From the NCBI RefSeq assembly GCF_964340395.1, contig NC_135555.1, forward strand, positions 8,502,931 through 8,566,930: a stretch of 64,000 nt of DNA, given 5' to 3'. Shown here in pieces: positions 1 through 64,000 of the stretch. Made by a program: the position numbers and the translations under genes. Position 1 is the stretch's first letter. Every line of letters starts with the position of its first letter. The notes under the pieces are model-generated. The model was not told the DNA's origin and did not search any database. It was given only the letters and a program-made list of their open reading frames with translations. This stretch comes from Glandiceps talaboti. Lineage: Eukaryota; Hemichordata; Enteropneusta; Spengelidae.

Positions 1-126
1 TAGTTGGTAGAGTGAGTCATGAAAAATTCCCTACCCCAGTGTAGAGTGACTGCATGACTCACTATCATTTTTAAAATAAAGAAGCTTGATAGAACAAAAT
101 CAGCCTTGCCTTTGTCCCCTTTACAG

Positions 127-164
127 GTTGTTGTAATCAAGATATATGAAATCTGCATGCACAC
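127..164 (+). CDS. Possible small exon with the kinase beta-3 lysine of the RIPK1-like gene
   Basis: A pyrimidine-rich acceptor ending in ACAG at 126 is followed by a frame reading VVVIKIYE, which resembles the beta-3 strand with the ATP-anchoring lysine. Ending at 164 (ACAC, then GTGCAC) gives phase 2, which fits the exon starting at 1096. The spacing from this lysine to the alpha-C glutamate region would be close to that in human RIPK1. The donor is poor and lies at the edge of a CA microsatellite, so this could be chance. Confidence 0.25.
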
Positions 165-250
165 GTGCACACACAATCACATATGCACACACATGCACGC
201 ACGCACACACACACACGCACACACATATGCACACACACACACACACACGC
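165..250. repeat. CA-rich microsatellite
   Basis: Alternating CA/TG-rich tract with interruptions (ACACACGC, ATGCACAC). It lies directly against the candidate small exon. The apparent histidine- and threonine-rich reading frames across it are a by-product of the repeat. Confidence 0.9.
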
Positions 251-1095
251 ATGCACTTCAGATACTCATGTATGCAGTGTTTTTTGCTGCGCTTTCATTT
301 GTTTTACTTGTATAGTACTAGTACTGCTGCAGTACATTATAAACACTCATGAATACAAATACACCGAGTACAGTGCACTACACTGGCCTGCACATATGCA
401 ATGGGGAGTCTGTAATATTATCATATAAATGAATCTTTCACTTGTAAAACTGCTAAGATAAATAATGAGCAAAACTGGATAATATCGTAGAAAAACATTT
501 ATTAGATAAAATGTTAAGACTCGGAGTGATGGAAATTTGGTGAAAACATTAAATTCATTTTTGGTGAAATTAAGTTACAACCTGAACTCAGAAACCATAA
601 GGTAAAAAGAAAAGTATATATATTGGCTGAAGTTTTGATTTTTGACTTCCATACAGATGGATAAATCAAATCAATCTCAGACAAGATTCAGTCACAAATG
701 AGATCAATCCAGGAATACAACCTGTGAAAAAACCCTGATGTATTTGCTTGCTTGTTGTGTGAAGGAATGAGACATGTTTCATGCAAATACATTACACTGT
801 AATGAGTCTGACTGTTAGATACATTATAACTTCCACAAATATAACAAACTGATAAAAGTGTCACCTTAACCTACATCAGAGGTGCCCATTGTTGTTTTTG
901 TATCAGTTGTATTGTTGTTTTTACCTAATTTTGTCTTTGTATGTAGTCTTTTCCTAGGCTCACTTCATTCAAGGAAGTATACTAATGTTTTTTCACAGGT
1001 TATATACAGACAGAGTACAACAAATCCATTCAGATCATTCTACCATTATCAATCCACCATCAATTCTCTCATATTTTGGGTTGTTCCTTTTTCAG

Positions 1096-4000
1096 CGAGC
1101 AACAAAAGATCCTTGAAGAAGCAAGGAAGCTAAGTAAAGCAAATCATAAGAATATTATACGACTGTATGGACTGTGTACAACTCCTGGATTTTATGGTCT
1201 CGTCATGGAATTTGTTGAAAATGGATCCTTGGAAAGGCTACTGAGAGAAGTCAGTGGTGTTGAAATCCCATGGGTATTGAGATGGCGTTTCCTATTCGAA
1301 ATCTGTACAGGAATGAATATTTTACATAACTTGTCTCCACTCAAAGTGCTTCATCTTGACTTGAAAGCAGCCAATATACTTCTTGATGAACACTACACAA
1401 TCAAGGTAAGAATAAAAAGTCCTAGTAGTATTGAGTTCGTTGTGTCTGTGAGCCATAAAAAACTTTTTGATGCTGCATTCAAATTCTTGTGTACATTATG
1501 TTTTACTATCGAAATGAAGACCCAGACTACTTCTGATGGTGTTATTAAGTCATGTCCAATCAATGTTGTTAGTCACCTCACTTTATAAGTTATACAGCTA
1601 TGAGGTCAGAAAACCACACAGCCTTGCAGCAACACCCGGATCCCCCCCTGGGGGGGGGGGGGGGTACCACTAGCCAGATCTGGTAGGGGTGTGTGGCCAA
1701 TGCTGTCAACCCCAGACCCCATTTTGGTACATGTATAACATTTTTTGACTTTTTGATGTATGATGTATTTTCTAACCATTTAGATCCATAATGTATCTGA
1801 TTTAATATACTGCAAAACAGACACACTAATGAGTATCATGAAATATTTTCATAAATTACGAAGATATAAAGTATGTAATTTGCACAAACTGTTTTTCTTT
1901 CTTTCTTCAGATCTCTGACTTTGGTTTGTCTAGGCTGAGATCAGTTGAGAGTTCTGGGATAATGGTAGGTGGTCCAGGAGGAACCGTAACTCACTTTCCA
2001 CCGGAATATTTTGAGAAAGTGAACACTCCAATATCAGAGAAATTTGATGTCTACAGGTATGTACTCCTCATAGTGACTAATTATATTGAGGCATGTACTT
2101 CTGGTAATTGTCTTTAGTCTATCTGAGCATCTGTAGATTCATGTATGTGGTGATATTTAGCCATTAACGCAAATCACGCAACATTGGTGAATTCATTCAA
2201 ATCTCTCACAAATATGAAAGATGAATTAGAATTTATTTTTTTGCACTATAAATGTGAAATAGAGACTGTACTAATAAAAGCTGAACCTGTATTGTCACTT
2301 ATATATTCATGACTATGACCTTCATTTTCATGGTTTATATAACTCACTTTCTTAGACTTCACATTTACAGCTTGATCTGCACAAACCCCAATCTGATTAA
2401 AATCTGATGTGGTGAAAGTGACTAGATGCCTTTATTTATCTCTATTTCCATTGTTTTGTGTAATAAGTTTTGTTCCGAGTGATCGCCATGGGAAGGCAGC
2501 GATCACTTGGCTTGGAACAAAACAAAAGACACAAAACAATGAAAGTAGAAGTAAATAAACTTTGCATCTAGTCGCTTTCACCACATCATATTGCACAAAC
2601 CATTGACTTGTGTGAAGATTTGTAATTTCATAGTCTGTTAGATCAATCCACCTGCTTTTTAAAAACAGTAAAATAACATTTTTAAAAACAGTCCCAAGAC
2701 ATGTACTTGACTATTTGTTTAACTTTACTGCCAGTGCTGCCCCTAACATACTATTAAAGTGAGCCCTGATCCAAAAGTGGTGCAGTGAATATTATGTAGA
2801 TATGTCACATTATTTGTTGAATTATCATCATCAAGTACATGGTTTCACAATTATACAAGAAAATAGGTATGTCAATACCTCTGTAAATTTTGATTGTTTT
2901 TAGCTTTGCTGTTCTGATTTGGGAAATACTTACAAGAGAAGAGCCGTACAAAGGTAAAGACTCAAAAAGTATTAAATATCACATTTCAACCACCATTATT
3001 TCAAAGTATATGACATTTTTAGCAGCTTTTCTAGCAGTAGTGTGAATGTCAAATGTTTCAAGACCAGACAGGTAAATGTCACTGATAATCAGATGCAAGT
3101 ATTAAAAATTAATTTGAAAGTGATTTCTGAATGAATACACAAGTACTCATTTTTATCTTAAATTGGCATTATGATAATATTTCTTTGTTTAAAAAGTGGA
3201 ACAATGACAGCTTTTACCCCCTTCCATGAGGGGACTGTTATGAAGGGGTCCTTGCAACTGTCAGTCTGTGATAATGTTATTTCTCTGACATGCAATATCC
3301 AAATTTCACTCAAACCTGAGACAAAGGTGATATAACATATGGGGCATAATGCACATCACTTTGTTTCACAACATGCAAAATTGACCGAATGGCAGCCATA
3401 TACTACTAGTATAACACATTGATAATCGATTCAAGTGTCTACTCCCATATTATCAGGTGCAAGCACATTGAGAATCAATTCAAGTGTCTACTCCCATATT
3501 ATCAGGTGCAAGCTCTTTAAGACATTGACATGTGACCTTAACCTTCAGGGTCAATCATAGAAATCAAGATATTTTTTGCATATTGCAGACATTTGCGATA
3601 TTGAAGTGTGACCAACTTTTAAACAAATCTTTGGTACTTATATAAAGAAGAAGGGAAATTATATACATGTACACATATTTAATCCATTAGTCACATAGAC
3701 ATAAAGTGTTTAAGGGGACCATGTGGTGCACGATGACATGTCAAGGATGATTTCAAAGTTTTTGTATGATTTTATTGTCAGAGGCAAGAAACAGTGCTCA
3801 TATACAAATAGCAGTTGCAAAAGGTGCCAGGCCAGATCTGGAATCCATACCAGAAGATCTCCCAAAGGACATGATGAAAGAACTGTTGCCATTGATGAAA
3901 AAGTGTTGGCATCAACAGCCGAACAAAAGGCCATACTTTAGAGGTGAGTGAATTTTGATCCAAAATGTACAAATCTTAAGATACTTTACTCAACTGCAAA

Positions 4001-7000
4001 TGTAGGGGAAGGTACTTCTGAGCTTTTTCAGTCAGATGTATTAATAATCAGAAAGATATCACTATAGACTCACTGTTACTACATACTGATTGTATGAGAA
4101 CTTGATGTTACTTTGTGTCATAGATAAAAAGTTCTAGACACAAGTGACTACTTATTAGTGATATACAAATTAGGTTCAAAAACATGTCAATGATTTTTGG
4201 TCAAAAGACACTTTCCATTTTTGTTGTTGTTGAGTTCTTGCATACTTCATTGGAGTTTAAACTCAACTTTGTGTCCTATAGTGTTTTTTTTGTAAGTGTT
4301 ATTAATGGTAACAACATAATCAAAACAGATAAGTTAAAGTTCTCATAATATAATGACTTAACAATTATCTTCAATACATAAACAGTGTAATTAAAACTAC
4401 TGGGATGTATACACATTACCTTGAATTCACATTTCCATTAACTATTTCTGTATCCACTCTTCCTCTGCGCTTCAAGCTCTTTGGAGATGAGGCGCATTAC
4501 AAATCATCTTATTATTATTATTATTATTATTATAATCATTATGAAAACAAACTAAGTAAAATGTCAAAGACTGAAAATATTCACAACAACTAAAACCCTC
4601 AGAAATACTCCAAATGACTAATTTAGTCTAAGGTAGGTATAAAATGTTGGTTTAATGATCTAGAAGGAAATGTTGATTTTTTACAGAGATGCTGGCATTG
4701 TTCACAGACAAGTACAAAAAGAACAAGTCCGCAATACCTACAGCAGAAATCAAGTTACGAGAAGGTCTGGTATGTACACAATAATAAGTTAATTAGTTAT
4801 TAAGAAATTAGAAATCTTTTTGGGAACGAGATGTTGATATACATTGACCTGTACATATGTTGTATGATTTATGTTTGCATACTTGGTGATAGTCTGTAAG
4901 ATACAGAAATTCCAGCCATGTTATCAGCCAGCACTTACAGAAGCCTGATAGGGCTGAACAACACAATGTATCTTAATACACTAAAGTTACAGTTGAACTT
5001 GGTGGAGGATAAGACGAAAAGGATGGTAAAGGACGAATATTCAATTATTATTCATCCTTTTACCCTGTGGTTGAACATTGAAGAAATATGTCCATTGTCT
5101 TAGTTTTGAAATATTTATATGCATTTTGCAAAACCTTGTAAATTATTAATAATTGATTTTATGTAAATGTACATACCAATCAAGTTTACTCTATAAATTA
5201 CAATACAGCAACAGTAATTATTTCAAATTTTCTTTCTTTTAATTTATTAGCTGTGAAATCAACATAGCATTCATATCATACTTTGCAGAACAATGAATTG
5301 CCAGATAAACAATACTGAAATAAATATTTTACAAATATTTTGTCATTAACATCATATGTGGAAATGGTTTGAAAATGGCACCAGAAAAGTAAAATGAAAG
5401 CGAGCAGGTTTTTAAATCTGAATTATTTATGGTTGCTACGTGTGTAATACAATTACTAAGAAAAGGTGAAAGTTTAATGTGTAGATATTATCATTCTTGT
5501 GCAAGTCATTTTTGTAAGCTTAAAATAGATGTTGTTGGTGTGCAATCATCTGATATTATAAAACCATGAGGTAATATTTGCATACAGTACATATAGAGTG
5601 ATGGAGTCACTCATCCTATTAGTCAACCTCATACTCCTCAGTGAGGGTTCCCCCCCCCCCCCCCCCCCATGGTGATAGTTAGGGTCCAGATCTTGGCTTG
5701 GGTACATGATACTATTATAATGGATCTTTTTTCCTCTACAGGAAAGTGCAGGACAAATGGAGCCAGACTTGTGTCTCAGATTTGACAGGGGAATGAACTT
5801 AGTTGATGCTGTGAGAGCTACACAGGAAAGGTTTGGCAGTCTTCAACAGACCAGTTCAAAGTCATCTGGCACAGCTATGGCAGTACAAGATACATGTCCT
5901 GCTAGTATGGGAGGTTATCACCGAGCCCAGCGAGAGCATACACAGGAAGTCACTCCTGTTCAACCAAGTACTTATAATTAATGACTTTTTAATATCAGAA
6001 AATCTTATGTTCACCTTAAATTTGGCCAGTTATTTAAGAAACTGAAATAACCACAAAATCCATACCAACTTCGATTTTTGCACAACTTTGATCGACCGAC
6101 CCAAAGTTGCCATTAAAAAGTAATGAGAAACATATTAGAAAAAAATGCTCGCCCTAAGAAGACTACTTATACTGGTACTACACGTTGTAATATTTATTCA
6201 CAAATGAAACTTGAAAACTTTGACCTTGGATATAAGATGCCAGTAACAATATAAATTTCCCTCATCTCCACTGTAGCTTTTGATTAGCATTTCTTTGTAT
6301 TTCTCCACTCACTGGTTTCTTTTCTTTTCGTCACTGTAGCTGAGCAGGGAGGCAATAGAGAAATGTATAAGTATGTGTATCCATCTGCAGAATCACAGGT
6401 AAAGTCAATGAGAAAATTTATAATGTGTGTATGTATTAGATGGCTAGGTTAAATACACTTTTGAAATACTTATAATGTATTTCTGGGAAAATAATCCAAT
6501 CAGGGCCTTTTATCATTATTAATAGTAATTTTTACCATAGGAAATATTATTTTATACAGTTAAGATATTTGTAATTTAGAGCTGTACATGTTTCTTGTTT
6601 GCTTACCTTGACTTAAAACCTGTGTTGAAATTCACAAATTATAAATTTGAATAAAAGTCACAGCATGACCTTTTGACCTGAAGGCTTATAGTTAACCACT
6701 GTGTCACATCTCATTTTATGAAAATGATGAACACTTTTGAAAGAACTATCTGAAAAAGATAGAATTTCTTTGTATTTGTATCAATTCATCGATTTTCACC
6801 AAAGTATCAGAATTAGAATTGTTCAGTCCCTTCCACAGTTTTATAAAACAACAAATTTGCTTTTGTACTTGCCATACAATAGTTCATATCATTCTATGGC
6901 AGCCATCTTTTTTAAACAAACAGTTGAAAAAGTTAGGAACCTAATTTTTTTATAATAAAGCAACTTTTTTTGTGTGTGTTTCCAGCATACCACATATACA

Positions 7001-10000
7001 TATCTTCAAGATGCAGATACCATTATGATAGTAATACAATAATGTATAATCTTCAGGATGAATGTCACTCAACATAATATTTTGTAGCTTGCATTTGTGA
7101 TTTATTCTTAGTGTTCTTTTTCTAATTGTATTTCAAGGTGATGCAGCAACCCACTGGGATGCAGCAACCCACAGGGATGCAGCAACAACCTATGTACATG
7201 CAGCAACCTATGGGGATGCAACCAATGGAATACAATGCAGTGCAGCAACAGCCAGTGATGATGATGGTGAATCCAAACGCAATGCGTAAGCATTAGGTCA
7301 TTCTAAGTCTTGAGTCAGTGAATCTTGACATCCACCTGCAGTTGTAATTTTCAATATGTATGTGTGTGCATGTGCATGTGTATGCAGAAGGTGTATGTCA
7401 ATGGCAGTGTGTGTCTGTGTATGGCAGTGTGTCTGTGTATGGCAGTTTGTGTCTATATGGCAGTGTGTGTCTATGGCAGTGTGTAAAGGCAAGTTTTAAA
7501 CTGTAGGGCCGATTGTCCTAGTATAGGGGTGGGGTGTTACTTACGGTGTTTATACCTGGAACTGTTCAAATCAAAATGACATACTCAGTCTGGTGTGTGA
7601 TTACAAGTTTGTAAAGATGTTGCAAGCAGTATGTGCATGAAGAATTGTTTAAGATGCTGTGACCTGACAAATATGTAAATTAAGTTGGACATATGTGTGA
7701 TTTTGGTCAAAACATTAACTCCTAGACTGTTATAGACCAATATTTATCATTTTTGATGGAGATGTTTCAAAGGATGTGTAGTGATAGTATACAAAGAAAT
7801 TGACTTTTGTTCAACTAAGCTCAAGATTAAGTTCAGATCAGATCTGAAAGTTGATAATGAGGTTGCTATAGGCATCAAGATGCACCATTGTACAAGTCGT
7901 GGACATCAAATGATAGATGATATGCAAATTGAATTTAAAATTGTAATTTTCAGTAAAAAATCTTGAACTATCAGATGGATTGGTCTGATAGAGTGGGGAA
8001 TGTTTCTAAGGATGTGTTGATGAAGCTTTGTTCATGACAAATGAACTCAATGTTCATATGCAAATTACGTGTGAACATGTGATTTCAGTTAAACATTCTA
8101 AAACTTATAAAAGTACTGCGCATGTTGGTTTGACATTTGGTAGGAATGTTCCTATAGTTGTCTAGATGGTAAATCTTTCAATGTAATTGGGTCTGATCTG
8201 TAACATTAGGTGAAAAATGTGCAAGTTAGTCAAAAATACAGAACTCAGAAAATACTAACACATGGTGAGTGTTGTACTTGAAAGTGATGTTTGAACCGAA
8301 AAAGTGCTGTTTGGCCAAAGACTGTAAACTGAGTTAAATATTTGTTTATTTCTCCATTATTTACATATTAGTTACTTAGCAACAACATAATTGCAGGTGC
8401 TAATTTTTGTAAAGTATATATTCTTAGTAACAAAGAATCTTTATTTACACATAAACACTTGTCTCCCAAGAAGCCTAGTGAGGTTAATTGTGTTAATATT
8501 AACCTTGTAGATAGTTTCAAGTATTGACATTAAACTCCATTGACAAATAGTTGTTTTTCTAAACTAATTGATTTCTTTGAATTGTATTTTTACAGAGCAA
8601 GTTTTCAATGTTCAAGGTGGTATTGGTTTTATGTTTAGTGGACAAGGCAACACACAGAATGTAAATGTGCCACCACCAGCGATGCCTAAGCCAGAACCAG
8701 TGTCACCCAAAGGTAATAACTTTATAGAATAACTTGGAAGTGATTATCACAAGTGAAAATGTCTGCTCATACAGTCAAAAAAATTCTTGGTAGCGGATCC
8801 AAAATTTTTGGCAACATCTTGTCAGCATTAGTGTACCTGTAGTCTTGAGGGATGGCTGATGCTATTACTATTTCTGTGATCTTAACTGCCATTTTTATTT
8901 TTTGAATTTTACTGTTCATTGTATGGGCAATGAAATTCAAAAAATCAAAATGGCTGTTCAGATCATTGAAATAGTAGTGTCAGCTGTCCCTCAAGATTAC
9001 AGGTAGGCTACATCAGTGTTATTTGGGTCCTGCAATGGGCTATTTCATGTGTCTGGGAAGATAAAATTTTGGATTTGCTCTCAAGAAATTCACTCTGTGA
9101 GTATTTCACTTGTAACTATGAACCCAGGGTCTATGAGCATTAATTCTTGAAAAATTATGACACAAGATTAATCGTTTAGATTCTGTTTTGATATGTCTGT
9201 TAGGGTTTGGCTGGTCAATGTTTGCTTCAATGTGAAGTATAGTGATATCATTTCAAAATACATATACCAAAGTGTTTAGCCCTAAGACTTTTTTAAAAAA
9301 ATTGAGTAGTTGTGATCTTGAAGACATTCAGTACAAAAGCAGCAGACATCTTTGAAATTTTCAGTCTCAAAGAAACTGGATATTGAACATGTGCATCTCA
9401 TAATGTTTAAGTTGAATCAGATTAATATCTGCACATTGTGGTAGGCACTCTTTCAAGGAAGGGAAAATAATAGAAGAAATAGTCATCTGATCAACCTTTT
9501 TGTCATGGAAAAAACGGCTGGTTTAATACTGGGCCATATTTTGTTTATAAGATTTTATCGTATACATCCTGACACCTTTGTCAAATGATTAGTATGCATG
9601 GTTTTCTCTGTCACATTTATTTTCTGAATAAATTATATAAATTTTTTATGAACCTTTGGAAGAGTTTTTGAGTTTGAGAGTTTATGTAAGTCATTTGAAA
9701 GAAAATCTTTTTCAGCATTGAACCAAATCCCCATTTTTTTCAGACCCTGAAAAAACAGTGACAAGTAGAGTGCTGCTCGCAATCTCTAAGGAGCTTGGAG
9801 CACAGTGGAAGAACCTGGCCAGGCTTCTTGGGTTTTCAGATGCACAGATTGACACCATCGAAATTGACAACTTCCACTATGGTTCCCAAGAACAAAGTTA
9901 TCAGATGCTGTACAGATGGTACCAGAAGTGTGGAAGTAAGGCCACACACAGAATACTGGCTGAAGCACTGAATGATATCGACAAGAGAGACCTGGTCCAG

Positions 10001-10009
10001 CACTTGTAA
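1096..10009 (+). CDS. RIPK1: RIPK1-like serine/threonine kinase with death domain (5' partial)
   Basis: Receptor-interacting kinases act in the cytosol downstream of death and innate immune receptors. Exons read: 1096-1405, 1911-2056, 2904-2953, 3782-3943, 4687-4769, 5742-5967, 6340-6398, 7138-7285, 8596-8712, 9744-10009. All junctions are in phase, giving 521 residues to TAA. The kinase part shows an alpha-C helix (ILEEARKLSKANHKNI), catalytic loop HLDLKAAN, ISDFGLSR, FPPEYF in place of APE, and SFAVLIWEIL. The catalytic loop lacks the usual Arg (non-RD), as in several innate-immune kinases; human RIPK1 has HKD. A linker follows with MQQP-type repeats (exon at 7138), then a Gln/Gly stretch with NVQGGIGFMF where RIPK1 carries its RHIM. 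The last exon is a death domain (LGAQWKNLARLLGF, QIDTIE, YQMLYRWYQKCG) very like that of RIPK1. The G-loop and beta-3 lysine are missing from the secure exons. The RIPK family call is firm; one-to-one orthology with RIPK1 is likely rather than proven. Confidence 0.87.
1650..1664. repeat. Poly-G tract in intron
   Basis: Run of 15 G preceded by a run of 7 C and one T. It sits in the first intron after the 1096-1405 exon. Similar tracts occur at 5650-5668 (C on this strand) and 43720-43734 (G). It can form a G-quadruplex and is prone to sequencing length error. Confidence 0.9.
2405..2588. mobile_element. Foldback (MITE-like) element, 184 bp
   Basis: Two arms of about 90 bp are near-complementary. 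The left arm begins TGATGTGGTGAAAG and the right arm ends CTTTCACCACATCA; the arms meet around 2490 near GAGTGATCGCC. The arms carry small indels, as expected for an old non-autonomous element. There is no coding capacity and no clear target-site duplication. It lies in an intron of the RIPK1-like gene. Confidence 0.75.
3225..3720. repeat. Dispersed repeat family, copy A
   Basis: Shares a sequence order with 11765-12560: a TTTCTCTGACATRCAATATCC box, a box resembling CACAAAGGTGA, then AAGTGTCTACYC-CATATTAT-AGTGCA. A 58-60 bp part (CAAGTGTCTACTCCCATATT) is tandemly duplicated at 3433-3516. It lies in an intron of the RIPK1-like gene. There is no coding potential and the transposon class is unknown. 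Confidence 0.6.
4460..4545 (+). mobile_element. 3' tail of a SINE or CR1/L2-type LINE with (ATT)n
   Basis: The sequence CTTTGGAGATGAGGCGCATT followed by ACAAATCATCTT and about eight ATT units resembles the conserved 3' ends of CR1/L2 LINEs and their SINEs (a short GC-bearing hairpin, GCGC-A/T-TA-AAAT, then an ATT repeat). Only the tail is evident. It is intronic in the RIPK1-like gene. Confidence 0.55.
5650..5668. repeat. Poly-C tract in intron
   Basis: Run of 19 C. Downstream it shares short words with the flank of the 1650 tract (CAGATC and GGTACATG), so the two may be relics of one repeat family with a homopolymer core. Confidence 0.85.
7375..7485. repeat. GT-rich minisatellite with ATGGCAGTGTGTGTC unit
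   Basis: About five imperfect copies of a 16-20 bp unit, (T)ATGGCAGTGTGTGTCTGTG. It is intronic, just after the MQQP-repeat exon. Confidence 0.8.
8826..9018. mobile_element. Foldback (MITE-like) element, about 190 bp
   Basis: The left arm (from CATTAGTGTACCTGTAG through CTTGAGGGATGGCTGA and CCATTTTTATTTTTTGAATT) is the inverted counterpart of the right arm (AATTCAAAAAATCAAAATGG through TCAGCTGTCCCTCAAGATTA and CTACATCAGTG). The turn lies near 8917-8930. It is non-coding and intronic, just after the exon at 8596-8712. Confidence 0.75.
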
Positions 10010-10063
10010 CGATGTACAAATGATGTGATATGGAAACACAATGCCTTTGCTAAGGTTTTGGCA

Positions 10064-10096
10064 CCATGGTAACAAGAGTTTGGTTACCATGGTAAT
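10064..10096. promoter_or_regulatory. X-box-like palindromes in the RIPK1-like 3' UTR
   Basis: CCATGGTAAC at 10064 and GTTACCATGGTAAT at 10083 form an inverted pair, and the second is itself palindromic. GTTACCATGGTAAT fits the RFX-type X-box consensus (GTNRCC-RGYAAC, last base off). The position, about 75 bp after the stop codon, is unusual for an X-box, so it may only be an RNA hairpin. Confidence 0.35.
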
Positions 10097-10354
10097 GAAG
10101 AGGGGGGTAGGGGAATCTGATAAGACATACCCAGAATCAACAAATGCTTGGTTAAGAACGTCTGTAAAATACCTGTAAAATTGATATAAATTTACCTACT
10201 TGAGTGTCACCCTAAAACAGGTACAGTGGTAAAATTCCTGGGACTCTATTATACCTACAGGTCACCATGAAACACAAAATGTTAAGAACAGCTGTTTAAA
10301 GGCTAGGGGAAAATGTTGTTCATGGTTTAGTTCCAAGAATCATCACTTTGGAAC

Positions 10355-10360
10355 AATAAA
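10355..10360 (+). terminator. Candidate poly(A) signal of the RIPK1-like gene
   Basis: First canonical AATAAA, about 345 bp after the TAA at 10007-10009. A second AATAAA lies at 10669-10674. No transcript evidence is available. Confidence 0.45.
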
Positions 10361-11107
10361 TTTTAAGTAAATTGCCTAATGCATGGTGTTTTGATTCGTT
10401 TACTATAGATAGACTGTAATCATTCTATGTTGCCAAAACTGGCAAAATAATTAAATAGGTCCATACAGGTCATATTAATGAGTTTATGACAAATACAGCT
10501 TTGCAGTAAACATAGTTATTGTTCATATAGTACACCCTTGCACAAACAAACCTTGATTTATTTAGGATCCAGGTTCAACATTGAGTTGAGAATACTTGAA
10601 ATTCTACATTGCAAACTTAGATAATTTCCCATCGGTTTGATATGTGATAAGTGAGAATAGTCAATTGAAATAAAGTTACTATCTTTTCAAGAATTGTAGA
10701 AAGAATGAAAATCTTGCCATGGAGATGTATTATACTAAACAACCTTTGGTATCAAATGCACAATACATGTACATGTTAGTGGTTGATGAATCACTATTGC
10801 TACATTGTCATCAATGAATTCACATGTTCAGTTTTCAGGCTTACAACTTGCCTAGTGGGACAATTACTACCAGGTGTACAGGAGCTTATTAAATGACAAT
10901 ATGATACCGAATTAAGATGAAATTTCACTCATATTATTCGTATATAACCAGACATTTAGCCATGTATTCCTATATAGATAGATAGCTGTGAACTACTCAG
11001 ATACATAAGCTACCATTAGTACAGTCTTTGACCTCAGTGGTCTGAGAGATACACTAGTTTTGCTATTATTTTCATGTTTGTTAGCATGTCAGTATCACAT
11101 TAGTGTA

Positions 11108-11216
11108 GTTCCTGACAACCATGTTCCGATTTTACACTACATTATCTTCACATATTACTAATGTAATGTCATGTGTAAAGATAACAGTATAAAATTGGAC
11201 TACGGTCGTCAGGAAC
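11108..11216. mobile_element. TA-flanked foldback MITE, 109 bp
   Basis: The termini are inverted: the left begins GTTCCTGACAACC and the right ends GGTCGTCAGGAAC. Arms of about 50 bp pair with mismatches. The element is bounded by TA on each side (11106-11107 and 11217-11218), the target-site duplication typical of Tc1/mariner transposition. It is intergenic, 3' of the RIPK1-like gene. Confidence 0.75.
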
Positions 11217-11764
11217 TAGACTGGGAAATAGTTGACAAAATTGACAGTGTCTCATTTAACATTCACTAATTTGTGTGTTGAAAATCTTTGTGAATATTTC
11301 AGTAATTTTCTTTGATTTTTACATCAACAGATATGTTTTTCCCAAGTAAACATACTAAATTGTGTAAAAACACAACATTACAGTCCTATGCCATTAGCCT
11401 TCCAAGTGCTACAATCCCAAGGGTTTACCTGGCGAACTCGGGGTGTCATAAACTTTGTTTGCATCTCTTAAGCTGATTGCAGCGTTACTTACAATAGCCT
11501 AATACTAAAAATTGATAACAACTGATATAACACAGAGAATAACTTTGCCTCATTTGATTTACTCCTTAGAATGATGTTACAGCTGTTTACTTGTGTTATG
11601 TAAGAGCCCATCATCACATTTGTAAATATTGGTACTCTTTGATAACAAGTCCACTTGCTTGGCTAATGGCTTGTTCCTGTCATGAATATTTTTTTAATGT
11701 ATATAAAACTAACATTGATAGTTAATGTAAGTATACAATACTTTAGATTTCAGTACGATATTAT

Positions 11765-12560
11765 TAGCCCCCAAAGAAGGGCTATTACGATGTGCTCCGT
11801 CTGTCTGTCTGTCTGTCTGTGCGTCTGTCCGTAATATGTCATTTCTCTGACATACAATATCCAAATTTCATTCATATCTGGCACAAAGGTGAGATATCAT
11901 ATGGAACATATGCTTGCCACTTTGTCTTACAATATAACCATATTTGCAAAAATGGCAGCTATATTTGTAATTAAGAATCAATATTTACTGAATAATTAAA
12001 AACCTTTAATACATAGTGTCTTCATTCAAGTGTCTACCCATATTATTAAGTGCACACTTTCTTTTGAGACCTTAGCCTATGATCTTGATCTTCAGGCTCA
12101 GTTATCAAAATTAAGCTATTTCTTACACATCACAGACAGTTCTATCTATTTGTGGCCAATTTCTTATAAATCATGTATGCAAGTAACACAGAAGAAGAGT
12201 AATACACATAAGCATTATTTTTGGTGCTACCAGGTTATACCACTTTTACTGAATGGCAGCCACATTGTAGTAAGAGATCATAATTTAGCATAATTCAAAA
12301 AGTATAGTACACAGAGACTCCATCCAAGTGTCTACCCCACATCATCAAGTGCAAGCTTTCTTTTAAGATCTTGACATTGATCTTGACTTTCAGGGTCTGA
12401 AAGTATCACAATCCCGATATTTTCTGCATATTGTAGACACTGTAGCTGGTTAAGTGTCATCATTAACATATCATGGACATTTTAAATAAAGAACAAGTAT
12501 AGTAATATGCATTTATTTCATCCATTACTCGCACTTAGAAGTAAAGTTTTTTAGGACTGT
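11765..12560. repeat. Dispersed repeat family, copy B
   Basis: Starts with TTAGCCCCCAAAGAAGGGCT, then GTCTGTCTGTCTGTCTGTGC, then the TTTCTCTGACATACAATATC box shared with copy A. The segment around CAAGTGTCTACC appears twice (near 12028 and 12329), each followed by a GATCTTGA-TTCAGG-type stretch, so the element has an internal repeat of about 300 bp. No open reading frame of note. Confidence 0.6.
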
Positions 12561-13501
12561 GTCTGCTATGAAGACTTGTTTTTTTTATATTTTTGAGCAC
12601 ATATTGATTTATAGATTCAGAGATTGATATATGATATCATTTCTAGTCACTGCAAGTGAGGGAACCAGTTATAATTTACAAATATTGTTAGAACACAAAT
12701 GAGAATTGGATGGTTCCATCTAAACTCAACTCACAAGGTGTCCAAAAATTGGGGCTAGCTTTTGCCGTATAAAGAAATCATAATTAAAAAGATCTAAAAA
12801 GAAGTTATGTAAATAACAAGGAAATAAAGAAACTTAAAGGAGTATTGTTTTATGTCATCACTTGTACACATTTGCATGAACCTAGCTAGGAGTCAAACCT
12901 TTTCCTGATAGATTAGCCTTGGGGACTAATTTTCCAGAAAATAAAAGTTTAAAATCTCTCAAATCTCTCCAATATGATTAATATATGTCATTTTGTAATT
13001 AAAATAACAAAAATATAAATAGAAAAATGAAAATGTCTTTCCTTACTGTAGTGGTAGATTTATGTGCACTCTGTACATGATGCATGTGCAACTGCACGGG
13101 TTCAAGAAATATACTTATATAAGGGAGCCTGGCAACCCTAAGTTGCCATGACATCCATGTTACCAAAAAGTATAAATGACATGATAATGTAAAAGAGATA
13201 ATACTTAATAGAATATTTTGTCGACACTTCCTGTTTGTGATCTTTAAATCGAGATGTCATTTCGTGAAAGTTACAAAATCATAGTGTAATTAACGTATTT
13301 ATGTTAATCTCCGAGGAGAGATTCTAATTTTTAATCTCAGCATAGCTGGAGATGTTTAATTGTGTCATCTATTACTGGAAGAAGTATACACGTTGACACG
13401 TTTTAGATCCAGATAATTTCTTTCAAACTGTCCTTTGTATTTTCTAGTGGGTATTTAAAAAGTCTTTAGTTTTCAATCTTGTATCTTTACCTGTAACACC
13501 T
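12561..13501. other. Intergenic, nothing recognised
   Basis: AT-rich sequence without convincing exons, repeats or RNA genes on either strand, up to the 5S gene. GAGATGTCATTTCGTG and a few CpGs occur near its end. Confidence 0.4.
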
Positions 13502-13619
13502 GCCTACGGCCATACTACGTAGAATAAACTGGTTGTCGTCCGATCACCGAAATTAACCTCCGTCGGGCGTGGTTAGTACTTGGATGGGAGACCGCCTGGG
13601 AATACCACGTGCTGTAGGC
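13502..13619 (+). rRNA. 5S ribosomal RNA gene (single dispersed copy)
   Basis: About 118 nt match the metazoan 5S rRNA pattern from GCCTACGGCCATAC to GTGCTGTAGGC, including TTAGTACTTGGATGGGAGAC and CGCCTGGGAATACC. Helix I is intact: GCCTACGGC pairs with GCTGTAGGC. The stem CGTGGT/ACCACG differs from the common vertebrate sequence but remains fully complementary, as expected of a functional or recently functional RNA. Helix II (ACGTAG with CTCCGT) has one mismatch. The internal promoter's Box C (GGATGGGAG) is intact; the Box A region (AATTAACCTCC) is more diverged. A T-run follows. No second copy is present, so this is dispersed rather than a tandem cluster. It could be a recent pseudogene. 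Confidence 0.85.
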
Positions 13620-13624
13620 ATGCA

Positions 13625-13630
13625 TTTTTT
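13625..13630 (+). terminator. RNA polymerase III T-run terminator of the 5S gene
   Basis: Six consecutive T starting six bases after the 5S 3' end, the usual Pol III stop. This supports a real gene unit rather than a 5S-headed SINE, which would read on into a body and tail. Confidence 0.7.
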
Positions 13631-14499
13631 CTATTACTGTTAACGTTATTATTAATATTACTGGAGATATGGTTATATAATTATCATTGTTTTCTATATT
13701 TCACGATATTATCAAAAACAAAGTAAAACATCTGCAGGGTAAAATGTTTTATTGTGGGCCCTATTAAAGGAGATATTAACTTTTTGACTTAATTACAATG
13801 TGACACGTATATAACTTGACTCTTCATTAGACATGACGTATACAGACATCTTCATTTTTTGGATCATGCGCCATGGTTATTGTGTTTGCTTAAAGAAAAT
13901 CATTGAATAATTAATCATTGTACCAAATGAACAATACCAATATGTTTAACTAATATATTAACCGTGACGTTTTGATGAGAATGCGTCAAGGTAGAATGAG
14001 CTTCCGAGTTGGAGTGCGATGTGACACCCTCATTAATTCACTTTCGACATCGTGTATATCGTGCCAACGTTGATGGCGTACTTCTGACGGCTCGTAGTAC
14101 GTGTAATGGTTTATTCGGGCTATATAGTTGAGCACAAGGTTGGTGCAATATGCAATATCTCCACTGACTTTAGCGCAACTCGGGTTCATTAATCAGCTTA
14201 CACTATTTGCACGTCAATAACATGTTTAAACTACCCAAGAGGTGAAGCCTTCATGGTTACACTACTAGTTACTGAAAGTGTTTGGAAGATTAAATGATTT
14301 TTGAATAGACATGAAACAAACGTGTGTGTTGTCACAAATTGGCCAATTGCGTTTGGGGATGTGCTCACAAAACGGCAAGTCATGATCATTGTGAGCAACA
14401 AGCCGGTGATTGGCTAATTCATTTCTGCCACCTGGCACTTGTGCAACACGTGTTCCCATCAATTTTCTCATTCTGGGCTTTGAGTTTGGTGTGAGAGGA
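13631..14499. other. Intergenic, CpG content rises; no gene recognised
   Basis: From about 13900 the sequence has clearly more CpG (for example GACGTTTTGATGAGAATGCG, TGCCAACGTTG) than the AT-rich DNA around it. Short open frames on the minus strand (13986-14189, 14265-14519) show no recognisable domain. Confidence 0.4.
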
Positions 14500-14589
14500 C
14501 AGTCGTATGTCGTGGGCACTGTACGTACGTTGATAGTTGATTGTAGAAAGTATCTACGTTGGCCGGCTACTCCATGATTTCGGTAACAG
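14500..14589 (+). other. Candidate 5' exon of an unidentified transcript
   Basis: CpG-rich sequence (GTACGTACGTTGATAG, CTACGTTGGCCGGC) ends ATGATTTCGGTAACAG followed by a strong donor, GTAAGTAAAA. No downstream coding exon on this strand was recognised before the CDYL/ECI2 pair, so it may be the first exon of a non-coding RNA or chance. A minus-strand gene would not explain the donor. Confidence 0.25.
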
Positions 14590-16639
14590 GTAAGTAAAAT
14601 TTAATCCTCGTGTCATATAAATTTTTATGCCATCTTCTGAAATTTTTGTTTCCGTGCCTCAAAAACGTTACGTCATTTCACTGACCACTAGATTATCACT
14701 ATATTGCCCTTTATATAAGTCTGCTTGTAATTGTTAGCCACGGCGCGCCCTTTTCTAAGTCATTTCATTAACAACAAATGCAGCCGTACCATGCGCGTAG
14801 TGCATGTGCCAAGTCTTTAAAAATCTCTATCGTACTCGCATTTTGTCTGATCAAATGTTCCTTTTATTTATCACCTTTTCAACTTATCAAAAGCTACGAA
14901 GATTATCAGCAAGTTAGGAAATCATTTACCATTATTCTGTCACTTATGTTGTTTGGGTTTATAGCCACAGTGTATGATTATCAAGACGATTTATTTGACC
15001 CTAAATCTGGTCCCAGCTCTGATGTAAGCAAGATGTGGGAATTGAAATCTGCTTTCGAAATAACAGTTGTGTAGTTTGAAACTAGTTACAATAATTGTTG
15101 CATTAAAGTTTGTATTTTTCCCAGCTTTTTATTGTTCGTGGGTTTGCACTAAAGTTATGCAAACCCCAGAAAAATAAAAAGCACAACAATGAAAAGAAAA
15201 AGGTAAAATCGGAAAACGAATGCTACAATCATTGCATCTATGTCGGAACCCTAATGATTACATGTAAAATCACAGATAAGGAAGAAAAACTAACACATGC
15301 CACATTTTTTATTAGATGTTCAATAGAAATGCGTATACTGGTTGATCGTCTGCTCATATTAAATCTCGCAAGTTGACTTGAAAGTACGCCACCAACGTTT
15401 GGGATTTCCGGAATGTAGATCCGATGTACGCTTCGAGGTTTCCGAAACGTCTTCAATCCGTGCACTCCGTTGAGAAATTAAACGACGATGTATCGGAGTT
15501 ATCGAAGCGCATATATCCAAGGCTAGTGTAGGTTTAGACACTTCTTATGTTAGTAGATTAGCTTCCGAACTGGAACTGGATAAAAGACAATTCTCAAATA
15601 AATGTCCCTCGTGTCTATTAGTGGTGTCCCTGAGTGGTGTGTCCAAGTAACCTTGCCTTCCCGCCGTTTTTTTTATGGCTCATGGTAACTTTAATACAAA
15701 AATTTAGTTATTTTATAATTATTTACACTTTTACTACTATTATAGCATTTTCAATGTCAATGACTCAATCTGCTATTCTCTTCAAATATACGAAATGGCG
15801 CGAGCTCAGAGATGGCCTTTGAATAGTCGAAGACGTCCATTTTTTTGCAATCACATTCTTTTCATTTGTGTACGATTTATGGGTCCTTTTTACCTCCCCT
15901 TAAAGCTGCACTGACACATTTATTTAAAATGTTTTGTTGGATACAATAACTTACTCGTAATATCGACAACAACGGATGAATATATTTTTTGTAGCTGTAT
16001 ACATCAAATCAATTATTTTGGGGGTCCTCGCCCAAAAATCTTCACCCTCAACGGTAATCATGGTTTCAACCTGTTTGTGCAATACTAATGGATAGGATTG
16101 ACCACTGATTAACATGTACAATGTCTAATTATTAGTATTTTAACACTTTACAGTGAATAGATTGTGGTTATCTGATCAAAAAACGATACTACATTTAGAA
16201 ACTAGTGGAGTTTTAACATGGTGACATTCAAAACCAAGCTTTTGCTTAAGATTTAAACTTGTCACTACACCATGTCCAACAGATAATATTGATCACTAGG
16301 TAACAGACCAATTTAATATTAGGGAATGTATATTTAATTTGGTTTATACTTCATGAAAAAAATCCAGTTGCAGCTAATTCGGGTTAAAGGAAGGTAATGA
16401 TATACTTTAAATGGATTATAAGGAATGTGGGGGCAATCCCAAGTTTGTTGGTGGAAGGTTACAAAACATGTCAAGACCTGAAATTTAGATGGCCCATCAT
16501 TCGACACGTGCAGACTTCTTGAAATTAGTTTCTCCTTTTCATCTTTTATGACGTTTTATTTGTTGGTGAATCATTTCATCTGCCACACTATTCCCCATAG
16601 TAATATTTGATATTTTAGCTAGGTGAATAGTTCTTAACA
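14590..16639. other. Intergenic, no gene recognised
   Basis: The first part (to about 15850) keeps elevated CpG. Around 15360-15530 several frames on both strands are open for 50-75 codons without recognisable domains, which may be a decayed mobile-element fragment. The remainder is ordinary AT-rich sequence. Confidence 0.35.
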
Positions 16640-16755
16640 GTGTCATCATAAACATGATCATCATCATCTTTATCACCACCACTAAAATCATCATCATCAT
16701 CACCTCCTCCTCATCATCAACATCGACATCATCATCATCATCATCATCATCACCT
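16640..16755. repeat. ATC trinucleotide microsatellite
   Basis: Long imperfect (CAT/ATC)n tract with CACC and CTCCTC interruptions. The acidic poly-Asp reading frame on the minus strand is a repeat artefact. Confidence 0.9.
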
Positions 16756-18215
16756 ATATACACAAGCTTCTATGGCCAGCAGCTTGGATATGTGGTGCAG
16801 TGCAAAGGAACACAATGGTTCCAATGAAAATGTTGGTGAATATTTTATTGAGTGCACACCAAGGCCTACAAGCCATCATATCTGTACTAGTCCAGACGGG
16901 CTTCATATTTATTCAAATATCAGAAATTCATACACTGTGGCAGCAGAACAATCAACTCTGTAAAACCTCAGGCAGTACATATAAAGACATATGTGCACAA
17001 ATATTAAATTTCACTCAAAACATAAATACAATATAAATTAAGTGGATAATAAATTGCTGATGAACACTTTGGTTTAAAGAACACTTACAAACAAGAGATA
17101 AAAGAGAAAAGCAATGCAGACTGACAATATAACATTTACAGTAAAATGTCTGCAAACAACCTGATGGGTATATGTTCCTTTAAGTTATTAAAGAGAATGT
17201 GCCTTGGAAATAAACTCTGAACTTTGCTGTTACTTTGTTCAAGAAAACTCCAAGCTATTCTCAATTACCATCCATAAAAAAAATCAGTCATTGCACAAAT
17301 TTTTTGAAATAGAGGTCAAAATGTTATCAAAATTAACTCATTTTAGAATCCAATATGGCCGCCATCCCATATGGCCACTTGATACTCTATGGGAAAACAA
17401 AGATTGGGAAATTTGTTGAAAACGAGACTGTGAACCCCCAAATTTCTTTTATTATTTCAAAGAAACCAAGAACAAGATTTAATAGCACAGTTTGGAGAAA
17501 ATTGAAGAACTTTGATTTTCAGGGAAATTTGTTCCCAAGGCGCAGTCTAACTTAAGGAATACATATGAATTATAACTGTACATTCTACTACTGTCTTCAT
17601 ATTCATTAGCATATTTACAATATAAAAACTTGCACAACACATTGTACAACACCATTCAGTTCATACTGTTTTGGATGAGAAAAAAGGAAAATACTGATAA
17701 ACTCTTTGAAGCTAAGGATCACTGTGTGAGAAAAACTCTGTACAAATTATTACGACAACAAATATAACATTGCTTATATTATGAAGCATTTATGATGTAG
17801 CCATCTTCAAAGGTGGAAAAACACCAATGTTAAATAGCTAAATTAAAAGATATAAAATTGATGATTACATTCTGATAAAAGCTTATGTATACAATATAAC
17901 AGCTAAAACACGGTTTTGACAAGAATCTTGGATATGAACGATAAACAATATGTGTTAAATGTATTTCTGATGGAACAAATTCATGAACAATTATTTTTGT
18001 ACTTTTTAGTACTATGAATGAAGAATGAGAAACAGTTAAAAAAACTTGAATAAAAGAATTTGACATGTTCCGAAGTGTGGTTTAGAGATATGAAATGTTA
18101 ACATACCTTACAACACAAACTTCAATATCAAGATATTCAAAATGAGAAAGTTTTGAAAGTAAAAGTATATTATGCAACAAAAATTGACTGTTTAACTTAT
18201 AACATGTACTTTGCT
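16756..18215. other. Intergenic, no gene recognised
   Basis: No convincing exon. The stretch 17195-17545 (with AATATGGCCGCCATCCCATA) has the look of an interspersed repeat because of its short in-frame runs without domain similarity, but no second copy is in the window. Confidence 0.35.
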
Positions 18216-18675
18216 CTATAGCTGACTTCTTTGTTTCATGTCTAACATAATCTCATGAACAGCTGTACTTTCCAAATCTATTAAATTATGTGTATTATAA
18301 TAAATGTATGGTTCCACCACATCCAAGTGTTGTCCATATCTAATAGTATTGTCAGCATTTGTTATAGGTGTGGTAAGTATGTACAGTAGTTCCCTGGGTG
18401 TTTTATCAGGGTTCACCATGAAAGGTGTAGCGTACAGCATGCAAAGATATGCAAATTTTTCTAAATCTCTTACCAGGTGCAAAACACTTGGCCAAGACAC
18501 TGTATTGTGGATGGAAACATAGCCCTCTACCATGTTCACTTGATACACTTGCGTTTAAAGTTGGAATTCTTGGATACCAGTAATTCACCATGACATAAAT
18601 ACCAAAGTATAGACATTTGAAGTTGTACAAGTCTTTGTTGTCAAATAGTAATTTCCATAGATCTTTAGGAATCAA
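18216..18675 (-). pseudogene. Frameshifted coding remnant of unknown family
   Basis: Two overlapping minus-strand frames look like one protein broken by a frameshift near 18545-18555. The upstream frame (18675 down) reads LYNFKCLYFGIYVMVNYWYP. The downstream frame (18548 to the TAG at 18216) gives about 110 residues, including SWPSVLHLVRDLEKFAYLCM, ITNADNTIRYGQHLDVVEPY and VHEIMLDMKQRSQL. Composition and length are unlike random AT-rich frames, and the downstream frame ends at a natural stop. I do not recognise the family. It may be a transposon- or gene-derived fragment. It lies 3' of the CDYL-like gene on the same strand, and no splice sites join it to that gene. Confidence 0.4.
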
Positions 18676-19613
18676 ATACTAGTACCCATAACCAATCTTC
18701 GCCATCTCTCATTTAGGATGATGTATTATAATAATCTATTTTATCTTATTTTTCTTTATCAACAATATTCCTGCTTCTAAATGTTAATACACTTTTCACT
18801 TATTTCTCTGTTCATGAGTCGTTCAGTAAATGTACAGTTTTTTAGTTTTTAGCTTTACATTTCAATGCAATGTTTTCGTTTATTGTAAAGATAGTATGTG
18901 TATCAAAGGCTACAAATGTACTCATTTACTGCTGAAGGTAGTGTGTATGAACATTATTATCCTTTCCAATTCAATTCCACCGCAAACATACCAACTAACA
19001 TTCAATATTTTTTTTAAAAATCTTAATGAAACCACAATACACAATAAATTTACAATCGAGACTCAATTCTAATTTACAAATACCTCCAGCCCTGAATGAG
19101 ACATGTTCAGTAAAGATCCTGTATGTATGTATATCTGATATGATAATTGTCAGTAAAATCAAATCTGTCATACTGTATCGTGTCATATTCAAGATGACAT
19201 CATTGGACTGTTAGCATACCACTAAAGAAGTCTATTGCTTGTCTGTTCTTAATCTAAGTAGTCTCTTGATTACACAAAAATACTACAAAACATTGAAACT
19301 CTTGATGCCATAGAGTATTAATAATCCACAGGCAGCCACCGAGTGCATGGCATCAAATATATATTTATATATATATTTTATATAACATGACTGAAATATC
19401 ACAGCTATATGTTAACTTACTGTAAGTATAACCCTGCAATTTGTGGACAGGACTTGACCTCACACGGGACGGCTGACGAGTCTCGCTGTTGCTCCTTTGG
19501 TTATCTTCAACTGTGTGGGAATAGTAGATGTTGTCGATTGACAGTCCTTCCCAAAATGTACTCTATTGGTTGTTAAAAATACCACACATTCATAATTTCA
19601 TAACTTGCAGTTA
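18676..19613. other. 3' flank / probable 3' UTR of the CDYL-like gene
   Basis: AT-rich region directly downstream (minus strand) of the CDYL-like stop codon. It contains an AT dinucleotide tract near 19358-19385. No further exon was recognised. The exact poly(A) site is unclear. Confidence 0.4.
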
Positions 19614-20401
19614 TCATAAACATAGCTCATCTCGTTCTTCTTCTACAAATTTCTGGATGGCTTTGTAAACCTCAGCTGATCCCCATCTCTCTTGAAGTGC
19701 CGTGCATTCACTGTCATTGGTGAATTCTAACTTGCCTTTCAAATGACTACGAATTAAAGCTTTTGAGATCTGCAATCCCTACAAAATAAATACATAATGG
19801 ATTGAAAATTAATTTTTTTGGAATAACTATGGACAGACTTAATGAGAGAAAATATGCAATGGTATATGAGAAATTCATATTCAATACCATTATTTAGCCT
19901 GCTCACACCTAGACTGGCATACTTTATGTCCAACAAAACTTAACTCATATCAATATCATATCAATGTTCAACTACAAAAAATGTCACTAGCATATGTATC
20001 ACGTATAATTTATATCTATGCAAAGTATTCAATAGTTTTGCTACATTCCTTAGCTTGACAATGATTTGATTTTGTTTATTATGAAAATAGAATTTTGACA
20101 CCTAATTTTTGGTGTGGGAATGACCTTATTACTGTGCAAATTACATGTAACATATCATTGCCTTAGATATGAGATCTGAAAGACCTTGGTGCCTGGAGGA
20201 GGAAGGTACGCCATTCAATTGGTTCTGAAACCTCCACAGTTTTTTTATTATTCTTTATTTTTAATGAAAATCATTATATTGTGAAATTTAACAGATTACA
20301 AAATGAGCTGATGTCTCTTACATTTCTTGTATAAATTAGATTAAACATTACTGAAATTTATAGGTATGTACACAACATGTACTCTGACAGTCTAATTGAG
20401 A

Positions 20402-20436
<35 letters not shown>

Positions 20437-23400
20437 TGTGTGTGTGTGTCAACACTGCATCTGTGTATTATCCAGCAGATCAAAGATGAAAGATTCAAAT
20501 ACAACAAAGGCAAATTTGATTATTTGTATGACAATGAGTTTATTATTTATTATATACATACCTTTCCTGAGGCAGCAGCCATGTTTTGTAGTCTGGGTAT
20601 GACTTCCTGCATAAAACTAGTTGGCCAGAATACCTGAGATACAAGACCCTTCTGACATGCTTCTAAAGCTGTAAGTTTCCTGCCAGCTAGTAACATTTCA
20701 TTTGCCTAAAAACAGGTGAATACATGTTTTAGAGTTACATTCTATTAGTGCAAAAACAGGGGAACAACCGTTTTAGAGTTATATTGCATTGCTTTGGCTG
20801 GTGAACATATAAGCAAATGTGTTACGTTTGAAGATTTCATTGATTCAACAAAGCATGACTAGATATTATGCAAATGTTAAACAGCAAAAATACAAAGATA
20901 GATTCTCAAAAGAAACAGGCAAATGTTACTTATTTTATTTTCTACATTTTCTGTCATTTCAATTGTCCAAGATGAATATTGATATGATGACATATACTAT
21001 ATCATGTAACATGTGCATGATAAATATTGTCATCTCCTACAATGGGAATCTATTACACTGGACAGGATCCAGAACACTTGACTTTAATATCATTTTAAGC
21101 TATCATTTAAGATATGAATGACTACTGATGTACATTAATTGTGAGATAGGAAAAATGAAACTAATCTCTTCAACCTTAGCCTATGGTCTTTTGCATGTAT
21201 TAAGTGAAGACAAGAATTAGACATTCACATTTGAGGGTACACAGCTTACAATTTTATCTCTTTTTTCTTTAAAGGATTTTTAACATTTTTAACATGAAAA
21301 TCAAATTTGACATGGTGAAATTTTCTAATTTTACATTTAGAAGAAACCCTTGATAGATATTGTCCGATTTTTCTGCAAGATGTTGAACCTAACAAAAACA
21401 AGAATACATTTCTGTAGTTTCTAATGGCTAAAGAATTAAGTTCAATGAGACAAAAGTTAATAATAATACATACCATTGCAGGTCCCATAATGACAGGGAA
21501 TGTGTATGAGGCACAGCCTTCAGGGGTCTGAGCTAACCTGGCATAGGGTGTGTGAAAACAAGCCTTGTCACTGGCATAGACTACATCACACAGAGGCAGT
21601 AATGATACACCCAAACCAACTGCTGGTCCATTCACTGCTGCTACAAGTAACTTGGGGAATTTAATCACTGCATCAATAAACTCCCTAGATGATATAAAGA
21701 TAGAATTTTATATTATGTTTAACAATCCAAATCAGACATGTCATTCTTAAAAATGAGTGATAAACTTGTAAAAATAATATTGATCATAAATTTTTCATTA
21801 AATCAAATATATGATTCACAACTGCTATGTTCTATACCTAAACTTGGACATTTTTGTGACACAACCCTCACCCATGTCTGCAATTTCCATACAAAAGAAT
21901 AACAATACCATACAATTTTTTTAATTGAAGTGCCTTACTTTAAAGCGTCAACCATGAGTAGAGCTGTCTTCCGTCTTTCTTCAGTAGGTTTACTTAAAAA
22001 GAAATTAAGATCAATCCCTGAGCAGAAGACACTTCCTGATCCACTAAGCATCACCACCTTACTGTCATCATAGGTGGCGTTATATAATGCATTTATTAGT
22101 TCCTTACACACCTGAAAGACAAAAATGAGTAATTAACATATATGGTAGTCAATAATAATTGCATTTTCTGTCTTTATGATTGGATTTTGTGGATGACTCA
22201 CAATAGAAAAGGGGTTCGGAAAACACCAGTAATAGAAATGACAATACAAGCAAGTAGTAGTATACACTGGGAACTCTGTTCTTTATATGCACGCATGTTC
22301 CAACTTTTAACTGAAACTTACATCACACAAGAAATTTTGATTTGATCGTCTGCCTTATCATCGGGCTGCGTGCTGATTGGTTGATTATGTATGACGTATG
22401 ACTATATAATGAGTTCATCAGAAAGGGCAACAATGTTAACAACAACAACGTATACACAAAATATGAATCAATAAATGTAATTCACGACATATTTGTTGAC
22501 GATAGACTGAAAGATTGACATGTACCCACTCTCACTGAACACACTACAGTCATTGCTAACATCAACACATTATATGATCCCCAGTAAAGGTTGATTCAAA
22601 TGTCACAACATGACATTTATCTACATTATTGCAGACACACAATTTATGATACAGTTGAAAAAACACAATAACGAGATATAAATAGACATCCTGTCCACAC
22701 TTGCTATATTCCACTAGTAATTACAATTGCAACATGTCTAGATGGCTTCATGTTTTTTTGTGTCCATAATGAGTACATCTAAATGTACTCCACATGTGTT
22801 CAGACATCCTATTTGTTACCATTACACAATATGTGATCAAAACATTTACCATGATGTCAACTGTTAACGCATGATGGAAGTCCTGTCCACATGGTTGTTA
22901 ACATAAAATTCTCATTATTTTCAAATGTTAGATAAGCAATCATCTTGGGATGTACATGATATCCTCTGTATTATTGTTCCAAAGCAAATGTCATATCAAC
23001 AAAACACTTGTATGGCAGCCTGTTCGCATTACTGTTGTTACATATGTTCACTTTTTTTTAAGTCTACATAACCTTCAAATCTTACAAAATTGAATGGTTT
23101 TGACAATCTCTATAGGTTCTTAATACAGGCTAGTTTTCACATCGTGCACAAGAGTACCATCAGGTTAACACCACTCAGCTCTATGGGTCACTCGACCAAT
23201 TCACCCTGTCCACAGACCACCAACAAACATACTCATATTTCATATGCACAAGTTATTTCAAGTGTTACTTCAACATAATATTTTGTATGACTAAAGATAT
23301 GTCTACATTAGTGTTGCAAATATACTTTAAAATCTTAGACGTACTTGGATTTCAACTTAATGTCAGGTATCAAGTGCTCTTTAAATAGAGGGTCAACTTA

Positions 23401-26400
23401 TTCTGTATATGAATGACCATCATGTCCACACTGTTGTTAACACATATCAACAATCAAACCAAGTCATAATCTCCATAAGCTGCAGAAAGTAATCTCTTTC
23501 CTTACCTGTGGGTTTATTGCATTCTTTGCTGCAGTATTTGTGAATAACCAAATTTGTGTATAACCTGGAGCCTTCTTGACTACTATTTCCTTGTATTTAA
23601 ATACACTTTCACTCTGGCGAACACTATATCTCCTGAAAAGATATTGGTCATAATTATAATCATGTAAGCTTTACAACAGATGCCAAATTGGTACTACTAC
23701 TCGTCAGATTTTTTAAAATATTGTTTAAAGTAGCCATATGGATAAGGATGTGATTTATTTGGGATTTTTTAATTATTAAGGCAATTTTACCATGACTTCC
23801 TACTTGAAAAATCACTGTGAAACAACATTGACTAAATCTGAGATTGTAACTCAAAACATTGCCAAAAGCTACAAAAATGTGTAATTGTGTGTACAATAAC
23901 ATTTTAGACATAATCACATTTACTATGATTTTGCAAGTTATTGAGTGACAAACAAGGACATATGTTGTTTCATATTGATTTTTCAAGTAGGAAGCCATGA
24001 GTAAATTGTTTTATAAATTAACAATATAAAATAAACATCAAATCCTCATCCATATGGCCACTGTAAAAGCTTCCACATACCTGTCCATAGGTTCATCGTC
24101 ATTCAATTCTGATAGCTTCCTTTTTGTTGCTCTTTCAGGAAGATGTTTGCGAGGTGAAGAACCAAGTAAAGCTTTATAAGATACCAATGGTGACTCTGCC
24201 TTGTTGATTAATTTACTTGGTGCATGAAGTCCCTCAGCAGGTTTCTCACATTTCTCTTCCATAATTGGAGTTATCATTGGTGTTACTTTTATTGTACCAT
24301 TGTCATTCTTTTCACCTGCATTTGTGATTTTATTGGCACTTGTACTATTTGTTGAAATCTGACTGGCAGTGTCTGTATAAGAAAAAAGACACAGAAATTA
24401 GTTTCCTCATGTTCAAGTTGGGATGCAGTCACTCAAAGCCATTTATTCAAGTGCACAATCATTCAAAAACAGAACTGTAGGGATCTTTTTTATACCATTG
24501 TTGACTTCCCAGACATATACTGGTACAATAATTTCAACAAACATAATATAGAATTCCTGAGAGAAATCAGAATTTCTTTCTTTTCATAACCTAACAAAAC
24601 AAAGTAGTCAAAGAAAGAATGTATCTACTATGTAATTATGTTCAGAGTAGCTTATTTAGTATGGCACTTTCAATTGAAAAAATAGCATGCCTCTGACTAC
24701 AAGATTTTGGTTACTTGATATACTAAGATATGATTGGTGAATGAAAACGTATTATTACATAAAGTGTCCTCTGCCCAAAAAAAGGTGAAAATCATGGCTG
24801 TTTTATGTAAGATTACTCCTTCAAAGAACCCAAGTCCTAACACTTCAGAAATAGCATAGGATAGATACTATGACTTCGAATGGACTGTAGAAGAAGCTGT
24901 TAGTATATGTTAAAGTTGATGAATGAATATTGGAAATTTCACCTTTACCTTTACATTGACCTTTCATTTTGACAGCAGCTGGTTTCCCATTCACAACATT
25001 CTTAGGTGGTTGTGCTTTAGATCCAGCAGGATGCTTTGTTACAGTCTTTACAGCATTACTATTTGTTGACCTTTTACCAGTACTATTGCCAGTATGCAAA
25101 ATATGATCTGCTAATTGGTATCTTATATCGTCATCATCATCATCTGAGGTTAGAAAGTCCAAGTCACTGAGGTCTGATCCTGATGACAATGATTGACATT
25201 CATCAAGTCTTGGTTTTTTGCTCTTTGGTTGTGGTATTGAATTTGTCATAACTTTATTCTTTTGCTTGGCCTTGATGTCATTCAACTTAGGCTTGGAATG
25301 TTTAGATTTAGATTTGTCAACTTTTTTGTGTTTGTTGTTGGTTTTTTTCTTGTTTATTTTCATTTTGTTTTTCTTAAGCATGGCAGTTTTCTTGATTGTT
25401 GATTTAGTACTGTTCTTGTTTTTCTGAATTCTTTCATTGTATGCATCGACAAACTGCATACACTGGCGGAGATTTGTCACAGGTTCCCAGGTATCGTCAT
25501 CACTGCCATAGTTTCTCCATTTAACAAGATACTCGATTTTTCCTTTTCTGTTTTTCCTTCTTGCTCGTATCGTCTCAACCTAACACACAAACAAACAATT
25601 AAACAATTTACACATGACATAATTTTTTTGGGGAAAAATATCCTGAAAAAAACATAAACAAATTTTTGATATGCATTATGTGGCACTGTGATTTTGGAAT
25701 TCGTTATTAAACACAGCAATCTCCATTTAATAAAATATGGTGCAAATATAATGAAATGGAAAATTTCCAATATCATTTTCTGAATTGCTAAGAGGAAGCA
25801 CACATCTGCTAAAGAACTTTATTCATAAAATACACCTTATTTGCATTAGAAGTGCAAAAATGTAATTCTGTGAAGTGAAATAAACCACACTGGGAACAGT
25901 TAATTCTTAAACTCAGTTGTTAAATAATATACATGCTCATAAATTGTAAATGAGGAAGTAGGTAAACACACAGTCCAACAGCTTAGGTGAACAGATCAAT
26001 GTACAAATGAAATATGACCCTTCCTTAGATGAGGAAGACAATTTTTAAGATAACACATTTAATCTAACATTTGATGAGGAAGTGTACACTCCTTGGTTCC
26101 CGTTTCACCTAAAGCATTGTCAGGGAATGAGTACATCTACACATATATTGTAATTCTATTCAATCGCCCACCTGGATTATACGTTAAGCTACTCTGTTTC
26201 AGTTCGATCAATCACTCCTCAACTGCGATATATTCCATTCATTCAATCACTTAATTACAAATACCTAGAGACCAGCATTTATATTGTAACATACACTGTC
26301 ATCTTGTATGCTGCTTTGTATAAACACATGTCTAATGAACATGAAGCACTATTTCATCATTATGTACATGTTACAGGAATTATTCACTAATCAAACAATG

Positions 26401-29400
26401 TGTTGACTTGTATGAACTATAGATACTGATTTATTAGTATCACTAAAAATTGATAGCCTAGGTGGTCAATTAGAACATTAACGTCATGCAAATCGTGACT
26501 CTCTTACTGCCATTGCTAATGAATGGCATAATTTTTTAGTTGAAAATGACAGAAACTGGGGTTTACTGCACGTCAATCCATAGTCAGGGATAGGGGATAA
26601 CCAAATTTTGGTGGGTCACAAAAGTTGCTATGCCTCAGTGGTGAGTACAATTCGGCAGAGGGCACACTGATTACTATATAATTGGTGAATGAGTACTTTA
26701 TAGTATGAGAAAGTCGCATAATACCTGACAAGCTGGTTTAGAAATGTATGAAATCTTATATTATAGTATTATATATACCAAGGCTGCAATATCATCTTTT
26801 ATTGAGTATATTTTTACTGCAGATTCTAATTAATTTTAGCAAGTTTTCTTGTTATCGAATAACATGAATTATTTGATTTGATTTTGAGATATTAATGGAT
26901 GATTTCCTGTGGCTGATTATTCAATTTGTATATTGTAGGACGACTAATTTAATCTAATTCAGCTGGTGATACAATGGACAAATGATACACTTGGGTATTA
27001 TATATAATGTAATAAAGTAATATAATGTAAGTATAGTCTGTAGTTGATTATTTTGGGAGATATGTTAAACTCTCACAAGGCACATATATGGCAATTGATG
27101 GGTAAATTTATAGGAAATAAAACAAATGGCAATGAATAAAATTCATCACCTGTCTATTATCTCTTTGATGTTCATAAAGATTAGAACAATGGAACAGTTC
27201 ATATAATATGTAGTGAACATACTGGTGGTTTTTTTTTTGCGTTTTGCAAGAAAAATGATCTACCCATATTTTTTCACATGAAATAAAAAACTACACAGGA
27301 ATAGTAATCTACATGTATAAAGAAAGTGACATATGACTTAAGACAAGATGTTGGTCAAATAAATTAACCAATCTATTTCTCTCATGTCCAGTAACTGACA
27401 TATGTTGGTAGTTATATACATGACAACCTTCACTACCTATTATACACTATTGTCAAAGTACTAACCGTGTCCTTCAATTGACCTCCTTCATTAATTAAGA
27501 ATTCTGACCAGAAATCAGGGTCACAGGTCAACCACTCTGACCTCAATCCTTTTGTAGCTTATTGATTTCTCAATCAATCAATGTATTTGTTTACTCTGCC
27601 TTTAATGCAATATGCAAAAGGTTACTACCCCTATCCACTAAAATTACCATCCCTAACCACTGTTTCTTTAGTGATCTAAGTTAATATCATCATGATGAAC
27701 ATCTGTTTTAGGAATGAGGATAAAGTACATGTTGACATGAAATGTAATCATACAATAATTTAATCAGTAATCCTGTCAAGTTACAAACATATCTGTCACT
27801 TTGCGTACTCAATGGATGTACAGCACTGCACTATACAATAGGAACCACTTCAAAGATGTAACCCTTTTGTAACTCCACGTACACTGTATAGCTATCATTG
27901 TTTAGTATAATCCATACTATATAACTGTAATAACTTTGTAACTCAGCAAGTGTTCACATCAAGTTCAGAAATATCTTACAATCATCACAGGCACCCTAAT
28001 ACTGTTACAGCTATTATCTTGTACATGAACTTGACCTGAAATGGGTTATCTTGACACCAGCATTCAAAAATCGCAAAGGGCATTTTCAAGGGTAATAATT
28101 TAATTTGGCCAAATTAAAAAAAAAATGTGTTTCTGACAACCAAATGGACTCTAGTCTAGCCTCCAACCCTACATATTTTTGAAACATTTAAAACAAAAAG
28201 ATAAGAAATTCTTTGTCTTCTTGACCTTCATGCATGTCTGTTTTCTTTCCCCAGCAATGTCTGTACATATATCATCAAACTATCAAGTAGAAAGGGAATT
28301 CTGACTGACATTTTGTTTGTTTTTGGGTTAAAACAATATTTTTCAAAAATAAACACAATTAAAAAAGATAAAAATAAAATAAAATTTTCTGAGACCATGT
28401 TATTGGAAACACAATTATTTTTTTTTCTTTGCCTTTTATTTGTTTTCACTTATGATTGTACAAACATTTTGGATCTGTGGGAAATTATTTCTGAAATTAT
28501 TTAGTACATTCACTACTTTTGGTTTTGAAATATTTTAAGAGACAAAATAAACATGCCTTAATTAAATGAACAAATAGGTATTTTATTCAAATTACGCATT
28601 TCATTTATAGATAACTATTCAAACCTACACTACATATGCACAACAATTCATAATTTACAAAGGTTTACCAAGAAATGAACAACATGCATTTTACATTTAA
28701 TTTTAATTAAAACAATTTTTAACCATAAACTGACAATGTGGTTAATTCAATGCAAAATGTGCATGTCTTTTTTAAAATTGCATTTTGATAATTAACACTC
28801 GCATCGAGAGCTCCGTTCGTTGTTGCACTTCCGAGTTAAAACAAGAAAGTTCTTTGATACATTGACAGCTGTTACCGAAAGATTTCATTGTTCACTAATC
28901 ATCGATTTCTCATTGACATTTTATGCAATATTGCGCTTAAAAATGTTGGTGTTTTGAAAAGGTGCACAAACAATTTGTAATGAAGAAGTGATAACACAGT
29001 TACTTTTTTCCGGGTCACCAACACGCCCACGTACGTGGTGAAATGAAACTACAAATTTCATTGGCGTGTACGTGGTACGTTTAGCGCTGAAAATATTTAT
29101 CGAGAATATAGAAAATAGTTATTAGCCGATGAGAATCAGAAAAAAATAAGACACCTGATAATTTTGCAATGTTAATATTGCCGAGAATAAATTTGATAAT
29201 GTATTTAACATAGCATTCATAATGAGTAATTGATAGTACTACGAGCATAGCGTAGTGTACACGCACGTATGTTTTAATTTGCTTGTAGCATTGGATCGTA
29301 AATACGTAGGAATACTATGCAACCCGGCGTTTTCGTAACAGCATCGGGTGTTCACTGCTTGCACCGCTAAAATTGCCTAACTACATAATCGAATATCACA

Positions 29401-29538
29401 GCGTAATAGATGAAACATCTAGGTTTGTAACTATGTCATTACATCAAGAAATCAGAGATTATTTAGACACGAAAAATCCACTATAAATCTTACTTCGTAA
29501 ACTTCGGTAGGAGCCGCCATTTTCCCTTCCTCTGGCAT
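19614..29538 (-). CDS. CDYL: CDYL-like chromodomain plus crotonase-domain protein (complete)
   Basis: CDYL proteins are nuclear corepressors: the chromodomain reads methylated histone H3 tails and the crotonase fold binds CoA and partners. Minus-strand exons, in gene order: 29538-29494, 25579-24949 (or 24943 by an alternative donor 6 nt away), 24372-24081, 23632-23506, 22111-21939, 21684-21474, 20705-20562, 19778-19614. All phases match, giving about 595 aa against about 540-600 for vertebrate CDYL. The chromodomain lies near residues 12-65 ([30 protein letters not shown]) with the aromatic cage residues Y, W and Y present. A Lys/Ser-rich linker follows with an NLS-like [10 protein letters not shown] and an acidic run. 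The C-terminal crotonase domain has [12 protein letters not shown] and [20 protein letters not shown]. Unlike human CDYL (SPDG, from memory) it has TPEG, keeping the glutamate used by enoyl-CoA isomerases. A second in-frame ATG at 29520 is an alternative start. Intron 1 is 3.9 kb. Confidence 0.93.
20402..20450. repeat. TG dinucleotide microsatellite
   Basis: (TG)n of about 23 units with one AA interruption, in the last intron of the CDYL-like gene (plus-strand reading). Potential Z-DNA. Confidence 0.95.
23782..24010. mobile_element. Foldback (MITE-like) element, about 230 bp
   Basis: The left arm has ATGACTTCCTACTTGAAAAA then TCACTGTGAAACAACA; the right arm carries the inverted counterpart, TGTTGTTTCATATTGA then TTTTTCAAGTAGGAAGCCAT. 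The inner sequence also pairs imperfectly towards a turn near 23895. It is non-coding, in the third intron of the CDYL-like gene. Confidence 0.75.
29511..29524 (-). promoter_or_regulatory. YY1-like motif at the CDYL start codon
   Basis: Read on the minus strand this is AAAATGGCGGCTC, matching the YY1 core (AANATGGCGGC) with the second in-frame ATG inside it. YY1 motifs that span a start codon close to the TSS are a known metazoan promoter class. Confidence 0.5.
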
Positions 29539-29550
29539 TGACAAAAATAA

Positions 29551-29560
29551 CGCATGCGCA
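29551..29560. promoter_or_regulatory. NRF1-like palindrome
   Basis: CGCATGCGCA closely matches the NRF1 consensus YGCGCAYGCGCR. NRF1 drives many nuclear-encoded mitochondrial genes, which would suit ECI2. Binding is inferred. Confidence 0.45.
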
Positions 29561-29574
29561 CATTCAATGATCGG

Positions 29575-29590
29575 GGCGCACGCACGCGCA
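29575..29590. promoter_or_regulatory. Second NRF1-like GCGCA cluster
   Basis: GGCGCACGCACGCGCA holds two GCGCA half-sites, 12 bp upstream of the ECI2 start codon and spaced from the palindrome at 29551 by about 24 bp. Confidence 0.4.
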
Positions 29591-29596
29591 AGAAGA

Positions 29597-29611
29597 AAAA
29601 GATGGCTGCTT
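29597..29611 (+). promoter_or_regulatory. YY1-like motif at the ECI2 start codon
   Basis: AAAAGATGGCTGCTT resembles the YY1 core AAGATGGCNGC with the start codon inside it, mirroring the arrangement on the CDYL side. Confidence 0.45.
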
Positions 29612-32600
29612 GCAGACGACTCGGGAGCTACTTGGTTGGATCAGTTTTTCCACAAAGTTACAGGTAGGAGTGATTGTACACATGGTATTTTCGAGCAGGT
29701 GACACAAAAATATGAAGGAATCACTTTTATCGTTATTCATGCCTGGGGATTCGTAGCTCGTACGAAATTTACATTTGCACATTGATGCCAGTGACAGTGC
29801 AGTGTGTACAGCAGCTGAGCTAACCATGGCATGGGTTACTAGGCATTGGTGTACTAGAGTATGGATGTAGTATCATGTACTAACTTTTGAGCATCCATGC
29901 AGCGTTCGTATTAACAATTTTCTTGACAACTTCCATAAACATCACCTGCTCATGAGGGATACAATATACCATTGCAGGAGTTATTTTAATTTCAGTTGAC
30001 CCCGAGGATCAATCATCGGTGGGTCTATGCTGAAATCAATGCAGAAGATTTCTTAGTTTTGTGATCACTTCATCCATGGAGGTAGGTCCTCCCTACCTCC
30101 AGTGCTTCATCATTCATTGCTAGCAGTGTATATTGTTATGCAAAACCTTTGTTTTCATTTCATTTTGTTATGCTAAATCATTGTGGTTGAAAAAGTATTG
30201 AGAACAATCCATAAAATAAAACATGTACATGTACCCGCAGGGGCGTGTAATATTTCATAGATTGTTGTTTTCGTATTGCTTAGAATGTCGTTTTCTTAGG
30301 AAAATATCGTACGAATCTTGCTGCTACAAATGTATCAATCTCTATACTACGAAGAAATATTATGTATCATCTAGATGAATGTTATCAATTTAATCAAATA
30401 GTACATAGTCTGAGGACAGTCCGATAACCATTTAATGTTATAGCAACTAAGGTATTCAGTATGTGTTGTATCTTGATATGTATTGGTGTACATTGTAAAT
30501 AGTTATTGCAACATCATCCAACAAAGGTAGGACTCTTGAGAATTTTGTCAAAACATTGCACCCACCTTTAATACTCCAAATGTAGTCAAAGATACATGAC
30601 ACACTGGTTCATTGGTCAGAAACTTTGTTTTAATCCTAGGTCACACCATTAGTGTTATCTTAATGACGATTACATGGGATCATTTTTTGACCAACTTTTG
30701 CTATAGCTCCATTTTTCACAGCAGGATTATAATCCTAATCTGGAATGGGCTTGAGAATATTTCAAAACCTAGTTTCATTGAACCACAGTTTACTGTGTCT
30801 AAATTTTAGTTGGACTGATCCAGGTTCATGTGGCAAACTCTAATGGCAATTACAAAGCAAGATTTAAGTAAATTAACTTTGCTTGATAAGTAATTATTTG
30901 TGTATCAAAAACATTACAACACAAAGAGATGTACAAATATTGAAGTTTTGTGCTGACAGGGATGTCAATAGCAACTAGGCCACAGAAGTGTCTCATCTAG
31001 TTTGGAATGTTCTAAAGTTTCAGTATTTTAAGACAAACAATCTATTATTATTATGATTATCAATCATTTGATAAGGCTTACTCCTAACCCTAACTTGCAT
31101 CAGCTTTTGACCTCTTACTGGGGTCACATGTCTAAAAGGTCACATTTCCTTATTTGGGGTTCACCCTGTATGAAAAGACCTGTGTGGCCAATCAAGTTCA
31201 GGTACATGATACCAGTTTTCTTAAGAGTTTTTTTACAAAAAATAACTTAGTCATTTTTCAAACCATCTGTTGATAATAGTTTGTAAAAAGGATTGCTATA
31301 GCTATGTACAGAACCCCGATACAGAACCCTTTGCACATTGGTCAAAGTTGTACCATAATGTTGGACTTTGTACCAAACAACTGTCTTATCACAGAAAACA
31401 AATGCCTATTTGAAAGACCTGTACCAAGTATATATTTGGTCACAATTGTCCCATATTATTGGACCTTGTACCACTAGATAATAAGTACTGATGCAGAAAA
31501 CAAGGATTCATGCATTGTTCAAAGTACAGAACTATATCATAGTATATGCTGACATGTTGTAATGACAAATACTGCAAAGATGGGAGTATAGATGAAAGAT
31601 ATATTTATTTTTATTGGCAAATAAACATATGTAATATTTTTGCAGAGTATAAAACAAAGTTAAAAACTTATTTCTTTTATGTCCTCTGAACAATTATGAA
31701 CAATATTATATTTAGAAGGAACTTCATAGGCTAATTGGCTATATGACTAAAGTCAGTTTCTCAAAAAATTATTTCTTTTTGATTATGATTTCTTATTTGC
31801 ATATTTTACAGACCTTGTAACAATCTTTCTTTGCAGAATAATCTTATTTTTTTTTATATTTTATTTTATTTTGAATTTGATGTTATGAAAATTTGTTCCT
31901 AACTGCTACATTTCTGAGTGACGTTTACATCATATGTTTTTGGTGTTTGTAGTTTACAAACATTTATGTGTCTGGTATTCATATGCATGATAAATGACAC
32001 ATTAAATCATATCACTACAGGTTGCAGTCTTTCAGACCTATTGTAACAAGTGTAAGAGCAATGGGTGCCATTGACACAGAATTCCAGGGTGCCAAAGACA
32101 AATTGAATACACTAACAGAAGATCCTGGAAATGAGGTTAAGTTGAAGATGTATGCCTTGTTTAAACAGGTACATGTGAATCAGTACTACTGAACATTATA
32201 ATTAATAATAATAATTATTAATAATTAATAATTGAAGCCAAAGACCAAAGAAACTAAGCTCTGTAATTTGAAAAATGTAAGGGGTAGGGTGGGTCACCGT
32301 GGGTGGCATCTTCATTTGGTTGGACAAATAATCTTTTCACTGAAATATTGTTGTAGTCGTGAGTAAAAGTAGAATTTCACCTTGCGTAGGAAGACATGGA
32401 AAGGGGTAGATGACATTTTTGTGACATCATGAAAACATTGAAATAATTTAGCATCAGCATTGTTGGAGTTAAATAGATATGAAGCTCCTAACTTTGTATG
32501 TTTCACAGAACATCTCATTCCAGTGTACAACAGAACTCTTCTAACTTAGCCAGATTAGCCAATTTTCAAAACTCTTTTAGAAAGGAAATATGATGCAGGA

Positions 32601-35600
32601 TTTGTGAAAATAACTTTTCTAGTTCCCCTTACAAATCAGCCTCATCTTCATTTCCTGATCTATAGCTATCGGTATTACAATGTAGAGAATTCCCCTATAG
32701 TGTTTTTAGTTTGTACAACTTCATGGTATTTCTTATATTTGTTTTATTCCAACAGGCTACTGTAGGCAAGTGCAATGCTCCCAAACCATCGGCATTCAAT
32801 TTTGTTGGCAAAGCTAAATGGAATGCTTGGGATTCCCTGGGGTCATTGAGTCAGGTAGGAATACAAAAATAATAATTGTAATACAGTGGTGATAAATAAT
32901 AAATAAGCAACTCAAGTTTAATAATATAAAACCATTTCATAGATTTACATTTCACTTTCTCATTGTCTTTTGGCATGTTGATTGTTATTGTTTCATTTGA
33001 ATGGTAGAATGATTTCTAAACATAGATATAAATTGAATGAATGAATGAATGAATGAATGAATGACAGTGCATTAAAATGATGAAAGCATTATGAATATGA
33101 TGAGAAAGAGGATATCATCTCATCTCATTTCTCTTTAGATTGAATATCAGGTTTATATCTTCTCTTTTCCCCAGGGCATATTTCAAGTTGTATGCTGTAT
33201 TGTAGTGAATATATAGTCAGATAGAGGTTAAGTTAAATTAGGTTTTACAGAATTTACATCCAAATCTTTTATACTGTTATAATTCACTCTGTTCTTTGTG
33301 CCAAACTCTTCTGTATGTCATTGTAAAAGTTTAATGGTTATTTTAATGGTTTTGCTATCATTGTTTTTGTTATGAATTTACGTTTTGAAGTAGACACTAG
33401 AACTTCTCTTATAAAGAATTATAAAGCAACCTGGCATATATCATTATATTATATTGTAGAGTATTGTGTAATTTCTTTTTGTATTGTATCATATCATATC
33501 ATATATCATATCATATCACATCACATCACATCACATTACATTGTATTCTATCACATATCTCTAAAATTTCAGCTGTGTTGGTGCTAAATATACATGTTAA
33601 TTGCATGTTGTCTAGTGGTATAATGCAATTAAAAAAGAAAATATGTATATATGGAGTGAATGCATATTTTCTTTATCCAACAAAATATCGACATGAAAAT
33701 ATGTATAAAAAGCACCATCATTTTTTATTGATTGAAGAATTTTTGTGTAGTTAATAATGTAATCATGTAAAATTAAAACTTATGTTTATAACAGTAATTG
33801 CTTCAAATAAAGGATGATGCAAACTGATAATGTATTGATCTTTCATATTATGATATAAAAAATAAGCTATACTACATTTTTCTAGAAATATAAATAGATG
33901 AGTTACTTGTTATGTGAAGCTGGGAAATATTTTGGTAAATGTTTTGTCAAACTGTTTTTACATGGCATTTTCTTCCCCTGTTATTAGTCAAAATCAGAAA
34001 TAGTAGGTTTATAATTATAATACATCATTTTCATATAGCTCTTCACTGATTTGCTTTGACTATATCATGTAGTATGGACTATTGATCTATATTGACGTCT
34101 CACTTTGCATATAGTGGCACTAGTCATGTTCTGTTTTCCCTAGGGCAGTATTCATGTAGCACGAAGGTCTTATTGGGGATTTGCTTTGACTATAGAAGGA
34201 ATATGTGTCCGAGGATGTGATGTGTTATAAGACACTTATTGCCTGGCCTTATTCAGGCATAAACTTAGTCTCAGGGAAATAGTTGCTACAATAAGTGTAT
34301 AATAATTGGTGATTTTGCCGTTCTTAATCACTTTATAGGATGATGCTAAAAAACAGTATGTTGGCATAGTTAATGATCTACTTCAAGAGGAGGCAGCACA
34401 CAGTGGAGATTCAGCAGCTTCTGGAGAATATAAAACATTGAAAGTGACTGTAGAAGATGGTGTATGTACAATTTTACTGAATAGACCAACCAAGAAGAAT
34501 GCTATCACTGTTCAAGTAAGTCATTTCTGTATAGGCATACATAGTAGGTGTCATGTTTTGTGTTTAAAAGTTTAAGCAGACCATAAGTAGATCATACTGC
34601 ATGTTGTCTATCCAGTATGTATACACATCAAAAGCAGACAAGAAAAGAAGACCACCCTATTGCTGATATGCAAAGTGGATTGTGATAAAATAACACCTAG
34701 GTGACTTTGAAAATCATGTAAAGAAGTTCAACCATTTTGAGGATTTTCTGCAAGGGATTATTGGGAAAACTGTTGTGGTGACATCATTAATACACCCTAA
34801 TCACTTTGTCTTGACACCATACAAGAAAAGTACATGATGTATATATCAAAACTTTGACATCACTGTATACATGACACTTTGCCTTTCTGCATGTTTTGAC
34901 TATAGTATTAATTTTTGCTTACACTTTTTAATCCCTGATGGGCAAAGCCGAGGGGGACTACTATGTTGGTTCAGTCCATGTGTCCATGACCACTTGTATC
35001 TCTGAAATGCATGCCCCAATCTCAACCAAACTTGGCACAAATGTCAGATATTATAGTCTGCATAAGAACATCACTTTGATTCTTGACCTATGTGGCCATA
35101 TTTGTTATAAAATTCACATTTTGCACACTAACTCTAGAAGCTTGATTGATCATTTAAATAGGTTGAATCGTTTTTATCCACCAAATACTATAAAGAATTT
35201 TAAAAGTATGTGCATTTCAAAGAAGAAGTTACTAGGATAGACACCTCATTTGAATGTCTACACTCATGTTATCCGTGACAAGCTTTCTAAAGAGAACTTG
35301 ACCTGTATGTTCAAGGTCAAATGGCAAAAAATGTACAAGTGTTTGTGTTCACCTCTGACATGCATGGGTAGATTTCAACCAAACCTACCATAAATGTCAA
35401 ATAAAGTAGTCCACATAAAACATTACAGTAACTGTAATACTACCTTTGCAGTTACATGCCACATGGTGACCATGTTTATTGTAAAAAATTTGTTTGCCCT
35501 CAAACTCTGGAAGTTTAATAACTACAGAACTCATTTGAGTGTCTCCACCATGTTATTCATGATGAGCTTTCTACTGATCTTGAACTTTATGTTAAAGGTC

Positions 35601-38600
35601 AAATGACTCAAAATGTTCAAAATATTCTTGTATACAAATTACCTCTGACATGCAAGGACTGGTTTCAACCAAACCTGGCACAACTATCAGATTATGTCCA
35701 ATTATGTGCATCACTTTATTTCATGATCTTCACAATAACATAGTCGTACAAATTCAGATTATGCATAAGTTGAAACGTTAGAGGGTATGTCTATGACAAT
35801 CTGTGGATGTTTTGTTAATATTTCAGATGTATGAAGAAGTAACAGATGCATTGAAAGCTGCAGGTGAAGATTCCAAGGTTGTGGTAGCTGTTATAACAGG
35901 TATGTTTAGTTTTAAATGATCTACACTTTGCGGTAGTTGTGTAGCACTCTGTGATCAGATGTCTACAAAACAGCTGACATCACTGAGAGAGAATTGTTGA
36001 TTGTCAACTATTAAAATGATGAAACTTAAAATATTTGTCAACAGAGTTTCTACACAAGATACCTAAATAAGTAGAAATCATGGATATAAAACTCCTAACT
36101 GTGATATTGTGTTTTTATCATATTTGTTTAGGTGCTGGTGACTTCTACTGCTCTGGTAATGACCTAAGTAACTTTGCCTCCATACCAATGGATAAACTAC
36201 ATGAATTTGCTGTGGATGGAGCCAAACTCCTTGAGTAAGAGAACTCTCTTATGTTTTAAGTTTCAACCAAAAACTACATGTACAATAGGTATATATATAT
36301 AGGTAAATTCTGATCCTCTCCTATTTACACAGCCTCTAAAATCAGATCATTGTTGTCCACGTAATATATTGAGTACATGTTGATGTCTATGATTGGTTGA
36401 GAGTCAATATCATCAAACTTGTATGGTAATGTCTCCCAGAGTTTATCAAGTCAAAAGACTGAATACTATTGATGCTGAAACTACAGCCTGTTAACAAGAG
36501 ACAATAAACTTGGGTTTTTGAGATTTTCTATCGGATTGGTTAGAATCAAAGTGATCATAGCCACATTTAATAGATGTGCTAATAGTCTGATGAATATCTG
36601 AACACTGAAGAACGAACTGAAGAGAAGTCTGTTCAAACAGGCATTCAGTTTGGATTTACCTTTGTAAGTGCTATTGAACAAATCTAGTGTTTTGGAAACT
36701 GGCACATTATAAATCATTTTTGATAGTGTTAGATTGATATGAATATAATTTACTATTAGTGAATGGAGCAAAATGTCATCATAGATTCTGAAGTAAAAAT
36801 AAATCACTAGTGTAAAATTTTTATCAAGTACTATTTCACGCTTTTGTCGTCATTTTTTTTGCACCCCAGTACTTGTATGTATGGTGACTGTCATAATTTG
36901 TGCGTTATTCTCACACAGGTATTTTATGTTAGGTTTCATTTTATTGAATATTTGCTAATTTTTTTGATTGTTCCCACACAGGCGTTTTGTATCAGCCTTC
37001 ATCGACTATCCCAAGCCTCTGATTGGTGCTGTGAATGGTCCAGCCATAGGAGTTGCTGTCAGTACACTTGCACTGTTTGATGTTGTCTATTGTACAGATA
37101 AGGTAAGGTATATCATGTGACAAACTATTCAAAGAGCTAATACCATGAACCTTATAAATTAGGTTATTTAGTATTATGAGAAACAATTAAGAATTCCTTG
37201 CTAAAGTCTTTGGAATGATAATCCGGTAGTAAGTTCATGCCATTCCTAAAACAAGTTGATCCTCTTTCTCACAACTTGTACTTTAATAGTTGTGTACAAA
37301 CAAATACCCCTAGGGAGAAAGAGGATAACTTAGAGTGCTAAACATTTCATTTCTCAACATGACTACAATTCAATACTTTGATATTCAATACAGGTACTTT
37401 GAAAAATTCATGCAAATCATTTGGGCATAAAGATGTTACTGTGTGCAGAATCAAATTCAATTTGATGAGTCATTACTTTATTATTGTTTCATTGTTGTTA
37501 ACTTTTAATTTTGATGGTAATCTGTTAAATCCAATTTATAATAATTATGTCAGTGTGCTTATTATGCCTTTTATCTTAATATAATTGATAGAACTGCATT
37601 TTATGGGCGTGATTGTACTGTTTGCCATTTCTGAGTGCATGCAAATCAATGGTCTTATTTTGACCTTATTGTGTGTGTTTTGTACTCACTGTCAACTTTC
37701 CATAACCCAGTCGCTTTCTAGGACAAAACTTAAATGATTTTTATCCACATATTGATAAGTAATGTAATCTATTTATTTGTATTGGAAGGCCACTTTCCAA
37801 ACTCCATTCACAGCTCTAGGACAAAGTCCAGAAGGTTGTTCATCTTTCCTGTTCCCAAGAATTATGGGACAAGGCAAGGTAAGCAGTCGTTGGGTTTCAT
37901 GCAGATCTGACCTTGAAATCTAATCTCCATGAATTATATTTTCTGTTTAGTCTTAATACCCAAATACATACATCAGATATTATGACCAAAAGAAAACAAT
38001 TTTTTTATCATAAATCCAATCTTATGAAATTGTTGTCTAGCAGTCTAGACTTGTTCAAGTATTTTTCATATTTTATTTGAATAATTTTTTTTAAACACAA
38101 GTTTGTTCTTTTATGTGTCATAATGATCTGAGTCACAGTGAGTGATTGTGAAACATTGGGGTGAACAAGTATAGTCCTTGAGAGACTACTAGTAACGCCA
38201 GTAACTGGGACGTGAAAAAATAAGAAATTTCAAAGTTCACATTTTTCTTTGCAAAACTAATGAATAACAAACTCAAAACGATTGAAGATTGTGAGACAAA
38301 AAAAAATATGCCAAGGGACTGGTGCCAGTCTACTAACAGTTACAAATTGATATGTAACCAGTTTTATGTCTTTCTCAGGCTAATGAAATGCTCCTATTTG
38401 GCAAAAAGCTGACTGCTCATGAGGCATGTGAGAGAGGTTTAGTAGCTGAAGTCTTCCCAGATAGCCAGTTTCAGACAGAAGTACAGAAAAAGATCAAAGA
38501 ATATGCAGCTCTACCAAAGAATGTAAGTATGCATTACAGTTATTGAAATTGTTGAAATATATCAAGGGCTGGGGCTGGGGAAGGGGTATTTATGTCTTTT

Positions 38601-39244
38601 ATTTAGAAAGTCCACTGAGAAGTGCTGCTAGAATACTCGTATATGCATCCGTACCAAACATTATAAACCATACCATTCCAAACATTATAAATCTAAGATA
38701 AATATATCTCTTTTTAGACAAAACATGAACAATTGATAACCCCTAAGCCTTTTTCCAAATTGAAGTACCCGGTAGTCTTTGTACAGCAAATTAAACGGCT
38801 CAAATAACTAAGCAATATGATATGATACAGTACCAACATTCCAAGAATGGATGATCTATATGAGAAGGGAGTTATACTGCAAGTGTTTTTCATCAGTAAT
38901 GTGTAATGCACAGGCAAGATCAATGTTTTGTTAACCGGAAAAATTCTTGGCTTGATCATTCGTATTCATCAACCTATATGTAAGCTCTGTGATATTGAAC
39001 AAAAAAAGTGTTTGTGACAAACCAGCTATACTAGTATTTCTGTTTTATGCTTTAATACATGTATTTAACCTATCTGGTTCACTTGCAGTCTTTGAAGTTT
39101 TCCAAGAATTTGGTCCGTGGTGTTGACAAAGACATTCTACACAAGGTGAATGATCAGGAGTGTGAACTACTGATAGAGAGGTGGACGTCTGATGAATGTG
39201 CCCAAGCTGTTATGAATTTCTTTTCCAGAAAAGCCAAGTTGTAA
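29602..39244 (+). CDS. ECI2: Enoyl-CoA delta isomerase 2 (ECI2), ACBP plus crotonase domains (complete)
   Basis: ECI2 moves 3-enoyl-CoA double bonds to the 2-trans position so that unsaturated fatty acids can enter beta-oxidation, in mitochondria and peroxisomes. Exons: 29602-29663, 32021-32168, 32756-32854, 34339-34515, 35827-35899, 36132-36234, 36982-37102, 37789-37878, 38379-38522, 39089-39244. All are in phase, giving 390 aa (human about 394). The N-terminus ([15 protein letters not shown], then Arg-rich with no early acid) fits a mitochondrial transit peptide. The ACBP domain lies near residues 42-125 ([25 protein letters not shown]). In the crotonase domain, [12 protein letters not shown] and [10 protein letters not shown] form the oxyanion hole, and [11 protein letters not shown] carries the catalytic Glu. 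The C-terminus RKAKL ends in AKL, an accepted peroxisomal PTS1 variant (human SKL). It shares its promoter with the CDYL-like gene. Confidence 0.95.
33033..33064. repeat. GAAT/TGAA tetranucleotide microsatellite
   Basis: About seven TGAA units, in an ECI2 intron. Confidence 0.9.
33488..33541. repeat. CATAT/CACAT pentanucleotide repeat
   Basis: TCATA-type units change to TCACA-type units within about 50 bp, in an ECI2 intron. Open frames across it are repeat artefacts. Confidence 0.85.
34935..35790. repeat. Dispersed repeat family, copy C (tandem internal modules)
   Basis: Starts GATGGGCAAAGCCGAGGGGG then ACTACTATG. Modules reading CTCTGAAATGCATG / CCTCTGACATGCA with TTCAACCAAAC and CACAAATGTCAGAT recur three times (near 35000, 35360 and 35640), with CATTTGAATGTCTAC and CAAGGTCAAATGGC boxes between them. 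Boxes and order recall copies A and B but with more divergence. It lies in ECI2 intron 4. Confidence 0.55.
36600..36725 (+). mobile_element. Decayed 3' end of a CR1/L2-type non-LTR retrotransposon
   Basis: One frame reads [18 protein letters not shown], resembling the FK-x-LKTxLFxxAF end of CR1/L2-type reverse transcriptases. It is followed about 50 bp later by GGCACATTATAAATC, like the 3' end of such LINEs. It is short and diverged, in ECI2 intron 6. Confidence 0.35.
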
Positions 39245-39439
39245 GAAGGAACTACAAATAACTGATATACCTGTATGATAATGATATGGTCCAACTTCAG
39301 TCTGCAGTATAAACTTTGTTACTGTATTAAATGATCAGGGTTCATTCAAAAAATATGATGCCAGCAATGCAACTACAATTCTCATCACTTTTTTGGTTTG
39401 AAATTAAAGGAGAATAAGGGTGAGACTAGTTTTATCGTT
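39245..39439. other. 3' flank of ECI2
   Basis: Probable 3' UTR. An ATTAAA near 39402 could serve as poly(A) signal. The satellite array starts directly after it. Confidence 0.4.
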
Positions 39440-42400
39440 GCTGTATTAGACACTGTACATTACTGTACGGATACTATTAGACACTGTACGTTACTGTACG
39501 GATACTATTAGACACTGTACGTTACTGTACGGGTACTACTAGACACTGTACGTTACTGTACGGGTACTATTAGATACTGTATGGTACTGTACGGGTACTA
39601 TTAGATACTGTACGTTACTGTACAGATGCTATTAGACACTATATGGTACTGTACAGGTACTATTAGATACTGTACATTACTGTACGGATACTATTACGGG
39701 TACTATTAGATACTGTACGTTACTGTACGGATAGTATTAGATACTGTACGTTACTGTATGGGTACTATTAGATACTGTACATTACTGTACGGGTACTATT
39801 ACGGATACTATTAGATACTGCACCGTTACTGTACGGATACTATTAGATACTGTACGTTACTGTATGGATACTATTAGATACTGTACATTACTGTACGGAT
39901 ACTATTAGATACTGTACATTACTGTACGGATACTATTAGATACTGTACGGTACTGTACGGATACTATTAGATACTGTACGGTACTGTATGGATACTATTA
40001 GATACTGTACGTTACTGTACGGATACTATTAGATACTGTACGTTACTGTACGGATACTATTAGATACTGTACGGTACTGTACGGATACTATTAGATACTA
40101 TACATTACTGTACGGATACTATTAGATACTGTACGGTACTGTATGGATACTATTAGATACTGTACGGTACTGTATGGATACTATTAGATACTGTACGGTA
40201 CTGTACGGATACTATTAGATACTATACATTACTGTACGGATACTATTAGATACTGTACGTTACTGTATGGATACTATTAGATACTGTACGGTACTGTACG
40301 GATACTATTAGATACTGTACGGTACTGTACGGATACTAATAGATACTGTACGTTACTGTACGGATACTATTAGATACTGTACGTTACTGTACGGATACTA
40401 TTAGATACTGTACGTTACTGTACGGATACTATTAGATACTGTACGGATACTATTAGATACTGTACATTACTGTACGGATACTATTAGATACTGTACATTA
40501 CTGTATGGATACTATTAGATACTGCACCGTTACTGTACAGATACTATTAGATACTGTACATTACTGTACGGATACTATTAGATACTGTATGGTACTGTAC
40601 GGGTACTATTAGATACTGTACATTACTGTACGGATACTATTAGATACTGTACGTTACTGTACGGATACTAATAGATACTGTACGTTACTGTACGGATACT
40701 ATTAGATACTGTACGTTACTGTACGGATACTATTAGATACTGTACGTTACTGTACGGATACTATTAGATACTGTACGGATACTATTAGATACTGTACATT
40801 ACTGTACGGATACTATTAGATACTGTACATTACTGTATGGATACTATTAGATACTGCACCGTTACTGTACAGATACTATTAGATACTGTACATTACTGTA
40901 CGGATACTATTAGATACTGTATGGTACTGTACGGGTACTATTAGATACTGTACATTACTGTACGGATACTATTAGATACTGTACGTTACTGTACGGATAC
41001 TATTAGATACTGTACGTTACTGTACGGATACTATTAGATACTGTACATTACTGTACGGATACTATTAGTTACTGTACGTTACTGTACGGATACTATTAGA
41101 TACTGTACGTTACTGTACGGATACTATTAGATACTGTACGGATACTATTAGATACTGTACGTTACTGTATGGATACTATTAGATACTGTACGGTACTGTA
41201 TGGATACTATTAGATACTGTATGGTACTGTACGGATACTATTAGATACTGTACGGTACTGTACGGATACTAATAGATACTGTACGTTACTGTACGGATAC
41301 TATTAGATACTGTACGGTACTGTACGGATACTAATAGATACTGTACGTTACTGTACGGATACTATTAGATACTGTACATTACTGTACAGATACTATTAGA
41401 TATTGTACGTTACTGTACGGATACTATTAGATACTGTACGGTACTGTACGGGTACTATTAGATACTGTGCGGTACTGTACGGGTACTATAATTAGATACT
41501 GCACCGTTACTGTACAGATACTATTAGATACTGTACATTACTGTACGGATACTATTAGATACTGTACGTTACTGTACGGATACTATTAGATACTGTACGT
41601 TACTGTACGGATACTATTAGATACTGTACGGATACTATTAGATACTGTACATTACTGTACGGATACTATTAGATACTGTACATTACTGTATGGATACTAT
41701 TAGATACTGCACCGTTACTGTACAGATACTATTAGATACTGTACATTACTGTACGGATACTATTAGATACTGTATGGTACTGTACGGGTACTATTAGATA
41801 CTGTACATTACTGTACGGATACTATTAGATACTGTACGTTACTGTACGGATACTATTAGATACTGTACGTTACTGTACGGATACTATTAGATACTGTACG
41901 TTACTGTACGGATACTATTAGTTACTGTACGTTACTGTACGGATACTATTAGATACTGTACGTTACTGTACGGATACTATTATATACTGTACGTTACTGT
42001 ACGGATACTATTAGATACTGTACGTTACTGTACGGATACTAATAGATACTGTACGTTACTGTACGGATACTAATAGATACTGTACGTTACTGTATGGATA
42101 CTATTAGATACTGTACGTTACTGTATGGATACTAATAGATACTGTACGTTACTGTACGGATACTATTAGATACTGCACGGTACTGTACGGATACTATTAG
42201 ATACTGTACGTTACTGTACGGATACTATTAGATACTGTACGTTACTGTATGGATACTAATAGATACTGTACGTTACTGTACGAATACTATTAGATACTGT
42301 ATGGTACTGTATGGATACTATTAGATACTGTACGGATACTATTAGATACTATACGTTACTGTACGGATACTATTAGATACTGTACGTTACTGTATGGATA

Positions 42401-43370
42401 CTATTAGATACTGCACGTTACTGTATGGATACTAATAGATACTGTACGTTACTGTACGAATACTATTAGATACTGTATGGTACTGTACAGATACTATTAG
42501 ATACTGTACGTTACTGTACGAATACTATTAGATACTGTATGGTACTGTATGGATACTATTAGATACTGTACGTTACTGTATGGATACTATTAGATACTGT
42601 ACGTTACTGTATGGATACTAATAGATACTGTACGTTACTGTACGAATACTATTAGATACTGTATGGTACTGTATGGATACTATTAGATACTGTACGGATA
42701 CTATTAGATACTATACGTTACTGTACGGATACTATTAGATACTGTACGTTACTGTATGGATACTATTAGATACTGTACATTACTGTATGGATACTATTAG
42801 ATACTGCACGTTACTGTATGGATACTAATAGATACTGTACGTTACTGTACGAATACTATTAGATACTGTATGGTACTGTACAGATACTATTAGATACTGT
42901 ACGTTACTGTACGAATACTATTAGATACTGTATGGTACTGTATGGATACTATTAGATACTGTACGTTACTGTATGAATACTAATAGATACTGTATGTTAC
43001 TGTATGGATACTAATAGATACTGTACGTTACTGTACGAATACTATTAGATACTGTATGGTACTGTATGGATACTATTAGATACTGTACGGATACTATTAG
43101 ATACTATACGTTACTGTACGGATACTATTAGATACTGTACGTTACTGTATGGATACTATTAGATACTGTACGTTACTGTACGAATACTATTAGATACTGT
43201 ACGTTACTGTATGGATACTAATAGATACTGTACGTTACTGTACGGATACTATTAGATACTGTACGTTACTGTACGGATACTATTAGATACTGTACGTTAC
43301 TGTACGGATACTATTAGATACTGTACATTACTGTACGGATACTATTAGATACTGTACGGTACTATCCTAC
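39440..43370. repeat. 31-bp satellite array, about 3.9 kb
   Basis: About 125 copies of a 31-bp unit that can be written GGATACTATTAGATACTGTA plus CGTTACTGTAC. Within the unit TACTGTAC recurs, so it may derive from a 10-11 bp ancestor. Variants include GTACATT, GTATGGT, GCACCGTT and a deleted form lacking the GTTACTGTAC part. Variant blocks recur (GCACCGTTACTGTACAGATA at about 40524, 40856, 41501 and 41709; the ACTATACGTTACTG variant at about 42348, 42710 and 43103), showing higher-order segmental duplication. Because 31 is not a multiple of 3, no frame stays open. The array begins about 200 bp after the ECI2 stop. Confidence 0.97.
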
Positions 43371-44639
43371 CAATACCTTACTGTACTTATTTCATACAGT
43401 ATCTATATTTGTACTGTATTGTATCAGTATCTGTATAGGTTGGAATATAGTGTGTAACATTTGATACAAGATTTCCCTGTTATTTACAATACTGTGTTAC
43501 AATATAAAGTATACATATGAACAATGCAGAATGTTCATTCTATTGACATGTTAATAATTGAATATGTTCAGTGTATTGATATATCGGGGTTTATGCTAGT
43601 TTTGTATCTTTTGGGGATTGCCTTTTGCTGCACAATAATTTTCTGTGTCATTGATTACTAAAAGGGGCATATGTTGGGTTTCTTCTCCACTGTCTATGGT
43701 TTAACTTTATACCTTATGTGGGGGGGGGGGGGGGTGGCTACCGTTTGCTAAATATTTGATTCATGCATTGTCTGTGTTAGTGATTGAAAGGGGATATGTT
43801 GGGTTTATACCTTTGGGGGTGAATTTTGCTACATAATACAAAGTACACTTAGTATTCTGGTTTAATATTTAAAGTATATTAAATAACTATCACTTGTAAA
43901 TACTCATCTCAGTCTGTGAGAACAGGGAAACTAATTCTTTCCTGTATGATTGCTATTTATCCTTTCCAAATGAAGTAAGATTTCCATTCATTCAAAGAAA
44001 GAAAGAAAGAAAGACAAAAATAGTAAGATTGTTATATTTCTGAGTTGCTGCAATAAATGGATCACCACCAGCTCACTGTTACCACTTTTTGATCGTTTTT
44101 TTTTTTATTATTATTATTATAACTTTATTGCAGGATACACTCCCATACACTATAAAACACAAGATTTACATAGTACACAAGACAAACCTTAAAAAAAAGC
44201 ACTGTATTACTGTACTGTTTTGGATAGACCACAACTTAGTATTGTGTTTTAAGGTACACCACTACTTATCAATAATACAGTAGCAGTCAGTAACTTTTCA
44301 AATAAAACATTGACCCACTACAGTACACAAACCAAAAACATTGATGCGTGAAATGAAAAAGGGACAACCTTGACAGAGTTACAGTATTGTTTATTTGTTT
44401 GTCCATCCAGTCACCAAGAAATTTTTCTTTTCACCGGAAGGTGGTGGAAAAGTTGTGTTTCAGTGGCCGTGTGATTCGGAAATATGGCAACATTGTGTAT
44501 GTATCATGCCAACTGGTGAAAGGCAACAGAAATTTGTATCGTAAATTTGAAAATTATGATATTCTACTAATAGAAACTTAGTAAATATGTCAACCATCTA
44601 TGATGTATTGGGTAACGCTTACAAGCTGTAATGTTACCA
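43371..44639. other. Intergenic with partial tandem duplication and poly-G tract
   Basis: The satellite decays over 43371-43440. Two related modules of about 150 bp follow (TTTTGCT-ATAAT, GTGTCATTGATTACTAAAAG then GGGCATATGTTGGGTTT; and again near 43775-43860), separated by a 15-G tract at 43720-43734. The stretch 44098-44190, read on the minus strand, ends AATAAAGTTATAATAATAAT plus poly-A-like sequence, resembling a LINE/SINE tail. No gene was recognised. Confidence 0.4.
43720..43734. repeat. Poly-G tract
   Basis: Run of 15 G within the duplicated module region after the satellite. It is a third long G/C homopolymer in the window. Confidence 0.9.
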
Positions 44640-44649
44640 AGGCAGAGAG

Positions 44650-44820
44650 GGACAATGCTCTCTGCAATATAAAAAGGCCATCTCCAGAATGATTTCCTCT
44701 TCGCAATGTCTTTAAAAAGCCCATCTCCCGGAATGGAGTGCTCTCCGCAATGTTAAAAATTCCATCTCCGAAATGTTTTGCTCTTCACAATGTTAAAAGT
44801 CCATCTGTGGAATGTCCTTA
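44650..44820. repeat. Degenerate tandem repeat, four copies of about 45-50 bp
   Basis: Each unit carries GCTCTCYGCAATGT, an A-rich part, and CCATCTCCRGAATG; four imperfect units are seen. Non-coding. Confidence 0.75.
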
Positions 44821-47533
44821 TCAGATGTTCAGTATATCCTGCCAATAAGGATTGGATTACATCATTTTCTGTCAAAATACATGTATATTCATGAATACTA
44901 CATAAAGTCATTATGTGTGTTTGCATGAATAATGGCAAAGATATGGCAAGTCCACATGCATATAAACTTTCTCAAATTTGCTTTGTCCCCTGTTACTGCA
45001 GTTCCCAAGCTTTAATAGCAAAAACACATGACTGGTAGGTATTATCTTTTAAACTGTATATGAATTAATTCACCTCAGTCATAATGATACCTTGATAGTT
45101 TGATGTAAACTGTTATGTAAAGTGGCCATAGAACTGTTTTTATCAAATCATGGAATGTAATACAACTGTCTATAGTTCAGCATGCTGTGCCAAGTGTTAT
45201 TAATCCAATTCATTTGTTTATTAACCCTGTTTGTAAGAAGGTCTGCTCATCAATGCTTGCCTGTCGTTGATTGTAAGTATAGTTCGTGGTGGGGGTTCAA
45301 CTTATGTCTGGAACATGTTTGCCCGTTTCATTCATAATTCATAACATATTATCTACGTATTTTCTTTTAACATTTCATTGTAGAATTTCTCTAGCTCTGT
45401 GACACATCAAAGGAACGACATCCATATTTGACAATTTAATAGAATACTGCAAAGTACTAGTATTGCTATTGTTACAGCTACAGAGAACATACAAATGTAT
45501 CTCTATATCTCTTCTACCTAGTACAGCTCATACTAAAAAGGCCCATGATTCTATCCCATGTTCTTCCATTTGTGTTATCCTATCAGGGGAGCCATACGAT
45601 TTAGATTGGGTAATTTTTTCATTTAGGATCAACATTATCGATCTACAGCTCTGTGAGGTAATTAATTTTCCCACCCAAATGTAATTCTAATCTGACGTGC
45701 CTTTACAGGTAATTGACATAATTTATGTATATGCTAATAATCAATAGAATAAAAGCTTGAGAAGCGGGAATTCACAAATATAGATCAATTAATTGCTTTA
45801 ATTCTTGAAGCAGACAAAGGAATATCTGTGAGACATCAACAAGGAACTTGGAAATCCTACTTAACAGTACATTCCAGTATATGGAAGCAACTGAAAAGAA
45901 GACTCAGTTGGTAAGTATCTATCTTTTAAAGTGTATATAAATTAACTCACCCCAGTCATAATGATACTTTGATAGTTAGATGTGGTTTTTATTATGGTGC
46001 AATATAAAATAACAATCCCTCCTTCCCTCCATACTGAAATCATGTCAAAAAAGAATTCTCCATCTACACATCCCAAGAATCATTCCCAAATATTTCATGC
46101 CAATCTGATATTTTTTAGTTTAAGTTATTTTACCAAAAATAATATTTTTTGTGCAAAATCACACGTGAAAATGGAATGATGATTATTAATTCAACAATTT
46201 TCCACCCAACTTGCCCTAACTAAAATTCATACCTAATACAAGGTTATTGGTATGATGTGTTTTTTGAGGGTGTTCACATCTCATACTATAGCAACAATGG
46301 ATGAGGAAACAACCTGTTGATCACTCTCCATATGCAGTGCCTCCTTGCAGTCATTTCTTCCCTTCACTCACCTCTGCAATAGGTACTTTTCTGGTTCAAA
46401 ATTTGCCCCACATGTGTTTCCATTATTTTCAAGTGCAAATAAAATAGATCATTCATGAAATGCGTAGATATTACAGTTTGATACAAAGAACTACTCTGTA
46501 CCAAATGACATGACATTGATGACTAGCAAATAGGGAAATACTGTAAACATAATATTGACATATTTTCACTGCTAAAAATATTGCGATTATAGTCTTCAAA
46601 GAAAATGTTTTCCCAATTAATACTAACGGTAAATCTTGTGTACTGTGTTTATGTACAAAAACGTATTGTAGTCACTGATTACTTTGACCTGTTTTCCAGC
46701 AATGTATTAAGCAAAAATAAGTCAATAGCAAACATTCTCGGGGTGTACTAAGTAATGACTATAAAATGCCAATGTCAAATTTGTGAAGAGACTTGATTGT
46801 TTCTGTATCACAATATAGTCAGAGTTTATGTTTAAAGCGACATCAGACAAAATGTCTGACACATGTATGTAAAATATAAAATAAAATTGAATCTACAGAT
46901 GGGTACACACCATCACATTTGCAATTTAGCAAACAATGTAGGAATGCAAGAGCCTCATTATGTATGCATTGTTGACCAATCAGTGCACTGTCTCAAGTAA
47001 TATTTTGACCAATCACTGTACAACTATTCCGCAATGACCTGATTGGAAAATAGCATACTAGCATGCTGATATCTTTAATATAGTGATATCAGGTTCATGT
47101 TATTGAGTCATTCGTATATAGTCCATAGCCTATTGCAGAGGTTAGTGGAGGGTAGAAATGACAACAAGGCCTTGCAGTAGCACTGTATATAGAGAGTACC
47201 TGTTGATGCTAAAATTCCAGAAGTAATCAGTGGATGTATTCATTCATACACAGACACATACTCCCATACTAGATCACTATGGAACCTTTGTGTAGATGTG
47301 TCAACAAGAGTTTTCACCTTTAATTACATTTTTCAATTTTACAAAAATAGCGCCAATGGCAATGCAGCACAACTGAAGAAACTTTTAAAGTCGTTTGTTT
47401 CTAAATTTTCCTATAGTTCAGTCAGATAACACACTTTTTGCAAATCTCGTGCATGAAGCCCATAGTAATAATGTCAGCCATAAATTTGATAACACATTTC
47501 CACTTAATGTTACTCCTATCAAGGAAATTAAGA
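44821..47533. other. Intergenic; contains an 80-bp dispersed duplication
   Basis: Two segments, 45035-45115 and 45908-45985, share GGTARGTATYTATCTTTTAA then CTCAGTCATAATGATAC (with changes). In each, the text before GGTA-GT looks like an exon end plus donor. No protein-coding exon was recognised. CCAATCA boxes near 46976 and 47017 lie in ordinary sequence. Confidence 0.4.
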
Positions 47534-47620
47534 CATGGTTGCACAATGAATATTCATGACTCCTAAGTGCTTATTCCCTTCAGTGTGAAACATCTCATGA
47601 ATATTCATTGTGCAACCATG
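47534..47620. repeat. Perfect 26-bp inverted repeat with 35-bp spacer
   Basis: The arm at 47534-47559 (CATGGTTGCACAATGAATAT...) is exactly complementary in reverse to the arm at 47595-47620. With a 35-nt loop it forms a perfect 26-bp stem. No target-site duplication is obvious. It may be a small foldback element or a structured RNA. Confidence 0.85.
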
Positions 47621-49860
47621 AATATATTATTCCTCTGACTCCCATGATGGAATGGTCCCAAGCAAGGATACCCTATAAAGGCACAAGATCAACTTGATGT
47701 TTCTCTGAAATCTCAGGTAATTGTAGGTCATGAAATGACTCTCCAGAACCCATAGTTTATGAAAATGCCTTATTTCCCGGAGGGGCATTGCAAGATTTGC
47801 AATAGGTATATTGTTATCCACACTTAAATTTTACCATCCTATCCAACAGAATTTATCTCACAGTAAATATGTTGGATATATTTCTCTGAGATTGCACACA
47901 TTTAGTTTGGCTATATTCATTTTCACTAGAAGATGACAATGCATCATAAACATGTGTGGAAATCCTGGTAAACATAAGAGAACTTCTTTGTGGTAAATCT
48001 TCTTTGTATTTTTAAAGTGTTTGTTTTGTTGTATCTATGATCATCCAGTTGTCAAATCCTAGAATCCCATTTGTTAATGAATGGTCTGAACCATGTAGTT
48101 GTACTGTTTACACACCGCCATCAAGTCAGTGTATAAAAGTACTATTCAAGACTCAGATGAAATTGCTCAAACAATACCCAAAGAAAGTTTGGTGTATTTT
48201 TCAATCAACAAAAATGAACAGAAAATAAAAAAAAAGTTACAGCTTGCAAAGTGTTAAAGAAATGATACAATATAACAAACTAAATGTGTTGTACATGAGT
48301 ATGTTCAGAAAGTCGAAGACCTGAACACTTACTACCAAACCAAAATGACTAGAGAGTTTCAATTAGATCGCACATTATTTTTTGAATAACACAAACAAAA
48401 ATTTTTGTGTTTGAATCTTCCTGTTTTATCCGACAGTGATTTGTGTTCATGGTGAGATAAAATTTACCATTTTATATGCTTGTGCGCTATCAGTGTTTGT
48501 AATTTGTGAACAAAAAACCTTGTGTGGCATATGAAAAATATCATGCAGCCTATTATTGAAACTCTACTTACTGTACCCTAAAAGCATGGAGTACTATAAC
48601 AAGCAGCTGCTGATAGACTGAAACATGAAGTATTGGTTCAAATCACTGGCCACATCCTGGTTGAAAATCTTTTGTTTGAATTTTGTTTTTGATTGTCAAG
48701 ATGATGAGAACAGCCTGTTTCCATGACGATATCCTCTCTACCAGGGTGGTATTTGTTTGTACACAACAAAAGCTTTATCGAAACTGATGAAAGTTGGCAC
48801 TCATTCTCACGTGATGTTATGAAGACACCACAATAGGTCCAACTAAATCTCTCTTGATTGATTGTTCCTTTGATGTCAAAAGTACTACAGTGTATATCTT
48901 AAAGTTAGAAAACAGCAAAATATTGCAAAGACATAAACAAGAAGTTGGCTGGCATAAAAAAACCTGTTGATATATTGTACAAACTCAGTCTTTGGCTATA
49001 TTCACTATGATTCCTAATGACAACAAAGGAGTTATTAACAAACAAACAAACAAACAAACAAACAAACAAAAAGTTACTATGTCTCAGCTGTTTTTAATAC
49101 TAGAGCAGAAATATTTCCCTAACTAGTATATTTATCATTTTAAGTGATAAAGCATCTATTACCCATATATACAGAATAAAAAGTTATGAAAACTTTGAAA
49201 TATCTTTAGAAAAAGGCACTCGGGGGAAAATAAAGAAACATTATACAGCTTTTAGCATGTTAGTTGAATTACAAGATTGCAAAAGTAGAAAATAAATACA
49301 TAGCATAAATGCAAAAGGTACATGAACAACATGAAATACAAAACCAAGAACAGACTATGTTGTCTAGTTGCAAAATAAAAAGCAAAAGATACAAAGTGAA
49401 AGACAGATTAGGTTTTAAAAACAATATCGTAATAAAAAGTTGAAGCATGTAAACTTATTTAGTCTTACTTATCAAAACCAAGCAAACTATGTGTACTATC
49501 GAATTGACCTTTTGTTCCAAACACAAACTTAAAAATTGTACCTGAAATTTTCGACCACACACATGACTTAATAGACATGTGAGCCTAACAAGGGGTCATA
49601 GGTGTTTGTATCATCACCCTTCATCTCAGTCTGTTGGATGTAGATGATGTCCTTCACTTTCCCATTCAAAGTGTCAAATTTCAGTGTCTAAGATTTTATC
49701 TTTGTCAATCTGTTGACAATGTCAGGTTTGTGCTCATAACAAAAGTTCAATTCCATACTACAGTTTACCAACTACATGTACTCTATACTGTTAAGAAATC
49801 CACTTATCATATATTGTAATAATACAGTGTAGTGATATGTGCATATGGAATAATAATCAT
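47621..49860. other. Intergenic, no gene recognised
   Basis: AT-rich sequence without convincing exons. A (AAAC)n microsatellite lies at 49039-49070. Short open frames show no domain. Confidence 0.4.
49039..49070. repeat. AAAC tetranucleotide microsatellite
   Basis: About eight AAAC units. Confidence 0.9.
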
Positions 49861-49889
49861 AATATTCAGCTCACCCAAGAATGCCACTC

Positions 49890-50047
49890 TAGTGTATATA
49901 CTTACTACTACGCGAGTTAGGGCTCTAGGTCCATGCAAGTCTGTTCACTATCACAACACAGTAACTATGCCATGCCCACGTATACACTTACTACTACGCG
50001 AGTTAGGGCTCTAGGTCCATGCAAGTCTGTTCACTATCACAACACAC
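49890..50047. repeat. Recent 86-bp tandem duplication
   Basis: The segment starting CTTACTACTACGCGAGTTAG at 49901 recurs at 49987. About 60 bp are identical (through GTCCATGCAAGTCTGTTCAC), which implies a recent event. Confidence 0.9.
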
Positions 50048-51286
50048 TGCAATCATCAACTTCGATTTGTTTATGAACCTTAGATAATAAGACTAGATGT
50101 GTATCATAAAACAAACATTGAATTTCTCACTCCCTTCAAGTTAAGAATGTAATTTTTTTTTAGAAATGTATGTTCTGTGGGTTTGTGGAAGTATACTACA
50201 TGTGGGGGTCATATAGCCATCCAGTATCCAATTTAAATAGTGATTTTGAATTATTAAAACAAAATGGCACCACTCTTTATGTACAAATTTACAACTGGTA
50301 CCAAAAAAATGGGATTTCTCTTAAGTCTTCGGGAAGATTGGACTAAAATATCAAAAACTCAAATAATACTACGTTACCAAAGTTGATCATGTTATGAGCA
50401 TTAAACTGTACCAATACATAAATCATATCACTTCATAACTTACTAGTTCTATTCACACCATAATTACTCATAAATTTGGACATGTTATGTCTATACCTTG
50501 TATATTTGTAGTCAATGAAGAATGATACCCTAACATCCAATGAGGAAATCTTTAGCACACGCAATGAATACACATTATAACTGATAACAGCCTAGTATAT
50601 GATTGTATCCGGATGACAGTGCTGACTCAGAGATGTTCGTGGGATAAATATATGTGTTATACTAGCTAACAACCTAATCTTGCACCAAAACTCTATGTAT
50701 GCATACTAATTCTTAGTTTTTGGAAAGCAACAGACAGAGCTTGCAATTACTTGATATCAGACAAGCTGTATTGTAATAAATATTACAATATATGTTGATG
50801 ATGGCCACTTTGCACATAAAATTATATTATATAAAAAGTGTGGGCATTTGTAAAACATGCAAATATTCATAAAATACACAACTCAAACTATGGAGTGGAG
50901 TGGAATGCAATACACTGCGGATCCTTACTAACATTTGATCTTTACTTTAAGAAATTCAAGTAACTAAACACAACATCCGATGGTTAAAATGAAGATTGGA
51001 TGAAACCCTGGACACTTGGGTAACCGACACAATATACTGGCTTTTCTGGTAAATATAGTCAAGTCTCTGGACTAAATCTAAATCCTACATAGTGTAATAA
51101 CTGAACCACATCTCCTAGTTAACTCTGTATTGTAGACAGTATAACTTCACCACTAGTGTCTAAGAGACATGATCATGTGACACATTTGTAGGCTTCCTTG
51201 GTTTATGTTAAACTCTGGATCATTATGGTGGCATCACTTTATTATAACTAACACTATCTTGGTATGTAATAGTTTCACATTTGACA
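50048..51286. other. Intergenic, no gene recognised
   Basis: AT-rich sequence, no convincing exons or structured RNAs on either strand. Confidence 0.4.
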
Positions 51287-51288
51287 TA

Positions 51289-51525
51289 GACTGTCGACAG
51301 TCGTTCATGCCTTTTTTGCTACGTTTCATCTAAATCAAAGTCATTGCCTCGCTCTGTAGCACTGAATACTAATGCGTACTGATAGGAACTGCAATTGCCG
51401 AAGGCACGAACTGTGAGTGCTCGTGCTTTCAGCACGCGGTTATAGTATTGCTCTGGATCGGAGTGAGGCAACGACTTTAGTTTTAGATAAAACATAGCAA
51501 AAGGCACAAACGACTATTGACAGTC
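51289..51525. mobile_element. TA-flanked foldback MITE, 237 bp
   Basis: Inverted termini of about 50 bp or more: GACTGTCGACAGTCGTTCAT at the left against the reverse of CGACTATTGACAGTC at the right, continuing through GCCTTTT-GCTA-GTTT-ATCTAAA. It is bounded by TA at 51287-51288 and 51526-51527, consistent with Tc1/mariner-type insertion. The centre is richer in CpG (GAACTGTGAGTGCTCGTGC, CAGCACGCGG) than the flanks. Confidence 0.85.
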
Positions 51526-51988
51526 TACTTTTGACATGACTGTATGAAAAATACTAGACTATACGATACGTCATGTCACTGCCCTCACCAACCAATGTGC
51601 GAGGGCGCCCCATCACAGCATACCTTACAGACTGGATAAATACCAGGTAAAGAGAATCATGGTACTGTCATTGGTGGATACTTGTGCAATATTTTATGAT
51701 ATGCAAGTGTTACACAGATAAAATATGTAATTAGTTATTTATACGCAGTGATTTCAATTCCCTCAAATAGTCATTATTTATAGAATTTGACATTACTTAA
51801 TATAAAACATGATTTACTAGTTGGCTGAACCATTAATGCCCAGCGGGTAAACACTCGCAAATTATTGCTGGTGATAACAAAAAGTTATTACAGAGTTGAA
51901 AATTTAACAAATTATAAATAAAATCAGAAACTAGTAAATTAGGAATATAAATTAAAATAACTGGGTCAATGTCTAGATCAAGTTAAAC

Positions 51989-52033
51989 CATAGACCCTCC
52001 ACCAACATTGCAACAGTTGGTGGAAGGTCTATG
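51989..52033 (-). promoter_or_regulatory. 18-bp hairpin just after the formin poly(A) signal
   Basis: CATAGACCCTCCACCAAC and GTTGGTGGAAGGTCTATG form an 18-bp stem with one mismatch and a 9-nt loop. On the minus strand it starts 14 nt after the AATAAA at 52052-52047, so it spans the expected cleavage zone of the formin transcript. Confidence 0.5.
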
Positions 52034-52046
52034 ATTAAACATTGGT

Positions 52047-52052
52047 TTTATT
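52047..52052 (-). terminator. Candidate poly(A) signal of the formin gene
   Basis: TTTATT on the plus strand reads AATAAA on the minus strand, about 48 nt downstream of the formin stop codon at 52100-52102. It is the nearest canonical signal. Confidence 0.55.
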
Positions 52053-52099
52053 GTCAGGTCAAAGTTCAAGTCTTATGGTCTAGGTCAAAGGTCAACACT

Positions 52100-55000
52100 T
52101 TACTGTTTCAATGTATGACAGAAGATCTTCTCCAACCATACAATTGCATCTTCTGCATCATCAGCTCGTAGTTTGTAAGTCCTGTCTTCTGTTTCTAGCA
52201 CAATAATTCTTCGGTCTTCATCTAAACCAGCTGGACATCCTTTTAGATAGATGGATCCCAAGTTCTTATCATTTCTCTTCTTAAAATAGTGTAAATGTCC
52301 GGTCTGTGAGAGTTCAAAGTATCGTTTGTCCCATTTAGGAGAAAAGTGTTTACCACTACTTAGTTTGTCTAAGTAGCCTTCATGAGTAGGTCTACCTGTC
52401 AGTGATGGTGACAATCGCTCTTTTGGTACAACCTGTCAAAGGTACAAGAAAAAAAATATCCAATTCTCATCTCATGCACAAAAAACAGTTAAATGATCCA
52501 ATTCAGAGAAAATCGTAAAAAGTCTATTCTCTGCACTATTAACAATTCAACAATCTGCCTGTCAGTGATGGTGACATTTCTTTGGGTACAGTCTATCCAA
52601 AAAAAACAGTAAAAAAACATTCATTTCTCTGATATTTCATTTCTATCATTACAAAGTGTGTGTCTGTGTCTGTATATGTACATAATTATATATATACACA
52701 CACGTGACATACTTTGTAATGACCAGCCTTTCATATTATATGTGTGTGTGTGTGTGTCTTCAGTATTTTCATATCTGTGTACGTGATAATCTCTTTTTGG
52801 ATGTTAAAACAGAATTCTACAGATACAGATCATAAAAAATATTTCATACTTTAAGCCCTTTATGTTCACATTACCTTCTCAGATGCCAGAATTATTGTAT
52901 GACACCAAATTTTTATCTTTTTTATCTTTTTTTTCAGGAAATATTCATGTTGATGTTCAAATAAATGGGAATATCCCAAGACCTAGGGTATCATACTGTG
53001 TGTGTGGCTGCATTCTAAGTATTGAAATGTTCCTTATATGAATTTACTTTGATTATAAACCATTATTGAACAGAGGCAGCGGGTGATACAAACTTCCAGG
53101 CACAATATATAACCACTTATTAGGCTCACATGTCAGTGGGGTTATTCTATTGACAAAGTCTAACGTATGCAGGCAAAAATTCAATCTGACACTAAACTTA
53201 CAGAGTGATGCACAACTGGTGGTGGAGATGAAAAACTTTGTGGTCTTTGTCTTCTGATTGGTACTGTGTCAGTGTCATCTTTATCAGCTGCTAGGGGGTC
53301 AGCCACAGTTTGTCTCAAATCATGCACAGTATGACCTCTATCCAATGGTGCTTTAGTCTTACTTGGGGAGCCTTCTTTACTTCTAGTTGTACTTGGTGAG
53401 TCCTCTTTGGTTTTGTTCTTCTTGGGAGAACCTCTAGCACCATTTGATGTTGTACTGCTTTGAGATGTTAGTGATGATGACTTGCTTTCATTGTTCTTTA
53501 GATCACCATGTAAAGATGATTTCATTATATTCGCCAAGTTATGCCTGAAAATATGACAATATTTACTGTAGAATAAAACATTTCACAAAAAACTCTCTCT
53601 AATGTGTCTGGATTACATAGAAGATGAGATGTACTTTTCGTTATTACTTTGTCCTCTTTATGAAGATCTCACAAAATACTGACAATGGCAATGTGTACAA
53701 CTTAAATTCAACGTTTGACATTCATATAGTCAGAGAAACACCTCCTACAGGAGAATGGAACATCCCATGGACTTTAGCCAAGTGATTATGTAACATTATA
53801 TAACCATAAGCATACCTCACAGACTTCCACTGTAAAAGACAAGACTATTTGAACAGAAAATCACTTTTGGATGTAACTTGAAAACCACTGATCAGATCAC
53901 TTTCATTTGAACAATTTTTCATCTAGACACCTAAAGTACAGTCTCCATCAAATCTCAAGGCAATCAGTCAGACAGTTTTTGACTAAGTCACACACACACA
54001 CACATTTTATGGTGGCTATAGCCCTACTGAGTTGCATCAGTATTCAGTTGTGCTAAAAAAAAAAAGTATTTTCCTACCATGTATACAGATCTGATTATAG
54101 TGTTTTCTGGGTTTATGAACTATCACAATTCTACTGTGCAAGATATTTCATTCCATGTTTTTGATAAAAAGAACATACTTTCTACAAGACTTGAAATAGG
54201 TACAGAACTTTCCTATTGCTTATACTCTTTGAATTCCTTCTATCTTTCACACTATATTTTATGTTTATGTTGTACCTTTGATCTCAGATGATTTTTTGAC
54301 CATTTTCAAGACTGTACACAGGGCCAGTGACCCAGCGGAGTGCTATATAACAACTGACAGCAGTACTGTTTAACAACACTAAGTCTACTACCACTACTGT
54401 GAAATATCTTGGTATCAACTTACACTGGACTTCCTTGGATTTTGATGTTCAAATTCTTGGCTTCTTTCTTGAAACTTTTAATAAATTCAGTGATCCATGA
54501 AAAGAATTCTTCTGAGCCAATGTTTCCTGTTTCACCATATTTTATCTATGGTTGATAGAAGATAGGAAGCATTAGTAACATGAAGGCAGATAGACAGACG
54601 GATGGACACATATATACTGTACTTGCATAAGTCATACAAACATACATCAACTTGTTTTGTTTTTATTTCTCAACATGTTTATTTACTATATGCGAACTCA
54701 AACAATTTGTTTTAATAAACCATCTATTATTATTACATACACACAGATATACAGACAGACAGACACGCAGACACAAACACACAAACACACACACACCACA
54801 TTATTGCTACATAAGACACTTACCAAGACTTTATTATACATCCTGTTCATATCTTCACATGTAGTGTGTAGTTTCTTCAGTTTATTTTCATATTCATTCA
54901 CAAAATCCTACGGATACAAAATTGAAAAGATAATGTCACTAAATACCAATAAACCAAACAAAAACTTAGAAATCTTTTCTCAGTCAACAAATAATAGTTT

Positions 55001-58000
55001 ACAATCAGAAAAATATGTAGTCGGTATGACATGACCTTCAAGTTGGTGTTTAGTACACGGTCAAATCAGTATGAAGTGAAGGCATTGTCTACAAACCTCA
55101 ACTTGTTTACAGAATCTTGAATCCTGATTTGTAGCTTTTTTATTCTTTGATATCTGTATTGCACTCTTCTTTATCTTGGTCAGGTCCTTCTTCATCACTG
55201 AAATATCAATTATTATTACAATCATGATCACTTTAATACTTCATATCTCATTCAGTCAAAGAAAATATGGGTTACATTGTCACTACCAGGCAACAGACAC
55301 ACATAAACATACACACAGATGCTGCACCATCTCTATATCAGCATTTTAATATGTTGTAAATTGACTGGTGCCAAGACACTGACAGGCAGGCAGACAGACA
55401 CAGATGGGCAGATGTACATACACATGTCCCTCAGTACACACACACACACACACCACCTATTAAAGTCATCACTTAATACAATGGTGCCAAACATACACAT
55501 GCACTATAAGATATCAAGTCATTGCTTACCATCAACTTCAGCTGTCAAACCTTTAGTGGACACTGTGTAATAAATTACAAAGAGAAAAAGAATGATTTGT
55601 CAGCTTATACATTTTAAAATTGTCTTTTTCTGTGATCTCATCACCTTTGATAATCATATTCACTTTGGCTTTTACTTTGCTATATGTCCAAGTTATGTGA
55701 TTCATCATAGTCCAATACTTGACTTCTATTTGCTATCTATCTACTTGCAACACAAACATTGGCTCATACATTTTGTACTGGATTTAAGAAGCCTAGGATA
55801 GGAACCAATATTCTCAAATTTAATTCTGCATGATATGTATATGTATGCAAAAAAAAAATTGTTTGGTTCCGGTAACCCGACCCAACCTAGTTTTTTACTG
55901 CCACCCTATTTTTTTTTAGGTAATTCAAAAAAAATAACTGAAAAATTGAAAAAAAAATTGTGCAAAGTGACACAAAAAATAGTGAGATGTCATTGTCTCA
56001 TGTGATCAAAGCAACATGGTGGAATACAGTGTACCACACATTGTCTTCTGTGTATAGTACAGAAAGTGTGATTACATCGACGTGAAGTCTTGGTTGACCT
56101 CTGTAAAGAAGAGAACAGATCCTCGATGATAAAAAAAATGAAAAAATAAATCCTACTTACCCACCCTATTTTGAAATTTGGCGTTATCGGAACCACACAA
56201 CTTTTTTTTGGCCTTATACAACAACATTGGAATACAAGAACTAAACTTACCATCAGCTGACTTCTCTACATTTGTCATTTCATTAAAGAAACCAAGTAAC
56301 TGAGGTTCACCATTGTTGATCTGTTCTACCAAAAACTTCAACAATGTATACTTCTTATCTTTTCCACGACAGTCCACTAACTGTATACAAACATGTCAAC
56401 ATTACAGTTATCTTAACATAAACTTTGGAGATACTACACCATGTCTAACTAACCAACCCTGTATGGTAGTGATAACCAAATGAAACCATAATGAATCCGT
56501 CTGTCTCTGTTTCTTTCCATCCTTCCCCTCTCTGTACCCCCCTTTTCTATCTCAACACCCCTCTCGTTTGTCTATCTCACACTCTACCCCTTTTCAATCT
56601 CAATGTCCCTACCCTCTCCCTTGCTATCTCTACCTTCTATCTTTCTTTCTATTCCCTTTGCCATTTATGCCAATAATTTAATAAGAGACAAAAGTATCAT
56701 GGTCGTTATAGTCTTTCTTCTATCACATTCCTTGACTTTCATCTACATCTCATTGTCAGACTAAACTCACTTTCCTAAACAATCAACTCTCTCCTCATTT
56801 CCCAAATAAAGAATGACATAAAACAATTCTTTCTTCCCTTCACCAGTACCTTTTTACTCCTTACCTTAACAAGAGTTCCTAGTTTGAATCCATGTGCATA
56901 TCCTTTGTTACTTTGACTATTCATATAGTTACCAATGGCTAGTATGTACTCTAGTACTGATACAAACTGATCACTTGCATATAGTTCCATGCAAGCATTC
57001 AGGACTGTGCAGATGGTCTGTGAAGGCAAAGACAATATTGTATAGAAGTATTCAGAACTGGTCAGATGGTCTGTAAGGACGACAAATATCAAACATTAGC
57101 AGGGAGTGCATTAATTATGAAACTGGTGGTCTCCCGATCAGCGACTCAAACAACGTAGTGGTCCTATAGTTAGATCTGGTAGTACTTAATTTTAATTTTT
57201 AATGGTAATTTTTGAACTTTTAATTTACAGCTTTTGGAGAAGTAGTTCCACCTGTGTTAGTATAGTAATCAAAATTTGATTGCCACTTGTATTGGATATC
57301 GAAATCTTCATGCATCATTGTTGTTGTTGAGTTATAATAATAATTTATTCCACGTACAAAAAATTTGATTACAGAACAGAACAAAATGTCCTTATGTATA
57401 TACAATAAACGTGTTATTCAGGAAAAGGGTGTGGAAGTGTTGTTGTTATACATGTCTAAAAAGTCAACATCAATGCATGGAATACAAAATTCAATCCTTA
57501 TTCTAGATCTTTGATGGAAATCACTCAATGTACTGGCTGTAATACTTACTGGTTCTAGATCTTCAAATTCAATAGGGAATTCATTGATATGTAGTAATAG
57601 TTCCAGTCTTTGTCGTAGGAATGGTATTTCACATAGCTGCATCATAAACTGATCTGTGTCTGCCAACTCGCTAGGATTCCCTTTGTACTGTTTAAACATA
57701 TCAATATCTTCTGATGATGGCTGATATCTGTAATTTTGACACAAATCATGTAATATATATTATACCATGCACAAGCCAAGATGTTGTCTTTGAACAGAAA
57801 ATATGGATTATATACCCTGGTCCTGCAGTGCTTAAAATATGAGTCAAAACATTCTAAATCGCCAATATTTTTCCGATAGTCTCCAGCTATAGTCTCACAA
57901 GCCAGAGACTATTTTTACAATGCTGCAACAATACTCTAGACTGGAAGAATTTGCCAATAAAACTGGTAACTACACTCTTGTGAGTAAATTGACTTCATGA

Positions 58001-61000
58001 AAAGTTAACCAATCAGAGACCATCACATGGGTCAGATGATCACAACAATAATGGTGGCAATCATGGTTTCAAGGGCAACATCACTATCAAAAGTGTTCCA
58101 AAATTTGGTAATTGAGCACAAAATTAACAATTCAGTCGTAGTTGCATTGTTAAATATTTCAACAATTGGAACAAAATAAAGAATAAACAGCTATAAAATA
58201 ACATATTTGTTGTCCCTCTCACCTTCTGAGTATGTTGATATGTTCCAGTGAAAGGCCACCTTCTTCTTCTCGTATGTAGGTAAGGCGCCCTCGTAGTTCT
58301 TGTGGGTCGATTTTGAAACCACTTAAAAATATGCCAATATTCTGGGCTAGCTTTGCATCGAGTAATGAGACAGCTTTCTTTTTGGTATGGTCTGTCATGG
58401 AATATTACAGATACAGAATAAAGTGATGTCTCTAGTATGTGTTTAGGTATTAAACATAAAAAGTTGGACTTATTCACAGCTTGAAGAGTAAACCAAGTTC
58501 CTTCGAACTGTACCAAATCATCAGTGCATAATACACATCAATCAATCAATCACTCAATCAATCAATCAATCATTAGAAACATTTATAAGTACCCAAAGTT
58601 AGCACCGAATAAGAAATAACAGCTGTGAGAAAAATAGCTGTCTAGCAGCACTCTGAAATAACAGTTGTGTGAAAAATAGCTGTCTAGCAGAACTCTAGAA
58701 AAAGTTGGTCCTGAACACATGAATGGTCCTCTGTAATCTATATGGCTCAACTGATAAGACAACATTTATATGAGAACCTGGGATTGAAACCTTGGCCTTT
58801 AAAGACTAATTGTAATCTAAGTATGTACACTTGACAGAATTAAAGATAATTCCATTAAAGTGCAAGTGTAGTCAGTATCTGAAATACTACCCATAACACC
58901 AAAGTAAAGCATTTTCTGTATATACCACAATCATTTATAGCATCCATATCAAGTACTACCCATAACACCAAAGTAAAGCATTTTCTGTATGTACCACAAT
59001 AGTTTATAGCATCCATATCAAGTACAACCCATAACACCAAAGTAAAGCATTTACTGTATGTACCACAATCGTTTATAGCATCCATATCAAGTACAACCCA
59101 TAACACCAAAGTAACGCATTTACTGTATGTACCACAATAGTTTATAGCATCCATATCAAGTACAACCCATAACACCAAAGTAAAGCATTTTCTGTATGTA
59201 CCACAATAGTTTATAGCATCCATATCAAGTACAACCCATAACACCAAAGTAACGCATTTACTGTATGTACCACAATAGTTTATAGCATCCATATCAAGTA
59301 CAACCCATAACACCAAAGTAAAGCATTTTCTGTATGTACCAAAATCGTTTATAGCATCCATATCAAGTACAACCCATAACACCAAAGTAACGCATTTACT
59401 GTATGTACCACAATCGTTTATAGCATCCATATCAAGTACAACCCATAACACCAAAGTAAAGCATTTTCTGTATGTACCACAATCGTTTATAGCATCCATA
59501 TCAAGTACAACCCATAACACCAAAGTAAAGCATTTTCTGTATGTACCACAATAGTTTATAGCATCCATATCAAGTACAACCCATAACACCAAAGTAAAGC
59601 ATTTTCTGTATGTACCACAATAGTTTATAGCATCCATATCAAGTACAACCCATAACACCAAAGTAAAGCATTTTCTGTATGTACTACAATAGTTTATAGC
59701 ATCCATATCAAGTACAACCCATAACACCAAAGTAAAGCATTTTCTGTATGTACCAAAATCGTTTATAGCATCCATATCAAGTACAACCCATAACACCAAA
59801 GTAACGCATTTACTGTATGTACCACAATAGTTTATAGCATCCATATCAAGTACAACCCATAACACCAAAGTAAAGCATTTTCTGTATGTACCACAATCGT
59901 TTATAGCATCCATATCAAGTACAACCCATAACACCAAAGTAAAGCATTTTCTGTATGTACCACAATAGTTTATAGCATCCATATCAAGTACAACCCATAA
60001 CACCAAAGTAAAGCATTTTCTGTATGTACCACAATAGTTTATAGCATCCATATCAAGTACAACCCATAACACCAAAGTAAAGCATTTTCTGTATGTACCA
60101 CAATAGTTTATAGCATCCATATCAAGTACAACCCATAACACCAAAGTAAAGCATTTTCTGTATGTACCACAATCGTTTATAGCATCCATATCAAGTACAA
60201 CCCATAACACCAAAGTAAAGCATTTACTGTATGTACCACAATCGTTTATAGCATCCATATCAAGTACAACCCATAACACCAAAGTAAAGCATTTACTATA
60301 TGTACCACAATCGTTTATAGCATCCATATCAAGTACAACCCATAACACCAAAGTAAAGCATTTACTGTATGTACCATAATCGTTTATAGCATCCATATCA
60401 AGTACAACCCATAACACCAAAGTAAAGCATTTACTGTATGTACCACAATCGTTTATAGCATCCATATCAAGTACAACCCATAACACCAAAGTAAAGCATT
60501 TACTGTATGTACCACAATCGTTTATAGCATCCATATCAAGTACAACCCATAACACCAAAGTAAAGCATTTACTGTATGTACCATAATCGTTTATAGCATC
60601 CATATCAAGTACAACCCATAACACCAAAGTAAAGCATTTACTGTATGTACCATAATCGTTTATAGCATCCATATCAAGTACAACCCATAACACCAAAGTA
60701 AAGCATTTACTGTATGTACCATAATCGTTTATAGCATCCATATCAAGTACAACCCATAACACCAAAGTAAAGCATTTACTGTATGTACCATAATCGTTTA
60801 TAGCATCCATATCAAGTACAACCCATAACACCAAAGTAAAGCATTTACTGTATGTACCATAATCGTTTATAGCATCCATATCAAGTACAACCCATAACAC
60901 CAAAGTAAAGAGTTTTCTGTATGTACCACAATCGTTTATAGCATCCATATCAAGTGTAAAAGTATACTGTTTCATTTGCTAATTGACCATATTAGAACGG

Positions 61001-63544
61001 ACACATGCTCTGTAAATAAACCACTTGATAATGATATGAATGCCTTTAACGAGTGTAGCACATGGAGAAAGTGCTTTACTTTAGTGTTACTCATTGTAAT
61101 GCCTACCTTGAGTACTGACTACCTCTTTATCTGTTGAGGATGAAAACATATCTTCCAGTAATGGAGTATCTAGTTTATCTGTCACATCCTTGGTTGTCTT
61201 CCACACTGACTTATTCACCTGGTGAAAAGAGAGACACACAGATATGGCCATGAGTTGAGACTTTCATGGCGATTTTATCAACTGATGATTTCTGTTATTT
61301 TCAATACAAACAAAAACTAATGTATGATATCAGAAGATAATCACAAACAATTAGGTATTGTGTCGCATTGACCTGTGAACTCATATTTTTCATTGACTTG
61401 TGAGCTCACCATATGATTGGGTAATGTATTCCAATAACCTTTGAACTCACTATATGATTGGGTAATGTTTTCCAATAACCTTTGAACTCACTATATGATT
61501 GGGTAATGTATTCCAATAACCTTTGAGCTCACCATATGATTGGGTAATGTATTCCAATAACCTTTGAGCTCACCATATGATTGGGTAATGTATTCCAATA
61601 ACCTTTGAACTCACTATATGATTGGGTAATGTATTCCAATAACCTTTGAACTCACTATATGATTGGGTAATGTATTCCAATAACCTTTGAACTCACTATA
61701 TGATTGGGTAATGTATTCCAATAACCTTTGAGCTCACCATATGATTGGGTAATGTATTCCAATAACCTTTGAACTCGTCATGTGATTGAGTACTTTTAAT
61801 TACCTCTGTGACCTATAGCAAATTATGATTGGATATCAGTTCCAATGACCTTTGAACTCACCATATGATTGGGTACTTTGTTCCAATGAAATGGTCTCAT
61901 TTTGACCTTAGATTTCTTGCAATTCTTTTTTGGTAATGGTCCATCCGTTTGGACTGGAGCAAAGGCAAGTGTTATAGGTGTACCTGGCGTAGCTGTAACA
62001 AATTATTAGAATTAAAATATCAACAATACATCATGAAGTATCATTTATGAAATGTATACAAACTTTAACATACTGCAATTTATAACACAGGCAACTATTG
62101 ACCAAGAATACATACATACGTTGTCATGTACATGCTATAACCGAGTTCGTTACAGAGGGGTTATATTATATTGTGAAAACTATAGCAATCTTTTTGCAGT
62201 CAAAGACTTCGAATCAGGTTTGCAAAGACAAGGTTGCTTGGTTTCCTATACAACTAAATGACACTAATATAACACTAACATAGACTAGACAGATAGATTC
62301 ATCATTGTATACACTACATTAAAGGGACGTGAGCCTACTTTAAACATTGTTTTATTTCATTGCACATACAATTCATCTAGTAATGTATTTATGTCTATTT
62401 TTGCCTTGAATAAAGCATGCATATCTACCGGTATACAGTATATTTTCTATGGTCCTGATGTCAGTGGAACTTTTTGGTGCTACAACAAGAGTCGTAATCC
62501 TTTATTTGAAACAAAAAATATCACAGAAACTCAGTTCAGATCATGGACTCCTGTAAATCACTCGTGTCAAACCCATTTATGGTTTACAGCTAGAATACTA
62601 ACAATGAAGAACCTTTCAAGTCTACACAATGGCAAAGTTGCAAACTTAACAAACTAAATGTAAACTTACCCGGTGGAGACAACAATGGTGGTGGAGGGGG
62701 AGGGGGAATTCCTGAATTTAATGACAATGGTGGAACTGGTGGAGGAGGTATCGGAGGAGGTGGCCCCTCAGGTGATGATGATATTCCTCTAATCGGTGGT
62801 GCTGGCGGTGCCCCTTCTGTAGCATTTAATGGTGGTGACATGTAATCTTGAGATTGGGGTGGTGGAGGAGGGAGAGGGGGAGGTGGGGGAGGGGGTGGTG
62901 CTGCTGGACGACTTGACAATGATGGTTCAGATAATTGATCAGATGGTGTTATTCCTTCAGGTTCATTTCCAGTAGAAACTGAATCGTCTAATTCATCAGC
63001 CTCTCGTGTTGGTGATATCACTTGTTTCTCTTCTTGGTTCAATTCCTCAGTTGATGTAAATGATGATGTCATTTTTCCTTCTCCGCTATCTTCCCCTGAC
63101 GTTACCACCTTTCCTTTACTACTTTCATCTCTTTGTATTACATTCATGTACATTGGTTTGACATTTCTAGGTGACACAAGGTCAACAAATGGACATGGAA
63201 CTTGATCTTCACCTGAATTCACAGTCAAAGTCTGATTATCTTCATTTCCATCCTCCTGATCCTTATCTAAATGGTTGCTAGGCAACATTACTGATGTACT
63301 GCTAGCATCACTTTGCTCCTCAATCACAGGCAATGTTTGGTCTGGTAATTTTACTTCTGTACTACTGTCCTCATTTTGTTCTCCAACCACAGACACTGGA
63401 TGGTCTGGTAATTCTACATACCTCTCACTCTGTTCACTACTTATTTGACTTTCAGTGTCATTAAAACCCACAGTTCTATCATCAATCGCATCATATCTGT
63501 TATCCAACACACTACTTGAAATAGAAGTATGATTTGTCACTGGC
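52100..63544 (-). CDS. PH-domain-containing formin (PHCF subtype), C-terminal 920 residues
   Basis: Formins nucleate and elongate unbranched actin filaments through FH1 (binds profilin-actin) and FH2 (dimeric, holds the barbed end). Minus-strand exons, in order: 63544-62670, 61992-61862, 61218-61107, 58391-58223, 57727-57550, 57017-56865, 56380-56251, 55562-55530, 55197-55097, 54907-54824, 54545-54424, 53544-53202, 52432-52100. Every junction is in phase. The first exon has an acidic Ser/Thr-rich region, then FH1 runs such as RPAAPPPPPPPPLPPPPP. FH2 opens with MRPFHWNKVP and VNKSVWKT (lasso), then LLDAKLAQNIGIFLSGFK, ILAIGNYMNSQSNKGYAHGF, KKYTLLKFLVEQI and EEFFSWITEF. A Ser/Lys linker leads to a C-terminal PH domain (EGYLDKLSSG, KWDKRYFEL, AIVWLEKI). 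The N-terminal GBD/FH3 part lies beyond 63544. FH2 followed by a PH domain is the arrangement of the PHCF subtype. Confidence 0.92.
52555..52605 (-). repeat. Partial duplicate of the PH-exon 5' edge with acceptor site
   Basis: Read on the minus strand: a T-rich tract, GGATAG, then a frame reading TVPKEMSPSLTGR, against VVPKERLSPSLTGR at the real exon start (52432). The copy runs into a stop soon after. It lies about 165 bp upstream of the true acceptor, in the same intron and orientation. Confidence 0.75.
52670..52770. repeat. TG/CA and TA microsatellite cluster
   Basis: GTGTGTCTGTGTCTG, TATATATACACACACG and (TG)n tracts within 120 bp, in the intron before the PH exon. Confidence 0.8.
54735..54800. 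repeat. CA-rich microsatellite (CACACAGA / CAGACAGA / CACAAACA)
   Basis: Mixed ACAC, CAGA and CACAAA units directly downstream of the 54907-54824 formin exon (minus strand). Open frames on the plus strand here are artefacts. Confidence 0.85.
55849..56210. mobile_element. MITE-like element with about 25-30 bp terminal inverted repeats
   Basis: The left end, AAAAAAATTGTTTGGTTCCG then GTAAC, is matched in reverse by GTTATCGGAACCACACAACT then TTTTTTT at the right (56183-56210). Just inside, CCACCCTATTTT-like boxes are also inverted. It is about 360 bp, with no transposase and no clear target-site duplication because the flanks are A/T runs. It lies in the formin intron between 55563 and 56250. 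Confidence 0.65.
58539..58573. repeat. CAAT tetranucleotide microsatellite
   Basis: About nine CAAT units with one CACT interruption, in a formin intron. Confidence 0.9.
58880..60960 (-). repeat. 69-bp intronic satellite, about 30 units, open in one frame
   Basis: Tandem units of exactly 69 bp (23 codons) fill most of the formin intron 58392-61106. On the minus strand, the same as the formin, one frame is open throughout (about 706 codons, 58855-60975), each unit reading LDMDAINDYGTYSKC then FTLVLWVV with variants D/Y, Y/C/F, S/R and F/V. The differences between units in this frame are almost all amino-acid-changing, which argues against selection on a protein. Unit types are not random: high coordinates are mostly DYGTYSKCF, low ones YCGTYRKCF, and a marked pair (SKCV then DFG) recurs 414 bp (six units) apart. 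No splice sites tie it to the formin mRNA. Confidence 0.95.
61395..61866 (-). repeat. 41-bp tandem array made from the FH2 exon-intron junction
   Basis: The core GATTGGGTA occurs at 61415, 61456, 61497, 61538, 61579, 61620, 61661, 61702 and 61743 (41-bp steps), in diverged form at 61784 and 61827, and finally at 61867 inside the genuine formin exon 61992-61862. On the minus strand each unit reads TACCCAATCATATGGTGAG or the ATAGTGAG variant, so each carries a copy of the last exon codons plus the 5' splice site. Intact units are nearly identical. Confidence 0.93.
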
Positions 63545-64000
63545 CTGTAAAAATTGAACACAAAAAAAAACATTATCAGCTGATAGAAAACTTCCTATAT
63601 GTTCAGATGTCCATTATTAGGCCAAAAAAAGAATTGTTTCTGGTCAGCATGTCCATCACTTAAACACCCTGCATCGATCTTTTTTCTAGATCTAGGAGAA
63701 GCACAAAATAACGCTCCCTACTTCAGTGAAGACAACTGCAGAGCCAATCATGAACAAGCAAATGACATCTGCCCCACATACACTTGCTGTAAAGTACTAA
63801 ATAAAAAGTACAGTAACTGTCACAAATAGTTGACTGAGTGACAGGTTTGTTGAGAATTAAATTTTTTTTTTTTAAATTCCATCCTCACACCATTTTAGAC
63901 AAATTGTCCTGACCAGAAACAACTTTTCTTTGTCCTTACCAGGCATTTTGTACTATTTAAGTTCATTTTAAAGTCAAATATTAATTCAACAAAGAATTCA

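Follow-up and report, generated by a model that had tools for sequence, protein, structure and literature searches.

The window analysed here (the whole 64,000-nucleotide stretch) corresponds to C8:8502931-8566930 of the Glandiceps talaboti genome (590 Mb in 47 contigs). Exon models were built by hand from open frames and AG/GT junctions, with the sequence alone as the source, and AG/GT was present at every internal exon junction. The gene models and the interval between two of them are as follows.

1096-10009, plus strand: exons 2-11 of a RIPK-family kinase and death domain gene (572 aa, 11 exons)
1096-1405, 1911-2056, 2904-2953, 3782-3943, 4687-4769, 5742-5967, 6340-6398, 7138-7285, 8596-8712 and 9744-10009, plus strand: kinase exons 2-11 singly
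C8:8502472-8502623, plus strand: kinase exon 1, 459 to 308 bp before the window
29520-19614, minus strand: CDYL-like gene (589 aa, 8 exons), open joined frame with Chromo and ECH_1 domains
29520-29494, 25579-24949, 24372-24081, 23632-23506, 22111-21939, 21684-21474, 20705-20562 and 19778-19614, minus strand: CDYL-like exons
29602-39244, plus strand: ECI2 gene (390 aa, 10 exons) with ACBP and ECH_1 domains and the C-terminus AKL
29602-29663, 32021-32168, 32756-32854, 34339-34515, 35827-35899, 36132-36234, 36982-37102, 37789-37878, 38379-38522 and 39089-39244, plus strand: ECI2 exons
29521-29601, no strand: putative shared promoter, the 81-bp interval between the CDYL and ECI2 start codons

In the formin gene pieces at 52100-58404 (minus strand), Pfam matched FH2 three times and a PH domain once, in agreement with the nearby PHCF formin mentioned in the preliminary description of this DNA, and beside the formin exons lies a 707-aa long open frame (58855-60978) built from a tandemly repeated unit of about 23 codons. 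One flank holds a WD40 exon and a Gs-alpha-like exon and the other flank, by Pfam, an Na+/H+ exchanger exon; the resemblance of the WD40 exon to SEH1 and of its neighbour to Gs-alpha was judged by eye and is presumed.

Divergent CDYL-like and ECI2 genes had been described beforehand, and this was borne out: both are predicted to be complete genes, transcribed divergently from start codons at 29520 (minus strand) and 29602 (plus strand) with 81 bp between them. The CDYL-like protein gave Pfam matches to Chromo (PF00385, 60.2 bits, residues 8-59) and ECH_1 (127 bits), and the ECI2 protein to ACBP (PF00887, 95.4 bits) fused to ECH_1 (PF00378, 149.1 bits). Against solved structures, the ECI2 model scored 327 bits with ECI2, 195-192 bits with CDY/CDYL and 154 bits with the next one, and the CDYL model scored 281 bits with CDYL, 275 and 267 bits with CDY, 217 bits with ECI2 and 114 bits with the next one, its crotonase domain being nearer to CDYL/CDY than to ECI2 (281 versus 217 bits). 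The CDYL/CDY structures (2gtr, 2fw2 and 2fbm) and the ECI2/PECI structures (2f6q and 4u18) are taken by us to be human.

The window ECI2 resembles ECI2/PECI in its ACBP and isomerase domains, in the SPEGCSS stretch (putative isomerase) and in an identity of 57.8% over 256 aa, and is unlike it in ending with AKL instead of SKL and in lying head-to-head with CDYL at 81 bp; no second ECI2-like gene was present among the 15 matches of the own-genome search. AKL can act as a peroxisomal C-terminal signal, and the end of the window protein is a putative signal of this kind. The available text of PMC7057175 presents ECI2 as an isomerase of peroxisomes and mitochondria. The CDYL-like protein has the chromodomain followed by the crotonase-like domain of the CDYL/CDY family, which also supplies its closest solved crotonase relatives, and CDYL/CDYL2 are its listed chromodomain matches. 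Unlike that family, it keeps Glu (TPEGC) where CDYL/CDY have Asp (SPDGC), and no second copy was found among the 41 own-genome matches listed (74 of 131 candidates scored). This site would be the oxyanion-hole residue for which the available part of PMC6385973 names Asp for CDYL and Glu for fly HIPP1. The chromodomain of CDYL (window 25579-25430) has many long-frame matches elsewhere in the genome, on many contigs and in frames of up to 1463 aa (55-58% over 42 aa), which are probably retroelement chromodomains; intron-split chromodomains could score lower in this search, and no origin of the chromodomain is claimed.

The CDYL-like gene and ECI2 are identified as ancient paralogues. Their crotonase halves are identical at 118 of 273 positions. 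Over the aligned part CDYL has 5 introns and ECI2 has 6, and 4 of these coincide in both position and phase, with P about 4e-9 under random placement. With ECI2 as the query, the strongest non-self match in the own genome was the adjoining CDYL-like exons (57% and 52%), followed by matches of 26% or less. A 5-sequence tree without outgroup gave 100/100 support to the split between the window CDYL, human CDYL and CDY2 on one side and the window and human ECI2 on the other, which is what a duplication older than the separation of Glandiceps and human would produce. Other crotonase genes, at C8:23.14 Mb and C6:23.8-23.9 Mb, have match borders that hint at one or more of the same introns, so the intron evidence may predate the CDYL/ECI2 duplication. 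The structure scores, the 4 shared introns and the own-genome best match together rule out the earlier view of these genes as unrelated. The paralogy is already in print, PECI and CDYL being tabulated in the available part of PMC3091328 as paralogues duplicated before animals diverged. According to the available text of PMC6385973, fly HIPP1 is a CDYL homologue, three splice junctions are common to Cdyl and Hipp1 and only one, which tells against the intron evidence, is common to Cdyl and a PECI-like fly gene, and the neighbours of Hipp1 in fly are, per a figure legend, CG3634 and CG3618. In the literature searched, no account of a head-to-head linkage of CDYL and ECI2 was found, going by titles and abstract openings.

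The 81-bp interval was also searched with two patterns, which we take to represent NRF1 and YY1 motifs; both were picked after the stretch had been read, and their matches are not proof of function. A single NRF1-like match was found in the whole window, with 0.04 expected; it has one mismatch and lies at 29579-29590. The YY1-like matches, 6 in the window against 0.14 expected, include one at each start codon (29513-29523, minus strand, and 29599-29609, plus strand). The CpG observed/expected ratio at 29200-29699 was 1.27, which ranks 44 of 635, the window mean being 0.39. It is likely that CDYL and ECI2 share one promoter. Most of the highest CpG observed/expected values in the window fall in a repeat-like stretch at about 39900-42500.

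The end of the kinase gene is 9.6 kb from the end of the CDYL gene. Its protein has an N-terminal kinase and a C-terminal death domain by Pfam, as do RIPK1 and those invertebrate RIP kinases that carry a death domain. No Pfam match to RHIM was obtained with the protein or with its linker alone (E up to 10, with filters that drop many weak matches), as in the RIPK1 of Ambulacraria and amphioxus according to the available text of PMC11507063. Unlike RIPK1, the window protein has a kinase domain which scores nearer to RIPK4 and RIPK2: among the best 60 of 2590 matches, the order by family was RIPK4 (212 bits), RIPK2 (188 bits), RIPK3 (155 bits) and RIPK1 (143 bits), and a chain named as EGFR (9p9u, 152.8 bits) ranked between the last two. 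The death domain gave 55 bits with RIPK1 and 40 bits with Ankyrin-2 as the next. The name 'RIPK1-like' given in the preliminary description fits the death domain and the architecture and not the kinase domain, and exon 1 is outside the window; the gene is a relative of RIPK1 and is not clearly its orthologue.

For the linkage with human 6p25-p24, seven marker family profiles were queried, chosen for usable profiles, and the genes behind them are presumed to be WRNIP1, RPP40, EXOC2, GMDS, SSR1, FARS2 and NQO2. The best matches in the genome were located as follows.

C8:4.37 Mb: WRNIP1 family
C8:5.63 Mb: SSR1 family, a single 52-residue match
C8:6.18 Mb: GMDS family, exons scoring below the whole-protein cut-off
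C8:6.58 Mb: FARS2 family, 67 bits, with a weaker second match on C10 (35 bits)
C8:11.87 Mb: RPP40 family
C17: EXOC2 family, with one further match on C16

The NQO2 family gave no match in the own-genome profile search, and GMDS, SSR1 and FARS2 were assigned by profile match and not by tree. Five of the seven queried markers, that is five of the six found, are on C8, which makes up 4.76% of the genome (binomial P 1.4e-6 from the genome share of the contig; 2.5e-5 for four of five). Together with the window, the five markers span 7.5 Mb of the 28.1-Mb C8 (P 0.006 under uniform placement, post hoc). PRPF4B was also sought among the C8 kinases; of the seven C8 matches, which include the window gene, three were compared by eye with the presumed PRPF4B letters, and none of these three looked alike. 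In human, ECI2 and CDYL presumably lie near each other and are divergent. The genes run RIPK (plus), CDYL (minus) and ECI2 (plus) in the window, versus RIPK1, ECI2 and CDYL when the OMIM genes of human 6p25.3-p24.3, as given in Table 2 of PMC7479479, are read down the columns. The human block is thus matched in that CDYL, ECI2 and the best matches for WRNIP1, GMDS, RPP40, SSR1 and FARS2 are on one contig, and is not matched in that EXOC2 is on another contig, the NQO2 family was not found and the order is changed. A linkage as in human 6p25, as proposed in the preliminary description, is accordingly retained at chromosome scale, with the order not collinear.

The nearness of the kinase gene to CDYL may be due to chance or ancestral. 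The case is evenly poised for the view that the kinase was kept only at chromosome scale and came to lie near CDYL-ECI2 by chance in Glandiceps talaboti, which agrees with the spread of the C8 markers from 4.4 to 11.9 Mb and with the position of EXOC2 on C17. When extended to the whole trio, chance leaves the 81-bp head-to-head arrangement of CDYL and ECI2 and their shared introns unexplained; when confined to the kinase, it is compatible with the explanation preferred below for the CDYL-ECI2 pair. According to the available part of PMC9573974, amphioxus and vertebrates have no similar genes around RIPK1-5.

A rather doubtful reading, of some weight nonetheless, takes the window kinase for a RIPK2/4-like duplicate bearing a death domain and sees the true RIPK1 counterpart in a second RIPK-type locus at C8:7551522-7567218, 0.95 Mb from the window gene, where two kinase pieces were found with a death domain between them (76 of 262 candidates of the own-genome RIPK-type listing scored). 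In its favour, besides the RIPK4 and RIPK2 scores of the window kinase, one kinase piece of the second locus ranked RIPK1 first (106.8 bits; RIPK3 90.6 and RIPK2 88.8 bits), as did the death domain of that locus (47.7 bits). The other piece was near a tie (RIPK1 45.3, RIPK2 44.9 and RIPK4 43.7 bits), and the death domain of the window gene was slightly closer to RIPK1 (35/81 identical) than that of the second locus (30/79), both of which speak against it. Among the matches listed, at least six related kinase fragments or exons on C10, C18 and C26 were 46-58% identical to the window kinase, and none of the matches listed was a death domain within 1 Mb of them.

The kinase tree was constructed from 17 sequences, two of which were one-exon fragments and four outgroup kinases from the own genome; the region used begins near residue 51 of the window protein and extends as far as the DVY stretch. 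Six paralogues from C10, C18 and C26 of the own genome formed one clade with the window gene (97.2/89), as the duplicate reading would have it. Against that reading, human RIPK1 fell with the outgroups (86/89) and with neither C8 locus in the best tree; the RIP kinases thus did not form a group of their own, and this part of the tree is weak. By identity, RIPK1 was no closer to the piece of the second locus (37.7%) than to two paralogues of the window clade (40.0 and 39.7%), the window gene itself being at 35.4%. In AU tests on the 17 sequences, the window kinase as the sole partner of human RIPK1 was rejected (p 0.013), and grouping the window kinase, the pair of the second locus and RIPK1 gave p 0.018 and that pair with RIPK4 p 0.063. 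The window clade with RIPK1 (p 0.113), which would make the whole clade co-orthologous, was not rejected, nor was the pair of the second locus with RIPK1 (p 0.233) or with RIPK1 and RIPK3 (p 0.232), so that the test favours neither locus; the window clade gave p 0.267 with RIPK4 and p 0.295 with that pair and RIPK1. A position of the kinase outside RIPK1, named in the preliminary description as telling against its proposal, was hence found in part, for RIPK1 alone and not for RIPK1 with the whole clade.

An ancient microsyntenic block of three unrelated genes, one of them a true RIPK1 orthologue, kept together by shared regulatory sequence is improbable, since the presence of all three families on one contig here and of RIPK1, ECI2 and CDYL in the 6p25.3-p24.3 list of PMC7479479, the RIPK1-type death domain and the post hoc clustering within 7.5 Mb are set against the paralogy of CDYL and ECI2, the rejected pairing of the window kinase with RIPK1 alone, the RIPK1 top ranks at the second locus and the changed order. 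That proposal is better replaced by an inverted duplication together with old macrosynteny.

The explanation we consider probable is a conserved piece of animal chromosome, the one which became human 6p25-p24, containing a CDYL-ECI2 pair that arose by inverted duplication. An ECI2-type enoyl-CoA isomerase gene would have been copied in inverted, head-to-head orientation, and the crotonase part of the copy would then have been joined to a chromodomain to give CDYL. The two genes would still stand back to back, 81 bp apart and probably firing from one shared promoter, while in human they would be near each other and divergent but spread out; the adjoining kinase would come from a RIP-kinase family with further members on C8. 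The duplication in place is deduced from the present layout, and a later rearrangement could instead have brought CDYL and ECI2 together. Duplication in place gives the best account of the close CDYL-ECI2 linkage, and old macrosynteny that of the wider linkage. Tentatively, and with slightly less than even confidence, the locus may be regarded as the birthplace of CDYL, from an inverted ECI2 copy and a chromodomain with one promoter still shared, and the C8 kinase and death-domain genes as synteny evidence for an invertebrate counterpart of RIPK1, which the amphioxus comparison in print (PMC9573974, as far as available) did not find.

According to the available text of PMC6385973, CDYL proteins are co-repressors with crotonyl-CoA hydratase activity, and fly HIPP1 is dispensable for viability and is without a functional chromodomain. 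The absence of similar surrounding genes in PMC9573974, taken with the C8 markers, suggests looking at chromosome scale, and evidence at this scale bears on the origin of RIPK1. For CDYL and ECI2, the question is then no longer why unrelated genes remained linked but how a metabolic enzyme gave rise to a chromatin regulator beside it. The locus is a place to test the co-regulation of the two genes, and if the proposed origin is true, a chromatin reader and an acyl-CoA enzyme would be expressed from one switch.
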